From an uncultured Oceanisphaera sp. (lineage in GTDB: Bacteria; Pseudomonadota; Gammaproteobacteria; Enterobacterales; Aeromonadaceae): 64,000 nucleotides of DNA. The DNA is taken from positions 62,001 through 126,000 of the forward strand of contig NZ_CANLZU010000011.1 in assembly GCF_947495715.1 (NCBI RefSeq), read 5' to 3'. Each line of letters begins with the position of its first letter. Position 1 is the first letter of the stretch. Below the pieces are notes generated by a model. That model was not told the origin of the DNA. It was given only the letters and a program-made list of their open reading frames with translations, and ran no database searches. The position numbers were made by a program, and so were the translations under genes. Shown in pieces: positions 1 through 64,000 of the stretch.

Positions 1-48
1 GGGATGATTGAACCAGGGCGCCAGCCAGTGCGCCCGAAAGATCTGCAT
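1..48 (-). CDS. Possible 5' end of an unidentified gene (partial)
   Basis: An ATG at 48 opens sixteen sense codons (starting M-Q-I-F-R-A-H-W) that run off the window edge. A GAGG motif lies about eight bases upstream, and the start is only nine bases after the stop of the Lrp-type regulator, as expected for a downstream operon member. Sixteen residues are too few to name a family. It may be chance. Confidence 0.3.
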   Translation of the reverse strand, partial: MQIFRAHWLAPWFNHP

Positions 49-57
49 GCCGCCGCC

Positions 58-483
58 TCAGGAAAGGGTGTTGATTACCTCACCCAGTATCATGTGCGTG
101 CGCACCGTCTTGATATGGGGGGTGTGTTCAATGATGTGACGAATGGCGTCCAGCCGCTCCATGGAGGCAGCCTCCACATAAACCAGCATGTCGGTTTCGC
201 CGCTGATGGTATAGCAGAGTTTAACCTCGGGCACGGCACGCAGCGCCTCGGCATATTGCTCGCACTGGCGCACGTGATAGCAGAGGGCGAAATAGGCGCG
301 CACCAGGGCGTGTGTGTTGCCGAGCCGGGCGTGATAACCACGAATAACACCACGCTCTTCCAGACTCTTGATGCGTTCGGATACCGCCGAGCGGGACAGA
401 TTCACCTCGCGGGCAATACTGGCCACCGCCAGACGGGCGTTTTCCGTCAGCAGGGAGACGATTTTTTGATCAAACTTGTCCAC
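58..483 (-). CDS. Lrp/AsnC family transcriptional regulator
   Basis: A 141-residue Lrp/AsnC-type regulator. The N-terminal winged helix-turn-helix covers about residues 5-50 (LAVASIAREV, then LSRSAVSERIKSLE). The C-terminal RAM ligand-binding/oligomerisation domain contains the usual G-E-T-D segment (SGETDMLVYVEA). I chose the GTG at 483 because GAGGG lies five bases upstream and the product then begins M-D-K-F-D-Q-K-I, typical of the family; an upstream ATG at 513 would add ten residues. It diverges from the YjeH-like exporter gene at 624 across a 140-bp gap, so control of that exporter by an amino-acid-responsive Lrp protein is a reasonable inference. The effector cannot be read from sequence. 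Confidence 0.88.
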   Translation of the reverse strand: MDKFDQKIVSLLTENARLAVASIAREVNLSRSAVSERIKSLEERGVIRGYHARLGNTHALVRAYFALCYHVRQCEQYAEALRAVPEVKLCYTISGETDMLVYVEAASMERLDAIRHIIEHTPHIKTVRTHMILGEVINTLS

Positions 484-623
484 TGCACCCTCTTTTTCTA
501 CGTCCCCGACCAAACGTCGGCCAAAAGCGACGTTTCGCCGTGCTCAAGCAGCAAAGTGCCAGGCCTTATTATTGTTAGCAGGCGTTAATATATCAGAATT
601 CTTGCATACGGATTTGAAACAAC

Positions 624-1898
624 ATGGGGCGTTTAAATAAAGAACTGGGGCTGGGCTACGGCACCGGCATGATGGCCACTTCTCTGCTGGGCAGCGGCAT
701 CTTCGTGGTACCGGCGGTGGCCGCCAGCCTGGCGGGTGCCGACTCTCTGTGGGCCTGGCTGATATTGATGGTGCTGGTGCTGCCGGTAGCCTTTACCTTC
801 GCTCGCCTGGGGCGCGCCTTTCCCCATGCCGGTGGTGCCCCGCACCTGATTGGCCGGGCGCTGGGAGTGCCGATGGAAAAGCTGGCGGCCTTTTTGTTTC
901 TGGCGGTGCTGCCGGTGGGTCTGCCCGCCATGCTGACCCTGACCGCCGGCTTCTGGCATGCGCTGTTTCCATTGACGGATAATGGCGACCTGCTGGTGCA
1001 GCTAGGCACCCTGGGCCTAGTGCTGGTGCTGGGCAGCCGCAAGAGCGGCGCCTCGGGTCTGATCCAGCTGCTGATTGCCCTGGCCATTATCGGGCTGCTG
1101 ACTCAGGTGTGGATCAGTGGCGATCTTCTCCACGAGCCGCTGGCCATATTACCACCGGTCGAACAGGTGCAGTGGACGGCACTGCCGGCCGTGCTGGCGG
1201 TGATGTTCTGGTGTTTCGTAGGGCTGGAAGCCTTTACCCACATGGGCGAGGAATTCAAAAATCCGGAGCGCGATTTTCCGTTGGCGCTGCTGTTTGGCGT
1301 GCTGCTGGCCGGTTTCATCTATCTGGCCTGCGCCATGGCGGTGATCAAGTTCGGGGTATTCGGTGACGAACTGACCAACACCACTTCTTTTCCGGTGCTG
1401 GTGGCCGCGCTATTGGGAGAAAAGGGCCGCTGGGCTGCGGCCTTGGTGGGGTATCTGGCCTGCTTTGCCAGCCTCAACCTCTATGTACAGGGCTTTGCCC
1501 GCCTGCTGTGGAGCATGGCCGACGAGGGTAAACTGCCCGCCGCCCTGGCGCAACTTAACCGCAACGGTGCGCCCTTTCGCGCCCTGAGCTGGGTGGTGGC
1601 GGCCTGCGCCCTCTGCACCCTGGCGGCCTGGCTGTTCAAGCTGCCGCTGGAGGTACTGATCCGCTATGCCAACGGCAACTTTATTCTGGTTTATTGGCTT
1701 GCGATGGTGGCGGGGGTAAAACTGCTGCACGGCGGCTGGCGCTGGCTGGCACTGCTGGCCAGCCTGCTGTGTCTGGGGGTGTTTGTCTCGCTGGGGCTGG
1801 AAGCCGGCTATGCACTGGTACTGGGCGCCGCCTTTATCGGCTGGCGCCAATGGCGTAAACGCAAAGCCGGGCGCAGCGCTAGTCCAGTCGCTTTCTGA
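624..1898 (+). CDS. yjeH: APC-superfamily amino-acid exporter, YjeH-like
   Basis: A 424-residue inner-membrane protein with about twelve hydrophobic segments. It opens with the APC-type glycine-rich helix (TSLLGSGIFVVPAVAA) and has the conserved stretch FWCFVGLEAF followed by E-F-K-N-P-E-R-D-F-P near residues 197-220. It resembles E. coli YjeH throughout, a known exporter of L-methionine and branched-chain amino acids. The substrate here is inferred. It diverges from the Lrp-type regulator. Its 3' end overlaps the end of the convergent ABC permease gene by 20 bp (1879-1898), leaving no room for a separate terminator. No strong ribosome-binding site precedes the ATG. Confidence 0.85.
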   Translation: MGRLNKELGLGYGTGMMATSLLGSGIFVVPAVAASLAGADSLWAWLILMVLVLPVAFTFARLGRAFPHAGGAPHLIGRALGVPMEKLAAFLFLAVLPVGLPAMLTLTAGFWHALFPLTDNGDLLVQLGTLGLVLVLGSRKSGASGLIQLLIALAIIGLLTQVWISGDLLHEPLAILPPVEQVQWTALPAVLAVMFWCFVGLEAFTHMGEEFKNPERDFPLALLFGVLLAGFIYLACAMAVIKFGVFGDELTNTTSFPVLVAALLGEKGRWAAALVGYLACFASLNLYVQGFARLLWSMADEGKLPAALAQLNRNGAPFRALSWVVAACALCTLAAWLFKLPLEVLIRYANGNFILVYWLAMVAGVKLLHGGWRWLALLASLLCLGVFVSLGLEAGYALVLGAAFIGWRQWRKRKAGRSASPVAF

Positions 1899-2964
1899 AG
1901 CGCCGGGCCGCCAGGGCCAGGCCGAGCAGAGTAAAGGCGGCCAGCCAGAGTGCGTCGGGTGCCAGCGCCAGCAGGTCGGCATCGCGCAGCAGTATGCCCC
2001 GGGCCAGGCGCATATAGTGGGTGGCGGGCAACCCTTCGGCCAGCCATTGGGCCGCCACCGGCATACCCTCATAGGGGAACATGAAGCCGGACAGTAAAAT
2101 CGAGGGGATCAGCACAAACACCGTCATCTGCATGGCCTGCAGCTGGCTTTTGGCCAGGGTGGAAATCACCAGCCCCAGCACCAGGCTGGCGGCGATAAAC
2201 AGCAGGGTCGCCAGCAGCAACTGCAGCGGGCTGCCGTTGAGCGGCACCGCGAAGATAAAAAAGCCCAAGCTCAGGATGATCACCAGTTGCACCAGGCCGG
2301 CGAAGATGTAGGGAATGATTTTGCCGATCATCAGCTCCATCGGCGTCACCGGGGTGGTGATCAACAGCTCCAGGTTGCCCCGCTCTCGCTCGCGGACGAT
2401 GGCCGAGGCGGTAAACAGCACCATGGTCATGGTGAGGATCACCCCGATCAGGCCCGGAATGATATTGACCGCCGCCCGCCGTTCCGGATTGAAAAACAGC
2501 GCCACCTCGAAGTTGCCTTGCGGCCGGATCAAACCGGGATCGTCCGGCAGGCTGGCCAGCTGCAGTATGGCGCTGGCGATCAGGGTGTCGGTGCCGTCCA
2601 CCAGCCACTGCCCCCGGGGCCGTCCGTCCTGGCGGCGGCGCTCGAGATCGGCGGGCAGGATCAGTGCCGCCCGCACCCTACCGGCGATAATGGCGGTTTC
2701 GGCCTCGCGTGGCTGGGTAAAGCGCTCGGTAAAGGTCACCAGCTGGCTGGCCCCCATCCGGGCCACCAGCTCCCGGCTTTGACTGGTCGCCGCCTGATCC
2801 ACCAGCGCCACCGGAATATCCCGCACCTTGGTATTGATGGCATAGCCGAACAGCAGCAGCTGGAGCAACGGCACCATCACCACCATGGCGAAGGTGAGCC
2901 TGTCCCGGGACAACTGGCGAAACTCCTTGAGGGTGATGGCCTTGATGCGCCGCAGGCTGCTCAT
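1879..2964 (-). CDS. ABC-2 type transporter permease (YhhJ/YbhR-like)
   Basis: A 361-residue ABC-2 family permease with an N-terminal membrane anchor (KEFRQLSRDRLTFAMV), a large periplasmic domain of about 140 residues and five C-terminal membrane helices. The segment ERERGNLELLITTPVTPMEL is characteristic of drug and lipid exporters of this family. The ATG at 2964 is favoured because AGGAGA precedes it; an upstream start at 3024 would run through the preceding gene. It is the last gene of an HlyD-ATPase-permease operon and lies 16 bp after the ATPase stop. It probably forms the membrane channel of a multidrug-type efflux pump. Substrate unknown. Confidence 0.87.
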   Translation of the reverse strand: MSSLRRIKAITLKEFRQLSRDRLTFAMVVMVPLLQLLLFGYAINTKVRDIPVALVDQAATSQSRELVARMGASQLVTFTERFTQPREAETAIIAGRVRAALILPADLERRRQDGRPRGQWLVDGTDTLIASAILQLASLPDDPGLIRPQGNFEVALFFNPERRAAVNIIPGLIGVILTMTMVLFTASAIVRERERGNLELLITTPVTPMELMIGKIIPYIFAGLVQLVIILSLGFFIFAVPLNGSPLQLLLATLLFIAASLVLGLVISTLAKSQLQAMQMTVFVLIPSILLSGFMFPYEGMPVAAQWLAEGLPATHYMRLARGILLRDADLLALAPDALWLAAFTLLGLALAARRFRKRLD

Positions 2965-2980
2965 GGCTTTCTCCTGTCGC

Positions 2981-3922
2981 TCATGGCTGTGTACCCCCGC
3001 TGGCTGTGCCGGTGCAGCTGACAAATACGTCTTCCAGGTTGGGCCGCACCCGGTTGATCTCGGCGCCGGAATCCAGCTCCGGCAGGCGCTGGCGTAGCCA
3101 ACCGACCGGATCGGCGACGGTACCGTCTACCAGCACCCGCAATCGCAACCCCAACTGGGCGGCGGAGCGCACTTCATCCAGCGCCAACAAACGGGCTTTC
3201 AGCTCGCGCAGGCCGGGGGCCGCCACTTCCAGCACGGTCACGCCCATGCCATTCATCAATTGTTCCGGCGAGCCGTCGGCGCGCTTGCTGCCGTTTTCCA
3301 GTATGGCCAGGCCATGGCAGCGCTCGGCCTCATCCATGTAATGGGTGCTCACCAGTATGCTGGTGCCCGCTTCGCACAGATCGAACAGCTTCTCCCAGAA
3401 GTCCCGCCGGTTTTCCGGATCCACCGCCGAGGTCGGCTCGTCCAGAAACAGCAAATCCGGTTTGTGCAGGGTGGCGGCGGCCAGCGCCAGCCGCTGCTTC
3501 TGCCCCCCGCTCAGGGTACCGGCAAAACGACCGGCAAAAGATGCCAGCTCATAGGTGCCCAACAGTTCGCGCAGACGATTCCGGGTGTCTTTCGCATTCA
3601 GGCCGTAGATCTGGGCGACAAACTCCAGGTTTTCGCGTACCGACAAATCCTCGTAGAGCGAGAACTTCTGGGTCATGTAGCCGACCCGGCGGCGCAGGGC
3701 TTCGGCCTGTTCGGGAATCGACAGCCCGAGCACCGTCATTTCACCGGCACTGGGCAGCAAGAGACCGGTGAGCATGCGGATGCAGGTGGACTTGCCGCTG
3801 CCGTTGGGGCCGAGAAAGCCGAAGATGGTACCGGCGGGAATGGCCAGATCCAGCCGGTTAATGGCCACCAGATCGCCGAATTTTCGCGTCAGCCCCCGGG
3901 TCGAGATCGCCAACTCAGTCAT
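2981..3922 (-). CDS. ABC transporter ATP-binding protein (YbhF/YhiH-like)
   Basis: A 313-residue ABC ATPase. Walker A is GPNGSGKST at residues 38-46, the signature LSGGQ starts at 137, and Walker B with catalytic glutamate (LLFLDEPT) spans 157-164. A switch histidine follows in LVSTHYMDEAE. The C-terminal 100 residues resemble the accessory domain seen in ABC-2 exporters. The start at ATG 3922 has GGAGAAA upstream and overlaps the end of the HlyD-type gene by 8 bp, so the two are probably translationally coupled. E. coli YbhF and RbbA carry two ATPase domains in one chain; this protein has one and would act as a homodimer. Confidence 0.9.
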   Translation of the reverse strand: MTELAISTRGLTRKFGDLVAINRLDLAIPAGTIFGFLGPNGSGKSTCIRMLTGLLLPSAGEMTVLGLSIPEQAEALRRRVGYMTQKFSLYEDLSVRENLEFVAQIYGLNAKDTRNRLRELLGTYELASFAGRFAGTLSGGQKQRLALAAATLHKPDLLFLDEPTSAVDPENRRDFWEKLFDLCEAGTSILVSTHYMDEAERCHGLAILENGSKRADGSPEQLMNGMGVTVLEVAAPGLRELKARLLALDEVRSAAQLGLRLRVLVDGTVADPVGWLRQRLPELDSGAEINRVRPNLEDVFVSCTGTASGGTQP

Positions 3923-4877
3923 GGCCTTTCTCCGGCAAGGCCTGGGCGGGCACGCCGGAGGGCAGCTCAACCGCCGCCTCGGGCAATTGCACCTTGGCCA
4001 GATACATCAGCCGGCTGCGCTCTCCCTCGGTCAGGGCATAATAAGGCGTAAAGGCCGGCTCGGTGGCAATCCAGCTCAGCCGGCCATCATAAGGCTCCTC
4101 TATGCCGTCTACCCAGACCCGTAACGAGTCGCCGATGCTCAGCCCGAGACGGCGGCTTGCCGGTACGTAAATGCGGGCATAAGGCGCGCTCTGTGCCTGC
4201 AACACCGCGACCACGGCGCCCTGAGCGACCCTGTCACCCGGCTGGTAAGGCAGGGTTTCCAGAATGCCGGCTCGGCTGGCGTGAATCGTCAGTTCATCCA
4301 GCCGATAACGGGCCAGGGCCAGCTCGGCCTTTATGGCGTCTCGGGCCGCCTGGGCGGCGTTGATGTCTTCGACCCGGTTGCCCGCCGTGGCTCGTGCCAG
4401 CCGTTGCCGGGCCGCCTCTGCCTGCGCCTGCAACTGATCATGATTCGCCTGAACTCTGTCCAGCTCGGCCTGATTGGCCAGTTGCCGGGATGCCAGGGTA
4501 CGAATACGTTCCAGATTGCGCTTCGCCTCCAGCAGCAGTGCCTGTAACCGGGCCAGCTCGGCCCGGGCGGTATTGATATCTTCGGCTCGCGTTCCCGCCA
4601 ACAGCAGTGCCAATCCGGCCTCGGCCTGGCGCAGCCGTGCCTGCTGGCGATCCACTTCCAGCCGCTGCCGCGTATCATCCAGTTGCAGCAGCAGGGTGCC
4701 TGCCGTTACCCGCTCGCCCTCGGCCACCGGCTGGGCCGTCACCAGTTCGCTGGCGGTAGCGGTCAGCTCGATGCGGTCTCGTTCCAGGGTACCCAGCCAG
4801 CGCTCATCGGCCGACGGCTCGCAGGCGGTCAGCAACAGGCAACTGAGCAACAGGATAAGGCGGGGAAAATTCGGCAT
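3915..4877 (-). CDS. HlyD-family periplasmic adaptor lipoprotein (YhiI/YbhG-like)
   Basis: A 320-residue membrane fusion protein. It starts with a lipoprotein signal ending in the lipobox LLTAC, so it is predicted to be lipid-anchored at Cys19. A biotinyl-lipoyl-like half (LVTAQPVAEGERVTAGTLL) is followed by a long alanine/glutamine/arginine-rich coiled-coil hairpin (about residues 75-190) and a beta-barrel domain. It links the inner-membrane ABC pump encoded by the next two genes to an outer-membrane factor such as TolC, which is not encoded here. It is the first gene of the operon. The 255 bp upstream contain no other gene that I can support. Confidence 0.88.
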   Translation of the reverse strand: MPNFPRLILLLSCLLLTACEPSADERWLGTLERDRIELTATASELVTAQPVAEGERVTAGTLLLQLDDTRQRLEVDRQQARLRQAEAGLALLLAGTRAEDINTARAELARLQALLLEAKRNLERIRTLASRQLANQAELDRVQANHDQLQAQAEAARQRLARATAGNRVEDINAAQAARDAIKAELALARYRLDELTIHASRAGILETLPYQPGDRVAQGAVVAVLQAQSAPYARIYVPASRRLGLSIGDSLRVWVDGIEEPYDGRLSWIATEPAFTPYYALTEGERSRLMYLAKVQLPEAAVELPSGVPAQALPEKGHD

Positions 4878-5100
4878 ATCGGTGTCCAGCGAAACTCGTG
4901 AATTGAGCTTAGCCGAAGCGTGGAAGGGATTTGTTGCGGTGGATCAGGAACGAGGAACAATACGGCTTTTGGTGTACAGAAACGATACATGTTGCTGTGA
5001 TTCACCGTCACTGCAAGTCATGCGCCATGCCTGAGAATCCCGATGTGCCTGCCGGTTCGCGCCGCATAAATGGGCGCCTTACAAAAAACACCAGTGCTAA

Positions 5101-5125
5101 CAGAAGACCCGGTAAAGACCGGGCC
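5101..5125 (-). terminator. Weak intrinsic terminator after fghA
   Basis: On the minus strand a six-base-pair stem (CCCGGT with ACCGGG, loop of four) lies just beyond the fghA stop and is followed by a broken T-rich stretch (TCTTCTG). The short U tract makes efficiency doubtful. Confidence 0.45.
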
Positions 5126-5132
5126 TGAAAGC

Positions 5133-5972
5133 TTAGTTACTGGCCAGATGCTCCGCATGAAACCGCAGATGGTCTTCGATGAAGCTGGCGATAAAGTAAT
5201 AGCTGTGGTCGTAGCCGGGCTGCATGCGCAGGGTCAGGTTGGCGTCCACCTGCTCGGCGGCCTGCGCCAATGCCTGAGGCTTGAGCTGCTCGGCCAGGAA
5301 GTTGTCGGCCTCCCCCTGATCCACCAGCATGGGCAGTGTGCAGCCATGCTCTTTCAGCAACAGGCTGGCGTCAAATTGGGCCCATTGATGACGATCGTTA
5401 CCCAGATAGGCACCCAGCGCCTTGTGGCCCCAGGGGCAATCGACCGGGTTGGAAATCGGAGCGAAAGCCGACACCGACAGAAACCGCTCGGGATTGCGCA
5501 GCGCCAGCACCAGGGCGCCGTGGCCGCCCATGGAGTGACCGCTGATGGCACGCTTGCCAGACAGCGGCAGTTCGGCCTCGACCAGCGCCGGTAGCTCGCT
5601 CAGCACATAGTCATACATCTGGTAGTGCTGCTTCCAAGGCTCCTGGGTAGCGTTGACGTAGAAGCCGGCCCCCAAACCCAGGTCGTACGCCGCGTTTTCA
5701 TCATCACTCACGCCATCGCCACGGGGGCTGGTATCGGGGATGATCAGCGCCAGACCCAGTTCGGCCGCTACCCGCTGGGCACCCGCCTTGCTGGAAAAGT
5801 TTTCGTCGCTGCAGGTCAGGCCCGACAGCCAGTACAAAGCCGGCACCGGGCCCTGCTCCGCCTGAGGCGGCAGAAACACCGAAAACTGCATGCTGCAATT
5901 GAGGGTGCTGGAGTCGTGCCGATAGCGGATCTGACGACCACCAAAGCTCTTTTGTTCTTGTATCAGTTGCAT
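5133..5972 (-). CDS. fghA: S-formylglutathione hydrolase
   Basis: A 279-residue serine hydrolase of the esterase-D family. The nucleophile elbow is GHSMGG (Ser147), with Asp223 in EADNFL and His256 in YDHSYY completing the triad. It hydrolyses S-formylglutathione to formate and glutathione, the second step of glutathione-dependent formaldehyde detoxification in the cytoplasm. The first step is encoded upstream on the same strand (adhC at 6201). The start has AAGGAT five bases upstream. The 228-bp gap separating it from adhC is unusually long for such an operon and contains a folded GGA-loop module (6061-6177). Confidence 0.95.
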
Positions 5973-6060
5973 GGGGATCCTTACAGGTCAGTAGGCGTTC
6001 CCTCGAAGAACATGGGAACAAAATGAACGGGAGGTAAAAACATGCTCCACGCGATAATGG

Positions 6061-6177
6061 GAGCGAAAGGAACGATGGAAGGTACAGCACACCGACCCGC
6101 AGCAAGTACATCCATGTATGCTCGACGACGGCATCCCTGCCGTCGACGGTCGGTTTAACTGTATCCCTCCATCGCTC
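6061..6177 (-). other. Single GGA-loop RNA module in the adhC-fghA intergenic region
   Basis: Read on the minus strand, the sense strand of the adhC-fghA transcript, this segment folds into an outer stem (GGTCGGT 6048-equivalent arms at 6091-6097 and 6148-6154, extended by GAGCG/CGCTC and GATGGA/TCCATC further out) enclosing two hairpins. Hairpin 1 is CGACGGC, loop AGGGAT, GCCGTCG (6126-6145). Hairpin 2 is TAC, loop ATGGAT, GTA (6107-6118). A GAGC linker joins them, as in the five full repeats. It has only one module and no TACCAA-type ends. It could act in cis on the operon mRNA or bind an RNA-binding protein such as CsrA; function is inferred. Confidence 0.6.
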
Positions 6178-6200
6178 TTATCCAATCACCTTCGATTTTC

Positions 6201-7487
<1,287 letters not shown>

Positions 7488-7617
7488 TCAGCTGTGCGCT
7501 ACATCATGCTCCCGGCGACCCGGGCTGTATTATGGTTCTCCCCGGTGTAGAATTCGTGTCTGCACAGGTAACGACCTTTTGACAGACCACACCGCCACCA
7601 GCCCAAAGGAAAGTGAA

Positions 7618-8385
7618 ATGTCTGCTTTCAAGCCCTTTGAAGTCATGGCCCTGCCCACCGAAATGGCCCACCACCAGCATCACTATCACCAGATTGTTAT
7701 CGGCCTCAACGGTCAGACCGACTTCGACATCGGCGGCCGCGGCAACCTGGTGGGCCCGGGGCAGGGCTGCCTGGTGTCTTCACAGCTGAATCATGCCTTT
7801 GGCGGTCTCGGGTCCAATAAAATACTGGTGCTTAACCTGTCACCGACTCAGTCGCCGGCACTGCCGGGGCAGCAGGAGCGCATACATCATTTGTTTGAAC
7901 AACCCCGCTACTTCCAGCTTCATCCCCAGGCTCAACAACTGATTTCGGTGTTGAGCAACGAGATGCACAACAATCCGCATGACGAGCTGCTGGGGCAGGC
8001 CTGTGCCAACACGTTGATGTGCGCCCTGCATCGGCATATGCAGTTACCTTCCCGCCTGCAGGCCAAGCGCCTGAATATGGAGGTGATCGACAGCTACATC
8101 GAACAGCATATGGATCGCAAAATCACGGTGGCTCAGCTGGCGGGCTGCGCCTTTCTCGGCGAGAGCCAGTTTCATACGCTGTTCAAGGAGCAGACCGGTA
8201 TCTCCCCCTATCAGTACCTGCTGGAAAAGCGGCTGAGTGAAGCACGCCAGATGCTGGCTCACAGTCATCACAGCCTGGCCTATATCGCTCAGCATTGCGG
8301 TTTTTCCAGCCAGAGTCTGTTTACCCAGGTATTTTCCAGCCGACTGGATATTTCTCCCGCCCGTTACCGCAAGCTACACCACTAG
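7618..8385 (+). CDS. AraC-family transcriptional regulator
   Basis: A 255-residue regulator with an N-terminal cupin-like sensor half (histidine-rich MAHHQHHYHQIV, then GPGQGCLVSS) and a C-terminal double helix-turn-helix of the AraC type (ITVAQLAGCAFLGESQFHTLFKEQTGISPYQYL, then IAQHCGFSSQSLFTQVF, shown in parts). ATG 7618 has AAGGAAA upstream. It sits directly upstream of putP on the same strand, which suggests that it controls proline uptake, as the AraC-type PruR next to putAP does in Pseudomonas. That is an inference from position; putA is not in the window. It also diverges from adhC, so control of formaldehyde genes is the alternative. Confidence 0.85.
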   Translation: MSAFKPFEVMALPTEMAHHQHHYHQIVIGLNGQTDFDIGGRGNLVGPGQGCLVSSQLNHAFGGLGSNKILVLNLSPTQSPALPGQQERIHHLFEQPRYFQLHPQAQQLISVLSNEMHNNPHDELLGQACANTLMCALHRHMQLPSRLQAKRLNMEVIDSYIEQHMDRKITVAQLAGCAFLGESQFHTLFKEQTGISPYQYLLEKRLSEARQMLAHSHHSLAYIAQHCGFSSQSLFTQVFSSRLDISPARYRKLHH

Positions 8386-8545
8386 ACTTTTCCCCAAACA
8401 GCGTCCAGCATGCTCATGAAGGACAATTGGTATCCATTTGTAACCAGAAATACCGTATTTGTGATCACTCTTTTCGAACTGGCGGAGTTTTCCTGAAAAA
8501 TAACGCAGCAAAGCAAAAGATCCCGGCCACGATTCTCCCTACTAT

Positions 8546-8563
8546 CCTTGTGATGTAACAAGG
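8546..8563. promoter_or_regulatory. Inverted repeat in the putP upstream region
   Basis: CCTTGT and ACAAGG arms of six bases are separated by six bases (GATGTA), about 90 bp before the putP start. The 266-bp gap between the AraC gene and putP otherwise holds no gene. The spacing suits a dimeric regulator, but no consensus is recognised. Confidence 0.3.
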
Positions 8564-8651
8564 TTTTAACCATCGATTGCGCACGCATGGCAATAAAACA
8601 ACTGTGCTCTACTTTGATAGAAAACAGGAATCCATTCTGGAGGAACAGGGA

Positions 8652-10145
8652 ATGATTGAATCCAACTATGCCATTACCGGCACCTTTCTCGTGTATCTGA
8701 TCGGCATGATGGCCATTGGCTACTACGCCTATAAGCGCACTGCCAACTCGGCCGACTATTTTCTTGGTGGTCGCTCTCTGGGTCCCTGGCCTGCGGCCAT
8801 CTCTGCGGGTGCCTCGGACATGAGTGGCTGGTTGCTGCTGGGTCTGCCCGGCTTCGCCTATGCTGCCGGCTTCGAATCCTTCTGGCTGGCCGGCGGCCTG
8901 CTGCTGGGCACCTGGGCCAACTGGATGTTCTGTGCCAAACGACTGCGCACCTATACCCTGGAGGTAGATAACGCCATCACGATACCGGCCTACCTGTCTC
9001 GCCGCTTCGAAGACAAATCCAAGGTGCTGCAGATTATCTCGGCCCTGATGATATTGATGTTCTTCCTGTTCTACACCAGCTCGGGTCTGGTTGCCGGTGG
9101 CAAGCTGTTTGAAACCGTATTTGGCCTGGATTATCAGATTGCCGTGGTGCTCGGTACCCTCTGCATCGTGTCTTACACCATGTTCGGTGGCTTTCTCGCC
9201 GTGTCCTGGACCGATCTGGTGCAGGGTCTGATGATGGCGGCCGCGCTGATGATAGTGCCGATTGCGGCGATGGAAGGCGGTTTCGGCCAGCTGGAAACCG
9301 ATCTGAACAATCTTAATCCCAATCTGCTGACACTGTGGAGCAACATCGATGGCGAGTCCCTGTCCGTCATCGGTATTGTCTCGCTGGCCGCCTGGGGGCT
9401 GGGCTACTTCGGTCAGCCTCATATTCTGGCTCGCTTCAATGCCACCCGCACCAACAAAGACATCACCACCGCCCGCCGCATCGCCGTCACCTGGAGCTTG
9501 CTGTCCATGGCCGGCGCCCTGATGGTCGGCCTGGTCGGGCTGCTCTATGTGCAGAAAAACATGGGTGGCGAGCTGGCAGATGCGGAAACCATCTTCATGG
9601 TGCTGGTCAACGCCGTATTCCACCCGGTGATCGCCGGTATCCTGCTGGCCGCCATTCTGGCCGCCATCATGAGTACCGCCGACTCCCAGCTGCTGGTGTC
9701 TTCTTCTGCGCTGGCCGAAGATTTTTACAAGCAGATGTTCCCCAACACCAGTGCCAAAACGCTGGTCAACATCGGTCGTTTTGCGGTGGTTGGTCTGTCG
9801 CTGGTAGCCTTGATGCTGGCGATGAATCCGGACAGCACGGTACTGGGGCTGGTGTCTTACGCCTGGGCCGGCTTTGGCGCCGCCTTCGGCCCGGCGCTGC
9901 TGTTCAGCCTGTACTGGCGCAACATGAACCGCAACGGCGCCCTGGCCGGGGTGCTGGTCGGCGGCATCACCGTCGTGGTCTGGAAACAGCTTTCCGGCGG
10001 ACTCTTCGATCTCTATGAGATCGTCCCCGGCTTCATTCTCGCTTCCATTGCCATCGTACTGGTCAGCAATATGACCGGCGGCCCCAAGGCCTCGGTTACC
10101 AAGACCTTCGACAGCTATCGGAAGAGTCTGGATACCCTGGACTAA
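8652..10145 (+). CDS. putP: Sodium/proline symporter
   Basis: A 497-residue sodium:solute symporter with about thirteen membrane segments, close to the 502 residues of E. coli PutP. The N-terminal signature (DYFLGGRSLGPWPAAISAGA) and the following S-D-M-S-G-W-L-L-L-G-L-P-G motif are those of PutP, including the serines near residue 55 involved in sodium binding. The ATG at 8652 follows GGAGGAACAGGGA. It imports proline with sodium for osmoprotection or catabolism. It lies downstream of an AraC-type gene and ends at a strong terminator. The partner enzyme PutA is not in the window. Confidence 0.95.
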   Translation: MIESNYAITGTFLVYLIGMMAIGYYAYKRTANSADYFLGGRSLGPWPAAISAGASDMSGWLLLGLPGFAYAAGFESFWLAGGLLLGTWANWMFCAKRLRTYTLEVDNAITIPAYLSRRFEDKSKVLQIISALMILMFFLFYTSSGLVAGGKLFETVFGLDYQIAVVLGTLCIVSYTMFGGFLAVSWTDLVQGLMMAAALMIVPIAAMEGGFGQLETDLNNLNPNLLTLWSNIDGESLSVIGIVSLAAWGLGYFGQPHILARFNATRTNKDITTARRIAVTWSLLSMAGALMVGLVGLLYVQKNMGGELADAETIFMVLVNAVFHPVIAGILLAAILAAIMSTADSQLLVSSSALAEDFYKQMFPNTSAKTLVNIGRFAVVGLSLVALMLAMNPDSTVLGLVSYAWAGFGAAFGPALLFSLYWRNMNRNGALAGVLVGGITVVVWKQLSGGLFDLYEIVPGFILASIAIVLVSNMTGGPKASVTKTFDSYRKSLDTLD

Positions 10146-10155
10146 CCCCATATCA

Positions 10156-10179
10156 GCCCGGCACCCGCCGGGCTTTTTT
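10156..10179 (+). terminator. Intrinsic terminator of putP
   Basis: GCCCGGC, a four-base loop, GCCGGGC, then six T residues, starting 11 bases after the putP stop codon. Confidence 0.9.
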
Positions 10180-10303
10180 CTGCGTACAACATTTGATGGC
10201 CCAGGGTGAAACCCGTGCACCAGATCCTGCGGTGCCGGATTTCGCAGCTGAAGCAGCGACTACATCCGTGCTGTATGTTGGCCACGACGTGGCCGCTAAA
10301 TAC

Positions 10304-10329
10304 AAAAAAGCCGCAATAGCGGCTTTTTT
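10304..10329 (-). terminator. Terminator of the bacterioferritin operon, possibly two-way
   Basis: A GCCGC/GCGGC stem with loop AATA is flanked by six A on one side and six T on the other, so it can stop transcription from both directions. It lies 28 bp beyond the end of the second bacterioferritin gene. Confidence 0.85.
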
Positions 10330-10356
10330 ATTTAACATTCAGCATTGCGCGATATT

Positions 10357-10824
10357 TTACATCTGCGATTGCAGGTAGTTGGGCAGACCGATACGGTTGA
10401 TCAGGCCCAGCTGCTGCTCCAGCCAGTGGGTGTGGTCGTTTTCGGTGTCTTCCAGCAGTACCTGCAGCATGTCACGGCTCTGGTAGTCTTGTACCTGTTC
10501 GCACAGGGCCATGACGTTGCGCAGATCCTCGATTACCTTGTATTCCAGGTTCAGATCGCTCTGCAGCATGGCCGGCACGTCCTTGCCGATATTCAGCGGA
10601 ACCCGGGTAACCATGTCCGGGGTGCCACCCAGAAACAGGATGCGTTCAATCAGCTTGGAGGCATGACCCTTTTCATCTTCAAATTCATGATCGATGCGCT
10701 CGAACAGCTTCTTGAATCCCCAGTCGTCATACATGCGGGAGTGAATAAAATATTGATCCATGGCGCTCAGTTCGCCGGCCAGCAGCTCGTTCAATGCCGC
10801 TATTACCTTTGCATTACCTTTCAT
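10357..10824 (-). CDS. bfr: Bacterioferritin, ferroxidase-competent subunit lacking the haem ligand
   Basis: A 155-residue four-helix ferritin subunit. By alignment to E. coli Bfr the dinuclear iron ligands are all present: Glu18, Glu51, His54, Glu94, and Glu128/His131 (127/130 in E. coli, shifted by one residue). The usual haem-coordinating Met52 is Lys here. It should oxidise and store iron but not bind haem by itself. It is the second gene of a pair, 12 bp after the companion subunit, whose defects are the reverse. Such pairs form mixed 24-mers in Neisseria and relatives, and that is inferred here. Confidence 0.93.
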   Translation of the reverse strand: MKGNAKVIAALNELLAGELSAMDQYFIHSRMYDDWGFKKLFERIDHEFEDEKGHASKLIERILFLGGTPDMVTRVPLNIGKDVPAMLQSDLNLEYKVIEDLRNVMALCEQVQDYQSRDMLQVLLEDTENDHTHWLEQQLGLINRIGLPNYLQSQM

Positions 10825-10836
10825 GTTCGGCTCCCG

Positions 10837-11301
10837 TTACATTTGCGACTGTTGGTAGTTTTCGAGTCCGATCTTGGCGATCAGGTCGAGCTGGGTGTCT
10901 ACCCAGTCGAGATGGGCTTCTTCGTATTCTTCTATTTCACAGAGCAGTTCGCGGGAAACGTATTCCTGTATCGACTCGCAATAGGCGATGGCGTCTTTCA
11001 GCACCAGTAACTGTTCTTCCACCTGCTGCTTGTCGCATTGCAGCATTTCTTCGGTGTTTTCACCGATACGCAGCCGGTTGAGGTGTTGCAGGTTGGGCAG
11101 CCCTTCGAGAAACAGGATGCGTTCTATCAGCTTGTCGGCCTGCTTCATGTCCTTGATGGACTTCTTGTATTCGCGCTCGTCCAGCTGATGCAGGCCCCAG
11201 TTCTTGAACATGCGGGCATGCAGAAAATACTGATTGATGGAGGTGAGCTCTATGCTAAGCACCTGATTCAGGTACTCGATGACTTTCTTGTCGCCTTTCA
11301 T
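10837..11301 (-). CDS. bfr: Bacterioferritin, haem-binding subunit with degenerate ferroxidase site
   Basis: A 154-residue bacterioferritin. Met52, the axial haem ligand contributed across the dimer interface, is present. The ferroxidase centre is damaged: Glu51 is Asp, His54 is Gln and Glu94 is Val, while Glu18, Glu127 and His130 remain. It is therefore likely to bring haem for electron transfer or iron release into a shell shared with the catalytic subunit encoded 12 bp downstream. It starts at ATG 11301 with GGGGGAAG upstream. No Fur-box was recognised in the 260-bp upstream gap. Confidence 0.93.
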   Translation of the reverse strand: MKGDKKVIEYLNQVLSIELTSINQYFLHARMFKNWGLHQLDEREYKKSIKDMKQADKLIERILFLEGLPNLQHLNRLRIGENTEEMLQCDKQQVEEQLLVLKDAIAYCESIQEYVSRELLCEIEEYEEAHLDWVDTQLDLIAKIGLENYQQSQM

Positions 11302-11521
11302 ATCTTCCCCCTCTGAATAATGCGGTCATCATAGTCTCAAACAGGCTTATTTTCAAATAAAGTGCCACTAAGCCATTGATTTAATTTAAATAAGGTAGTG
11401 TTAATAAAAACAAATCCGATTTATAGCCAAGCTCACCCATGGTGCCGATGATGACTACAGAATAGTCGTATATTCGAGCCGCAACTTGTTATTCAGCCAT
11501 ATAGCGCCAATCGCAGAATCG

Positions 11522-11548
11522 AAAAGGGCTTCCCGGCGTGGGAAGCCC
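11522..11548 (-). terminator. Terminator after the orphan lipoprotein gene
   Basis: A nine-base-pair stem (GGGCTTCCC / GGGAAGCCC, five-base loop) followed on the minus strand by TTTTC, 14 bp beyond the stop of the gene at 11562. Confidence 0.85.
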
Positions 11549-11561
11549 TTGAAGAAGACCT

Positions 11562-12761
11562 TTACTTGATCCAGATGGGGTTGGAGTAAGCCCGGTTACC
11601 TTGCTTGTCTTCCACGACCCATTGCATCCAGGTGCGCTTGGGCGGCACCGGTACTCCGGTTCTGAACCACTTGGCACCGTTGATTTTCCAACCGGCTACC
11701 TGTTTGCCATCCAGCCAGACTTCGGCCTTGGCCAGCCCCACACCGGAGCGGAATTCAACCTGGGTTTCACTGTAAGGTGTCGCCTCGCCACCGAAGTTGG
11801 TGGTAATGGGGTAAACCTCGGGACCAAAGCTGACAAAGCTGTGACCGCGGGCCGCAGAACTGGCGAAATCGGCGGTGATACGGCCCTTGGGGGTATAGGC
11901 GTAGAGCTTGCCACTGTTGTGCCGCGCATCCTTCAGCAGAGGGCCGGCATTCAGATAGACGCGCTCGCCCCGGTTCCAGCGCTGGCGCATCACCGACAGA
12001 TAGGACTCGAAGTTACCGGTCACTGGTTTCAGATCAAATAGCCCCAGCTCGGCCTGAGGGCTGGCAGTGGTATACATTTCCTTGTCGGACAACAGGTTAC
12101 CGAGCGAGCCGGCACTGAGCCAGGCGGTGAAGTCACCGCCCTCGCCTGCGGCATAAGAACGACGCAGATCATCGGTTTCATACAACTCATTCAGGCTGTT
12201 CTGCAGCTGGGCCGCGGTCCAGTGGCTCTGCACCATGCGTGTCATGTCGTTATAGCTGGACAGATCCTGATTAACCGGCTCGTTACGCTGCAATCGGTAG
12301 CCGGCGAACAGGGTCTCCTTGACCGGATCGAGCAGTTTGGTGCTGAGCTTGATACCCGGGTAGTCTTTGCCCACTTCGTAACGGCTCAGCAGGCGGTGCC
12401 CATTCCATTGTCGCGTCAACTCAATCACCAGCTGTTCCGGGGTGTGCTTGACCACCTCCAGCTTTTCAACGGTCAGCTCGCCCTCGCCGGGCACAAAATC
12501 AACCGAGTCGATCAGGTCTGCGCCAAAGACACCGTTTTCCACCATCGCCAGATCCACGATCCCGCCTTGAGCAATGGCAAAGGTAAAATGCGGGGTACTA
12601 ACGGTAAGATCATCGGCACCACGGGCATCGCCAGCGGCTATCTGGGTCGGGCCATGCACCAGTTCGATTCCGGCAGGCGGTGCATTCTTTGCGGAGTGGG
12701 ATGAACAGGCGGTCAAAACCATGGCGGCCAGCAGCGACAGGCCGGATTGATAAAAGCGCAT
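11562..12761 (-). CDS. Predicted lipoprotein of unknown function
   Basis: A 399-residue protein whose first 20 residues form a lipoprotein signal with lipobox LTACSS (Cys near residue 19). The rest is soluble and rich in beta-strand-forming sequence, with no motif that I recognise. The pattern of a substrate-like beta-sandwich (ELTRQWNGHRLLSRYEV, FGPEVYPITTNFGG) loosely suggests a carbohydrate-associated fold, but that is only an impression. The ATG at 12761 is chosen because it starts the signal peptide; no clear ribosome-binding site precedes it. It has its own terminator and appears to be transcribed alone. Confidence 0.75.
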   Translation of the reverse strand: MRFYQSGLSLLAAMVLTACSSHSAKNAPPAGIELVHGPTQIAAGDARGADDLTVSTPHFTFAIAQGGIVDLAMVENGVFGADLIDSVDFVPGEGELTVEKLEVVKHTPEQLVIELTRQWNGHRLLSRYEVGKDYPGIKLSTKLLDPVKETLFAGYRLQRNEPVNQDLSSYNDMTRMVQSHWTAAQLQNSLNELYETDDLRRSYAAGEGGDFTAWLSAGSLGNLLSDKEMYTTASPQAELGLFDLKPVTGNFESYLSVMRQRWNRGERVYLNAGPLLKDARHNSGKLYAYTPKGRITADFASSAARGHSFVSFGPEVYPITTNFGGEATPYSETQVEFRSGVGLAKAEVWLDGKQVAGWKINGAKWFRTGVPVPPKRTWMQWVVEDKQGNRAYSNPIWIK

Positions 12762-12941
12762 CTTGAAGAAACCCTGAATGAAAGAACGACGATGAAGCCG
12801 CGATTCTGACAGCTCCCTGCCAGAACTCAAGCTCCGCAAAAAAGAAGCCGCGGCGGTAAAACGGCACTCCCCTCGTCAACGCCGGAATGCTTGCCAAAGC
12901 GTATAAAACTGTGTGTCTGGCGTCGCGACGAACCGGGTCGC

Positions 12942-13334
12942 TCAAGGCTCATCCTGCTCCAGCCAGGCCCTGGCATCCTGCAGGTGCTCGAAATACTGCA
13001 CCTGGCTGCTGAGCAGAAACCAGTCCACCACCATGGCCATCAGTTTTTCCCTGAGATCAACGCCGACAATCGCCAGCTTGCTGAATTCATCGCCATGCTT
13101 GCGGGTAAACTGAATGTCTTCCCACAGGGCTTTTGCTTCCCAGCCGTTGAAGTCAATCATGTCGACCAGGGCCTTGATTCGGGGACTGTCCATGTCTTCC
13201 AGTGCCTGTTCGAGCTGCTGCTCCATCTCCCTGAAATCATCATAGGCGATATCGCCATAAATCTTGATGGTGAGCCACAGGGTATGGTTATCCTGTTTGC
13301 TCATTTCGACAGACATGCCGTGTGCTTCCAACAT
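12942..13334 (-). CDS. SpoIIAA-like (STAS/SEC14-type) protein
   Basis: A 130-residue cytosolic protein resembling the SpoIIAA-like family: alternating strands and amphipathic helices, a phenylalanine/glutamate-rich helix (DDFREMEQQLEQALEDMD) and the closing segment YFEHLQDARAWLEQ typical of the group. Family members are small single-domain proteins often linked with membrane or stress functions; the biochemical role is not established. It lies alone between two unrelated genes. The ATG at 13334 has GGGAG about ten bases upstream; Met7 is an alternative start. Confidence 0.75.
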   Translation of the reverse strand: MLEAHGMSVEMSKQDNHTLWLTIKIYGDIAYDDFREMEQQLEQALEDMDSPRIKALVDMIDFNGWEAKALWEDIQFTRKHGDEFSKLAIVGVDLREKLMAMVVDWFLLSSQVQYFEHLQDARAWLEQDEP

Positions 13335-13510
13335 AATGGCTGCTCCCTTAACTGCGCCTCGTGGTCATAATTATGGTCGTTCTCGTCGCTTGCGCCTTTG
13401 GTTGTCGCGAAAAAGGGACTAAAAATGCCGGCTCGTCGATTTCAGCTTGCCTGAGAATCCCGTTACAGGCAGCCTTGACGCGAATATTGGTTTCCTGGAG
13501 TTTCAAGTCC

Positions 13511-14080
13511 GTGCGCAAAACAAAATATGTGCTGTTATTGCTGATCCTGTACGCTGTTGGCTATGTCGCCGCCGCCCCCTGGTTAACCGCCTACCGGATC
13601 AGCGACGCCGTCGACCAGCGCGATAGCGTGGCGCTGGCCGAACGGGTGGAATTCGACAGTGTACGCCTGAGTCTGAAACAACAACTGAACAGCCGGGTGT
13701 TGCGCGAGCTTGGCGCAGACAACAAACAAAATCCCTTCGCGGCCCTCGGTGCCAGCCTGGCCAATATCATGGTGGACGGCCTGCTGGATACCTACATGAC
13801 CCCGGCCGGCATAGAGCGACTGATGCGGGGAGAAACGCCGGCGCCCGGCATTCCCGAAAGCCGCCCGCTGCCGCCCTCCAATACCAACGGTAACGGCTCC
13901 GACTCCGGCAAGCCCCAGGCCGAGCGTAAAAAACTGTTCTCCGACGCCCACATGGGTTACCGGTCGCTGCATCGTTTCGTGGTCACGGTCACCGACGACG
14001 AGGGCAAGCAGGCCGATTTTGTGCTGAGCCGACGCGGACTGGACTGGAAACTGACCGCCATCGTACTGCCGCTGAATTAA
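13511..14080 (+). CDS. DUF2939 domain protein
   Basis: A 189-residue protein with one N-terminal membrane anchor (YVLLLLILYAVGYVAAAP) and an exported domain. The motif P-W-L-T-A-Y-R-I-S-D-A-V-D-Q-R-D just after the anchor is the hallmark of the DUF2939 family. The GTG at 13511 gives an anchor at residue 5, while the longer frame from 13361 has an unsupported N-terminus. The middle is proline/asparagine/serine-rich (residues about 115-140). Function unknown. Confidence 0.7.
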   Translation: MRKTKYVLLLLILYAVGYVAAAPWLTAYRISDAVDQRDSVALAERVEFDSVRLSLKQQLNSRVLRELGADNKQNPFAALGASLANIMVDGLLDTYMTPAGIERLMRGETPAPGIPESRPLPPSNTNGNGSDSGKPQAERKKLFSDAHMGYRSLHRFVVTVTDDEGKQADFVLSRRGLDWKLTAIVLPLN

Positions 14081-14222
14081 CCGACGCATGACCGAATACG
14101 ACTGGAACCAATGCTGAGTGAAGACCCGGGCAGAGCCGGTGGATCGATGCCAGACTGAGGATATGAATGGCGAGCCTGTGCGGGCTTCGCCGGCTCCGTG
14201 TTGATCCAAGGAGAATCATGCC

Positions 14223-15353
14223 ATGCGTCACTGGTTCCAGTTTCCCATTCGTGAAGGCGACACCTCGCGCCAGGCCCACTGCGACATGCCAGCGGGAACC
14301 TTCGAACGAGAAATCGGCAAGGAAGGTTTTTTCGGCCCCGCCACCCACATGTACCACCGCCACCCGCCTACCGGCTGGAGTGCCTGGGAGGGGCCGCATC
14401 GCCCCCGCGCCTTCGACACCAACAAGCTGCAGCCAAAGGGAAACAGTCCCTGGGATGCCACGCTTCTGCTGCACAACGCCAGCCTGAAGGTACGACTCTG
14501 GCAAAGCGACCAGTCGATGAATCATCTGGTGCGTAACGGCGACGGCGACGAGTGTCTGTTTGTGCATCGGGGTAAGGGCCGGCTTTTTTGCGATTATGGC
14601 CACCTGAGCTTCGGCGAGGGTGACTATATTATCCTGCCCCGTGCCACCAGCTGGCGGCTGGAAATCGAACAGCCGGTGACCCTGCTGATGATAGAGGCCA
14701 CCCACGGCGCCTACATGCAGGCGGAACGCGGCCTGGTGGGCCGTCATGCGATATTCGATCCGGCCGTACTCGAATACCCCAGGTTGGACGATGCCTTCAA
14801 GGCCCAGAGCGAGCAGCCCGGCGAGTGGCAGGTGTTGCTCAAGGCCCGGGGGCAGATAAACCGCATCAGCTTCCCCTTCAATCCACTGGATGCCCAGGGC
14901 TGGACCGGCGACCTGACCGTGTTCAAGCTCAACTGGCGCGACATTCGTCCCTTGATGAGCCACCGCTACCACCTGCCGCCCTCGGCGCACACCACCTTCG
15001 TCGCCAACGACTTCGTGATCTGTACCTTCGTGCCCCGGCCTATCGAGTCCGATCCCGGTGCGCTCAAGGTGCCCTTCTACCATAACAACGACGATTTTGA
15101 TGAGGTCATCTTCTATCATCAGGGCAATTTCTTCAGTCGGGACAATATAGAAGCGGGGATGATCACCCTGCACCCCTGCGGCTTTACTCATGGTCCTCAT
15201 CCCAAGGCCTTCGCCGCCGGTGCCAAACACACTCGTACCGAAACCGACGAGGTGGCGGTGATGATCGACTCACGGCAGCCGCTGGAGGTGGCCGAGTTGC
15301 CGGACGGGATGGAAAACATCGACTATGTTCACTCGTGGCAGGCAAAACCATAA
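14223..15353 (+). CDS. hmgA: Homogentisate 1,2-dioxygenase
   Basis: A 376-residue cupin-type dioxygenase of the shorter bacterial form. Candidate iron ligands lie in VPFYHNNDDFDEV (His and Glu) and in LHPCGFTHGPHP (His). It opens the ring of homogentisate to maleylacetoacetate, the central step of tyrosine and phenylalanine catabolism. AAGGAG precedes the start; a second ATG three bases earlier in another frame is not used. It begins a tight cluster hmgA, fumarylacetoacetase, maiA, acetoacetyl-CoA synthetase. The enzyme that makes homogentisate (4-hydroxyphenylpyruvate dioxygenase) is not in the window. Confidence 0.92.
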   Translation: MRHWFQFPIREGDTSRQAHCDMPAGTFEREIGKEGFFGPATHMYHRHPPTGWSAWEGPHRPRAFDTNKLQPKGNSPWDATLLLHNASLKVRLWQSDQSMNHLVRNGDGDECLFVHRGKGRLFCDYGHLSFGEGDYIILPRATSWRLEIEQPVTLLMIEATHGAYMQAERGLVGRHAIFDPAVLEYPRLDDAFKAQSEQPGEWQVLLKARGQINRISFPFNPLDAQGWTGDLTVFKLNWRDIRPLMSHRYHLPPSAHTTFVANDFVICTFVPRPIESDPGALKVPFYHNNDDFDEVIFYHQGNFFSRDNIEAGMITLHPCGFTHGPHPKAFAAGAKHTRTETDEVAVMIDSRQPLEVAELPDGMENIDYVHSWQAKP

Positions 15354-15390
15354 CGCGATAAAGCGCACTGGATACATCAAGGAGGCGATG

Positions 15391-16377
15391 GTGAAACTGG
15401 CTTCTCTGAAACAAGGTCGTGACGGCCAACTACTGGTGGTGTCCCGGGATTTGAGTCGGGCGATCACCGCAGACGGCATTGCCCCCACCCTGCAGGCGGC
15501 ACTGGATTACTGGGCCGAAACCGAGCCGGCATTACAGGCACTTTATCAACAACTGAACCAGGGAAACTGTGCCGACAGCTTCGCGTTTGACCCGTCCGCC
15601 TGTGCCTCGCCCCTGCCCCGCGCCTATCAGTGGGCCGACGGCAGCGCCTACGTCAATCATGTGGAGCTGGTGCGCAAGGCCCGCGGCGCCGAGATACCGG
15701 CCAGCTTCTGGACCGATCCGCTGATGTACCAGGGTATGTCCGACGGTTTTATCGGGCCATGCGAAGATATTTGTCTGGCCGATGAAGCCTGGGGCATCGA
15801 CTTCGAAGGCGAAATCGCCATTATTACCGGTGATGTCCCCATGGGTACCCCCGCCGAAAGGGCCGACGCTCATATCAAGCTGCTGATGCTGGTCAACGAT
15901 GTGTCGCTGCGCAACCTGATTCCGGGAGAACTGAACAAGGGCTTCGGCTTCTTCCAGTCAAAACCGGCTTCGTCCTTCTCGCCGGTGGCCATCTCCCCGG
16001 ATGAACTGGGCGATGCCTGGCAAGACACCAGGGTGCATCACCGCCTGCGGGTTCATCTGAACGGCGAGCTGTTCGGCGAGCCGGATGCGGGCACCGACAT
16101 GACCTTCAACTTCGCCCAACTGCTGACCCATGTCAGCTTTAGCCGGGACCTGTGCGCCGGCTCCATCATCGGCTCCGGCACCGTCTCCAATGTGGATCGC
16201 AGCACCGGCTCCTGCTGTCTGGCCGAACGACGCATGCTGGAAGTTCTGGATCAGGGCGAAGCTCGCACCCCCTTCATGAAGTTTGGCGACCGGGTGCGCA
16301 TCGAGATGCTGGACGCCCAGGGCCAGTCCATCTTCGGTGCCATCGACCAGCAGGTGACGAAATATGAAGCTCTATGA
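15391..16377 (+). CDS. Fumarylacetoacetate hydrolase family protein
   Basis: A 328-residue enzyme of the FAH superfamily. The metal-binding acidic residues lie in E-G-E-I-A-I-I-T-G-D-V-P and neighbouring segments; SGTVSNVD and the closing F-G-D-R-V-R-I-E-M are also conserved. In this operon it should cleave fumarylacetoacetate to fumarate and acetoacetate. AAGGAGG lies two bases before ATG 15388 but five before GTG 15391, and homologues begin M-K-L-A-S-L, so the GTG is the better start. Its 3' end overlaps maiA by 14 bp. Confidence 0.9.
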   Translation: MKLASLKQGRDGQLLVVSRDLSRAITADGIAPTLQAALDYWAETEPALQALYQQLNQGNCADSFAFDPSACASPLPRAYQWADGSAYVNHVELVRKARGAEIPASFWTDPLMYQGMSDGFIGPCEDICLADEAWGIDFEGEIAIITGDVPMGTPAERADAHIKLLMLVNDVSLRNLIPGELNKGFGFFQSKPASSFSPVAISPDELGDAWQDTRVHHRLRVHLNGELFGEPDAGTDMTFNFAQLLTHVSFSRDLCAGSIIGSGTVSNVDRSTGSCCLAERRMLEVLDQGEARTPFMKFGDRVRIEMLDAQGQSIFGAIDQQVTKYEAL

Positions 16378-17017
16378 TTATGTCCGCTCTTCCGCCGCCT
16401 ACCGGGTACGGATTACGCTTCACCTGAAAGGACTGAGCTGTGAGACCCTTCCCATCTCCTTGCTGGATGGCACCCAAAGAAGCGATAGTTATCGGTCTGT
16501 GAACCCAACCGGCCTGGTGCCCAGCCTGGATACCGGTCACGGCATCCTCGGCCAGTCGCTGGCCATTATCGAATATCTGGACGAAAGCTATCCCGAGCCG
16601 CCGTTGCTGCCGGCCATGCCCTTTGCCCGCGCCCGCTGCCGGGCTCTGGCGCTGCAGGTGGCCTGCGACATACACCCACTCAACAACCTGCGGGTGCTCA
16701 ACTACCTGACCGGTGATCTCGGACTCAGTGAAGAGCAAAAAACCACCTGGTATCACCACTGGCTGCAGCAGGGGCTGACTCCGCTGGAACAGCAGCTGAG
16801 CACCAGCGACGCACCGTTCTGCTGCGGTGACTCCCCTAGTCTGGCGGATATCTGCCTGGTGCCCCAGCTCACCAATGCCCGCCGCTTCAAGCTGGATCTG
16901 GCGCCTTATCCCAGGCTTGTCGCCATCGAGCAGGCCTGCAACCGGCTCGAGGCATTTCAACTGGCGCACCCGGATCAACAGCCCCCCCATCCCGGCAACC
17001 CCCTGATCAGGAGGTGA
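16364..17017 (+). CDS. maiA: Maleylacetoacetate isomerase
   Basis: A 217-residue zeta-class glutathione transferase. The active-site motif SSAAYRVRI is at residues 9-17, and the glutathione-binding QSLAIIEYLDE segment follows. It uses glutathione to isomerise maleylacetoacetate to fumarylacetoacetate. The 14-bp overlap with the preceding gene and the position of its stop two bases before the acetoacetyl-CoA synthetase ATG indicate one translationally coupled operon. Confidence 0.93.
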   Translation: MKLYDYVRSSAAYRVRITLHLKGLSCETLPISLLDGTQRSDSYRSVNPTGLVPSLDTGHGILGQSLAIIEYLDESYPEPPLLPAMPFARARCRALALQVACDIHPLNNLRVLNYLTGDLGLSEEQKTTWYHHWLQQGLTPLEQQLSTSDAPFCCGDSPSLADICLVPQLTNARRFKLDLAPYPRLVAIEQACNRLEAFQLAHPDQQPPHPGNPLIRR

Positions 17018-17019
17018 AC

Positions 17020-18984
17020 ATGTCCCGGCAACTTGCCCCCTTGTGGCGCCCCTCTCCCGCCCGGATAAAACGCAGCCAGCTGTATGAGTTCATGCAACAG
17101 GCAAACCGCCGCTACGGACTCGAGCTGACCGACTATCAAAGCCTGCATGCCTGGTCGGTGCAGGACAGTGCCGCCTTCTGGAACCTAGTGTGGGACTTCG
17201 CCGAGGTAGTGGGTGAAAAGGGTGAGCAGCCGGTGCTGAACGCCGCCAGCGCCCGTGACGCGGTCTGGTTTCCCGAAGCCCGGCTTAACGTTGCCGAAAA
17301 CCTGTTGCGCCATGCCACAACACACCCGGATCAAGCTGCCCTGCTGTTTATGGCCGAGGGGCAAAATGAGCGGAGCCTGAGCTGGAGTGAACTGACCGAA
17401 CAGGTGGCGGCCATTCGTGCCGGTCTGGAGCACGCCGGTATCAAACCCGGTGATGTGGTAGCCGGTTACCTGCCCAATCTGCCGGAAACCCTGGTCGCCA
17501 TGCTGGCCACCACCGCACTGGGGGCAATCTGGACCTCGACCTCCCCCGACTTCGGTGCCGACAGCGTGATAGAACGCTTCGGTCAAACCCGGCCAAAGGT
17601 ACTGTTCAGCGCCGACGGTTATCGTTACAACGGCAAGCGGCATGACACCGGCGACAAAGCCAGAGCCATAGTCGCGGCCATCGACAGCATCGAACACTGG
17701 GTGAAAATCCACTACCTGGGGGCAGACCAGCCTGACTCCGACGACAGGGTGCAACACTGGTCTGAATGGCTGCGCCGCCACGCCGGGCAGCCGCTGCATT
17801 TTACTGCCATGCCCTTCAACGCGCCGCTCTATATTCTGTATTCTTCGGGTACCACCGGCCAGCCCAAGTGCATAGTGCATTCGGCCGGCGGCATCCTGCT
17901 CAACCATCTGAAAGAACATCGGCTGCATTGCGATATTCGCCCCGGCGACAGGGTATTCTATTTCACCACATGTGGCTGGATGATGTGGAACTGGCTGGTC
18001 TCGGCACTGGCCAGCGGCGCCACCCTGCTGCTTTATGAAGGCGCGCCTTTCTTTCCCGATGGCAAGGTGCTGTGGAACTGGGCCGAAAAAACGGGCATGA
18101 CCCTGTTCGGCACCTCCGCCAAATACCTAGAAGCCATGGAAAAGCAGCGGATTCATCCGCGTGACCACCATTATCTGGGGGCCCTGCGCACCCTGTGCTC
18201 CACCGGCTCGGCCCTAGCGCCCGAACAATTCGACTTTGTTTACCGGCGCATCAAGTCCAATCTGCAGCTGGCTTCCATCGCCGGCGGCACCGATATCTGT
18301 GGCTGCTTCGTGCTCGGCAACCCCATCAGCCCGGTTTATCGCGGCGAGTGTCAGGGCATTGGTCTGGGGCTGGATGTGCGGGTGTACGACGAACAGGGCC
18401 GGCCCTTGCTGGAACAGCCAGGCGAGCTGGTCTGTTGCAACAGCTTTCCCAACCGGCCGGTGGGGTTCTGGGGCGACGATGACGGCAGCCGCTATGACGC
18501 CGCCTACTGGCAGACCTACCCGGGCTGCTGGCATCACGGTGACAGAGTGGCGTTGACGGTACACGGCGGCATGGTGTTCTATGGCCGCTCGGATACGGTG
18601 CTCAACCCGGGTGGCGTGCGTATCGGTACCGCCGAAATCTATCGTCAGATCAGCCGCTTCGAGCAGGTAGCGGATGCGGTGGTGGTGGGTCAGCACTGGC
18701 ACAAAGATGAGCGGATATTGCTGTTCGTCAAACTGGTCGAGGGCGAGCGGCTGGACGGCGCACTGAAAGCGGCCATTTGCCGACGCATTCGCAACCAGTG
18801 CAGTCCGCGTCATGTGCCGGACAAAATACTGGCCGTGACCGATATTCCCAGAACCCGGTCGGGCAAGACGGTCGAACTGGCGGTACGCAATGTGGTGGAA
18901 GGCAAGCCGGTAAAAAACATCGGTGCCCTGGCCAACCCACAAGCACTGGAACTGTTCCGCAATCTGCCCGATCTCAAGGAGTAA
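17020..18984 (+). CDS. Acetoacetyl-CoA synthetase
   Basis: A 654-residue ANL-superfamily acyl-CoA synthetase. The phosphate-binding loop is YSSGTTGQPK near residue 270, and the closing lysine motif is SGKTVELAV. Length and N-terminal domain (W-R-P-S-P-A-R-I) match acetoacetyl-CoA synthetases. It activates the acetoacetate released by the preceding pathway so that it can enter central metabolism. ATG 17020 has GGAGG five bases upstream; a GTG at 17014 is less likely. Its TAA stop codon is also the first three bases of repeat copy A. Confidence 0.92.
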   Translation: MSRQLAPLWRPSPARIKRSQLYEFMQQANRRYGLELTDYQSLHAWSVQDSAAFWNLVWDFAEVVGEKGEQPVLNAASARDAVWFPEARLNVAENLLRHATTHPDQAALLFMAEGQNERSLSWSELTEQVAAIRAGLEHAGIKPGDVVAGYLPNLPETLVAMLATTALGAIWTSTSPDFGADSVIERFGQTRPKVLFSADGYRYNGKRHDTGDKARAIVAAIDSIEHWVKIHYLGADQPDSDDRVQHWSEWLRRHAGQPLHFTAMPFNAPLYILYSSGTTGQPKCIVHSAGGILLNHLKEHRLHCDIRPGDRVFYFTTCGWMMWNWLVSALASGATLLLYEGAPFFPDGKVLWNWAEKTGMTLFGTSAKYLEAMEKQRIHPRDHHYLGALRTLCSTGSALAPEQFDFVYRRIKSNLQLASIAGGTDICGCFVLGNPISPVYRGECQGIGLGLDVRVYDEQGRPLLEQPGELVCCNSFPNRPVGFWGDDDGSRYDAAYWQTYPGCWHHGDRVALTVHGGMVFYGRSDTVLNPGGVRIGTAEIYRQISRFEQVADAVVVGQHWHKDERILLFVKLVEGERLDGALKAAICRRIRNQCSPRHVPDKILAVTDIPRTRSGKTVELAVRNVVEGKPVKNIGALANPQALELFRNLPDLKE

Positions 18985-19477
18985 TCCCTATCTGAATAAA
19001 GATCTGATCTTTCTCAAGCCCGAACTCAGAGGCAACACAGCCGGCTCCCACGACACGCCATTTAGCCTTGCCACTCGCTGTTTCAGCCTACTGCGAACAT
19101 TCACTGGATGTTCGGTCAGGCTGAAACAACTCGTTACGGCAGCAAGCTGCCCCATGGGGGCTCGGAAATGCCGTCTGACCGCCAGGGACGGCGGGAATGC
19201 CGGAACGGCAGGAGCATTTTCCGGCCCTGGCATTTCATGGTCGTGGGAGCTCGTCTCTGTTGCTTCTTTTTGAGTCCCGAGTTGCCTGCAGACAGCACCA
19301 ACAGATGACTCTGCTGTATCAAGGAGGACAAAGGGATCTGCTCAGCCGACCCTCCGCGCCACGGATGGTGCGGCTGAGCCCCCAAGGATGGGTTCACGGC
19401 GAGTAGGCGGGGCGGACCCTTTGTCCGACCTTTGCAGAACAACCGAGCAGATCTGTTATTTAAGCTGTTTGGCATTA
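18982..19477. repeat. Dispersed paired GGA-loop element, copy A
   Basis: A 496-bp member of a five-copy family that fills the whole gap between two convergent genes. Left end TAATCCCTATCTG is a degenerate form of TAATACCAATCTG; right end is TTGGCATTA. Left module (sense on minus): outer stem CTCCCACGAC/GTCGTGGGAG at 19045-19054 and 19240-19249. Its AAATGCC/GGCATTT hairpin (from 19166) has the loop split by about 50 bp that carry another hairpin, CCGCC-AGGGAC-GGCGG (19179-19194, GGA on plus). Right module (plus): outer stem GGACAAAGGG/CCCTTTGTCC (19326-19335, 19417-19426), CCGCGCC-ACGGAT-GGTGCGG (19354-19373, one G-U pair) and CCC-AAGGAT-GGG (19381-19392). Both outer ends coincide with the stop codons of the flanking genes. 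Confidence 0.85.
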
Positions 19478-19960
19478 CCACCTGTGTCCGGACGGCGGGG
19501 CAATCACCCGATAACCACGCTGATAGGAACGATAGTAATTACCGCCGTGGTAGTAATAGGGATCACCACCCAGGTTGAAGCTGACATAACCACCGGGCAG
19601 GCCATGCACTATGGTACCCAGAGGCAGGGTCACCGAGATATGTGCTCGCGAAGAACGGTGCTCACGATAATAGTGACGGGGCGGCTGATAATAATACTGC
19701 TCTACCACCCTTGCCCTGCGCGGAGCGTACCGATAGTGACGATGATGCCTGTGATGCCGAGCGTGTTTACGGTGCTTGAAACGCTTGCCGTAGTGCTTGC
19801 CATAGTACTGATTCTGGTGCCTGTCGTAGCCCTGCTGGTATCCTCGGCCATCACCGCGCCCCTCTCTGTCTGCCAGCACCTGCGGTGCCATCAGGCCAAA
19901 GGTCAGCGCCCCGAGCAGAGGCAACAGCCATCGACGACGTTTGAAAAGTTGCAGTATCAT
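19475..19960 (-). CDS. Secreted histidine/tyrosine-rich protein (DUF6515-like)
   Basis: A 161-residue exported protein. A basic N-terminus and hydrophobic stretch (WLLPLLGALTFGLMAP) lead to a predicted signal cleavage after A-D-R or nearby. Residues 45-95 are extremely rich in His, Tyr, Arg and Lys. The C-terminal domain contains LPGGYVSFNLGGDPYYYHGGNYY split by glycines and ends YRVIAPPSG, the pattern I associate with DUF6515 proteins. The His-rich stretch could bind metal, which is inference. Its stop codon TAA lies inside the terminal TTGGCATTA of repeat copy A. Confidence 0.7.
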   Translation of the reverse strand: MILQLFKRRRWLLPLLGALTFGLMAPQVLADREGRGDGRGYQQGYDRHQNQYYGKHYGKRFKHRKHARHHRHHRHYRYAPRRARVVEQYYYQPPRHYYREHRSSRAHISVTLPLGTIVHGLPGGYVSFNLGGDPYYYHGGNYYRSYQRGYRVIAPPSGHRW

Positions 19961-20126
19961 GGGTGTCTCCTCCTCTTGACAACTATCGGCATGGGGTAAC
20001 CGATGAGTGTGGAGATACCTTGATTATGGGCCAGATCCAAAGATAACGACAGCCCGGCCTGACCTTGATGGTCAGCCTGTATCAGGAGTAATCGAGAGCT
20101 ATTGCCCCGTTTGACTCACGTTGTGC

Positions 20127-20339
20127 TTATTGATCGAGAAAACGTCCCTGCAGCATTTCACGCTCACGCTGACATTCGGCCAGATAGATGGCGGCAACAA
20201 CGGCAGAGTGAGTGTGATAATCATCAACGGCTTTGGATACCATTAATTCCAGTGTCTTGTCATTCTTGGCCATGCGAAATTTACGCAGCCAGTAAAGCTT
20301 GTCGGTCAATTCCCGATCAAGGGTGTTTTCTTCTATCAT
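20127..20339 (-). CDS. Small conserved-type protein of unknown function
   Basis: A 70-residue acidic/basic mixed helical protein (KLYWLRKFRMAKNDKTLELM, AECQREREMLQG). The size and helical character faintly recall Hha/YmoA-type modulators, but the alignment is too weak for a call. ATG 20339 is chosen over an upstream ATG at 20408; neither has a strong ribosome-binding site. It lies downstream of nothing obvious on its strand and follows trpS with a terminator between. Confidence 0.5.
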   Translation of the reverse strand: MIEENTLDRELTDKLYWLRKFRMAKNDKTLELMVSKAVDDYHTHSAVVAAIYLAECQREREMLQGRFLDQ

Positions 20340-20418
20340 AGATGGGAAATAATCCAGTGAAGTTATCGAACCGGTGAGACTGTCGGTTCGGCAAAATAAT
20401 CGAAACAATGAAACCGTC

Positions 20419-20441
20419 GAAAAAGGAGCCTTGACGGCTCC
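20419..20441 (-). terminator. Terminator of the trpS operon
   Basis: GGAGCC, five-base loop, GGCTCC, then five T residues on the minus strand, nine bases after the trpS stop. Confidence 0.8.
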
Positions 20442-20449
20442 CTTAAGTA

Positions 20450-21457
20450 TTAACGGCTTTTGGGTACAAAGCCAATCACATCATATACCTTTTCCAGGGT
20501 CTGTACAGCTTTCGCCCGGGCCTTGTCGGCACCCAGCGTCAGTATTCTGCACAGCTCTGTCTCGTCTTCACGCAGCTCGTGAAAGCGGCGCTGAATCGGC
20601 TCCAGCATGGCGAGTACCGCTTCGGCCGTCTCGGTTTTGAGGTGGCCGTACATCTTGCCTTCGAAGTGCTGTTCCAGCTCGGGAATGGAGCGACCACTGG
20701 CACCGGCCATCAGCGTCAGCAGATTGGAAACCCCCGGCTTGTTTTCCACATCGAAACGTACCACTGGCGGATCTTCGGAATCGGTGACCGCCCGCTTGAG
20801 TTTCTTGGCGATGACCTTGGGGTCTTCCAGCAGTCCGATGAAGTTGTTGACGTTGTCGTCGGACTTGGACATCTTTTTGGTCGGCTCCTGCAGGCTCATG
20901 ATGCGCGCGCCGTCTGCGGGAATGAAAGGCTCGGGCACGGTGAACACCTCACCGTAAAGCTGATTGAAACGGTAGGCCACGTCCCGGGTCAGCTCCAGGT
21001 GCTGCTTTTGATCGTTACCTACCGGAACCTGGCTGGTCTGGTACAGCAGTATGTCCGCCGCCATCAGCGCCGGATAGGTGAACAGGCCGGCGTTGATGTT
21101 TTCGGCATAGCGGCTGGACTTGTCCTTGAACTGGGTCATGCGCGACAATTCGCCGAACTGGGTATAACAGTTCAGAATCCAGGAAAGCTCCGCATGCTCG
21201 GGCACATGCGACTGCACGAAAATGGTGCTCTGGGCCGGATCCAGGCCGATGGCCATATAAAGTGCCGCCGCATCCAGACAGGCCGATCGCAGTGCTTGTG
21301 GGTCCTGACGGACGGTAATGGCATGCATGTCCACGATGCAGTACAGGCAGTCGTAGTCCTGCTGCATCTTCACCCACTGGCGCAGGGCGCCCATGTAGTT
21401 GCCTATGGTCAGCTGCCCGGAAGGCTGGGCGCCACTGAAAACAATTGGTTTAGCCAT
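20450..21457 (-). CDS. trpS: Tryptophanyl-tRNA synthetase
   Basis: A 335-residue class I aminoacyl-tRNA synthetase. The HIGH-type motif is PSGQLTIGN (residues 12-20) and the KMSKS motif is present exactly as K-M-S-K-S near residue 195. Length matches E. coli TrpS (334). It charges tRNA-Trp. ATG 21457 has AAAGGA upstream and overlaps the end of gph by 8 bp. It is the last gene of the dam-rpe-gph-trpS block, as in enterobacteria, and is followed by an intrinsic terminator. Confidence 0.97.
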
Positions 21458-22163
21458 GATTATCCTTTCTGTGTTCATTTTTTAGCAACAGGTCGAGCAG
21501 CCCGCGAATATCGCTCATCACCCGGTCCGGGTGGCTTTCGGCAATATCCCGGCCGTAGTTGTAACCATAAGTCAGACCCACCACCGCCATGCCGGCCGCC
21601 TTGGCCGCCAACACATCATTTTCGGAATCGCCGATCATCAGGGAGCGCGCCGGCGTGATATTCAGCTCACGACACACATGCAGCAGCGGGGCCGGATCGG
21701 GCTTTTTCTGCGCCAGGCTGTCACCGCCCAGCACCAGCGAGAAGTAATCGCTCAGATCCGCCGCCGCCAGAATGGCAGGAACAAAGCGGTAGGGCTTGTT
21801 GGTGACGATAGCCAGCGTCTTGCCGGCCTGGTGTAACTGATGCAGGGTATCCAGCACACCGGGATAAAACACCAGCTCGTGCTCGGCTACCCCTTCATAG
21901 GCAACGTCGAACGCCGCTCGCGCTTCTTGCTGCTGTGTGGCGTCCGGCTCGCATTCGAGCGCATTGATGAGGGCGCGACGCACCAGCATGTCGGCCCCGT
22001 TACCCACCCAATGGCGTACCGCCAGCTCGTCTGCCGACACATGGCCCAGCTGTTCCAGCATGCGGTTTACCGCCAACGCCAGCTGGGGCACGCTGTCGAT
22101 CAGGGTGCCGTCCAGATCGAACTGGATAAGCTCGATGTTATCCACGAACGCTGGCCAGTTCAT
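21450..22163 (-). CDS. gph: Phosphoglycolate phosphatase
   Basis: A 237-residue HAD-superfamily phosphatase. Motif I is FDLDGT with nucleophile Asp16 and Asp18; motif II lies in LAIVTNK; motif III/IV is [10 protein letters not shown] followed by [11 protein letters not shown]. It removes phosphate from 2-phosphoglycolate formed in DNA repair. It overlaps rpe by 26 bp and trpS by 8 bp, so the three genes are tightly coupled. The long rpe overlap makes the ATG at 22163 slightly uncertain, but the next internal Met would remove motif I. Confidence 0.95.
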
Positions 22164-22812
22164 TGCGCATTCGGTCGATCACCGTCTTGTAGTCGGGCTG
22201 GCTGAAGATGGCGGAGCCGGCCACAAACATGTCGGCACCGGCCTCGGCGATGGCACGAATATTGTCGACCTTGACGCCACCGTCGATTTCCAGCCGAATG
22301 TTGCGACCGCTTTCATCGATGCGACGACGAGCCTGACGCAGCTTGTCGAGGGTGCCGTCGATAAAGGACTGGCCGCCAAAACCGGGGTTGACCGACATCA
22401 GCAGGATCACGTCCACCTTGTCCATCACGTAATCCAGGTAGCTCAGCGGCGTAGCCGGGTTGAACACCAGGCCGGCCTGACAGCCCTGCTCCTTGATCAA
22501 CCCCAGGGTGCGGTCGATATGATCGGACGCCTCGGGGTGAAAGGTGATAATGGAGGCGCCGGCCTCGGCAAACTGGGGCACCAGGCTGTCTACCGGCTTG
22601 ACCATCAGATGAACATCGATGGGCGCCTGAATGCCGTAGTCGCGCAGCGCCTTGCACACCATGGGGCCTATGGTCAGGTTGGGCACATAATGGTTATCCA
22701 TCACATCGAAGTGCACCACGTCGGCGCCCGCTTGCAGCACCTGGGCCACGTCGTCACCCAGGCGGGCAAAGTCGGCAGAAAGAATAGAGGGGGCAATCAG
22801 GTAATCGGTCAT
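22138..22812 (-). CDS. rpe: Ribulose-phosphate 3-epimerase
   Basis: A 224-residue TIM-barrel enzyme beginning [15 protein letters not shown] with the catalytic Asp in the first strand. Metal and catalytic residues appear in [14 protein letters not shown] and the C-terminal [11 protein letters not shown] and FVAGSAIF segments. It interconverts ribulose-5-phosphate and xylulose-5-phosphate. ATG 22812 follows AAGGGAAC. Between it and dam lies a small gene on the opposite strand, so rpe may need its own promoter here. Confidence 0.96.
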
Positions 22813-22917
22813 CAAAGTTCCCTTGAGCGCAAAAAACCGTCCAATTCTACCCCAGTGCCCGGTGATTCTCTAGCAAGCCGTCTATGCTTGGCTGACATTC
22901 GCCAGGACGAGGAAATG

Positions 22918-23097
22918 ATGAGCTGGAAACACAGGCTACAGGCGGTGGCGGCGGCGCTGTTCGGGGTGCAGTCACAAAAGAACCGGCAGCAACAGTTCAG
23001 CGGCAGCCCCTGGCCCTATCTGGGCCTGGGGGCACTGGCCATCGTCGGGCTGGTGCTTGTCTTGCTGCTGGTGGTACGGCTGGTGCTTGATATCTGA
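22918..23097 (+). CDS. DUF2970 small membrane protein
   Basis: A 59-residue protein: a short basic N-terminus with the family signature A-A-L-F-G-V-Q-S-Q-K-N-R-Q-Q-Q-F, then S-P-W-P-Y and one hydrophobic helix to the C-terminus. This matches DUF2970, a family of single-pass inner-membrane proteins of unknown role. GAGG lies five bases before ATG 22918 and only two before ATG 22915. It is encoded on the plus strand between dam and rpe, both on minus, so it interrupts an otherwise co-directional block. Confidence 0.82.
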   Translation: MSWKHRLQAVAAALFGVQSQKNRQQQFSGSPWPYLGLGALAIVGLVLVLLLVVRLVLDI

Positions 23098-23185
23098 GGA
23101 GTGAAGGGTGAGGGATAAAGGGTGAAGAGCGAGGGGTGAGGGGTGAGGCGATACTCCCCTCCCCCCCCTAACTCCTTACTCCTCA
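23094..23185. repeat. GGGTGA-rich low-complexity tract with a C-rich counterpart
   Basis: After the DUF2970 stop, the motif GGGTGA(R) recurs about six times with variation (23100-23152), followed by a run of CTCC and a nine-C stretch reading into CTCCTTACTCCTCAC at the end of dam. The G-rich and C-rich halves are partly complementary and could form a long imperfect hairpin. The dam stop region lies within the C-rich part. It may serve as a termination region for the two convergent genes. Confidence 0.6.
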
Positions 23186-24015
23186 CAAGCAGAACCGGGG
23201 CTGAACAGGGCCAGCAGTTCGTCTACTTTCTTGCGGTTGTGCGCATGGCGGCTGATGGTACGCTTGACCGCCACCACTTCCAGATCCGCATCTCGATACA
23301 GTTCCCGCGTCAGCGGAATATCATGGTTGCTGATCAGCACCGGTACACCACGGGTGGCGGTTTCCCGCGCCAGCCGGGCCAGAATCGCCTGATCGTCCAG
23401 CGTAAAGCCGTTGGCGGCGTAGGTGGTAAAGCTGGCGGTGGACGACAGCGGCGCATAGGGCGGGTCGCAGTAAAACACCTGATCCGCATCGGCCCGGGCA
23501 AACACCTCGGTATAGCTCTGGCAGACGAAGGTGGCCCTCTGTGCTTTCTCGGCAAAGAACCACAGCTCCCGTTCGGGGAAATAGGGTTTTTTATAGGCGC
23601 CGAAGGGCACGTTGAAACCGCCTTTCTTGTTATAGCGGCACAGGCCGTTATAACCATGCCGGTTCAGGTACAGGAACAACAAGGCTCGCCGGTAGTGATC
23701 CCGTTCCTGATTGAAATCGACCCGAAAGTCGTAATAGGTGGTCTTGTCGTTGTTGGCGGCGGTAAACATGGCGGCGGCATCGCGGATAAAGGCGTCCGGC
23801 CGGGTCTTGAGCAGCTGATACAAATGGATCAAGTCCGCATTGATATCGGCCAGCACATAGGCTTCAAAGTCGGAATTCAAAAATACCGAACCTGCGCCTA
23901 CAAAGGGTTCCACCAGCACTCGGCCTTCGGGTAGACGCCGATTGATGCTGTCTACCAGGCCGTATTTACCGCCGGCCCATTTCAGGAATGCCCGAGTTTT
24001 AGTCATTGTCGTCAT
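23176..24015 (-). CDS. dam: DNA adenine methylase (GATC)
   Basis: A 279-residue class-alpha N6-adenine methyltransferase, close in length and sequence to E. coli Dam. The AdoMet-binding FLKWAGGK and EPFVGAGSVF motifs are near the N-terminus, and the catalytic motif is DPPY with the flanking FYCDPPYAPLSS. It methylates adenine in GATC and so guides mismatch repair and replication timing. ATG 24015 is adopted; ATG 24006 (M-T-K-T-R-A-F-L-K-W) fits homologues slightly better. It follows damX by 52 bp. Confidence 0.96.
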   Translation of the reverse strand: MTTMTKTRAFLKWAGGKYGLVDSINRRLPEGRVLVEPFVGAGSVFLNSDFEAYVLADINADLIHLYQLLKTRPDAFIRDAAAMFTAANNDKTTYYDFRVDFNQERDHYRRALLFLYLNRHGYNGLCRYNKKGGFNVPFGAYKKPYFPERELWFFAEKAQRATFVCQSYTEVFARADADQVFYCDPPYAPLSSTASFTTYAANGFTLDDQAILARLARETATRGVPVLISNHDIPLTRELYRDADLEVVAVKRTISRHAHNRKKVDELLALFSPGSACEE

Positions 24016-24067
24016 CAAAGCCTAACCGGTGAAGGGCGCGCATTGTAACCTCAAGCCAACCCCATGA

Positions 24068-25444
24068 CTATGGTTTGACTTCTTTTTGCACCTGAGCGAA
24101 GGGTTTGGGCCAGGGTTTGGCCGCCTGCAGCTCGGATGGCAGTGAGCCGATACCGCGACGCGCCAGCTCCGGTGACACAAAATCGCCAAATACCAGTACA
24201 AACCAAGGCTGGCCGTTGATGCTGCGGGGATACACCCAGCTCGGGGCCAGACGATGGCGCGTGGCCATTTTCTCCAGTGCCGTCCGATCACGACTGGCCA
24301 TCAGCTGCAGCGTATAACGGCCACCGGACTTTTGCATCAGCGCCGACAGGGGGCTCAGCCCCCCGGTGTTGGCCGACTGCCGACCTGCAGGTGCAGGCTG
24401 CGCCGAACCTGCCGAGGTATCCGGCCTGGCCGCCGGTTCGGGGGTCGCCTTGCGCTGCATCAGCTTGCTGACCACCTTGTCTTCGATCACCACCCGCTCC
24501 TTGTCGCTGTCGTCCGGTGTTTCGGCAACGCGCGTACTGATGGCCGGCGTATCCGGCAAGGGTTCGACCGGCCATTCCCGCACCACGCTATCACCCGCTG
24601 ACTCGGGTGTAGACGTTTCGGTATCGGGTACCGGAGTCGGTATCGGTGGCGGTAACGCCAGCTCTTGCTCCTGTTCGAACGGCTGAACCAGCTCGGGCGC
24701 CGACGAGTCGGAGTCATCCAGCAGACTGACGATAATAATCAGCAGCACCACCACGATCAGCGCGGTGAGCAGTATCTTGACGGACTTCTGCTCCACCAGC
24801 TGGCGATAACCTTGTGTTTTCATCTGCGGCTCCATGGTGTCAATCACATCGCCGGGATATTGAATCTCATGCGATGTGGCGGGGGGGGATTGGTATCCCA
24901 AAGCGTGCCATAAGTCCTGCTTGTCCGTCGTGGTCAACGGCGGCACTTCCACTTCAAGCACCCGGGATCTCATCTCGTCATCAAGCTGAAGACACACCTG
25001 CCCGGCCCAGTCGGCCGAGCCGATCAGCACCATGAAAGGCCTGACCGAAGCCGGCAACGCCAGATACAGCTCCACCAGCTCCTGTAACAGTATATCGGTC
25101 AGCCACTCGGCATTGTCCACCACCAGCAAGCGTTTGTGCAGACTGGCCGGCAACAGCCTGGCCATGGAGTCCGATAACGAGTCTTCGGAGTCGAACACGG
25201 TTCCCGGAAACCAGCGGCCAAGCAGTGCATCACGAAAACGGGCATGACTGTCGAGCGCTTCGGCATCCAGCAGCACCGGCAGCATCAAGGTCGTTTCTTC
25301 GGTCAGCCGATGGGCCAGGTAGGACTTGCCGGCACCTTCGGGCCCGGTGAGCAGAATAAAATCGGTATCGAGGCGGGAAAGGTGCAGCAGCCGCGCCAGC
25401 AGCTGCTGCTGAGAGGAGAAGGGAAGATTAACCGCGTCGGTCAC
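24068..25444 (-). CDS. damX: Cell-division protein DamX (AAA ATPase + SPOR)
   Basis: A 458-residue membrane protein. An N-terminal AAA-type ATPase domain has Walker A GPEGAGKS (residues 34-41) and Walker [12 protein letters not shown] single transmembrane helix lies at about 225-243, then a proline/threonine-rich linker and a C-terminal SPOR domain ([19 protein letters not shown]). SPOR domains bind denuded septal peptidoglycan. It starts at a GTG that overlaps the aroB stop (GTGA), so translation is coupled. Most enterobacterial DamX proteins lack a clear ATPase half; this longer form is usual in Aeromonas and Vibrio relatives. Confidence 0.9.
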
Positions 25445-26523
25445 GGTGTCCGTTCCGACGCCACCACCTGCGCCAGCTGCCGCTCGGTGACATCATCCAC
25501 CACCTGAGCGCGGCCGATGCCGACCGGCAGCACCAGACGCAACTTGCCGGCCAGCACTTTCTTGTCACGCAGCATATGCGGCAGATAATGGTCGAGTGTC
25601 ATCTCGGCAGGCCCCAGCACCGGCAGATGCGCCTTGATCAACAGGCTTTCTACCCGGGCGACCTCCTCGCGACTCATTTCACCGCGCAGGTGGGCGGTAT
25701 GGCAGGCCTGCATGGTGCCGGCGGCGACCGCCTCGCCATGCAACCAATTGCCATAACCCATTTCGGCTTCGATGGCATGGCCGAAGGTATGCCCCAGATT
25801 GAGCAGGGCACGAACGCCATGTTCCCGTTCATCAGAGGCCACCATGTCCGCCTTGATTTCACAACAACGACGAATGGCATAGCTCAGCGCATCCGCCTCG
25901 AGCCGTTGCAGGCGCGGCAGATTCTGCTCCAGCCAGTCGAAGAAGTCGGCGTCCCAGATAATGCCGTACTTGATCACCTCGGCCAGGCCGGCGGCAAATT
26001 CCCGCTCCGGCAGCGTTTGCAGGCACGAGGTATCGATCAATACCATTTGGGGCTGATAGAAGGCACCGATCATGTTTTTGCCGAGGGGATGGTTGACTGC
26101 GGTTTTACCGCCCACGGAAGAGTCAACCTGCGCCAGCAGCGTGGTCGGCACCTGAATAAAGGGCACCCCGCGCTGGTAACAGGCGGCAGCAAAGCCGGTC
26201 AAATCACCAATCACACCGCCACCGAGGGCAACCAGGGTGGTATCTCGCCCGTGATTGCCGGCCAGCAGGGTTCCCATCACCTGATTGAAGGTGTCCAGGG
26301 TCTTGAACTGCTCGCCGTCGGGTAACACCAGTGACTCGACCTGCAGCGGCGCCAGCGCCGTCAGCAGGGTATCGAGATACAGGGGTGCCACCACCTCGTT
26401 GGTAACAACCAGCACCTTTTTACCCTTGACCATGTCCCGCAGCAGCGAGCCCTGTGACAGGGTGCCTTCGGCAATAACAATGGGGTAGCTGCGCTCACCC
26501 AGATTGACGGTTAACCTTTCCAT
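25441..26523 (-). CDS. aroB: 3-Dehydroquinate synthase
   Basis: A 360-residue NAD-dependent enzyme with the glycine-rich [15 protein letters not shown] segment, [17 protein letters not shown] and the zinc-binding histidines in [12 protein letters not shown]. It converts DAHP to 3-dehydroquinate in the shikimate pathway. AGGAG precedes the ATG. It lies 14 bp after aroK and overlaps damX by 4 bp, which is the standard order in gammaproteobacteria. Confidence 0.97.
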
Positions 26524-26537
26524 GGAGCTCCTGTCCG

Positions 26538-27056
26538 TTACAGGCCGATCAATTCGGCTATCTGATTGGCGACCAGTTTGGCGCCCTGTTCGTCGGTGCG
26601 CACCACATAATCGGCAATTTCCAGATACAGGGCGTTGCGCTCGGCAGCCAGTCGCTCCAGCACTTCCTGCGGCGGCTCTTCGGTTTGCAGCAGCGGACGG
26701 CGCTTGTCTTTCTGTACCCGGGCCAGCTGCTTCTCGACCGGCGTTTCCAGATACACGACGATGCCACGGGCCGACAGCCGGTTACGGCTCTCTTTGCTCT
26801 TGATGGAACCACCGCCGGTAGCCAGCACTATGCCCTGCAGTTCGCTCAGATCGTTGATCACCTTTTCTTCGCGTTGGCGGAAGCCTTCTTCGCCTTCGAC
26901 ATCAAATACCCAGCTGATATCGGCACCGGTACGATGCTCGATCTCATGATCGGAGTCATAAAACTCCATATGCAGTTGCTGCGCCAGGTATTTACCGATG
27001 GTGCTCTTGCCCGCACCCATAGGCCCTACAAGGAAGATATTGCGTTTCTCAGCCAT
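26538..27056 (-). CDS. aroK: Shikimate kinase I
   Basis: A 172-residue P-loop kinase: Walker [10 protein letters not shown] at residues 11-19, the shikimate-binding Asp in F-Y-D-S-D-H-E-I-E and the G-G-G motif in LATGGGSI. It phosphorylates shikimate at the 3-position. ATG 27056 yields the usual start [10 protein letters not shown]; a longer frame from 27080 has no support. It follows pilQ after 258 bp that hold no gene and may contain the aroK promoter. Confidence 0.96.
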
Positions 27057-27314
27057 GTTACACGAAATTCTCACAAACAAATGCGCCCCACGAACACCGC
27101 AGGGTCGACGATGGACCTGACCTTAACTTTCTGAAATTGGACGCCGAATTATCGCAACTGCGCCGGTCGCTGGCAAGGGTAATACCCGCCACGGGGCCAA
27201 AGAAGCCCGGAGCGAGACACGGCTCCATGCAGTTGCCCTTGCGCCCAAGTTCCCGTTTCTGGTCTGTTTGATGACGGCTTTGCCCCGGCTTGCAGGGGCA
27301 AAGCGTCCTGGAGT

Positions 27315-29339
27315 TCAAATACTGTCGTGCACAATACGGGGGGTGACGAAGATAATCAACTCGCGTTTCTTGTTGCTGTCACTGGTGGTTTTAAACAACC
27401 GGCCCACCACCGGGATGTCGCCAAGCCAAGGCACCTTGGTCACACTACGCAGGATATTTTGCTGAAATATTCCCCCCAGCACCAGGGTTTCACCGTCGTT
27501 CACCAGCACCTGGGTGGTGATCGACTGGGTATTGATCGCCACCGCCTCTCCCCCCGTCGCCTGGGGAATGCGCTCTCCAATAGAGTCCTGAGTAATGGTC
27601 AAATCCAGTACCACCCGGTTATCGGGGGTGATTTGCGGCGTGACCTTGAGGCTGAGCACCGCATCCTGAAACTCGACTTGAGTGCCACCGTCACTGGCAG
27701 AAGAAAACGGTACCTGGGTCCCCTGCTCGATCAACGCCGGCTTCTGACTGGAGGTGGTGACCCTTGGACTTGCAATAATCTCTGCCCGGTTCTCCCGCTC
27801 CAGCGCCGACAATTCCAGATCGAGCAACCGGCCGCCGCCGAGCTTGGCCACCTGAAAGGCGATGTTACCCGCCGCTCCCGCCGCCGGCAGATTCACGTTC
27901 AGCGAGTTGTCATCATCACCGGCACGAATGCCCTCCAGGGTACCGCTCACCGACTGTTCATTACGGCCGGAACTGCTGTCGTTGCTGTAGCCCCAGCGCA
28001 CCCCGAACGCCTCTTCAAAGCCGTCGTCGATGGTCACCATGCGCGCTTCGATCACCACCTGCTTGATGGGAATGTCGAGCAGAGACAGCATGCGCTTGAT
28101 GTTATCGATGCTTTGTTGAGTATCCTTGATCACCAGCATGTTGGTTCTGTCATCGACCGCGATGGCGCCCCGCTCGGTCAGCAGACCGGTGCTTTCATTG
28201 GTCAGCAAGGCCACCACATCCACCGCCTTGGCATAATTCACCTGCAAAAACTCGGTGACCAGCGGTGCCAGCACTTCCTTGGCCTGACGATTCTCGAGCT
28301 GTTGCTGCTCTTGTTGCGCCAGCTCCGCCGCCGGCGCCACCAGCAGAATATTGCCGTCCAGCCGCTTGTCCAGCCCCCGCACCTGCAATATGGTATCCAG
28401 CGCCTGCTCCCAGGGCACCCCATCGAGCCGCAGGGTCAGATTGCCCTGTACCGAGTCGGTGGTGACCAGGTTGAAGTTATTGAAATCGGCGATCAGCTGC
28501 AGCACGGTGCGTACCGGAATATCCTGAAAATTCATCGAGATCGGCTTGCCGGTATATTGTCGGCCCGATTTCACCGAGGACTTAGCCTCGGTCGGTCTGG
28601 CCAGTTCCAGCACAAACAGACGCGCCGATTGATCGTAGCGATAATCGAAGCGGCCAGAGGTCTCGACCATCACCAGCACATCGCTCCCTTCACGGCGGCT
28701 GCGAATACGGTTGACCAGGGTGCCGAAATCGTTGACATCCAGCACCTGCAGCAGGGCATCGTCAATATGGGTGTTGTGAAATTTGGCGGTCAGCCGGTTT
28801 CCCTTGACCTGCATGTCGACCGCGGCGGTGGACTTGTCCAGTTGCACCAGCACCTGCCCCTGACCATCGCGACCACGACGAAAATCGATACCGGTAATGA
28901 CATTGATCGCCCCCGGCGGCAGAACAGAACCCCGGTTGTCGACACCGCTGACGCCCTCGCCCAGCAGCAGCAACACACGATTATCCTCGCGTTGTAACCG
29001 GTATGGCTGCATGGACTCCATCATCAGGGCTACCTCCAGATTGGAGCCAACCCGGCGCACATCCACGGAGCTGACCCCCTGCCGTTCGATGGGGATTAAA
29101 TTTTCCTGCAGGGCAGAGAAACCATCGGGAATTTGCAGCACCAGTCGATCCGGGTTCTGGCGCACCACATCGGTCAGCAGCGACGGAGGAGCATCAAACT
29201 CCAGCTCCAGCATCAACTGATTTCCAGCCAGAGGATTGACCCGCAGGCTTTCCAGGCTAACGGCGGCCAGTAGCTGGCCAAATGGAACCAGGCTGAGTAC
29301 CAGGCTGCACATCAGCTTTATCACCATCTGTCTTGTCAT
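27315..29339 (-). CDS. pilQ: Type IV pilus secretin PilQ
   Basis: A 674-residue outer-membrane secretin precursor with an N-terminal signal peptide (LMCSLVLSLVPFGQLLAA). Two AMIN-type peptidoglycan-binding regions are followed by a STN/N0 domain (ISMNFQDIPVRTVLQLIADF), one N1/KH-like domain and the secretin core with VPWLGDIPVVGRLF near the C-terminus. It forms the pore through which pili are extended. ATG 29339 has GGAG six bases upstream and begins 23 bp after pilP. Last gene of pilMNOPQ. Confidence 0.95.
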   Translation of the reverse strand: MTRQMVIKLMCSLVLSLVPFGQLLAAVSLESLRVNPLAGNQLMLELEFDAPPSLLTDVVRQNPDRLVLQIPDGFSALQENLIPIERQGVSSVDVRRVGSNLEVALMMESMQPYRLQREDNRVLLLLGEGVSGVDNRGSVLPPGAINVITGIDFRRGRDGQGQVLVQLDKSTAAVDMQVKGNRLTAKFHNTHIDDALLQVLDVNDFGTLVNRIRSRREGSDVLVMVETSGRFDYRYDQSARLFVLELARPTEAKSSVKSGRQYTGKPISMNFQDIPVRTVLQLIADFNNFNLVTTDSVQGNLTLRLDGVPWEQALDTILQVRGLDKRLDGNILLVAPAAELAQQEQQQLENRQAKEVLAPLVTEFLQVNYAKAVDVVALLTNESTGLLTERGAIAVDDRTNMLVIKDTQQSIDNIKRMLSLLDIPIKQVVIEARMVTIDDGFEEAFGVRWGYSNDSSSGRNEQSVSGTLEGIRAGDDDNSLNVNLPAAGAAGNIAFQVAKLGGGRLLDLELSALERENRAEIIASPRVTTSSQKPALIEQGTQVPFSSASDGGTQVEFQDAVLSLKVTPQITPDNRVVLDLTITQDSIGERIPQATGGEAVAINTQSITTQVLVNDGETLVLGGIFQQNILRSVTKVPWLGDIPVVGRLFKTTSDSNKKRELIIFVTPRIVHDSI

Positions 29340-29362
29340 AGCGCACTCCATGCCTATTGTTT

Positions 29363-29875
29363 TTATTTTGCTTCGGATAACACCAGCCGGGTTGTCCTGG
29401 TTTCCCAACAGCCTCTGCCATCGGGAATATATTCTTTAAGCGTTAACTCGTTGGTGGTGATCCCCACCACCTCACCGAGATTCAGCCCCATGCGTTGTCC
29501 TGTCTTTACCCGATGCGTCACCCCGTCCTGGGTACGGATCAGTGCCGACAGACCTCGCTTGTCACCCAGGGTACCGCGCAGTGACAGATTATCGAGCGAA
29601 TAACGTTCCAGTACCTCTGCCGGTCGCTCATGATCGGGCAGATCGCAATCGGCCGTTGAATTGTCCGGTTTTTTGATGTTCTCCGGTTGTGGATGTCCGA
29701 AGGGGCTGCGTTGCGAGTCGGGCTGATAGGTCTCGGGTACAAACGCCTCGGTCTTGGGCTGTGGCTCCGGTGGCGCTACAGGACGCGCTTTCACCTCGGC
29801 CACGTAGTGATTCAGATCCTGATCATCGATGCACGCCGTCAACAGCAGCCCGGCCAACAGGCAAAAAAACCTCAT
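29363..29875 (-). CDS. pilP: Type IV pilus inner-membrane lipoprotein PilP
   Basis: A 170-residue lipoprotein with lipobox LLTAC (Cys15). A proline-rich linker (residues about 30-75) is followed by the HR-type beta-sandwich domain (LDNLSLRGTLGDKRGLSALI). It connects the PilMNO alignment complex with the PilQ secretin. Its start overlaps pilO by 4 bp (ATGA), showing coupled translation. Confidence 0.94.
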   Translation of the reverse strand: MRFFCLLAGLLLTACIDDQDLNHYVAEVKARPVAPPEPQPKTEAFVPETYQPDSQRSPFGHPQPENIKKPDNSTADCDLPDHERPAEVLERYSLDNLSLRGTLGDKRGLSALIRTQDGVTHRVKTGQRMGLNLGEVVGITTNELTLKEYIPDGRGCWETRTTRLVLSEAK

Positions 29876-30456
29876 TTGGCCTCCTGCTCGTTATATTTGT
29901 AGGTCTTGGCCAGCATCGACATGCTCAGCTGATCGGCCCCGGCCCGGGACAAATTGAAGCTGTCGATGATCACGATGCGGGGCAAGGCCGCCACATCGGC
30001 CACAAAATGCCCCAACTGATGATAATCACCGCTGACAATAATGCGCATCGGCAACTCGGTAGAAAACTCGCTCGGTTTTTCCGCCTCCCAGTTGATGCGC
30101 TCCAGGCGCAGACCATTGTCGGTCGCCATAAAGCTGATGTCATCGAGCAGGCCGGCTATTTCCAGCGTGTTGGGCAGCTTGCGTAACTGGGCGTTCAACT
30201 CCGCCTGCAACTCCTCCAGTTGCAGCCTGGAGCCGGGCAAACCGCCCGCCTGCTGTGCTTTTTCCTCGAAGGTCAGCTTCAGCTTTTGCTCCTGCGCCTT
30301 GCTCCGGTCCAACCGGGCGAGGCTGTCCGTAATCAGAAAATAACCGACCGCACCGGCCAGGAGCGCGCACGCAAGAGCAATGGCAATGACCTTGGCCAGC
30401 CGCGGCCACTGGCCGATATTCTCGAAGTCCAGTTCATTCAGCTGTTGCCAGTTCAT
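29872..30456 (-). CDS. pilO: Type IV pilus alignment protein PilO
   Basis: A 194-residue single-pass protein: a short cytoplasmic N-terminus, a membrane helix (VIAIALACALLAGAVGYFLI), then a coiled coil (LKLTFEEKAQQAGGLPGS, LQLEELQAELNAQLRKL) and a ferredoxin-like periplasmic domain. It dimerises with PilN and binds PilP. It overlaps pilN and pilP by 4 bp each. Confidence 0.94.
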   Translation of the reverse strand: MNWQQLNELDFENIGQWPRLAKVIAIALACALLAGAVGYFLITDSLARLDRSKAQEQKLKLTFEEKAQQAGGLPGSRLQLEELQAELNAQLRKLPNTLEIAGLLDDISFMATDNGLRLERINWEAEKPSEFSTELPMRIIVSGDYHQLGHFVADVAALPRIVIIDSFNLSRAGADQLSMSMLAKTYKYNEQEAK

Positions 30457-31013
30457 TGGATGACTCCCGGTGTTTGCGCCTGCACCCTGAGCTGCATCGA
30501 AAACTGACTCAGGGCAATAGGCTGCCTGTCACTGGCGAAGATGGAGCTGATACGGGGTTCATACAGCCAGTCACGGCGCTCTACCTGTCGAATCATGTTG
30601 GCCACCCGAGGATAGGCTTCGGTTTTGCCGACAATATCGATACGATTGTCGACCACATTGAGCGAACTGAGATAAACCCCGGGCGGCACCAGCTCGGGTA
30701 ACTGATTGAACAGCCGCACCGACAGGTTGCGTCGCTGCTGAAAACTGTCGATCAGACTCATTCGCTCCAGCAGTTTGATACGCTGCTCCCTGATATCGTG
30801 CATCTCTCCCAGTATCAGATCCAGTTTGGCCGTCTCGTTCTGTAGAAACTGGTTTCGCTGCTGCTGTCGGGCGGTCTGCTGATTAATCCACATGTTCACC
30901 ATCAGCATCACCGACACCGTGATCAGGGAAGCGACCGCCAGTGCCACCATGAATTGTTTTTTCTGTGCCGCACGAACGCTTTCGCGCCAAGGTAACAGGT
31001 TTATATTGGACAT
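30453..31013 (-). CDS. pilN: Type IV pilus alignment protein PilN
   Basis: A 186-residue protein. It starts with S-N-I-N-L-L-P-W-R-E, the conserved cytoplasmic peptide that docks into PilM, followed by a membrane helix (residues about 22-45), a coiled coil and a ferredoxin-like domain. It overlaps pilM by 13 bp and pilO by 4 bp. Confidence 0.95.
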   Translation of the reverse strand: MSNINLLPWRESVRAAQKKQFMVALAVASLITVSVMLMVNMWINQQTARQQQRNQFLQNETAKLDLILGEMHDIREQRIKLLERMSLIDSFQQRRNLSVRLFNQLPELVPPGVYLSSLNVVDNRIDIVGKTEAYPRVANMIRQVERRDWLYEPRISSIFASDRQPIALSQFSMQLRVQAQTPGVIQ

Positions 31014-32059
31014 GGGGTAAAACTCCTCAGGGCCAGCCCCAGCGCCGTGGTAAAGGCCGCCGCATCGGGGGAGTGCTGCGGCATACCGTGAAACAGCCGC
31101 TCAAAGTCCGGCAGCAGTACCGGCAGGCTCAGCTCCTGTTGCAGTATCTGCGCCAGCTCCGCCAACTGGCTCCCGCCGCCGCTGAGAAACAGGGCGGAGG
31201 GCGGCTTATTACCGGAGCTGCTGCAAAACAGCTGAATATTCCGGCGAATATGCTGCAGCAAGGCATTGATATACAGCTGTTCGATATCTTCCCGCAGTTC
31301 GGCGGGATAGGTGTTGTCTACCTTGGCCTGCTCCACACGCTCTGCCGGCATATCACTCATTCTGGCCAGATCCCGACTCAGCTGGGCGCCCCCGAAGTTC
31401 TGCAAGCGACTATGAATGACTTCGCCTTCGTCCATCACCGCAAAGGTCAGGCATTCGGCGCCGATGTCCACCACGGCCAGCAGACTGGCTTCGGTCTTTT
31501 CTGCCGCCAGACAGGCATTGACTCCTCGCGCCAGGGCATGCACACCGATATCCACCACCCGAGTGTTCCAGCCTGCCAGCTCCAGGGCACTGACGCGACT
31601 GTTGATGCTTTCGGTACGGGCGGCACTCAACAGAATATTATCCCGGTCCGGGTGGTTGTCATTGATGCCAAGGCGTTCGTAATCCAGGCTGATCTCGTCG
31701 AGCGGAAAGGGAATATGCTGTTCCGCTTCCAGTAAGATCTGGGTTTCCAGCTCTTCGTGCGACAGACTGCGCGGCACCAGAATCGTCTTGGTGGTCACAC
31801 TGCTGCCGGTCACCGCGGTTGCAACCTGGTCACAACGGCTGTTCAGTTTTCGCCGTAACAGCTTGAGCGCCATCACTACCTGCTCCATATCCTGTAACTG
31901 GTGATCGACGATACTGCCCTTGGGCGTGGGAACACTGGCCATGGCTTCGAGCTCATACTGACCCGGTTTTCCTTTCAGGGCCAGTGCCTTGATGCTGTTC
32001 ATCCCGAAATCGATTCCAATCATTCCCTGGAAGCCTTTGCGTCTGTTCAGGTTCAACAT
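31001..32059 (-). CDS. pilM: Type IV pilus assembly ATPase-like PilM
   Basis: A 352-residue actin/FtsA-fold protein with the phosphate-binding segment MIGIDFGMNSIKALAL near the N-terminus, a second one in LLAVVDIGAECLTFAV and the adenosine motif LFLSGGGSQL. It binds the PilN N-terminal peptide on the cytoplasmic face. ATG 32059 gives the M-L-N-L start seen in homologues; ATG 32065 is an alternative. First gene of pilMNOPQ, divergent from mrcA across an AT-rich 164-bp gap that must contain both promoters. Confidence 0.94.
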   Translation of the reverse strand: MLNLNRRKGFQGMIGIDFGMNSIKALALKGKPGQYELEAMASVPTPKGSIVDHQLQDMEQVVMALKLLRRKLNSRCDQVATAVTGSSVTTKTILVPRSLSHEELETQILLEAEQHIPFPLDEISLDYERLGINDNHPDRDNILLSAARTESINSRVSALELAGWNTRVVDIGVHALARGVNACLAAEKTEASLLAVVDIGAECLTFAVMDEGEVIHSRLQNFGGAQLSRDLARMSDMPAERVEQAKVDNTYPAELREDIEQLYINALLQHIRRNIQLFCSSSGNKPPSALFLSGGGSQLAELAQILQQELSLPVLLPDFERLFHGMPQHSPDAAAFTTALGLALRSFTPCPI

Positions 32060-32223
32060 AATCATCCATGTGGTTGTTATGATGGGTCTTGATAATAATA
32101 TATAGACTCAAATAAATCGCTGAGGTTAGCGCAGTATAAAAACAAAGCACTCGAACAATACCGCCGACACAGGATATACTTGCTCACTATTTGATTAAAA
32201 AATGATTATCGGGTGTTATCTTC

Positions 32224-34605
32224 ATGCTCAAATGGCTCATTCGCCTGTTTTTATTCGGTCTCTTTCTGGCTCTGAGCGGCGTGGCCGCCGTGTTTGTACT
32301 TTATCAACAGATCAAGCCCGAACTTCCCGATGTGTCCGCGCTCAAGGACATACGCCTGGAAACGCCGATGCGTATCTTCAGTCAGGACGGCGAACTCATC
32401 TCTCAATATGGCGAACAGCGCCGCTATCCCCTTACCGTGGCACAGATGCCCCCCTTGCTGATCGACGCCTTTCTGGCCACCGAAGACGACCGCTTCTATG
32501 AACACCCGGGCATCGATCCCATCGGCATCAGCCGGGCGGCATTCGTCTGGCTGACCACCGGCGAAAAACGCCAGGGCGCCAGCACCATTACCCAGCAGGT
32601 GGCGAGAAACTTCTTCCTCACCCGGGAAAAGACCGTGATCCGCAAGATCAAGGAAATTTTCATTGCCCTGCATATTGAATCGCTGCTCAGCAAAAACGAA
32701 ATCCTCGAGCTCTATCTCAATAAAATTCCGCTCGGTCATCGCTCTCATGGGGTCGGTGCCGCCGCCCAGGTGTATTACGGCAAAGAAGTCGGCGACCTGA
32801 CGCTGGCGGAAATGGCGATGATCGCCGGTCTGCCCAAGGGGCCCTCCATCTTCAACCCCATCAGCAACCCCCGTCGCGCCGAAGAGCGCCGGGCCGTGGT
32901 ACTGGGGCGCATGCTGGACACCGGCAAGATCAACCGCTCGCAATATAACGAGGCGATGGCAACGCCGGCGGCGGCCCGCTATCACGGTGCCGAAATTACC
33001 CTCAAAGCCCCCTATCTGGCAGAGATGGCGCATCAATTTGCCCTGACGATGTTCGGTAAAGAGGCCTACACCCGCGGCCTGAGCGTGTACACCACGGTGC
33101 AGTCAAATGAGCAGATGGCCGCCAATACCGCTTTGGTCGATGGTCTGCTGGCCTATGATCTGCGTCATGGTTATCGTGGCCCGGTGGCCAGCCTGTGGCA
33201 AAACAGTCCCTGGAGCCTGGAGCAGATTGAACAGCATCTTGAGCAACAGCCGAGCTACTGGCCGCTGGAGCCGGCGGTAGTGACCGCCGTGGCCGAGCGC
33301 AGCGCCACCCTGATCATCAAGGACAGAGGTGAGGTGCAACTCGACTGGGATGGCATTAAATGGGCTCGTCGTTACATCACCGACAAGCGTCAGGGTCATG
33401 CCCTGCGCCAGGCCAAAGAGGCACTCAGTCCGGGCGATCAAATCTGGGTGCGCCCGCGGGAAGAGCAACAGTGGATGCTGACCCAGGTGCCCGAGGTCAA
33501 CGGTGCCCTGGTGGCACTGGAGCCGTCCAGCGGCGCGGTCACGGCGCTGGTGGGTGGCTTCAACTTCACCCTCAACAAGTTCAACCGCGCCCAGCAAGCC
33601 GAGCGCCAGATGGGCTCCAACATCAAGCCCTTTATCTATTCGGCGGCACTGGACAGCGGCTTCACCCTGGCCAGCATGATCAACGATGCGCCCATCAACC
33701 ACTGGGACGCGGGCAGCGGCAATGCCTGGAAACCGCGTAACTCGCCCAATGTCTATGATGGCCCGATCCGCATTCGGGAAGCGCTGGCCCGCTCCAAGAA
33801 CGTGGTGTCCATTCGCTTGCTGCGGGATACCGGCATTCCGGTGGCCATGCAGCGGCTGAATGACTTTGGCTTCGACACCAGCAAGATTCCCGCCACCGAA
33901 AGTCTGGCGCTGGGCTCCCCTTCCGCCACCCCGCTGCAGATGGTGACCGGCTATGCGGCCTTTGCCAATGGTGGCGCGCGGGTGACGCCCTTCGTGGTAC
34001 AGCGCATCGAGGATGCCCAGGGCATTGTGCTGTATGAGGCCGAACCCGGCCGAGTGCCGGTGATCAGCGAAGAAAATGCCTTTCTGGTCAGCCAGGCACT
34101 GAACTCCGCCATTCTGGGCGGAACCAGTAACGGCCGACGCTGGAACGGCACCGGGTGGCGTGCCGGTCGGGCGCTGCAACGCCGGGACATCTCCGGCAAG
34201 ACCGGTACTACCAACGACTCGCGCGACGCCTGGTTTTCCGGCTTTACCCCCGACAGGGTAGCCACCGCCTGGGTCGGGTTCGACGATTTCGGCCGTCCGC
34301 TGGGCCGCACCGCGCACAATCCCAATCTGGGCGCGAAGCAAACGGCCGGAGGCGAGTTTGGCGGCAGTACCGCCCTGCCCATCTGGGTTGATTACATGAA
34401 GGTGGCGCTGAAAGAGCATCCGGAGCAGCCACGCCCGGTGCCGGAACATCTGGTGACCGCCACCATCGACACCGGCAGCGGCCTGCTCAGCCATGGCGAT
34501 GGCATGACCGAGTACTTTATCGAAGGCACGGAGCCAAAGCGTTACGGTCGTCCGGAGAACCGGCAACAGTTTGGCGGCACCAGCCTGACCGACGAGCTGT
34601 TCTGA
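32224..34605 (+). CDS. mrcA: Penicillin-binding protein 1A
   Basis: A 793-residue class A PBP, somewhat shorter than the 850 of E. coli. After one membrane anchor, the glycosyltransferase domain has EDDRFYEHPG (catalytic Glu87) and the GASTITQQVARN motif. The transpeptidase domain has S-N-I-K (serine nucleophile), SKN and KTGT. It polymerises and cross-links peptidoglycan in the periplasm. It is divergent from pilM as in most gammaproteobacteria. The stop is followed after 26 bp by repeat copy B. Confidence 0.96.
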   Translation: MLKWLIRLFLFGLFLALSGVAAVFVLYQQIKPELPDVSALKDIRLETPMRIFSQDGELISQYGEQRRYPLTVAQMPPLLIDAFLATEDDRFYEHPGIDPIGISRAAFVWLTTGEKRQGASTITQQVARNFFLTREKTVIRKIKEIFIALHIESLLSKNEILELYLNKIPLGHRSHGVGAAAQVYYGKEVGDLTLAEMAMIAGLPKGPSIFNPISNPRRAEERRAVVLGRMLDTGKINRSQYNEAMATPAAARYHGAEITLKAPYLAEMAHQFALTMFGKEAYTRGLSVYTTVQSNEQMAANTALVDGLLAYDLRHGYRGPVASLWQNSPWSLEQIEQHLEQQPSYWPLEPAVVTAVAERSATLIIKDRGEVQLDWDGIKWARRYITDKRQGHALRQAKEALSPGDQIWVRPREEQQWMLTQVPEVNGALVALEPSSGAVTALVGGFNFTLNKFNRAQQAERQMGSNIKPFIYSAALDSGFTLASMINDAPINHWDAGSGNAWKPRNSPNVYDGPIRIREALARSKNVVSIRLLRDTGIPVAMQRLNDFGFDTSKIPATESLALGSPSATPLQMVTGYAAFANGGARVTPFVVQRIEDAQGIVLYEAEPGRVPVISEENAFLVSQALNSAILGGTSNGRRWNGTGWRAGRALQRRDISGKTGTTNDSRDAWFSGFTPDRVATAWVGFDDFGRPLGRTAHNPNLGAKQTAGGEFGGSTALPIWVDYMKVALKEHPEQPRPVPEHLVTATIDTGSGLLSHGDGMTEYFIEGTEPKRYGRPENRQQFGGTSLTDELF

Positions 34606-34631
34606 ACTACCGGCATATGATCAGATGGGTA

Positions 34632-35081
34632 TTATACCAAACAGATTAAATAACTGATCTATTTGGTGGCTCTGTACAAGTCGGATAAAAGACCCGCTCC
34701 TCCGACACGCCGTGAATACCTCCATGTAGGCTCCGCCGCGCCGTCCTTGGCGCGGAGGGTCGGCGGAGCAGATCCCTTGATCCTCCCTGATGCCAGCGAG
34801 TTACCTGTTGGCACCGTCTACAGACAACTCGGTATTTGAGAAGAGGCAACAGAGATCAACTCCCACGACCGTGAAATGCCAGGGACGGCATTTCCGAGCT
34901 TAGATGGGGCGAGCTTGTCTCGCGTGATGAACTGTTTTGGCCTGACCGAACATCCAGTGAATGTTCGCAGCAGGCTGAAACGGTGAGTGTCATTTATCAG
35001 TGGCGTGTCGTGGGAGGTGGCTGTGTTGCCTCTGATCTCAGATTTAAATTAATGATCAGATCTTTATGCAAATTGGTATTA
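34632..35081. repeat. Dispersed paired GGA-loop element, copy B
   Basis: A 450-bp copy, inverted relative to A, between convergent mrcA and oxyR. Ends are TTATACCAA (34632-34640) and TTGGTATTA (35073-35081), so the TACCAA inverted ends are flanked by TTA on both sides, a possible 3-bp target duplication. Module with sense on plus: outer stem CTCCCACGAC/GTCGTGGGAG (34860-34869, 35007-35016), hairpin AAATGCC-AGGGAC-GGCATTT (34874-34893) and a second arm with palindrome GAACATCCAGTGAATGTTC (34948-34966). Module with sense on minus: CCGCGCC-GTCCTT-GGCGCGG (34736-34755) and TAC-CTCCAT-GTA (34717-34728), showing AAGGAC and ATGGAG loops on the minus strand. The oxyR stop codon lies inside the right end. 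Confidence 0.87.
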
Positions 35082-35972
35082 CAGCAGCCCCTTGATCAAC
35101 TGGCTGATCACCTTGGCCATTTCATTGAAACAGGGGCGGCGCACCGAATGAATACGATACAGCAGAGAGATGGTGCGGTGGGGCTCGGGATTCACTACCG
35201 GCAGGTAACTCACCCCCAGATTGCCATTGTGCAAACCAACCGCCAGCTGAGGGATCAGGGTCAGCCCCGACCCTGCCGCCACCATGTTGCGCAGGGTTTC
35301 CAGGCTGGTGGCCTGAAAATGGTTGTCTTCACCGATACCGGCGGCAAAGCAGAAACCCATGGCCTGATCCCGCAGGCAATGGCCGTCTTCCAGCATCAGC
35401 AACTTTTCTCCCTGCAGCTCGTTCAATGCAATCTGTTCACGACCGGCCCAGGCATGCTCGGTCGGCAACGCCAGCATCATTGGCTCGTCATATAATGGCA
35501 AGGAGCCGAAGTTATCCATGCTATCGAGCTGAGCCAGGATCAGGCAGTCCAGATCGCCGTCGGCCAGTTGCTTCAGCAGGGTATGGGTCTGGGCTTCGTA
35601 CAGGTAGATGTGCAGCTCGGGGAAATGCTGTTTCAGTACCGGAATGATATGGGGCAGCAGATAAGGGCCGACGGTCGGGATCAGGCCGATGTGCAACTCG
35701 CCCGACATCGGCTCGGTAAAGGTGCGGGCGGTATCGCGCAGTTCCTTGGTTTCTGCCAGTACTCGGCGGGCCTGGGCGGTAATGGCGTCACCGGCCGGGG
35801 TAAACAGCACCTTGCGCGAGGTGCGTTCCATCAGCACCACGCCCAGCTCGTCTTCCAGCTTGCGCAGCTGGCCGCTCAGGGTCGGTTGACTGACAAAACA
35901 TTTTTCCGCCGCCTTGCGAAAGTGGCGCTCTTCGGCCAGCGCCACCAGATATTCCAGATCCCTTAAATTCAC
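35079..35972 (-). CDS. oxyR: Hydrogen-peroxide regulator OxyR
   Basis: A 297-residue LysR-type activator aligning without gaps to E. coli OxyR over its first 208 residues. The redox cysteines Cys199 and Cys208 are both present in L-E-D-G-H-C-L-R-D-Q-A-M-G-F-C-F. The winged HTH is SQPTLSGQLRKLEDELG. The start is a GTG at 35972 (M-N-L-R-D-L-E-Y-L) after GGGGAAG; the frame stays open to 36011. The C-terminus is about eight residues shorter than in E. coli and ends exactly where repeat copy B begins (TAA within TTGGTATTA). The genes upstream are redox enzymes probably under its control. Confidence 0.95.
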   Translation of the reverse strand: MNLRDLEYLVALAEERHFRKAAEKCFVSQPTLSGQLRKLEDELGVVLMERTSRKVLFTPAGDAITAQARRVLAETKELRDTARTFTEPMSGELHIGLIPTVGPYLLPHIIPVLKQHFPELHIYLYEAQTHTLLKQLADGDLDCLILAQLDSMDNFGSLPLYDEPMMLALPTEHAWAGREQIALNELQGEKLLMLEDGHCLRDQAMGFCFAAGIGEDNHFQATSLETLRNMVAAGSGLTLIPQLAVGLHNGNLGVSYLPVVNPEPHRTISLLYRIHSVRRPCFNEMAKVISQLIKGLL

Positions 35973-36047
35973 GTCTTCCCCGTTATCAGCATGCGCGTTT
36001 GCGGCCATCATTACCGATTTAACCGCAAATGAAAAGCCGGCCCGGGG

Positions 36048-37496
36048 CTAGCTCCCCACCCCGCACTCCATGCAGGGATCCCCCATGGCGGCTCCCTGCC
36101 GCAGGCTGGTGTGCAGATCCCGCAGTGCGGTTCTGAGTCCCTCTTCCACGACCGGGTGATAAAACGGCATGGTCAGCATTTGCGCGACCGTCATTCGACT
36201 CTGATGCGCCCAGGCCAGCAGGTGAGCCAGGTGCTCCGCATCCGGCGCCGTCATTTCGGCACCGAGAAACAAGCCGCTGCCCGGCTCGCCATAGAGCCGC
36301 AACATCCCCTGATTACGCCGCATCACCCGGCTGCGGCCCTGATCCTCAAAGCTCGCCTGACCGATGGCGAAACCGCCATCCCCGTAACGCCGCTCAAGCT
36401 CAGCGAAACTGTTGCCTACCATGGCGATTTGCGGCGCGGTAAACACCACCGACAGAGTGCTGTGGCGCAAACCGGCCCGCACCTCGGGATAACGACCCGC
36501 GTTATCCCCGGCGATGCGTCCCTGATCGCTGGCCTCGTGCAACAGCGGCAACAGGTTACTGGCGTCACCGGCCACGAAAATATGCGCCACACTGGTCTGC
36601 ATGGTGCAGGGATCCACCACCGGCACGCCCCTGTCGTCCTGCTTGATGTTCAGCGACTCAAGGTCCAGGCGGTCAACATTGGGCTGCCGACCGGTGGCGG
36701 CAATCACATAGTCCACCGTAATGCCTTCGGTCACGCCCTTGGCATTGCAGAAGTCGATGTCCACCTGCTCGCCGTTGCGCTCCATGCGCTGCACCTCGGC
36801 ATCCGCATCGAGAAAGAATTCCTGCTGTAAATGATGTTCGGCGCAGGCCATCACCCGAGGATCGGTAAAGGGGCCAATCTTGCCTCCCATGCCAAACATC
36901 CAGACGCGAACGCCTAGCCGGTGCAGCGCCTGCCCCAGCTCCAGGCCGATAACGCCGGGGCCGAACACCGCCACCGAGTTCGGCAAGCTGTCCCACTCGA
37001 ACACATCGTCGTTGATCAGCAGTCGATCACCGAGACGACGCCAGTCATCCGGATAGACGGGCCGGGATCCGGTGGCGATCACCACGGTTTTCGCCTCGAC
37101 TCGAGTGTGATCATCCACCAGCAGTGTGTGTTCATCCTGGAAACGCGCATGACCGACGATCTTGTGCTCGTCCGCTATCGAGGCCACCGAATCGAGCACA
37201 AAGCCGACGAAGCGATCCCGCTCGGCCTTGAGCCGGGACATGACCGCATGCCCATCGATGACCAGCTCGCCCGGATAAATGCCAAAACCGGGCGCCTGGC
37301 GCACCTGATGCGCGCTGTCGGCGGCGGCAATCAACAACTTGGAAGGCATGCAGCCCACCCGGGCACAGGTAGTACCATAGGGACCGTTTTCAATCATGAT
37401 CACATGCTTATGATGGGCACGGGCGGCACGCCAGGCCGCCAGCCCGGCGGTACCGCTACCAATAATGGCGACCTCGGCGCTGATATGCTTGAGCAC
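36048..37496 (-). CDS. Dihydrolipoyl-dehydrogenase-like pyridine nucleotide-disulfide oxidoreductase
   Basis: A 482-residue flavoprotein. FAD-binding GSGTAG is at residues 13-18, the redox-active pair is Cys44/Cys49 (T-C-A-R-V-G-C-M-P-S-K), NAD binding is in VFGPGVIGLELG, and the dimer-interface His-Glu pair is in F-Y-H-P-V-V-E-E-G. It is not linked to 2-oxoacid dehydrogenase genes but lies between oxyR and a peroxiredoxin-glutaredoxin, suggesting a disulfide reductase role in peroxide defence. The C-terminus carries an additional C-M-E-C motif. Substrate unknown. Confidence 0.85.
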   Translation of the reverse strand: MLKHISAEVAIIGSGTAGLAAWRAARAHHKHVIMIENGPYGTTCARVGCMPSKLLIAAADSAHQVRQAPGFGIYPGELVIDGHAVMSRLKAERDRFVGFVLDSVASIADEHKIVGHARFQDEHTLLVDDHTRVEAKTVVIATGSRPVYPDDWRRLGDRLLINDDVFEWDSLPNSVAVFGPGVIGLELGQALHRLGVRVWMFGMGGKIGPFTDPRVMACAEHHLQQEFFLDADAEVQRMERNGEQVDIDFCNAKGVTEGITVDYVIAATGRQPNVDRLDLESLNIKQDDRGVPVVDPCTMQTSVAHIFVAGDASNLLPLLHEASDQGRIAGDNAGRYPEVRAGLRHSTLSVVFTAPQIAMVGNSFAELERRYGDGGFAIGQASFEDQGRSRVMRRNQGMLRLYGEPGSGLFLGAEMTAPDAEHLAHLLAWAHQSRMTVAQMLTMPFYHPVVEEGLRTALRDLHTSLRQGAAMGDPCMECGVGS

Positions 37497-37545
37497 GACG
37501 AACCTCCGGGATTGAAAGAGCGGGAATGGGAATAACCGGAACAGG

Positions 37546-37568
37546 AAAAAGGGGCTTTCGCCCCTTTA
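37546..37568 (-). terminator. Terminator after the Prx-Grx gene
   Basis: AAAAAGGGGC, TTTC loop, GCCCCTTT: a compact stem whose minus-strand product ends in five U, eight bases after the prx-grx stop. Confidence 0.85.
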
Positions 37569-37575
37569 CTCTAGT

Positions 37576-38304
37576 TTATGCCAGATGCTCTGCCAGCTCG
37601 TCGCTGCCGCCGATATGTCGGCCATCGATGAAGACTTGTGGCACCGTGCTGCGGCCCGATACCGCCTTCAGGCTGATGCTGGTGGCATCCTGACCCAATA
37701 TCACTTCTTCATAGCGCATGCCCTTATCCAGCAGCAGTTGCTTGGCGCGGGCACAGAAGGGACAACCCGGCTTGCTGAACAGGGTAATGGCCGAGGGCTT
37801 GGCCGCCTGCGGGTTGATGTGCGCCAGCATGGTATCGGCGTCCGATACTTCGAAGGGGTCACCCGGCTTGTTGGGCTCGATGAACATCTGCTCTACGATG
37901 CCGTTTTTCACCAGCATGGAATAACGCCAGGAACGCTTGCCGAAGCCCAGATCCTGTTTGTCGACCAGCATGCCCATGCCATCGGTGAACTCGCCGTTGC
38001 CATCGGGAATCACCCGAATGTGCTCCGCTTCCTGATCCTTGAGCCAGGCGTTCATGACAAAGGTATCGTTGACGCTGATACAGATAATGTCGTCCACCCG
38101 GTTTTCAAACAACACCGGCGCCAGCTCGTTGTAACGCGGCAGGTGAGTGGAAGAACAGGTCGGGGTAAAGGCGCCGGGCAAAGAGAACACCACTACCGTC
38201 TTGTCCTTGAAGAGCTCGTCGGAGGTCACGTCGACCCACTGCTCGCCCTGACGGGTTCTGAAGGTAACCTGGGGAATGGCCTGGCCGGTTTTATCAGTCA
38301 ACAT
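37576..38304 (-). CDS. Hybrid peroxiredoxin 5 - glutaredoxin
   Basis: A 242-residue fusion. Residues 1-165 are an atypical 2-Cys/Prx5 domain with peroxidatic Cys50 in G-A-F-T-P-T-C; residues 172-242 are a glutaredoxin with C-P-F-C at 181-184 and T-V-P-Q-V-F. It reduces peroxides using glutathione in one polypeptide and closely resembles the Haemophilus influenzae hybrid enzyme. ATG 38304 follows AAGGATC. A candidate OxyR operator lies 70-106 bp upstream. It precedes the flavoprotein and oxyR on the same strand. Confidence 0.95.
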
Positions 38305-38373
38305 AGAGTGATCCTTATTCGGTACGTTTCGCTTGAGTAGGGTCATTATGCCCACAACCGACCTATTGCTTAA

Positions 38374-38410
38374 ATCGTTATAATCAACAACTTTGATAAC
38401 CTTTAACTAT
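38374..38410 (-). promoter_or_regulatory. Candidate OxyR binding site upstream of prx-grx
   Basis: Two 15-bp units spaced by seven bases fit the OxyR tetramer pattern ATAGnTnnnAnCTAT-N7-ATAGnTnnnAnCTAT. The unit ATAACCTTTAACTAT (38396-38410) matches 8 of 10 defined positions, and ATCGTTATAATCAAC (38374-38388) matches 7 of 10. It lies in an AT-rich stretch upstream of the peroxiredoxin and two genes from oxyR itself. Confidence 0.5.
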
Positions 38411-38420
38411 CAATAACCAT

Positions 38421-38460
38421 AAAAAGCGGGAACCCTGTATGACCAGGGTTCCCGCTTAAA
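38421..38460 (-). terminator. Strong terminator of dusA
   Basis: A twelve-base-pair perfect stem (GCGGGAACCCTG / CAGGGTTCCCGC, six-base loop) at 38426-38455, flanked by five A and three A/T residues. It separates dusA from the prx-grx promoter. Confidence 0.85.
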
Positions 38461-38499
38461 TACCTCACACCTCTATGCCGGCATGGGAGAGCATTATGA

Positions 38500-39516
38500 T
38501 CAGCCGGTAACACCCAGGCCAGGCTCCGGCATGGTCTCGGGTACCGACTCCGGCACCCTGGCCATGGCCGCTTCTACCACCTCCGGGCCGGCACCGGGTT
38601 TATGGGCGTTTTCGCTCAGGTGACGGCGCCAGGCCCGCGCGCCCGGCAATCCCTGAAAGATGCCCAGGGTATGGCGGGTAACATTGCCAAGATAGGTGCC
38701 CCGGGTCAGTTGCTGCTCTATGTAGGGCAGCAGGTTGCGCACCACCTGATGGCGGCTGGGCACCTCATGCCGGTCACCGAACAGCTCGGCATCTACCTGC
38801 GCCAGCAGGTAGGGGTTTTGATAGGCTTCGCGGCCCAGCATGACGCCATCCAGATGCGTCAGGTGCTGTTTCGCTTCTTCCAGTGTCTTGATGCCGCCGT
38901 TCACGGCGATGGTCAGCGCGGGATAGTCGCGCTTGAGCCGATACACCCGCTCATAGTCGAGCGGCGGAATTTCCCGGTTTTCCTTGGGGCTAAGGCCCTT
39001 GAGCCAGGCCTTGCGGGCATGTACCACCAGCGCATCGACTCCGGCGTCCACCAGTCCGTCGACCAGGGTGCAGAGAAACGCGTAGCTGTCCTGTTCATCG
39101 ATGCCGATACGGGTTTTCACCGTCACCGGAATCGCCACCGCCGCTTTCATGGCAGCCACGCTGTCGGCCACCCGCTGGGGCTCGGCCATCAGGCAGGCAC
39201 CAAACATGCCGTTTTGCACCCGATCCGAGGGGCAACCCACATTGAGGTTGATTTCGTCATAGCCGCGCTGTTCGGCAAGCTCCGCACAACGGGCCAGCGC
39301 TTGCGGATTACTGCCACCCAGCTGCAGCACCAATGGATGCTCCTGCTCGTTAAAAGCCAGATAATCCCCCTTGCCGTGAATAATGGCGCCCGTGGTCACC
39401 ATTTCGGTGTACAGCTGGGCATGGCGGCTGAGCAGGCGATGAAAATAACGGCAATGACGATCCGTCCAGTCGAGCATGGGAGCAACGGAAAAACGGGCGC
39501 TGGGATAATGACTCAT
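38500..39516 (-). CDS. dusA: tRNA-dihydrouridine(20/20a) synthase
   Basis: A 338-residue flavin enzyme starting [18 protein letters not shown]. The DUS signature [20 protein letters not shown] carries the catalytic second cysteine, and INGGI-type FMN phosphate binding appears as [12 protein letters not shown]. It reduces U20/U20a in the tRNA D-loop. ATG 39516 is chosen because homologues start there; the ribosome-binding site is weak. It diverges from zur. Confidence 0.94.
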
Positions 39517-39649
39517 GAAGGTGACGACTTTTTGACCAAAGAGCCGGGCATTATACCCAAGCTGGCTCACAGACCCAACCTTGATCGGGTGAAGGCGGAT
39601 CCGGCTGTGGTAAGATGCGACCAGAAGTCATTAAAGGTCATCATCATTC

Positions 39650-40099
39650 ATGTCGATTCAACACCAGCTTGAGCGTGCCGAGCAATTGTGTCAGCAGCGT
39701 GGCGTGCGTTTTACCCCCACCCGCCGCCACGTTTTTACCCTGATGGCCGGGCACAAGGGTGCGGTCAGCGCCTACGATTTGCTGGACCGGCTCAAGGAGC
39801 TGGAGCCCAACGCCAAGCCGCCCACCGTGTACCGGGCGCTGGACTTTTTGCTGGCGCAGGGGTTCGTACACAAGGTGGAATCGCTCAATGCCTTTTTGTT
39901 CTGTGATCATTTTGCCGAGCATCACCCCATGCAGTTGCTGATTTGTACCCACTGCGGCCAGGTGGTCGAGCTGCACGACGAAGCCATCAACAATGCGTTC
40001 GAGCATCAGGCCCGATTACACGGCTTTGCCATCACCAGCCAATCCATCGAGGCGCATGGTCATTGCCAACAGTGCCAGGCGGAACATTCGAACTGCTGA
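39650..40099 (+). CDS. zur: Zinc uptake regulator (Fur family)
   Basis: A 149-residue Fur-family repressor. The winged helix is in RFTPTRRHVFTLM and KPPTVYRALDFLLAQG. Structural zinc cysteines occur as C-T-H-C and C-Q-Q-C, with a further Cys in F-C-D-H-F. Sequence features (cysteine near residue 85 and H-H-P-M-Q) fit Zur rather than Fur. It represses zinc importers, none of which are nearby. It is divergent from dusA; I found no obvious Zur palindrome in that gap. Confidence 0.9.
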   Translation: MSIQHQLERAEQLCQQRGVRFTPTRRHVFTLMAGHKGAVSAYDLLDRLKELEPNAKPPTVYRALDFLLAQGFVHKVESLNAFLFCDHFAEHHPMQLLICTHCGQVVELHDEAINNAFEHQARLHGFAITSQSIEAHGHCQQCQAEHSNC

Positions 40100-40135
40100 T
40101 ATAGTTAATGCATTCCATCTCGACAAGGATGCACG

Positions 40136-40342
40136 ATGGGTACGCTAATCAAAGGACTGTTACTGCTGCTGGTCGCCTTTTTACTGGCGAGCGAGGTCAA
40201 CATGAGTACCTCGCTCTACCGCTACCAAGATAACCAGATTGAAATCACCTTCCCGGTCTGGCAGACCGATACTCCCTGGTATTATCTGAAATGGAACCCG
40301 GCCAAGAACGAGTTTATTCATCGTCGTGGATCCGAATCATGA
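40136..40342 (+). CDS. Small single-pass membrane protein, unknown
   Basis: A 68-residue protein with one N-terminal hydrophobic helix (IKGLLLLLVAFLLA) and a short polar tail containing FPVWQTDTPWYYLKW. AAGGA lies eight bases before the ATG, and it follows zur by 36 bp, so co-transcription is likely. No family recognised. Confidence 0.6.
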   Translation: MGTLIKGLLLLLVAFLLASEVNMSTSLYRYQDNQIEITFPVWQTDTPWYYLKWNPAKNEFIHRRGSES

Positions 40343-40410
40343 TCCGGATCAGCCCATAAAACACCGGCCATGCTACCCTCGCCTGTTGTTCATCAACAAC
40401 TGTCGAGGCC

Positions 40411-41286
40411 ATGGCCCCTGTGCTGACCATACTGTTGCCCCTGATGCTGGCGCTGATGACCCTGGTGATGGGCATGACGCTGGAAACTCGCCACTTTAGC
40501 CGCTTGCGCCAGAAACCTCGGCCTCTGGTATTGGGGCTGGCGATGCAATGGGGATTGCTGCCGCTGCTGGCCTGGTTACTGATCGTGACCCTGGAACTGC
40601 CCACCAGCACTGCGGCGGCGTTGATCCTGATTAGCGCCGCGCCCGGCGGCGCCACCTCCAATATGTTCAGCTTTCTGGCCGACGGCGACACCGCCCTTTC
40701 CGTCAGCCTGACCGCATTTGTCGGCCTGCTGGCCCCGCTGTGGATGCCGGTGGCCATCATGATCCAGTTACCCTGGCTCGGCATCGACAGCGGCACCCTG
40801 GCGCTCCCCCTTGGGCCGACCATGGCGCAGCTGGCCTTGATCTGCATCGTGCCGGTGGTGGCCGGCATGATGATTCGCCGCTACCACCGCACCTGGGTGG
40901 ATCGGCATCAACCTCGCCTGAAACAGCTGGTCGGGTTTCTGTTCATGCTGCTGCTGCTGGCGCTGGTGGCCCGCAACCTGCAGCAGCTGCCATCGCTGCT
41001 GGGTCGCTCGGCGCTGGCCATGTTGCTGCTGTGCGCCCTGGCGCTGAGCGCGGGCTACCTGCTGGCCTGGCTGGCCCGCTGCCCGGCGGCAAGCTGCCGC
41101 AGTCTGGCGTTTGAAGTCGGCATTCAGAACGGCGCCATCGCCATTCTGGTGGCCTATACCCAACTGGGATCCGACGAGCTGGCGATGATGGCGCTGCTGT
41201 ACGGCATTCTGATGAACCTGCCGGCGCTATTGCTGCTGGCCTGGTTTCGATCTCGGACACCGACGCCCTTGTTCAGCCGTCAATAA
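40411..41286 (+). CDS. Bile acid:sodium symporter (BASS) family transporter
   Basis: A 291-residue protein with about nine to ten hydrophobic segments and the BASS signature A-P-G-G-A-T-S-N in helix 4 (ISAAPGGATSNMFSFLADGD) and E-V-G-I-Q-N-G in helix 9, the two sodium-site crossover motifs. Bacterial members import organic anions such as pantoate or keto-acids; the substrate is not apparent here. GAGG precedes the ATG. It converges with alr. Confidence 0.87.
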   Translation: MAPVLTILLPLMLALMTLVMGMTLETRHFSRLRQKPRPLVLGLAMQWGLLPLLAWLLIVTLELPTSTAAALILISAAPGGATSNMFSFLADGDTALSVSLTAFVGLLAPLWMPVAIMIQLPWLGIDSGTLALPLGPTMAQLALICIVPVVAGMMIRRYHRTWVDRHQPRLKQLVGFLFMLLLLALVARNLQQLPSLLGRSALAMLLLCALALSAGYLLAWLARCPAASCRSLAFEVGIQNGAIAILVAYTQLGSDELAMMALLYGILMNLPALLLLAWFRSRTPTPLFSRQ

Positions 41287-41314
41287 CCCTATTACCACAG
41301 ACGTAAGCAGGTAC

Positions 41315-41353
41315 AAAAAAGGCCAGCCCGTGCATGCACCGAGCTGGCCTTTT
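41315..41353 (-). terminator. Terminator between the BASS gene and alr, possibly two-way
   Basis: GGCCAGC / GCTGGCC stem with a 15-base loop that itself contains a TGCATGCA palindrome, flanked by six A and by four T. Confidence 0.8.
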
Positions 41354-41370
41354 GGCACCCAACGGCGGCG

Positions 41371-42459
41371 TCAGTCGACGTATTCGAGTCGAGGACGCGC
41401 CGTCATGCGGGTGACCAGCTCGTAGGCGATGGTGCCTATGTGACGGGCCACTTCTTCCGCCGCCAGGCCTTCGCCCCACAGCAGCACCTCATCACCCACC
41501 TGGTCGGTGGCATCCGGACCCAGATCGACGGTGGCCATGTCCATCGACACCCGGCCCGCCAGCGTGACCCGGCGACCGTTGATCAGCACCGGGGTGCCGG
41601 CAGGTGCCATGCGCGGGTAGCCGTCGCCGTAACCGACCGCAATCACCCCGATCCGGGTATCGCGCGGGCTGACCCAGGAGCCGGCATAGCCCACCGGCTC
41701 CCCGGCCTTGTGCTCGCGCACGGCAATCAGGCTGGTGGTAAAGTTCATCGCCGGACGCAGCCCGAAATCGGTGCCCTGCCGATCGCCAAACGGGGTAATG
41801 CCATAGAGCATGATACCGGGACGAATATAGTCGGCGTGGGCATCGGGAAAGGCGATAACGCCGGCAGAGTTGCACAGGGCGGTATGCTTGACCTTACCGG
41901 CGGTCACCTGCTTGAAGCGAGCAATCTGCGCCTCGGTCACCGCCTGCTGCTCTGGCTCGTCGGCCCGGGCGAAGTGGGTCATGGCATTCACCGGCTGCAC
42001 CACCTGAGCGATGGCCGCCAGCCGGGCAAAGACTTCATCGGCCTGCTCGGGGGAAAACCCGACACGGTGCATGCCCGAGTCTATTTTCACCCACACCGTC
42101 ACCGGTGCCGCCAACGGCGTCTGTTCCAGTGCCTCGAGCTGGGCATACTGATGAATGCAGAGGTGGAAGTTGTTCAGCGCAGAGAATTCAAGCTGGGCCG
42201 AGTTGAAAAACCCTTCCAGCAGCAGAATCGGCTGGCGAATGCCGCCGGCACGCAACTTTTGTGCTTCTTCAAACCGGGCCACCGCAAACAGGTGGGCGTC
42301 GTCCTTGAGCGCCGCCGCCACGGTCAAATCGCCGTGGCCATAGGCATTGGCTTTCACCACCGCCATGGCTTTGGCCGTGGGTGCCAGCTGCCTGGCTACT
42401 TGCAGGTTATGCCGAACTGCTTCCAGACTGATGCGGGCCACCGCCCCATGTGCATCCAT
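41371..42459 (-). CDS. alr: Alanine racemase
   Basis: A 362-residue PLP-dependent fold-III enzyme. The Schiff-base lysine is Lys36 in V-V-K-A-N-A-Y-G-H-G, and the second catalytic base is the Tyr in G-Y-A-G-S-W. It produces D-alanine for peptidoglycan. It lies nine bases after the dnaB stop on the same strand, the dnaB-alr order known from enterobacteria. A strong terminator follows. Confidence 0.96.
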   Translation of the reverse strand: MDAHGAVARISLEAVRHNLQVARQLAPTAKAMAVVKANAYGHGDLTVAAALKDDAHLFAVARFEEAQKLRAGGIRQPILLLEGFFNSAQLEFSALNNFHLCIHQYAQLEALEQTPLAAPVTVWVKIDSGMHRVGFSPEQADEVFARLAAIAQVVQPVNAMTHFARADEPEQQAVTEAQIARFKQVTAGKVKHTALCNSAGVIAFPDAHADYIRPGIMLYGITPFGDRQGTDFGLRPAMNFTTSLIAVREHKAGEPVGYAGSWVSPRDTRIGVIAVGYGDGYPRMAPAGTPVLINGRRVTLAGRVSMDMATVDLGPDATDQVGDEVLLWGEGLAAEEVARHIGTIAYELVTRMTARPRLEYVD

Positions 42460-42468
42460 CTCTGCTCC

Positions 42469-43863
42469 TTAATAGTCATCATCGAAATCCGGTCCGGCAT
42501 AGTTATCGAAGCGGGAAAACTGCCCCTGAAACGTCAGCCGAACCTTGCCTATGGGTCCGTTCCGTTGCTTGCCGATGATGATTTCGGCGATGCCTTTCTC
42601 CGGCGTGTCGTCGTGATAGACCTCGTCCCGGTAGATAAACATGATCAAGTCGGCATCCTGCTCGATAGAGCCGGACTCCCGCAGATCCGAGTTAACCGGC
42701 CGCTTGTCGGCCCGCTGCTCCAGGCTTCGGTTAAGCTGGGACAGCGCAATCACCGGTACCTTCAACTCCTTGGCCAGCGACTTGAGCGAGCGGGAGATCT
42801 CGGCGATTTCCAGCGTACGGTTATCGGACAGACTGGGCACCGTCATCAATTGCAGATAGTCGATCATGATCATGCTGATGCCGCCGTGCTCCCGCGCCAC
42901 GCGCCGGGCACGGGAACGAACTTCGGTGGGTGTCAGGCCGGAAGAGTCATCGATATAGAGCTGACCTTTTTCCAGCAGCATGCCCATGGTTGAAGACAAT
43001 CGAGCCCAATCTTCATCATCCAGCTGCCCGGTCCGTATGCGGGTTTGATCGATACGTCCCAGGGAAGCAAGCATCCGCATAATAATCTGCTCAGATGGCA
43101 TTTCCAAGGAGAATATGAGTACAGGTTTGTCACTTGTTAGTGCAGCGTGCTCACAAAGGTTCATTGCAAAAGTCGTTTTACCCATAGAAGGTCGGGCTGC
43201 CACTATAATCAGGTCCGAAGACTGGAAGCCCGCAGTTTTTTTATCCAAATCCGAGTAACCGGAAGACACACCGGTAATGCCCTGATGGGGATTTTTATAT
43301 AACTCTTCGATACGATCTATGGTCTTTTCGAGCAACACCCGCAGCGGTTGCGGCCCCTCGTTGGCATTGGTGCGGCTTTCGGCAATCTTGAATACCTTGG
43401 TTTCGGCCAGATCCAGCAGCGCGGTGGAGTCACGCCCCTGCGGATCGAAACCGGCCTCGGCAATCTCGTTGGCCACCGAGATCATTTCCCGTACCACGGC
43501 CCGCTCGCGCACTATGTCGGCATAGGCACCGATGTTGGCGGCGCTGGGGGTATTCTTGGCAATTTCCACCAGATAAGAGAAGCCGCCGACCGTATCCAGC
43601 GACTCGTGCCGTTCCAGCTCTTCCTGCACCGTGATCAAGTCGATCGGATTACTGAGCTGGCTCAGCCGCTGCATGGCCTGAAAGATAAGCCGGTGCGGCC
43701 GACTGTAAAAGTCCGGTTCCGAGACCTTTTCCGCCACTCGATCCCAGGCATTGTTATCCAGCAGCAGCCCACCCAATACGGACTGTTCCGCCTCGAAGGA
43801 GTGAGGCGCCATCTTCAGCTGGGCCACGGCCTGATCGGCTTTGGTGACGGTTTTCTCGCTCAT
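42469..43863 (-). CDS. dnaB: Replicative DNA helicase DnaB
   Basis: A 464-residue RecA-type hexameric helicase. The N-terminal DnaG-interacting domain (SFEAEQSVLGGLLLDN) is followed by Walker A ARPSMGKTT, Walker B MIMIDYLQLM and the arginine finger region DLRESGSIEQDADLIMFIYRD. It unwinds DNA at the replication fork. No intein or insertion is seen. It is the first gene of dnaB-alr. Confidence 0.97.
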   Translation of the reverse strand: MSEKTVTKADQAVAQLKMAPHSFEAEQSVLGGLLLDNNAWDRVAEKVSEPDFYSRPHRLIFQAMQRLSQLSNPIDLITVQEELERHESLDTVGGFSYLVEIAKNTPSAANIGAYADIVRERAVVREMISVANEIAEAGFDPQGRDSTALLDLAETKVFKIAESRTNANEGPQPLRVLLEKTIDRIEELYKNPHQGITGVSSGYSDLDKKTAGFQSSDLIIVAARPSMGKTTFAMNLCEHAALTSDKPVLIFSLEMPSEQIIMRMLASLGRIDQTRIRTGQLDDEDWARLSSTMGMLLEKGQLYIDDSSGLTPTEVRSRARRVAREHGGISMIMIDYLQLMTVPSLSDNRTLEIAEISRSLKSLAKELKVPVIALSQLNRSLEQRADKRPVNSDLRESGSIEQDADLIMFIYRDEVYHDDTPEKGIAEIIIGKQRNGPIGKVRLTFQGQFSRFDNYAGPDFDDDY

Positions 43864-44141
43864 CGGTTCTCTCTCTGGTTTGGCAGCAGACCCTATTATC
43901 AGGATTTTTCATCGGCTCTGAAAGGCCCATTCTTGTCTCTGCACTCGGCAATAGCCACGCAATCTCGCCGCAAGGTCGATGTCGTATCGCTGCCATGCTG
44001 TTCCGGGATCGGAATGACCGGCATCATCCGCAGCCGTCACCGTTCGCCCGGGTCAGGCAGACTGGGGCTTTATTAATCACCAGTTGACATAACATGTCGC
44101 TGCTTTAGGATGTTGCCTGTCTGTCACTCAAGGAAACTACA

Positions 44142-45011
44142 ATGCGTAAACTTCTTGCCCTGTTTACCCTGATTTTCGCCGTTGGCATCACTGCCACCGC
44201 CTTTGATGCCGAGGCCCGTAAAATGGGTGGCGGCAGCCGTTCCGTCGGCAAATCCTACAAAACCGCGCCCAGCCAGCCGGCTGCCCAGCAACAAACCGCG
44301 GGTAAAAACACCGCCGGCCAGACCCAGCAACCGAAAAAATCGGGCCTGATGGGTGGTCTGCTCGGTGGCCTGCTGGCCGGTGGCATGCTGGCCTGGCTGA
44401 TGGGCTCTGGCGCCTTCGAGGGGTTCCAGATCATGGACTTCCTGATGATAGCGGGTCTGGCCTTTGCCGGCGTCATGGTGTTCAAGGCTTTGCGCAAGAA
44501 CAAGGCGCCGGCCCCCAGAGCGGCCTACAACGGCCCGCAGCAGTTTGAAGCACCCAAGCCGTTTAACGCGCCCGGTCAGTCTGCTACCGGTGGCAACGCC
44601 GCTTCCGGCTTTGCGCCCAGCGATGTACCCTTCGACCTGCCTCAGGGCTTCGACATGCAGGCGTTTCTGCAAGGCTCTCGCGAGCACTATCGCACCCTGC
44701 AGCAAGCCTGGAACCAGAACGATCTGGAGAAGATTCGCGAATACGTGACGCCCGAGCTGTTTGCCGAGCTGAGCCAGGAACGCGCCAAGCTGAGCGGTGA
44801 CCAGCACACCGAGGTGATGTTTGTGGATGCCGAACTGGTACGCGCCGACCACACCTCTTATCAGGCCCAGGTCAGCATCCAGTTCAGCGGTCGCTACCGC
44901 GACAGCAGCGAAGGCGTTGAGCAGGACATTCGCGAGGTATGGCACCTGGAACGCGATCTGACCAAGGACAATGCGCCCTGGTTGATCGTCGGTCTGGAAG
45001 ACAACGCCTAA
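44142..45011 (+). CDS. Tim44-like domain protein
   Basis: A 289-residue exported or membrane protein. A signal-like N-terminus ends near F-D-A-E-A-R, then a G-G-G-S-R-S-V-G linker rich in Gln/Ala. Two close hydrophobic segments follow (GLMGGLLGGLLAGGMLAWLM and FLMIAGLAFAGVMVFKAL). The C-terminal Tim44-like fold carries YRTLQQAWNQNDLEKIREYV. Bacterial members are of unknown function, though a role in membrane protein handling has been suggested from the mitochondrial relative. AAGGAAA precedes the ATG. It has its own terminator. Confidence 0.88.
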   Translation: MRKLLALFTLIFAVGITATAFDAEARKMGGGSRSVGKSYKTAPSQPAAQQQTAGKNTAGQTQQPKKSGLMGGLLGGLLAGGMLAWLMGSGAFEGFQIMDFLMIAGLAFAGVMVFKALRKNKAPAPRAAYNGPQQFEAPKPFNAPGQSATGGNAASGFAPSDVPFDLPQGFDMQAFLQGSREHYRTLQQAWNQNDLEKIREYVTPELFAELSQERAKLSGDQHTEVMFVDAELVRADHTSYQAQVSIQFSGRYRDSSEGVEQDIREVWHLERDLTKDNAPWLIVGLEDNA

Positions 45012-45032
45012 GCGTTACAGCTACTGAATGAC

Positions 45033-45056
45033 AAAGGCGCCTGCGGGCGCCTTTTC
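45033..45056 (+). terminator. Terminator of the Tim44-like gene
   Basis: AAAGGCGCC, TGC loop, GGGCGCCTTTT: a six-base-pair GC stem and four T, 22 bp after the stop. Confidence 0.85.
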
Positions 45057-45076
45057 TGTTTGGCGGGTAAAGTCCG

Positions 45077-45443
45077 TTATACCAATCTGTAAAACTAACT
45101 GATCTATTTGGCTGCCCCGAAAAGGTCGAACGAAGGGTCGACTCCACCGACACGCTGAACCGCATCCCTGCGACGCTCAGCACATGACGTCCTGTCATGT
45201 GATGGTCGGTAGAGTTGAACCCTTCATCCGCCCCTCTGCTGCGGCGTCGCCTGTGGGAGCGCCCTGCAGACAACTCAGTACTTGAGGAGAGGCAACAGAG
45301 ATCGGCTCCCGCGACCGTGAAATGCCAGGGATGGCATTTTCCGAGCCCCCATGGATGGGTTTACGGCGTGTCGCGGGAGGTGACTCTGTTTCCTCGAGTA
45401 TTCAGTTTTAAACTAGATCATATTTTTACTTAGATTGGTATAA
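45077..45443. repeat. Dispersed paired GGA-loop element, copy C
   Basis: A 367-bp copy with perfect 12-bp inverted ends, TTATACCAATCT (45077-45088) and AGATTGGTATAA (45432-45443), between convergent Tim44-like and deoB genes. Plus-sense module: outer stem CTCCCGCGAC/GTCGCGGGAG (45306-45315, 45370-45379), a compensatory A-T to G-C change relative to the other copies. It encloses AAATGCC-AGGGAT-GGCATTT (45320-45339) and CCC-ATGGAT-GGG (45348-45359). Minus-sense module: CACATGAC-GTCCT-GTCATGTG (45181-45201, five-base AGGAC loop on minus) and CGC-ATCCCT-GCG (45161-45172, AGGGAT on minus), within a longer outer stem (45135-45151 with 45205-45222). Confidence 0.88.
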
Positions 45444-45481
45444 ATCGGACAATGGGCCCGCGCGCCATAGTGTCATCATTC

Positions 45482-45499
45482 GGTCGAATGAATTCGACC
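45482..45499. repeat. Short perfect palindrome
   Basis: GGTCGAAT and ATTCGACC arms with a two-base centre, 39 bp beyond copy C and 96 bp before the deoB end. Similar GTCGAAT palindromes occur as short extragenic repeats in many marine gammaproteobacteria, to my recollection. The rest of 45444-45594 shows no gene or clear terminator. Confidence 0.5.
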
Positions 45500-45594
45500 T
45501 ACGGAAAACAGCACACTGGCGGCCAGCATGCGGGCAGATTGTCAGCTCCCTTTGTCCGAGGTGTGAACAGCCCACTGGTTTGCTCCGGTAGGCA

Positions 45595-46812
45595 TTACAA
45601 AAACGAGGTGCCGTAATCCATCGGGCTGGTGCCGAAGTAATGGGCCAGACTCTGGCCGATGTCGGCGAAGGTGTCTCGCCCGCCGAGCGTCCCCGGCCTG
45701 AGTCCGCCGCCGAGGCAGATCACCGGCACATGTTCGCGGGTATGTTCGGTGCCGGGCCAGGAGGGATCACAGCCGTGATCGGCAGTCATGATCAGCAGAT
45801 CCTCCGGCTGCAGCCGCGCCAGCAGTTCGGGCAAACGGCGATCAAAGGCTTCCAGCTCGGCGGCATAGCCGGCGACGTTGCGTCTATGACCGAAGCTTGA
45901 GTCAAAGTCGACGAAGTTGGTCATGATCAGGGTCTGATCCCCGGCTTCTTCCAGCGCGTTCAGGGTGGCCTCGAACAAGGCATCCAGCCCGGTGGCCTTG
46001 ATCTTCCGGGTGATGCCGCAATGAGCGTAGATGTCGGCTATCTTGCCGATGGACACCACCTCGCCCTGTTTTTCCTCCACCAGCTTTTGCAGCACCGTCG
46101 GTGCCGGCGGCGCTATGCTGTAATCCCGCCGGTTGCCGGTGCGGGCGAAATCGGCGGCGCTGTTACCGATGAAGGGCCGGGCGATGACCCGGCCGATGTT
46201 GTAGGGCATCAGCAGCTCGCGGGCGATGTTACAGACCCGATAGAGCCGCTCCAGACCGAAGTGTTCTTCGTGAGCGGCAATCTGAAACACCGAGTCGGCC
46301 GAGGTGTAGCAGATAGGCTTGCCACTCTTGATGTGTTCTTCACCCAGTTGTTCGAGAATGGTGGTGCCCGAGGCATGGCAATTGCCCAGAATGCCGGGCA
46401 GCTGCGCCTGCTCGATCAGCGCATCGATCAACGACGAAGGAAAGCTGTGCTCGGGTTCGAGAAAATAACCCCAGTCGAACAGCACCGGCACCCCGGCCAT
46501 CTCCCAGTGGCCGGACGGCGTGTCCTTGCCGGAAGACAGCTCTTGCGCGTAACCGTAACTGCCCACCACCTCGGTCGGCAGGGTCACGCCCTCGGCGAGC
46601 CGGCCGGTGCTGCTGGCATGGGCATGAAAAAGACCCAGCCGTGCCAGATTGGGCAGGCTCAGCGGCCCCTGACGACCCTGATTGGCCTTGCCGTTGGCGC
46701 AGGCGGCAGCTATATGGCCCAGGGTGTCGGCGCCTTCATCACCAAACCTGGAGGCGTCGGCGGCGGCACCGATGCCGAAGGAGTCGAGTACCAGCACAAT
46801 GGCGCGTTTCAT
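45595..46812 (-). CDS. deoB: Phosphopentomutase
   Basis: A 405-residue alkaline-phosphatase-superfamily enzyme with metal ligands in [13 protein letters not shown] (Asp) and [20 protein letters not shown] near the C-terminus; the phosphorylated Thr lies in [12 protein letters not shown]. It converts (deoxy)ribose-1-phosphate to the 5-phosphate. AGGAGAAA precedes the ATG. It follows deoC by 76 bp as last gene of the nup-deoC-deoB set. Confidence 0.96.
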
Positions 46813-46888
46813 GTTTTCTCCTGTGACTTGTGGTCATTCAATGTCGGCCAGGCTTCAAACCCGGAGTCGACAAACCATCAAGACCGGC

Positions 46889-47668
46889 TCAGTAACCGGT
46901 TGCTTGCGTGTTCACATCATCGGCACCCAGGGTCTGCAGCAGGTTATTCAACAGGCTGGAGGCACCGAAGCGAACATGCCGGGGGCTGATCCAGTCCGGC
47001 CCCATGATGCGAGCCGCCAGGCGTAAATAGTGTTGGGCCTCTTCGGCGGTACGCACCCCGCCGGCGGCCTTGAAGCCGACTTCCCTTCCTGAATCGCGGA
47101 TGGTCTGTAGCATCACCTCGGCCGCCGCCAGGGTCGCATTGACCGCCACCTTGCCGGTGGAGGTCTTGATAAAATCGGCACCACCCTCGATGGCAAGCTC
47201 GGCGGCGCGACGAATCATGACGGCGCTATTCAGCTCACCGCTTTCGATAATCACCTTGAGCTTCACCTCGCCACAGACGGCCTTGCAGGCGGTGACCAGC
47301 GCCAGCCCCAGCTGTTCGTTACCCGCCAGCAGGGTACGCCAGGGAAACACCAGATCCACCTCGTCGGCGCCGGCGGCTACCGCCGCTCGGGCCTCCCGCA
47401 CGGCAACGTCGATATCGTCACCACCGTGAGGAAAATTAATGACGGTGGCAATCTTTATCTGCCCCGTCGATTCCGCCTCATTCAGGGTCTGGCGCGCCAC
47501 ACCGATAAAACGCGGGTAGACACAGACGGCGGCGACAGCACCAAACGGAGTCACCGCCGCTCTGCACAGGTCGGCCACCTTTTCATCGGTGTCGTCGTCA
47601 TTAAGGCTGGTCAGATCCATCAGGCTCAGGGCCTGGCGGGCGGCAGCCTGCAATAGGGTGTCAGTCAT
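46889..47668 (-). CDS. deoC: Deoxyribose-phosphate aldolase
   Basis: A 259-residue class I aldolase. The Schiff-base lysine lies in DFIKTSTGK, and the relay Lys in [11 protein letters not shown]. It splits 2-deoxyribose-5-phosphate into acetaldehyde and glyceraldehyde-3-phosphate. ATG 47668 has GGAGAAAA upstream; the frame extends further upstream without a credible start. It lies 44 bp after the nucleoside transporter gene. Confidence 0.96.
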
Positions 47669-47712
47669 CTTTTCTCCTGCCGTCATGTCATGACGATGTT
47701 GGCCCGGTGCAA

Positions 47713-48996
47713 TTACTGCATTCCTGCCAGCGCCAGGAAGAAACCGGCGATGGTGGCGGACATCAGATTGGACAGGGTACCGGCCAGTACCGCCTTGAGG
47801 CCGAAACGGGCGATATCGTGTCGACGACCGGGCGCCATGCCGCCGAGGCCACCCAACAGAATGGCCACCGAGGCCAGGTTGGCAAAACCGCACAAGGCAA
47901 AGGAAATAATAGCCTTGGTATGATCAGACATCATCTGCCCGGTGCCTTCCACCAGCAGTTTGTTGTCGAGGTAGGGGGCAAAGTTGATATAGGCAACGAA
48001 TTCGTTAAGCACCAGTTTCTGGCCGATGAAAGAGCCGGCGATAATCGCCTCTTCCCAGGGCACGCCGAGTAAAAAGGCCAGCGGCGCAAACAACCAGCCA
48101 AGCAACAGCTCCAGGCTCAGGCTCTCCATCCCCACCCAGCTACCGAGCCCGCCCAGCATGCCGTTAACCAGCGCAATAAGACCGATAAAGGCAAGCAGCA
48201 TGGCCCCCACATTCACCGCCAGCCGCAGGCCGGAGCTGGCGCCGATGGCGGCGGCATCGATGATATTGGCGGGCCTTTCGTCTTGTTCCTGCTCAACCTG
48301 GTCCAGAGATTCATTGGTGGCGGGCATTTCGACTTCGGGCATGATCAGCTTGGCGAACAGCAGGCCGCCCGGCGCCGCCATGAAGGAAGCGGCAATCAGA
48401 TACTCCATCGGCACCCCTATGGCCGCATAACCGGCCAGCACCGAGCCGGCCACCGAGGCCAGGCCGCCGCACATCACCGCAAACAGCTCGGAGTCGGTCA
48501 TGTTGGCGATAAAGGGACGCACCACCAGCGGGGCTTCGGTCTGACCCACGAAGATATTGGCGGTAGCCGACAGCGACTCGGTGCGCGTGGTGCCCAGCAG
48601 CCGCTGCAAGGCGCCACCCAAAAGGCGGATCACCCATTGCATGATGCCAAGATAATAAAGCACCGCGATCAGCGAAGAAAAGAAGATAATGACCGGCAGC
48701 ACCCGCAGCGCAAAAATAAAGCCCAGACCGCTGTTAGAGGCCGCCTCCCCCACCAGACCGCCAAACAGAAAGTTTATGCCGTCGTTGCCGTAGGCAATCA
48801 CCTGGGTTACCCCGGCCGACAGTGACTGCAGCATCTCCTTGCCTATCGGCACGTACAGCACCAGAGCACCCAGCCCGGCCTGCAGGGCGAAGGCGCCGCC
48901 TACGGTACGCAGCCGAATGGCCGCCCTGTTGCTTGAGAACAGAATGGCGACAAACACCAACACCATCATCCCTACCAGACTCATGAGCAAGGTCAT
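47713..48996 (-). CDS. NupC/CNT-family nucleoside transporter
   Basis: A 427-residue concentrative nucleoside transporter with the Gate domain ([10 protein letters not shown]), the [13 protein letters not shown] nucleoside/sodium-site motif and the second motif in [26 protein letters not shown]. It imports nucleosides with sodium or protons. AAGGAT precedes the ATG. Together with deoC and deoB it forms a scavenging operon, although the phosphorylases deoA and deoD that should join uptake to DeoB are absent from the window. Confidence 0.92.
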
Positions 48997-49166
48997 ATCT
49001 CTATCCTTTCAGCGCCAGCCAGAACCGTCACCTTCATTCGACAGTCATTGTCATCTGGCTCAGCTTATACGAAGTCGTTGCTCACAGAATAGGTAACCGG
49101 CGGTAATAATCGATAAAAAAGTCAATAAAATTATCATGTTCAGAATGAGGCACTGCCAAAGCAGAT

Positions 49167-49934
49167 TCAGCGCCAGCCGAACAGCCGGTTCACGTTGTCT
49201 TCCAACTGCCCGGCCAGGGTGGTCTGATCCTGCCGGCGCAACCCGGCCAGCGCGCTCAACACGCGTGGTAATTGTGCCGGGTGATTGGGTTGGCCCTGAA
49301 AACCGCACAATGGCATGTCCGGCGCATCGGTTTCCAGCACCAGGGCCTCCACCGGCATGGCGGCGATGGTCTTGCGGGTTTTACTGGCGCGCGGATAGGT
49401 GATGGTGCCGCCGATGCCAAGATGAATACCCAGCTTCCAGAACGCTTCGGCCTGCTGCAGAGAGCCGGAAAAGCCGTGCAGCACGCCCCCCACCGGCGGC
49501 GTACGGCGCAGCCATTTCAGCAGTTGATCGTGGGTTTTGTGGCTGTGCAGTATCACCGGCAACGCCCGCTCCCGGGCCAGCCTGAGTTGAGCATTGAGCG
49601 CCGCCTCCTGCTCGCTCGCCGACAGTGCCAGTGTGCCATCCAGCCCCATCTCGCCCAGGGCGACGCAGCGCGCGTCGGCCCGGTCCAGCGCCTGCTCCAG
49701 TTTTTTCTGCCAGCCGGCGGAGGCATCGGCCACCCACCAGGGATGCAGCCCCAACGCATAGTAAACACCGGGCAGCGAGGCACACAGTCCCGGCAGTGCC
49801 GGCCAGCGTGCTTCCTCCACCCCCGGTATCACCAGCCGGCGCACGCCCACGGCCTGCGCCCGCCGCCAATGGCCGACACGGTCGTCATCGAAGGCGGCAA
49901 AGTCGAAATGGCAATGGCTGTCGGTGAGATGCAT
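49167..49934 (-). CDS. yjjV: TatD-family metal-dependent hydrolase, YjjV-like
   Basis: A 255-residue TIM-barrel hydrolase with metal ligands in D-S-H-C-H-F-D, the Glu in ALGEMGLD, the His in V-I-L-H-S-H and the Asp in LETDAPDMP. It resembles E. coli YjjV, which is also adjacent to the deo operon. Family members are 3'-5' exonucleases or related phosphoesterases. Repeat copy D begins 32 bp upstream of its start, so its promoter must be inside or beyond the repeat unless it is read from prfC. Confidence 0.9.
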   Translation of the reverse strand: MHLTDSHCHFDFAAFDDDRVGHWRRAQAVGVRRLVIPGVEEARWPALPGLCASLPGVYYALGLHPWWVADASAGWQKKLEQALDRADARCVALGEMGLDGTLALSASEQEAALNAQLRLARERALPVILHSHKTHDQLLKWLRRTPPVGGVLHGFSGSLQQAEAFWKLGIHLGIGGTITYPRASKTRKTIAAMPVEALVLETDAPDMPLCGFQGQPNHPAQLPRVLSALAGLRRQDQTTLAGQLEDNVNRLFGWR

Positions 49935-49965
49935 GGGTAAGTCCTGGGTTTGTTTAGGTTCAAGC

Positions 49966-50407
49966 TTAATACCAGTCTAATTAAGCATCTGACCATCTTT
50001 TAAGCCCTAACTCCAGAGGCAACACAGCCACCTCCCACGACACGCTACGAGATATGACACTCATTGTTTCAACCTACTGCGAACATTCACTGGATGTTCG
50101 GTCAGGTTGAAACAATTCGTCGCGGCAAGACAAGCTTGCCCCATCTAAGCTCGGAAATGCCGTCCCTGGCATTTCACGGTCGTGGGAGCCGTTCTCTGTT
50201 ACCTCTTTTTGAACTCCGAGTGGCCTGCAGACGATGCTAATAGACGATGCCGGTGCATAAAGGAGGACAAAGGGATCTGCTCAGCCGACCGTCACATGAC
50301 AGGGATGTCATGTGCTGAGCGCCACAGGAATGTGCCTGAAGCGGGTCGGCGGAGCGGGCCCTTTGTTCTAGGATTATACGTCCATCAAACAGCTCTATTG
50401 TTTAATG
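49966..50407. repeat. Dispersed paired GGA-loop element, copy D
   Basis: A copy of about 442 bp in the A orientation, between prfC and yjjV (both minus). Left end TTAATACCAGTCT (49966-49978); the right end stops at TTTAATG, lacking the final GGATTGGTAT. Left module (sense minus): outer stem CTCCCACGAC/GTCGTGGGAG (50032-50041, 50179-50188), hairpin AAATGCC-GTCCCT-GGCATTT (50155-50174, AGGGAC on minus) and the palindromic arm GAACATTCACTGGATGTTC (from 50081). Right module (plus): outer stem GGACAAAGGG/CCCTTTGTTC (50265-50274, 50359-50368, one G-U), CACATGAC-AGGGAT-GTCATGTG (50293-50314) and CAC-AGGAAT-GTG (50323-50334). The first right hairpin contains ACAGGGATGT, an exact match to the CsrA SELEX core as I recall it. 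Confidence 0.87.
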
Positions 50408-50437
50408 AAAAAAAGCCCCGGCACAAAGGCCGGGGCT
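50408..50437 (-). terminator. Terminator of prfC
   Basis: AGCCCCGGC / GCCGGGGCT nine-base-pair stem with a six-base loop and seven T on the minus strand, 20 bp after the prfC stop and immediately before repeat copy D. Confidence 0.9.
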
Positions 50438-50456
50438 GTTATCGGGAGCGATTCGA

Positions 50457-52046
50457 TCAGTGCTCGCGGGTCTTGCTGAACTGAATATTCGGGTAGCGTT
50501 CCTGCGCCAGGTTCAGGTTGACCATGGTGGGCGCTATGTAGCTGAGGTTGTCACCGCCATCCAGCGCCAGGTTGTTCGACACCTTGCGCCGGAACTCGTC
50601 CAGCTTCCTGGCGTCATCACAGTATACCCAGCGAGCGGTGGAGACGTTGACCGACTCGTACAGGGCGTCCACGTTATATTCGGACTTCAGTCGTGCCACC
50701 ACCACTTCAAACTGCAGCACACCCACGGCGCCGACGATCAGGTCGTTGTTGTCGAGCGGGCGGAACAGCTGTACCGCCCCTTCTTCCGACAGCTGAACCA
50801 GGCCCTTGAGCAACTGCTTCTGCTTGAGCGGATCCCGCAGTCTGATGCGACGGAACAGTTCGGGGGCGAAGTTGGGAATGCCGGAAAACTTGATGTCTTC
50901 CCCCTGAGTGAAGGTGTCGCCAATCTGGATGGTGCCGTGGTTGTGCAGGCCGATGATATCGCCGGCGAAGGCTTCTTCTGCCCGCTCCCGATCGCCGGCC
51001 ATGAAGGTCACCGCATCGGAAATGCTGATGGTCTTGCCCAGGCGCACATGCTTCATTTTCATGCCCTGGCTGTATTTGCCCGACACGATACGCATGAAGG
51101 CGATGCGGTCGCGGTGACGGGGATCCATGTTGGCCTGGATCTTGAACACGAAACCGGAAAACTTCTCTTCGCTCGCGTTCACCTCACGGTCATGGGTAGC
51201 ACGCGGCATCGGCGCCGGCGCCCAGGTGCTCAGGCCGTCCAGCACATGATCCACACCGAAGTTGCCCAGGGCGGTACCAAAATAGACCGGCGTCAGTTCA
51301 CCACGGAGAAACAGCTCGTGATCGAATTCGGTAGCGGCACCCAGCACCAACTCCAGCTCTTCACGCAAGTCGGCAATTTCTTTTTCATCCATCACCTCAT
51401 CCAGCGCCGGATTATCGAGCCCCTTGATGATTTTCACATCCTGGATGGTATGCCCCTTACCCGGCTGATAGAGAATGACTTCATCGCGGTGCAGGTGATA
51501 CACCCCCTTGAACCACTTGCCACTGCCGATGGGCCAGGTGATGGGCGCGCACATCATGTTCAGCTCGGTCTCGACTTCGTCCAGCAGCTCCATGGGATCG
51601 CGAATATCCCGGTCGAGCTTGTTGACGAAGGTGACGATGGGGGTGTCGCGCAGCCGGGTTACTTCCATCAGCTTGCGGGTTCTGTCTTCTACGCCCTTAC
51701 CGCCGTCAATCACCATCAGGCAGGAATCCACCGCGGTCAGGGTGCGGTAGGTATCTTCCGAGAAGTCTTCATGCCCCGGGGTGTCGAGCAGGTTGATCAG
51801 GCAGTTGTTGTAGGGAAACTGCATCACAGAGGTGGTGACCGAGATGCCCCGCTCCTTTTCCATTTCCATCCAGTCGGACTTGGCATGCTGGTTGGAGCCC
51901 CGGCCCTTGACGGTACCCGCGGTCTGAATGGCATGCCCGTGCAACAGTACCTTTTCGGTGATGGTGGTCTTACCCGCATCCGGGTGCGAAATAATGGCGA
52001 AAGTACGGCGCTTGGCGACTTCCTGCTGGAATTGCGGTGATGACAT
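50457..52046 (-). CDS. prfC: Peptide chain release factor 3
   Basis: A 529-residue translational GTPase. G1 is [10 protein letters not shown]2 region includes [13 protein letters not shown]3 is DTPGHEDFS and G4 is FVNKLDRD. It recycles RF1 and RF2 from the ribosome after termination. Length equals E. coli PrfC (529). It stands alone with its own terminator. A 526-codon open frame on the opposite strand is a codon-bias shadow. Confidence 0.97.
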
Positions 52047-52266
52047 GGTCGGCTTTCTTCTACTTTGATGAAGGAGTAAAGGGCAACGGTCGGCGCTTCA
52101 CTCGGGGAACGACAGATAAAACGGAGGCTATTGTCCCCGATCCGCGCCGGATCCTCAATCGGCAGTTACGTTCAGCCTGCCTGAAAAGTCGATTTTATCA
52201 CCGGCCTTCATCCCGGAACCGCTTGTCGTTATCATGCTCTTTTGTACTCGTGAAGCTCACCGTATC

Positions 52267-52899
52267 ATGTCCCGATCCTACTGCCACGCCTGCCACCTGC
52301 CCCAGAGCGCCTGCCTGTGCGCGCATGTTTTGCCCCAGCCCTGCCCCTTGCCGGTGCTGATACTGCAGCATCCGCTGGAAGCCAGGCACGCCAAGAGCAC
52401 GGTGCCCCTGTTGCGGCTGGCATTACCCGACATGCAACTGGCCATCACCGAATACCTGGATCCCCTGCCTCCACCGGCCAAGGGACGCTGGTGGCTGCTG
52501 TATCCCGATACTCATGCGCTGGATGTGGATGCCGAGGGAGCGACACTGCCGAAGGCCGACATCGGAGGATTGATCGTACTGGACGGCACTTGGCGCAAGA
52601 CCCGCAGGCTGTTGCATCTCAACCCCTGGCTACGCGAACTGCCGGCCTTAAGCTTCAGCCAGGCACCGGCCGGCGAGTATGTCATTCGCAAGGGGCCCGG
52701 TGGCCAGGCACTGTCGACGCTAGAGAGTCTGGCTCATGTGCTGAACCGACTGGATACCGGTTTTGACCCGGCGCCATTACATCAGTTGCTCAAGGTCAGG
52801 GTCGCTCAGTTCAAGGCCCATCAAGCCCCTGCTAACGAGCTGGCCCAGCCCACGCAACGGCGATCGAGAAGCGGTACAGGGCAGGCCGACAAGATTTGA
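52267..52899 (+). CDS. tapT: DTW-domain tRNA-uridine aminocarboxypropyltransferase
   Basis: A 210-residue DTW-domain protein. N-terminal zinc-binding cysteines are in C-H-A-C-H-L-P-Q-S-A-C-L-C, and the catalytic motif appears as D-G-T-W-R-K-T-R (family consensus DxTW). E. coli TapT (YfiP) makes acp3U at position 47 of tRNAs, and this is the likely role here. ATG 52267 is chosen to begin just before the cysteine cluster; ATG 52234 is possible. Ribosome-binding site is weak. Confidence 0.85.
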   Translation: MSRSYCHACHLPQSACLCAHVLPQPCPLPVLILQHPLEARHAKSTVPLLRLALPDMQLAITEYLDPLPPPAKGRWWLLYPDTHALDVDAEGATLPKADIGGLIVLDGTWRKTRRLLHLNPWLRELPALSFSQAPAGEYVIRKGPGGQALSTLESLAHVLNRLDTGFDPAPLHQLLKVRVAQFKAHQAPANELAQPTQRRSRSGTGQADKI

Positions 52900-53326
52900 T
52901 GCAACATGTAGCCATCTTCGATACATTTTTTTCGGAATTTAACTGCTCATTTGATCACAAGATCCGCTATTATTATGCCGCTTGGTTTCAACTGGGCATT
53001 TTTTAGCCTGAAACCGATTCCTGAACGCTTTCATCGAGGGCAATCACCAAGGCTTTGATATATATAGCTTTTACCTTTGTCGAAAACGTTAATTCAGGAT
53101 TTGCAATAGGTTTAATATGATTTCACTGTTAAATAACATTGACATTCATCATATAATTGAAAAAAATCTACACACAAATTGTCAACATTTTGAATTTCAA
53201 TCCGTACACAATTTGAACACGAGAAGGCAGCGCATGTGGTCTCAGCACCCGGCTCAACGCAAGCTGGGCATCTGTTTCGATGCGCTAGGGTCCCAACTAA
53301 AAATATGAAACAGAGAAGGTAAGACC
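52900..53326. other. AT-rich upstream region of the urate oxidase gene
   Basis: No credible gene in 427 bp; a 63-codon frame at 53117 has no ribosome-binding site and unlikely composition. The last 160 bp are strongly AT-rich and contain repeated ACACAAATTGTCAACA / GTACACAATTTGAACA-like stretches (53170-53222) that may be operator sites for a purine regulator. GAGAAGGTAAG precedes the puuD start. Confidence 0.45.
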
Positions 53327-54610
53327 ATGGAAGCGTATCTGCTGGATTTTGGTAACTTATTAATAAGATGGCTGCACGTCATCGCAGCCATCGCATGGCT
53401 GGGTGAGTCAATTTACTTCGTTATGCTGGATAACGGCCTCAAGCCACCCAAGGGTGAAGCCTGTAAGAAAAAAGGCGTATTTGGTGAAATGTGGGCGGTA
53501 CACGGTGGTGGTTTCTATCACAACCAGAAGTATGCAAGCAGCCCGGAAGATCTGCCGGAAGATCTGCACTGGTCATTCTGGAAGGCCTACACCACCTGGT
53601 TGTCAGGTTTTGGTCTCTTCACCCTGTTGTATCTGACCAAGCCGAGCTTCTACCTGGTTAATCACAACAGCCCGTGGGAATGGGCCGCCAACATGACCGG
53701 CACCCAGGCAAACATTGCCGCTCTGGCCTTCCTGGCGCTGGGTTGGATTGTGTATAACGAGCTGTGTAAGCGCATCAGCCCCAACATGACCCGCGATGGT
53801 ATCCTGAGTGTTGCCGTTGCCGTGATGATGGTCGTGGTGGCTTACCTGAGCACGCACATCTTCTCTGGCCGTGCCGCCTTCCTGCTGACCGGTGCCGTTA
53901 TGGCCACCGCCATGTCTGCCAACGTGTTCTTCTGGATCATCCCGGGCCAGCGCCGCATGGTTAATGCCATGAAGGCCGGTGAAAAACCAAACCCGATTGA
54001 TGGTTTGCGTGGCAAGCAACGCTCGGTACACAACACCTACTTCACCCTGCCCGTTGTATTGCTGATGCTGAGTAACCACTACTCCTTCACCTTCACTCAC
54101 TCGCTGTCCTGGGTGATCATGGTGCTGTTCATCTTTGCCGGTGCCTTGATTCGTCAGTACTTTGTATTGATGCACGGTGGCAAAATCCGTCCTGGTTACC
54201 CGATTGCCGGTGTGGCACTGATTCTGGTTGCCGTCTGGATTGGCGCTCCCAGCACTTCCAAGACCGTAGCGGCGCCTCAGGCTCCGGCTCAAAACAGTGC
54301 TACCGTGACCGACGCCGAACAGGCAGGTGACGCCGTGCAAGCAGTTGAAGGTGCGGCCTCTGGTGAAGTCACTCTGGCGCAAGTAGAAACCATCATGGAC
54401 AACCGTTGCGTACAGTGCCACGCGGTCAACCCGACTCAGGCCGGCTTTGCCGCCGCCCCGCTGGGTGTGATACTGGACTCTGCCGAGCAGATTAAACTGC
54501 AGGCCGATCGCATCAAGCAGGTCGTTGCCAGCAAGTACATGCCGCTGGGTAACATGAGCGGCATGACCGACGACGAGCGCGCCATGATTGCCGCCTGGAA
54601 CGGTCAGTAA
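53327..54610 (+). CDS. puuD: PuuD-type membrane urate oxidase with C-terminal cytochrome c
   Basis: A 427-residue protein. Residues 1-310 form about eight membrane helices of the urate hydroxylase family (W-L-H-V-I-A-A-I-A-W-L-G-E-S at the start, several conserved histidines). After an Ala/Gln-rich linker comes a cytochrome c domain with haem motif Cys361-V-Q-Cys364-His365 and a distal Met in Y-M-P-L-G-N-M-S-G-M. PuuD enzymes oxidise urate to 5-hydroxyisourate and pass electrons to the respiratory chain rather than to oxygen. AAGGT precedes the ATG. The neighbours are unrelated; a periplasmic 5-hydroxyisourate hydrolase is encoded 7.7 kb away. Confidence 0.9.
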   Translation: MEAYLLDFGNLLIRWLHVIAAIAWLGESIYFVMLDNGLKPPKGEACKKKGVFGEMWAVHGGGFYHNQKYASSPEDLPEDLHWSFWKAYTTWLSGFGLFTLLYLTKPSFYLVNHNSPWEWAANMTGTQANIAALAFLALGWIVYNELCKRISPNMTRDGILSVAVAVMMVVVAYLSTHIFSGRAAFLLTGAVMATAMSANVFFWIIPGQRRMVNAMKAGEKPNPIDGLRGKQRSVHNTYFTLPVVLLMLSNHYSFTFTHSLSWVIMVLFIFAGALIRQYFVLMHGGKIRPGYPIAGVALILVAVWIGAPSTSKTVAAPQAPAQNSATVTDAEQAGDAVQAVEGAASGEVTLAQVETIMDNRCVQCHAVNPTQAGFAAAPLGVILDSAEQIKLQADRIKQVVASKYMPLGNMSGMTDDERAMIAAWNGQ

Positions 54611-54641
54611 GCTGAAAACGACGTAGCAACTCGCTAACGTT

Positions 54642-54670
54642 AAAAGGCCCGCATCATGCGGGCCTTTTTT
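54642..54670 (+). terminator. Terminator of puuD
   Basis: AAAAGGCCCGC, five-base loop, GCGGGCCTTTTTT. The remaining 260 bp to the next gene have no ORF and probably hold its promoter. Confidence 0.9.
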
Positions 54671-54931
54671 ATTGGCCGCCCGCCGGCACCCTGCACTTCC
54701 CGCCTCTCGGACTGACCATACGGTCATAAACGCCTTTCGCTTTTTCATTCGGCAACAACTACACTGCAGCGCACAATCGAAAGCACAGTGGCGACTAAAA
54801 ACCGCTTGTCTTCAACATTAAATTAATATTATTTCGACCTCATTCAACAATGCGCCGCAAAATAAAGGGTAGACTCCAGAGTGGGCCATGAGTAACTGCC
54901 CCCTGTCACTCACACACAAGGACTCGCCAGC

Positions 54932-55684
54932 ATGAATACGCCAAACCACGATATGAATGAAAAAATCTGTGTTGTCACCGGTGCCGCCAGAGGCCTGGGC
55001 CGCGCCATCAGTGAAACCCTGGCCCAGGCCGGTGCGGCACGCGTCTATGCCTGCGACATCAACATGGCACCGGCCGAAGACTGGATCGGCGACTACGCCA
55101 ATATCACCGCCATTACCCTGGATGTATGCGACCCGGTCGCCCTGAGCGCCTTGAACAGCCGCATCATGGACGAACAGGGCCGGGTGGATGTGTTGGTCAA
55201 CAATGCCGGTATCACCCGCGACGCCCTGCTCGAAAAAATGACCGAATCCGACTGGGATCGAGTGCTGGACGTCAATCTCAAGGGCGTATTCATGATGACC
55301 CAGGCCATGCTGCCGCTGATGAAGCTGCAGGCCAGGGGCAGCATCGTCAGCATCTCCTCCGTGGTGGGGACCGACGGCAACATCGGCCAGAGCAACTACG
55401 CAGCCAGCAAGGGCGGCATTATCGCCATGACCAAAGGCTGGGCGAAGGAGTTTGTCTACGGTGGCGCCCAGATCCGCGCCAACTGCATCGCCCCCGGCTT
55501 TATCAATACCGAGATGACCCAGGCGGTACCGGAAAAAGTGCTCGAGAAGATGACGGCCCGCATTCCGCTGGGCGCATTGGGTGAAGCGCAGGATATTGCC
55601 GAGGGGGTCTTGTTTCTGGCCAGCGACCGGGCCCGCTACATTACCGGCCAGGTGCTGAAGATAGACGGTGGCCTGGTGCTGTAA
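54932..55684 (+). CDS. FabG/PhaB-like short-chain dehydrogenase
   Basis: A 250-residue SDR. Cofactor motif T-G-A-A-R-G-L-G starts at residue 16, NNAG follows in the fourth strand, and the catalytic Ser-Tyr-Lys set is in SISSVVG and Y-A-A-S-K. Sequence is of the 3-oxoacyl-ACP/acetoacetyl-CoA reductase type, with NADPH preference suggested by the Arg in the cofactor motif. It stands alone, away from fab or pha genes, so its acyl substrate is unknown. AAGGA is about 12 bases before ATG 54932; ATG 54953 is a possible alternative. Confidence 0.85.
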   Translation: MNTPNHDMNEKICVVTGAARGLGRAISETLAQAGAARVYACDINMAPAEDWIGDYANITAITLDVCDPVALSALNSRIMDEQGRVDVLVNNAGITRDALLEKMTESDWDRVLDVNLKGVFMMTQAMLPLMKLQARGSIVSISSVVGTDGNIGQSNYAASKGGIIAMTKGWAKEFVYGGAQIRANCIAPGFINTEMTQAVPEKVLEKMTARIPLGALGEAQDIAEGVLFLASDRARYITGQVLKIDGGLVL

Positions 55685-55741
55685 CCACGAAAAAACTGGC
55701 CGGCAACCCGGTAACTAACGGGCCACGAGCCGGTTTATGAC

Positions 55742-55769
55742 AAAAAGACGGCCATGAGCCGTCTTTTTA
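55742..55769. terminator. Two-way terminator between the SDR gene and the ABC operon
   Basis: AAAAAGACGGC, CATGA, GCCGTCTTTTT: symmetrical A and T tracts let it serve both convergent genes. It ends directly at the stop of the permease gene. Confidence 0.88.
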
Positions 55770-55770
55770 G

Positions 55771-57255
55771 TTACAGCATTTCGGCCCGGCTGCTCAGATG
55801 CAACCGACGCCGCAGCCGTCGCGCCAGCGAGTCCACCAGCATGTTCAGTCCGGCACAGACCAGCAGCAGCACCATGGCCCGGTCGAAACGGAATTCGCTG
55901 AATGCCGAGTCGATAAAAAAGCCCAGCGTCGGAATGCCCAGCATGCCGAGGATGGCGGTTTCCCTAATCAGATTTTCGAAGCGATACAGGCTGTAGGCCA
56001 GAAAGGCCCGGTACAAACGGGGCAATACCTCGAAGCAATACAGATTAAGCCCCCTGGGCGCGTCTTCACGCAACGTCAGGGTATTGAGGTGATGGCCGAG
56101 CAGGTGAGCGATGATGGCGCCGTTATGCAGCCCCAACGCCAGCACCGCCGGCAACATGCCCGGCCCCAGCAGCAGCATGCCGATAAAGGCCAGCAGGTAT
56201 TCCGGCAAGGAGCGCATCAGCACCAGCCAGCCATGGCTGCCGGCGCGGGTCAGGCCATTGCCGAAGCGGCGTGAAATCGCCGGAAACCACAACAGCGCCA
56301 GCACGCCGGTCACCAGCAGCGCCAGCATGGCCAGCACCAGGGTATTGAACAAACCGGGCACGATTTGCTGCAGCCACAGCTCCTGCAGCCAGGGCAGCAG
56401 CCCGGCCCAGTCACCGTTGCGCAAGGGCGCAGGCACCACATCTTCGGTAAAGAAGCGCGCCATCAGCGACCCGTTCAGGCTGGCCACCGGCGGCAGCCAG
56501 AGCAGCGATGCCAGCAGATACAGCGGCACCAGCCTGGGCCTTAACCACCACTTGAGGGTAGCGATAAGCAGCACCAGGGCATAAAAGAAGCAGGCCGCCT
56601 CACCGTAATAGCCCTGCCGCAGCAAGGACTCCAGGTGATAACCCAGGGTCGGCAGACCGATAAAGCCCAGCACCGCCGAGCTGCGAATGCCACACTCCAG
56701 CCGGTAGCCGGTATAGGTGGCCATTTGCCGCCAGCACAGCGGCAACTGCACAAACAGCAGCCGCGAGGCCCAGCCCATTCCGGGTTCCAGCGCCTGCTCG
56801 GGTGACGGATCCGCCTCTTCAAACAGCTCGCCGTAGATCTTGGCGAAGGTGCCCGCATAGGGCAGCGCGATGGCCAGCATGCCGGCCGGGGCCGACAGCC
56901 CCAGCAACTGAATGAACAACAGCGCCCAGAACAGCTCGTGCACCGCCCTGAGCGACGCCGACAGCCGCCGAATGGCCGCGTGCCGATAGCCTGCCGCCAG
57001 CCCCAGGCCCAGTACGGCGCCCAGCGCCACGCCCTGCAGGGCAAAAGCCAGGGTGTTGGCGATGGCGCCGCCCAGCGTGGCCAGCGCCGGCAATTGCGGC
57101 TGCAATAATCCGGCGCCCAGCCGGGCAAGCTCACCCCAGGGATCCACCGCCGTGATCGACAAGTCGGCCCAGGGCAGGCACAGCAATGCCAGCAGCACCA
57201 GCAACAGGCTGCTGTGCACCATGGCGCGAGCGGGTTCCGGCCGAGCCTTCAGCAT
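55771..57255 (-). CDS. PhnE-like ABC permease, tandem fused form
   Basis: A 494-residue permease made of two homologous halves, each with its own ATPase-contact (EAA-type) loop: G-I-R-S-S-A-V-L-G-F-I-G-L-P-T-L-G in the first half and I-R-E-T-A-I-L-G-M-L-G-I-P-T-L-G in the second. Single PhnE subunits are about 260 residues and dimerise; here the dimer is fused. It belongs with the ATPase and binding protein encoded upstream. Probable substrate is an oxyanion (see the binding protein). Confidence 0.88.
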   Translation of the reverse strand: MLKARPEPARAMVHSSLLLVLLALLCLPWADLSITAVDPWGELARLGAGLLQPQLPALATLGGAIANTLAFALQGVALGAVLGLGLAAGYRHAAIRRLSASLRAVHELFWALLFIQLLGLSAPAGMLAIALPYAGTFAKIYGELFEEADPSPEQALEPGMGWASRLLFVQLPLCWRQMATYTGYRLECGIRSSAVLGFIGLPTLGYHLESLLRQGYYGEAACFFYALVLLIATLKWWLRPRLVPLYLLASLLWLPPVASLNGSLMARFFTEDVVPAPLRNGDWAGLLPWLQELWLQQIVPGLFNTLVLAMLALLVTGVLALLWFPAISRRFGNGLTRAGSHGWLVLMRSLPEYLLAFIGMLLLGPGMLPAVLALGLHNGAIIAHLLGHHLNTLTLREDAPRGLNLYCFEVLPRLYRAFLAYSLYRFENLIRETAILGMLGIPTLGFFIDSAFSEFRFDRAMVLLLVCAGLNMLVDSLARRLRRRLHLSSRAEML

Positions 57256-57265
57256 ATGCGTTCCA

Positions 57266-57955
57266 TCAACGCCATTGGTACTGGGTGTGCTGCTGATACA
57301 GGGTATGCAGTTGGCCCGCCGTCAGCGTATGGCTGGCGGCATCCAGCACCACTCGCCCCTCGCGCAGACCCACCACTCGCGTGCAGTGAGTGAGTGCCTG
57401 CTCCACGTTATGCAGCGCCAGCACCACGGTGTCGTGCCGGCGACAGATCAGCCGCAACAGCTCGTCGGCCTGGCGCTCGTCCAGTGCCGACACCGGCTCA
57501 TCGCCGATGAAGATGGGCTTTTGCTGATACAGGGCCCGCCCCAGGCTGACCCGGCTCTGCTGACCGCCCGACAGCCGCTCGGCGGCAGCCCATAACTGGT
57601 GTTGCAAGCCCAGCTCCGCCGCCAGGGCGGTAATGTCTGCCTTGGGCTTCGCCAGCGGCCGCACCAGATTGGCCAGGTTGTACCAGAACGGGTGACGATT
57701 CAGCCGCCCCATGTAGATGTTGTGAAAGGCCGACAGCATGGGCACCAGTCCCGGCTGCTGCGGGCACCAGGCCACCTCGGCCGGGCGCAGCTCACGCAAT
57801 CGACGCAGCAGGGTGCTCTTGCCGGTGCCGGACTCCCCCAGCAGGGCCACTTTTTCACCCCGGCGCAACTCGAGCGACAACTCGCGCAGCACCGGGCTGC
57901 CCGCATAGCCGAGGGACTCCTGCCGAAAGCGGAACAGACAGCTGTCGGCACTCAT
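57266..57955 (-). CDS. PhnC-like ABC transporter ATP-binding protein
   Basis: A 229-residue ABC ATPase. Walker A G-E-S-G-T-G-K-S-T is at residues 40-48, the signature is L-S-G-G-Q-Q-S-R, and Walker B is IFIGDEPVSALD. Note a Gly before the catalytic D-E in place of the more usual hydrophobic residue. Its ATG abuts the stop of the binding-protein gene, and the permease follows after 10 bp, so this is one operon. Confidence 0.9.
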   Translation of the reverse strand: MSADSCLFRFRQESLGYAGSPVLRELSLELRRGEKVALLGESGTGKSTLLRRLRELRPAEVAWCPQQPGLVPMLSAFHNIYMGRLNRHPFWYNLANLVRPLAKPKADITALAAELGLQHQLWAAAERLSGGQQSRVSLGRALYQQKPIFIGDEPVSALDERQADELLRLICRRHDTVVLALHNVEQALTHCTRVVGLREGRVVLDAASHTLTAGQLHTLYQQHTQYQWR

Positions 57956-58840
57956 TTACTGGACGGGATCCATGATGCCGATGGCCACGGCGGTGTCACG
58001 AATGGGCGCGTAATCGGCGTTGGTAGCCTTGACGAAGCCGGAACGGGGAAAGGCTGCCAGCAGTGCCGGATCGGTCATTTCCAGCAGTGCCTGCTGTACT
58101 TTTTCCTTGAAGCCATCACCGAAGCGAGCATTCACATCGCCGCGAATGCTCCACTGGTAATCCGGGTAGCTTGGCGTGGACCAGATCACACCGACCTTGC
58201 TGTCGTCGATGTTGCCCTTGGCTTTTTCCGCATCCCACACCGCGTAGTTCACCGCACCCACTTCAAAGGCGCCGGACTGCACCAGGCTGATGGTGCGGTT
58301 GTGATCACCGGAAAAACCGACCCGGGAAAACAGCTGTTCCGGCGCCTGGCCGAAGTGCTGACGCAGGAAGAATTCGGGCATCAGACGGCCGGAGGTCGAG
58401 CCCTTGTCGCCGAAGGTAAAGCGCTTGCCGGCCAGTTCCGCTGGTAACTGCTCACTTGCGGTCAGACCCGTGCTGTGGTGGGCGATGATGTAGCTGACGA
58501 AGGTGGTGTCTTCCTTGCCCTGGGCGATGGCTTCGCTGCCGGGGACCAGTTCGCGTGCCTGCACACCGGTCAGGCCACCAAACCAGGCCAGCTGCACCTG
58601 ATCGTTACGAAAGGCGCTCACCGCCGCCGGGTAGCTCTTTACCGGAATGTACTGCACTTCCACGCCCAGCTTGTCGGTCAGGTAATCGGCGATCTTGCCG
58701 AAACGCTCGGTCAGGTGGCGTTCGTCCTGATCCGGAATGGCGGTAAACACGAAGGGTTCGGCTTGCGCCGGTACCAGGGCACTCAGGCACAGGGCGGTGA
58801 GGCCCAGCAGACGGGTTCGAAGAGCAACGGCAATGGTCAT
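57956..58840 (-). CDS. PhnD-like periplasmic binding protein, putative selenate-ABC family
   Basis: A 294-residue precursor with signal peptide (LLGLTALCLSALVPAQA cleaved before E-P-F-V-F). The mature part starts T-A-I-P-D-Q-D-E and carries V-Q-L-A-W-F-G-G-L-T-G, G-S-T-S-G-R-L-M-P and G-F-S-G-D-H-N-R-T. These segments match, from memory, the family called putative selenate ABC transporter substrate-binding protein, a relative of phosphonate-binding PhnD. No selD, selA or phosphonate lyase gene is nearby, so selenate, phosphite or phosphonate all remain possible. ATG 58840 is preferred over GTG 58846. Confidence 0.85.
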   Translation of the reverse strand: MTIAVALRTRLLGLTALCLSALVPAQAEPFVFTAIPDQDERHLTERFGKIADYLTDKLGVEVQYIPVKSYPAAVSAFRNDQVQLAWFGGLTGVQARELVPGSEAIAQGKEDTTFVSYIIAHHSTGLTASEQLPAELAGKRFTFGDKGSTSGRLMPEFFLRQHFGQAPEQLFSRVGFSGDHNRTISLVQSGAFEVGAVNYAVWDAEKAKGNIDDSKVGVIWSTPSYPDYQWSIRGDVNARFGDGFKEKVQQALLEMTDPALLAAFPRSGFVKATNADYAPIRDTAVAIGIMDPVQ

Positions 58841-58894
58841 GATCACGGGTCCAAAAAATGGGGGGCCCGGATTATAACCGATGACGGGCCCGGA

Positions 58895-59224
58895 TCAGAG
58901 TCCGAACCAGCCATTCATCTGCGTCATATACACCAAAGTGCCGGAAAGAATGCTGAGCAGCGCCTGCCGACGCCACACCTGCAACACCGCCACCACCATC
59001 ACCGCCACTATCTGGGCCCGGCCATCGATCGGGCTGCTCCAGTTGTGTACCCCCATGGCATAGAGGGTCAGCAGCACCATCATCGCCACCGGCAAGCGCC
59101 GTCCCAAAATCTGAATGCGGCGGTGGTGGGCAATGAAGCCCCGCGCCACGAAGGGAAAGGCGCGCAGGCCGAAGGTGACTGCCGCCATGATCAGCGCCGC
59201 CAGCAGATAATCCAGTTCAGTCAT
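58895..59224 (-). CDS. azlD: AzlD-family small transporter subunit
   Basis: A 109-residue protein with three to four hydrophobic segments and the AzlD-type motif T-F-G-L-R-A-F-P-F near residue 20. AzlCD exports branched-chain amino acids or analogues in Bacillus. It overlaps azlC by 8 bp. A direct repeat GGGCCCGGAT flanks the short gap between this gene and the binding-protein gene. Confidence 0.85.
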   Translation of the reverse strand: MTELDYLLAALIMAAVTFGLRAFPFVARGFIAHHRRIQILGRRLPVAMMVLLTLYAMGVHNWSSPIDGRAQIVAVMVVAVLQVWRRQALLSILSGTLVYMTQMNGWFGL

Positions 59225-59891
59225 GGGCGGGCTCCGGTTGTGATTGTGGCCAGGCCAGCAATACCAGTACCAGCATCATAGAGGCCGCCAGCAGGAAGTA
59301 CTCACTTATCCAGATACCGGCAACGGCGGCGGCCACCAGCCCGAGCAAGACCGCTCCCCAGTCACGCCGGGCGCGAATTTGCTCCACCGCCAGCACGGTA
59401 AAGAGTGCGGTCAGGGCGAAGTCCAGCCCCTGCAGTCCCGGCGGCAAGCCACGCGCCAGCACCATGCCGGCCAGGGTGCCCAGCACCCAGTATGACTGAT
59501 TGAACAACACCACCAGCAGCGCGGTTTTGCTGTCGTTTACCTGACCCGGCGCACTAAGCAGGGAATAGGTTTCGTCGGTAATACCGAAGATGAAATAGGG
59601 TCGGCCCAGCACGCCTTTCGGCAACAGGTGATAGAGCGACAGGCCGTAAAACAGATGGCGAAAATTGACCAGCAGCGAGGCCACCGCCAGATCAAGCCAG
59701 CCGATTCCCGCCGACAGCATGCCCACCGCCAGATACTGCAACGCACCGGCATAGACAACAATGCTCATCAAGGGGGCCCAGTACCAGCTGAGCCCGGCAT
59801 CAATCCACAACACCCCGAACACGGCGCCCAGTGGCAAATAGCCCATCATCACCGGCAGGGTGAGCGGCAGTACGCCGCGCCAGCTTGTCAT
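59217..59891 (-). CDS. azlC: AzlC-family amino-acid exporter
   Basis: A 224-residue membrane protein with about seven hydrophobic segments; the N-terminal G-Y-L-P-L-G-A-V-F-G-V-L and W-Y-W-A-P-L-M-S motifs are those of AzlC/YgaZ. With AzlD it should export branched-chain or related amino acids. ATG 59891 is placed nine bases after GGAG; ATG 59909 would add six residues. No Lrp-type regulator is adjacent. Confidence 0.87.
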   Translation of the reverse strand: MTSWRGVLPLTLPVMMGYLPLGAVFGVLWIDAGLSWYWAPLMSIVVYAGALQYLAVGMLSAGIGWLDLAVASLLVNFRHLFYGLSLYHLLPKGVLGRPYFIFGITDETYSLLSAPGQVNDSKTALLVVLFNQSYWVLGTLAGMVLARGLPPGLQGLDFALTALFTVLAVEQIRARRDWGAVLLGLVAAAVAGIWISEYFLLAASMMLVLVLLAWPQSQPEPAHD

Positions 59892-59976
59892 CACCTTATA
59901 CTCCGACATCCATAAGACATTAGAAAATAAGGGTTTTGTCGACGAGTAGCAAGGCGCGACCGCTTAATGGCGTAAA

Positions 59977-61353
59977 TCAGTCGACCGCTTCAGTTTTCTC
60001 CGGAAAGGCCAGCATGAAGGCGGTGCCGCCTTCATCACTTTCCACCTGAACCCGCCCCTCGTGCAGTTGCATGATGGAGCGCACAATCGCCAGCCCCAGA
60101 CCACCGGTATTACCGGAGTTGGTACGGGAAGCGTCACAGCGATAAAAGCGGTCAAACAGCCGTGGCAGGTGCTCGGGGCCAATCGGCGTACCCTGGTTAT
60201 GCACTCGAACCACACAGTGCCCCTGCTCCACCGAACTGCTGATCACCACGGCGCCGCCGGCACGACCGTAACGCAGGGCGTTGGCCAGCAGATTGGCCAA
60301 TGCCCGGCGCAGCAGATCCGGATCGGCCCAGACGGTGCCTTCGGCCTGGTTAAGCAGCAGCATGTCTTCGTCTTCCGCCACGCCTTCAAAATACTCGCAC
60401 AACTGCTCGACCAGCTCGTTCAGATCCAGCGCCTGTCGATTGATCGAGGCCTTGGGTTGTTCGGCACGCGCCAGAAACAGCATGCTGTCGACCATTCGCG
60501 CCAGCCGCTCGTATTCTTCCTGATGGGAGGCCAGCAGGCTTTCGTATTCCTCGGTGGAGCGCGGCTTGCGCAGCGTATGCTCGGTGTGCCCCATCAGGTT
60601 GCTCAGCGGGGTGCGAATCTCGTGGGCCAGATCCTCGGAGAAACGCGACAACTGTTCGAAGCCGCCTTCCAGCCGGGCCAGCATCTGGTTAAGGGTGCTG
60701 CCCAGGGTTTGCAGCTCCTGGGGCAGATGGGCCGTATTCAGCCGACGGTGCAGACGCTGCACATCAATGGTCTCGGCCTGGCGCGCCAGCAGGCGTACCG
60801 GCCGCAATCCGCGCCGGCTGACCAGCCAGCCAAGCATAAAGGCCGCCAGGGCACCGGCCGCCATCGCCAATAGCAGCTTCAGCTTGTAGGCCGCCAGCAT
60901 CTGATTACGGGGCTCCAGCTGTTTACCGGCGATCAGCAGCAGGGGCTGCTGTTCGTATTCCACATAGCGCCAGGCCAGTCGCGCCTGGTGATCTTTATCG
61001 AAACCCAGCTGGGACTGATCACTCTGCCCCAGGGTCGGCAATGGCAGGTCGGCGGGATTCACCGAGATCAGCACCTCGCCTTCAGAATCCAGCACCCACA
61101 GCAGGCTGTCCTGATTGCCCAGCATGTTGGCGTACAGCTGGGGCCGGTTACGCAGGGTGGCAATGCTGTCGCTGTCGCTGAGCAGCGCCTGCATGTGCTC
61201 GAGCCGCCCCAGCAGGCTTTGATCGTCTCGCCAGATCAACTCTCGCTGCAGCGAGTAATACAGATAAAAACCGATGCTGCCGAGCAGCAAAGTGCTCACC
61301 AGGGCAAACATCACCGCCAGCCGCACACTCAGCGACGAACCGATTTTACTCAC
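59977..61353 (-). CDS. hprS: Two-component sensor histidine kinase, HprS/CusS-like
   Basis: A 458-residue kinase: two membrane helices (residues about 11-35 and 160-180) bracket a 120-residue periplasmic domain; then HAMP, H-box [12 protein letters not shown] (His244), an N-box in [12 protein letters not shown], and the G box NTGGLGLAI. The start is a GTG overlapping the regulator stop (GTGA). Divergent linkage of the pair to a hydroxyisourate hydrolase matches E. coli hprSR-hiuH, hence the name. There is no cysteine in either membrane helix or the periplasmic domain, unlike the redox cysteine reported in E. coli HprS. CusS-like metal sensing is the alternative. Confidence 0.8.
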
Positions 61354-62021
61354 GCTCTTACCTCGCACACGTAGCCCATGCCACGCACCGTGTGGATCAG
61401 CTTTTGATCATAGGCATCGTCTATCTTGCCGCGCAGGCGCCGAATGGCCACGTCCACCACATTGGTGTCGCTGTCGAAGTTCATGTGCCAGACCTGAGAG
61501 GCAATGTAGGTGCGTGACAAGACCTCACCTTCGTGGCTGAGCAGCAGCTGCAACAGGGTAAATTCCTTGTTGGTGAGATCGATGCGCTGGCCGCCACGGG
61601 TGACGCGCCGGCTCAATGGCTCCAGTTGCAGATCGGCCAGCTCATACAGAGACACCTCGCGTTGGGGCCCGCGCCGCAGCAGCTTGCGTGCCCTGGCCAG
61701 CAGTTCGGCATAGGAAAATGGCTTGGCCAGATAATCATCCGCGCCCTGCTCCAGCCCGCGCACCTTGTCTTCGACCGCATCGCGGGCACTCAGGCAGATA
61801 ACCGGGGTGTCCGAGGTACGGCGAATGGTTTTCAGCAGTTGCCAGCCATCGAGACCCGGCAGCATGATGTCGAGAATAATGAGGTCGAAGCTCCCCTCTT
61901 CTATCATGTACTTGCCTTCCAGTCCGTCCTTGGCCACTTCCACCAGATAGCCGGACTCGCTGAATCCCTTTTTCAGGTAATCGGCCGTTTTTGGCTCGTC
62001 TTCCACCACTAGAATTTTCAT
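61350..62021 (-). CDS. hprR: Response regulator, HprR/CusR-like (OmpR family)
   Basis: A 223-residue regulator: receiver domain with phospho-acceptor Asp51 in I-I-L-D-I-M-L-P-G and a C-terminal winged helix with [16 protein letters not shown]. It resembles both CusR and HprR, which bind nearly the same palindrome. GAGGAG precedes ATG 62021. An 18-bp site close to their shared box lies between this gene and hiuH at 62107. Confidence 0.87.
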
Positions 62022-62106
62022 CTTCTGCTCCTCTCGCCCGCCGGCTGCTGTTGATGGCGCCGACTGTATCACTCAATACACAAGCCCGGGTAATGCCTCG
62101 ACCCAA

Positions 62107-62124
62107 GATGACAACTTTGTAATC
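62107..62124. promoter_or_regulatory. Candidate HprR/CusR box
   Basis: GATGACAACTTTGTAATC matches the HprR/CusR palindrome (CATTACAAAATTGTAATG, from memory) at 13 of 18 positions, keeping both ACAA and TTGTAAT half-sites. It lies 86 bp upstream of hprR and 150 bp upstream of hiuH, in the divergent promoter gap of 253 bp. Confidence 0.55.
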
Positions 62125-62274
62125 CAGAGGTAATGGGTTTGATATGCCGACTAAGGCACTATGGCTCCATCAAAAGGCAAGCACATCGGCAGCGCGACAA
62201 ATAACCCGTTGCAACCACTGCAGACCACCTTGTCTTATTTAATGTAGAAACTGACGAACCTCAGGAGAAATAAT

Positions 62275-62685
62275 ATGAACAAGCTTAAATCTGTAATGGC
62301 CGGCGTGATGCTGACCGGTGCTTCTACTCTGGCCGTTGCCGCCGGCAACCCGCTGAGCGTTCACGTACTGAACCTGGAAAACGGTCTGCCTTCACCCGGC
62401 GTTCAGGTGGTTCTGGAACAGCAGCAAGGTAACGAGTGGACTCAGCTCAGCACCGGTGTGACCAACGAGCAGGGCCGTATTACCGCCCTGTTCCCCGAAG
62501 GCAAGTCACTGGAAAACGGCAACTACCGCGTGACCTTTGAAACCGGCGAGTGGTTCAAAGAGCACGACACCGCGACCTTCTTCCCTGAAGTACCGGTTAT
62601 CTTCTCTGCCGACGCCAGCGTAGAGCACTACCACATTCCGCTGCTGCTGAGCCCCTACGGTTTCTCTACCTACCGCGGCAACTAA
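62275..62685 (+). CDS. hiuH: Periplasmic 5-hydroxyisourate hydrolase
   Basis: A 136-residue transthyretin-related protein with an N-terminal signal peptide ending A-V-A-A (cleavage before G-N-P-L). Active-site elements are the first His in S-V-H-V-L-N, the Arg in Y-R-V-T-F and the C-terminal tetrapeptide Y-R-G-N; the family consensus is Y-R-G-S/T. It hydrolyses 5-hydroxyisourate, the product of urate oxidation, outside the cytoplasm. AGGAG precedes the ATG. The divergent two-component system probably controls it. Confidence 0.93.
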   Translation: MNKLKSVMAGVMLTGASTLAVAAGNPLSVHVLNLENGLPSPGVQVVLEQQQGNEWTQLSTGVTNEQGRITALFPEGKSLENGNYRVTFETGEWFKEHDTATFFPEVPVIFSADASVEHYHIPLLLSPYGFSTYRGN

Positions 62686-62726
62686 GCCCTGCGGCAACAC
62701 CGAGTTTTGTTTTAACCTGTGTTAAT

Positions 62727-62758
62727 GAAAACACCAGCCTCACGGCTGGTGTTTTTGT
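62727..62758 (+). terminator. Terminator of hiuH
   Basis: ACACCAGCC / GGCTGGTGT nine-base-pair stem with TCAC loop, then TTTTGTTTT, 45 bp after the stop. Confidence 0.9.
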
Positions 62759-62835
62759 TTTAAGCGTTTATACATAGGCCTCAGCCCTGTGGTCTTTTTC
62801 TCCAATGTTATCAACATAATCGGATAGCTGATGTG

Positions 62836-63195
62836 ATACAAATTTGAATAAACATCTGATCATTTTAACCCCGGGTTCAGAAGCAACACAGCCGCCTCCC
62901 ACGACACGCCATGAACTCATCCCTGAGGGCTCGGGAAATGCCGTCCATGGCATTTCACGGTCGTGGGAGCCGATCTCTGCTGCCTCTTTTCGAGCATCGA
63001 GTTGTCTGTAGACGGCGCTAACAGGCAATGCCGGTGCATCAAGGAGGACAAAGAGATCTGCTCAGCCGACCATTCGCGCCACGGATGGCGCGGCTGAGCC
63101 TCCAGGGAGGGATTCACGGCGAGTCGGCGGAGTGGGCTCTTTGTGCGAATTTTATACAAAAGCGGAATAGATCATTTGTTTAATGGGATTGGTAT
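62836..63195. repeat. Dispersed paired GGA-loop element, copy E
   Basis: A 360-bp copy in the A orientation between convergent hiuH and pntB. Left end is degenerate (ATACAAATTTG), right end GGGATTGGTAT. Left module (sense minus): outer stem CTCCCACGAC/GTCGTGGGAG (62896-62905, 62960-62969), AAATGCC-GTCCAT-GGCATTT (62936-62955, ATGGAC on minus) and CTC-ATCCCT-GAG (62916-62927, AGGGAT on minus). Right module (plus): outer stem GACAAAGAG/CTCTTTGT (63047-63055, 63137-63144), a compensatory pair change relative to copies A and D; CGCGCC-ACGGAT-GGCGCG (63075-63092); TCC-AGGGAG-GGA (63101-63112). Confidence 0.88.
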
Positions 63196-63258
63196 GACCG
63201 GCACTCATCCGCCTGAATAAAAAATCCGCTCTGACGGCAATAAAACACCCACCCAATA

Positions 63259-63286
63259 AAAAAGGGAGCCGAAGCTCCCTTTTTTC
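63259..63286. terminator. Terminator of pntB, symmetrical
   Basis: AAAAAGGGAGC, CGAA loop, GCTCCCTTTTTT, 16 bp after the pntB stop on minus; the A and T tracts allow use from both sides. Confidence 0.88.
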
Positions 63287-63301
63287 ATGTTTTAACACCG
63301 A

Positions 63302-64000
63302 TTACAGCGCCTTGAGGATGTTATCCACGCTGTCTTTGGCATCACCAAACAGCATGACGCTGTTTTCGCGGAAGAACAGCGGGTTCTGTACCCCGGCGTA
63401 GCCGGTGTTCATGGAGCGTTTGAACACCACCACCTGCTGGGACTTCCACACTTCCAGTACCGGCATGCCGGCGATGGGGCTGGCCGGATCTTCCGACGCC
63501 GCCGGGTTGACGGTGTCGTTGGCGCCGATCACCAGTACCGTATCGGTATCGCTGAAATCGTCGTTGATCTCGTCCATTTCCAGCACAATATCGTAGGGTA
63601 CCTTGGCTTCCGCCAGCAGCACGTTCATGTGCCCGGGCAGACGACCCGCTACCGGGTGAATACCAAAACGTACCGTGACACCGGCCGCACGCAGCTTGGA
63701 CACCAGCTCCGCTACCGGATACTGGGCCTGGGCTACCGCCATGCCGTAACCGGGAGTGATGATGACCGAGCTGGAATTCTTCAGCATCTCGGCCACGTCT
63801 TCGGCATTCACCTCGGTGTATTCGCCATCTTCTTCATCGCCACCGCTGCTCACGGCACCGTCGGAGCCGAAACCACCGGCAATCACCGACACGAAAGAGC
63901 GGTTCATCGCCTTGCACATGATGTAAGACAGAATGGCACCGCTGGAGCCCACCAGGGCACCGATGACGATCAGCAGGTCGTTGGAGAGCATGAAGCCCGC
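63302..64000 (-). CDS. pntB: NAD(P) transhydrogenase subunit beta (3' part)
   Basis: The C-terminal 233 codons of PntB; the 5' part lies beyond the window. Visible are the end of the membrane domain ([18 protein letters not shown]) and the whole NADP(H)-binding domain III with [30 protein letters not shown] and [11 protein letters not shown]. With PntA it uses the proton gradient to make NADPH. An ATG at 63991 is internal and not the true start. Confidence 0.96.

What the first reader, a model, noticed from the sequence alone, without database searches (positions are those of the whole stretch)
18982..63195. Five-copy intergenic element built of paired RNA-like modules with conserved A-N-GGA hexaloops on covarying stems
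Full copies at 18982, 34632, 45077, 49966 and 62836 share a layout: TACCAA-type ends and two modules facing opposite ways. A typical module has an outer stem and two hairpins joined by a GAGC/CGAGC linker. Loops on the sense strand are ACGGAT, AGGGAT, AAGGAT, AAGGAC, AGGGAC, ATGGAC, ATGGAT, ATGGAG, AGGGAG (plus AGGAC and AGGAAT). Stems around the same loop position are unrelated in sequence (CCGCGCC, CACATGAC, CGACGGC) yet pair perfectly, with one G-U pair. Conserved loop plus freely changing paired stem is the mark of selection on RNA structure. A-N-GGA in a six-base hairpin loop is the known CsrA/RsmA recognition geometry, and the layout recalls the published TwoAYGGAY motif (from memory). 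Because modules are back to back, transcription from either side displays one GGA set. I infer a mobile CsrA-type decoy or two-way 3'-UTR element.
Basis: partly seen in the sequence, partly recalled or inferred. Interest (0 to 1): 0.9.

Follow-up and report, generated by a model that had tools for sequence, protein, structure and literature searches.

The report
Mobile repeats bearing CsrA-type RNA hairpins
A jumping DNA repeat whose core module occurs at least 150 times in this bacterium carries paired hairpins that keep the very letters the global RNA regulator CsrA is known to read, and the same module recurs across Gammaproteobacteria, including in the known Yersinia repeat YPAL.

Summary
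The five copies are real. Each is a 359-496 bp element holding two outward-facing copies of one module: outer stem, two hairpins with C-[ANGGAN]-G loops, GAGC linker. A solo module lies at 6085-6162. This genome has at least 150 modules; 75 of 369 genomes sampled from its class carry it. Stems covary strongly (score 0.767 against 0.179 shuffled). In the genome's copies the loop A, GGA and closing C-G stay nearly fixed (4/416 and 2/203 changed) while the N positions of the same loops vary (90/204). That is the published CsrA/RsmE rule. The two GGA motifs lie 19-21 nt apart in 94 of 94 modules counted. The composite looks like a MITE: inverted ends, identical 3-bp TNA at both ends of 11 of 14 copies, a site without it in a relative. 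The published Yersinia YPAL/RU-2 repeat contains the module. Rfam TwoAYGGAY matches only below threshold (28.3 of 43 bits). CsrA binding is untested. Against a simple UTR role, solo modules between tandem genes are antisense 48 times, sense 21.

The parts
6085..6162 (-). Solo module, outside the reported span; loops AGGGAT and ATGGAT; outer stem unrelated to the composite elements
18981..19476 (.). Composite element c1 (two modules, ends degenerate; borders approximate)
19149..19236 (-). c1 left module, both loops interrupted by inserts
   Evidence: (13.9 bits, E 0.4, partial)
19337..19414 (+). c1 right module, loops ACGGAT and AAGGAT
34632..35082 (.). Composite element c2
34695..34772 (-). 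c2 left module, loops AAGGAC and ATGGAG
34856..34928 (+). c2 right module (37.8 bits), first loop AGGGAC intact, second hairpin interrupted by a long insert
45077..45443 (.). Composite element c3 with clean inverted ends (24 of the outer 33 positions match); three copies elsewhere in the genome are 97-98% identical
45140..45218 (-). c3 left module, loops AGGAC (5 nt) and AGGGAT
45302..45381 (+). c3 right module, loops AGGGAT and ATGGAT
49966..50409 (.). Composite element c4, right end degenerate (border approximate)
50121..50192 (-). c4 left module (33.1 bits), first loop AGGGAC intact, second hairpin interrupted by a long insert
50276..50356 (+). c4 right module, loops AGGGAT and AGGAAT
62836..63194 (.). 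Composite element c5
62894..62973 (-). c5 left module, loops ATGGAC and AGGGAT
63057..63134 (+). c5 right module, loops ACGGAT and AGGGAG

Best explanation
The composite elements are MITEs (non-autonomous insertion elements with TACCAATC-type inverted ends and 3-bp TNA duplications) that carry two outward-facing copies of a YPAL-type RNA module. When the strand with the GGA loops is transcribed, the module folds into an outer stem holding two hairpins whose C-[ANGGAN]-G loops stand about 20 nt apart. A CsrA/RsmA dimer most likely clamps both loops at once. Because the two modules face opposite ways, transcription from either side yields one readable module. The likely outcome is that each insertion attaches a CsrA site to passing transcripts (changing their decay) and that many copies together titrate CsrA. 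Shown here: fold by covariation, loop constraint, spread, mobility. Inferred: transcription, CsrA binding and both outcomes.
For: Covariation in three alignments. In BLAST-fetched copies of this genome compared with c3, changed cells are 4/416 at A and GGA and 2/203 at the closing C-G, against 90/204 at the N positions, 662/4624 elsewhere in the module and 1022/4686 in spacers; with c5 as reference 14/688, 7/337, 166/324, 1038/5173 and 1356/5511. In published RsmE structures N and X are looped out and variable, the core is fixed, and an ANGGAX hexaloop directly on a stem is the high-affinity form (PMC4005645, passages). SELEX consensus RUACARGGAUGU and an optimal site spacing over 18 nt (PMC7652899, passages); here 19-21 nt in 94 of 94 modules with two full hexaloops, out of 103, and the commonest second hairpin is UAC[ANGGAN]GUA. 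Pattern-found modules whose first hairpin was not in the pattern have C-A(N)GGA(N)-G there in 73 of 81 (about 3 expected) and in 41 of 46 further ones (1.7 expected). In good-quality class genomes 61 of 62 module carriers have CsrA, against 219 of 252 non-carriers. G.T exceeds A.C in stems on the GGA strand: 21:8 in 59 non-redundant modules, outer stems 9:2 in the genus and 13:8 in the named set.
Against: No binding or transcript data. Solo modules between tandem genes are antisense more often than sense (48:21, two-sided p 0.0016; rough ORF caller). Terminator-like sites after the module in the GGA direction are few (6 of 152, shuffled 2.8), fewer than in the other direction on the same side (12 of 152), so an independent GGA-strand RNA gene is not supported. 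The consensus of Rfam Ysr224, a Yersinia sRNA, reads as the opposite strand. The G.T excess is small and near absent in the inner hairpins (3:3 and 3:1; 4:5); swapped-arm controls also lean to G.T (33:22, 37:27, 26:22), and modules were found with a model that favours G.U. One covariation measure, further pair types, does not exceed its control.
Confidence: 0.58

Rival explanations
1. The conserved loops are read in single-stranded DNA or a cruciform by a protein that moves or copies the module; the CsrA likeness is coincidence.
For: The solo module is a lineage-specific insertion: between matched flanks of 21 other species no module is found. Orientation relative to tandem genes is biased to antisense. 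Perfect stems with changing sequence could be kept by template switching (inference). Some loops themselves carry inserts.
Against: The composite has its own inverted ends and TNA at both ends of 11 of 14 copies, so it should need no loop for transposition, yet its loops are the most constrained sites. Y1 transposases are not significantly commoner in module-rich genomes (34 of 40) than in module-free ones (30 of 40), p 0.40. The pattern of fixed and free loop positions is that of CsrA.
Confidence: 0.2
2. A 3'-UTR stabiliser of the YPAL type: a stable hairpin at mRNA ends that slows decay, independent of CsrA.
For: [quoted passage not shown] Among 78 solo modules 20 lie between convergent and 10 between divergent genes (background in the same loci 20:36).
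Against: In the other set of 44 solo modules convergent and divergent are equal (12:11). A plain stabilising hairpin does not need ANGGA loops with free N positions or a fixed 19-21 nt spacing.
Confidence: 0.15
3. The covariation is a mutational by-product: arms of a palindrome are copied onto each other during replication, with no selected RNA.
For: Outer stems differ completely between modules while pairing well.
Against: It does not explain the fixed loops, the GAGC linker, the near-invariant GCG tail or the covarying pair beside the bulge.
Confidence: 0.05

Closest known systems
YPAL / RU-2, Yersinia palindromic repeat (about 168 bp)
   Same: The published RU-2 sequence contains the whole module: outer stem, CCGCGCC[AAGGAT]GGCGCGG, CTCGAGC, CTAC[ATGGAT]GTA, TTTACGGCG; it matches the 26-base pattern exactly. 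Also mobile, multi-copy, intergenic (PMC2229807, passages).
   Different: RU-2 holds one module, and YPAL is described as having no TA-bounded ends and target duplications of 3-26 bp; here two modules sit back to back in an element with TACCAATC ends and TNA.
Rfam RF01731 TwoAYGGAY
   Same: Two hairpins with AYGGAY-type loops in a larger stem. Of its 18 weak matches in this genome, the 8 fetched lie on modules (one degenerate, in L064; read) and 7 of the other 10 overlap modules listed. Already proposed to bind CsrA (PMC4333381, passages).
   Different: Best score 28.3 bits against a cut-off of 43; never reported on a module by cmscan here.
Csr/Rsm sponge RNAs (CsrB, RsmZ)
   Same: Repeated A(N)GGA hairpins bound by a dimeric protein.
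   Different: Those are single transcribed genes with many sites (recalled in part); these are dispersed mobile two-site modules for which neither promoter nor terminator was shown (promoters not searched).
Rfam RF02770 Ysr224
   Same: Its consensus reads as the reverse complement of the module.
   Different: Best score seen 23.6, cut-off 70.
REP / BIME with RAYT transposases
   Same: Dispersed intergenic palindromes, often as inverted pairs (PMC3733652, passages).
   Different: Conserved loops rather than a GTAG foot; no significant link with Y1 transposases.

Membership tests
YPAL/RU-2 repeat class | RU-2 core sequence and fold | tested here: met
   RU-2 matches the module pattern; 5 of 6 window modules align to RU-2 above the maximum of 200 shuffles (79 against 29 for 34695-34772; 36 against 33 is the narrowest), 50276-50356 does not (22 against 25)
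YPAL/RU-2 repeat class | About 168 bp single unit | tested here: not met
   Composites are 359-496 bp with two modules; the solo module 6085-6162 is nearer, its full extent not determined
YPAL/RU-2 repeat class | Expression together with the upstream gene | not testable with these tools
   No RNA data
Rfam RF01731 TwoAYGGAY | Score at or above the gathering cut-off of 43 bits | tested here: not met
   Best 28.3 bits in this genome
CsrA/RsmA-binding RNA | ANGGA loop directly on a stem closed by C-G, N free | tested here: met
   rule from PMC4005645
CsrA/RsmA-binding RNA | Two sites spaced for one dimer (10-63 nt, best over 18) | tested here: met
   19-21 nt in 94 of 94 counted, of 103; rule from PMC7652899
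CsrA/RsmA-binding RNA | CsrA encoded by the host | tested here: met
   PF02599, E 5.1e-25
CsrA/RsmA-binding RNA | Measured binding | not testable with these tools
   No assay
MITE | Inverted ends, target duplication, near-identical dispersed copies | tested here: met
   Ends and identical TNA at 11 of 14 copies; three 97-98% copies. c3 itself has TTA and TAA, not identical
MITE | No coding gene; mobilised by a related transposase | not tested
   Short ORFs inside the element and a partner transposase were not examined
REP with RAYT | Associated Y1 transposase | tested here: inconclusive
   Own genome has 2 Y1 matches; no significant association over 80 genomes

The most novel reading that the evidence does not exclude
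Across Gammaproteobacteria, a family of mobile repeats spreads high-affinity CsrA clamps over genomes, here at least 150 per genome, so that selfish DNA both rewires individual transcripts and sets the free level of a global regulator; YPAL is one branch of it.
Probability: 0.42. Interest if true: 0.86.

Novelty: new variant of a known kind. Interest (0 to 1): 0.72.

Why it matters
It joins three separate stories (Yersinia YPAL repeats, the orphan TwoAYGGAY idea, and Csr/Rsm sponges) into one testable hypothesis: dispersed mobile repeats conserve the exact bases that CsrA reads. If true, copy number of a repeat becomes a heritable setting of a global regulator, and CsrA-binding data in carriers may hold unrecognised signal from these intergenic repeats.

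Tried and rejected
Rfam at gathering score: nothing in the window nor on modules of 19 of the 119 pattern loci. Intrinsic terminator: four or more T in the six bases after P1 in 1 of 152 (P1 ends there are approximate, since stems often go on past an internal loop). Autonomous RNA gene with its own terminator: not supported. Module on plasmids: one 126-base query found nothing in PLSDB. Conserved locus: the solo module is not at the same place in 21 other species. Insertion of the core into existing hairpins was considered because outer stems are unrelated; not tested. Protein structure prediction was not used. YPAL together with CsrA: no paper in the held library; the original YPAL paper was not found there, so its claims come from passages of PMC2229807 and PMC2759123. 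Literature searches; of the papers found I saw listings, and passages of PMC2864571, PMC5193452, PMC2229807, PMC2267715, PMC4333381, PMC2759123, PMC3733652, PMC4005645 and PMC7652899. The ORF caller used for gene context was not checked against annotation. Rows dropped: one search took 115 of the 119 matches (the four weakest left out), set aside 8 inside a called ORF and 30 without a called gene on both sides, leaving 77 (44 solo); one search used 102 of 103 (78 solo). One search used 81 of 85 matches on 80 of the 119 loci; the other 39 loci, not named in the listing, were tested only. The copies may include overlapping fetches of one place; one search removed contained duplicates. The cross-count of module and CsrA was made by hand.
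Full report
What is there. The window lies in a 3.65-Mb genome in 82 contigs. The five reported copies are related by long direct and inverted repeats and measure 359 to 496 bp. Each consists of two modules in opposite orientation, the 5' ends towards the centre, with inverted ends outside. A module, read on its GGA strand, is an outer stem P1, a hairpin P2 of mostly 7-9 bp with a C-[ANGGAN]-G loop, the linker GAGC, a short hairpin P3 with a second C-[ANGGAN]-G loop, a five-base bulge (UUYAC type), GCG and the other arm of P1. A sixth site, a solo module at 6085-6162 on the minus strand, lies outside the reported span.

Chance and circularity. Thirty distinct modules gave an alignment and model R1. 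Their selection required ANGGAN loops and paired stems, so pairing there is partly built in; the counts of changes on both sides (108 against 30.5 shuffled, at most 20 when slid) are less so. On those 80 there were 85 matches; 81 had enough upstream sequence, and 73 of these carry C-A(N)GGA(N)-G where P2 should be, with about 3 expected from shuffles (2.97, 3.36). On the other 39 loci it is 41 of 46, with 1.7 expected. In one search a P2 stem was found in 66, with GGA in the loop in 63 and a C-G closing pair in 61. The 80 record titles name gammaproteobacterial taxa except three titled only Proteobacteria (placing the names in the class is mine). Among them are Stenotrophomonas, Xanthomonas, Microbulbifer, Marinobacter, Pectobacterium, Shewanella and Oceanisphaera.

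Covariation. In 119 model matches on the 80 named loci (116 distinct) all 22 pairs show changes on both sides; the covariation score is 0.748 against 0.173 (SD 0.008) in shuffles and at most 0.131 when slid. In 103 matches on 80 regions of other genomes (100 distinct) it is 0.767 against 0.179, at most 0.134 when slid, with 22 of 25 pairs changed on both sides, including an added helix next to the bulge; mutual information and reading had pointed to the extra pairs. The measure 'further pair types' does not exceed its shuffles in either (82 against 80.2; 76 against 77.2). These alignments were fitted to the model structure, which leans towards it; the slid controls address that only in part.

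Copy number and spread. R1 finds 150 modules in this genome, but only 150 of 1673 candidates were scored, so this is a lower bound. Of 61 genomes searched with R1, 36 match: all 23 of the genus, 8 of 14 others of the family, 5 of 24 others of the order. In the class sample 75 of 369 match R2; in a phylum sample 23 of 299, all in this class; how many of the 299 lay outside the class is not shown.

Mobility. Three copies of c3 elsewhere in the genome are 97-98% identical. At 14 fetched copies the inverted ends TACCAATC/GATTGGTA are bounded by TNA, identical on both sides in 11 (the middle base alone would agree in 3.5 by chance); c3 itself has TTA and TAA. Such 3-bp TNA duplications recall IS5-type transposases (from memory, not tested). 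At the c3 place a relative (L335) has 81 bp between the matched flanks and no module, L333 has a different module-bearing insert, and L334 carries a related element; over 20 loci modules were found in four, but in most of the 20 only one flank was matched. At the solo place, both flanks were found in 21 other species with no module between them; many hold other palindromes there.

Selection on the loops. Among copies in this genome fetched by BLAST only and compared with c3 (37 besides the reference), changed cells are 4/416 at A and GGA, 2/203 at the closing C-G, 90/204 at the two N positions of the same loops, 662/4624 elsewhere in modules, 1022/4686 in spacers and 200/1465 in the ends. With c5 as reference (46 others) the figures are 14/688, 7/337, 166/324, 1038/5173, 1356/5511 and 334/1568. 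An earlier count that included model-fetched loci gave 5/543, 2/266 and 122/267 for the first three. Copies are related, so cells are not independent. Fixed A and GGA with free N in one loop is the published Csr/Rsm rule: N and X are looped out, and an ANGGAX hexaloop directly on a stem gives high affinity (PMC4005645, passages). P3 in its common form UAC[ANGGAN]GUA fits the SELEX consensus RUACARGGAUGU, and the 19-21 nt between the GGA motifs (94 of 94 modules with two full hexaloops, of 103) fits the reported optimum above 18 nt (PMC7652899, passages).

CsrA in hosts. CsrA is encoded here. In the class sample 70 of 75 carriers and 243 of 294 non-carriers have PF02599 (Fisher one-sided 0.012); among good-quality genomes 61 of 62 carriers and 219 of 252 non-carriers (0.0037). 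The carriers without a match are G068, G129, G160, G401 (67-88% complete) and G255 (98%). Lineage and genome size are not corrected for.

Which strand. G.T over A.C in stems on the GGA strand is 21:8 in 59 non-redundant modules (one-sided 0.012 against equality, 0.021 against shuffled columns), 9:2 in the outer stems of 26 non-redundant modules of the genus and 13:8 in the named set's outer stems, where swapped-arm controls gave 33:22, 37:27 and 26:22; in the inner hairpins there is little or none (3:3 and 3:1; 4:5). This favours the GGA strand as the RNA, modestly. Against it, 122 solo modules (44, 78) lie between tandem genes antisense 48 times and sense 21 times, between convergent genes 32 and divergent genes 21 times, and terminator-like sites after the GGA strand are few (6 of 152). 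The two lines disagree and I cannot settle them.

What it is among known things. The RU-2/YPAL repeat printed in PMC2759123 contains the module and matches the search pattern exactly. YPAL was described as mobile, intergenic and possibly affecting the stability of upstream transcripts (PMC2229807, passages). TwoAYGGAY is similar in plan, and a CsrA role was already proposed for it (PMC4333381, passages), but its model does not reach its cut-off here. So the element is a new composite variant of a known repeat kind. What appears new to me is the class-wide extent of the module, the loop constraint matching CsrA, and its carriage in divergent pairs by a MITE-like element. I found no paper holding both YPAL and CsrA in the held library, which omits most subscription journals.

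Recounting against the calls changed wording and added, but no fact that moves the odds.

Noticed in passing
window about 19184-19240; L006, L008, L010, L014, L031 and others: A roughly 49-bp insert sits inside the P2 loop, between AGGG/ATGG and AC; it has a hairpin of its own whose ANGGAN loop reads on the opposite strand.
   Followed up: partly
window about 34905-35005 and about 50045-50140; L004, L028, L050: A roughly 95-bp insert sits in the P3 hairpin; its stems differ between copies but a core like GACCGAAYATCCAGTGAATRTTCGCAG is kept.
   Followed up: partly
L128 (3120-3735); L279 (2501-3715); L188 (297-1243): Direct arrays of the module: four copies about 180 bp apart in a Saccharophagus MAG, six about 227 bp apart in genome G599, three about 430 bp apart in Shewanella abyssi.
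   Followed up: no
L143 around 900-980: In Halopseudomonas pelagia the P2 hairpin appears inverted (loop ATCCCT instead of ANGGAN).
   Followed up: no
[quoted passage not shown]
   Followed up: partly
between the two modules of composite elements, e.g. window 45215-45300; clearer in L009: A further inverted repeat (TTGCCTG...CAGGCAA type) lies in the central spacer.
   Followed up: no
L297, L298 (genome G670): Two modules on unrelated long outer stems, both followed by ACTTTTTCTTAARCAAAAAA, so there the outer stem may act as a terminator.
   Followed up: no
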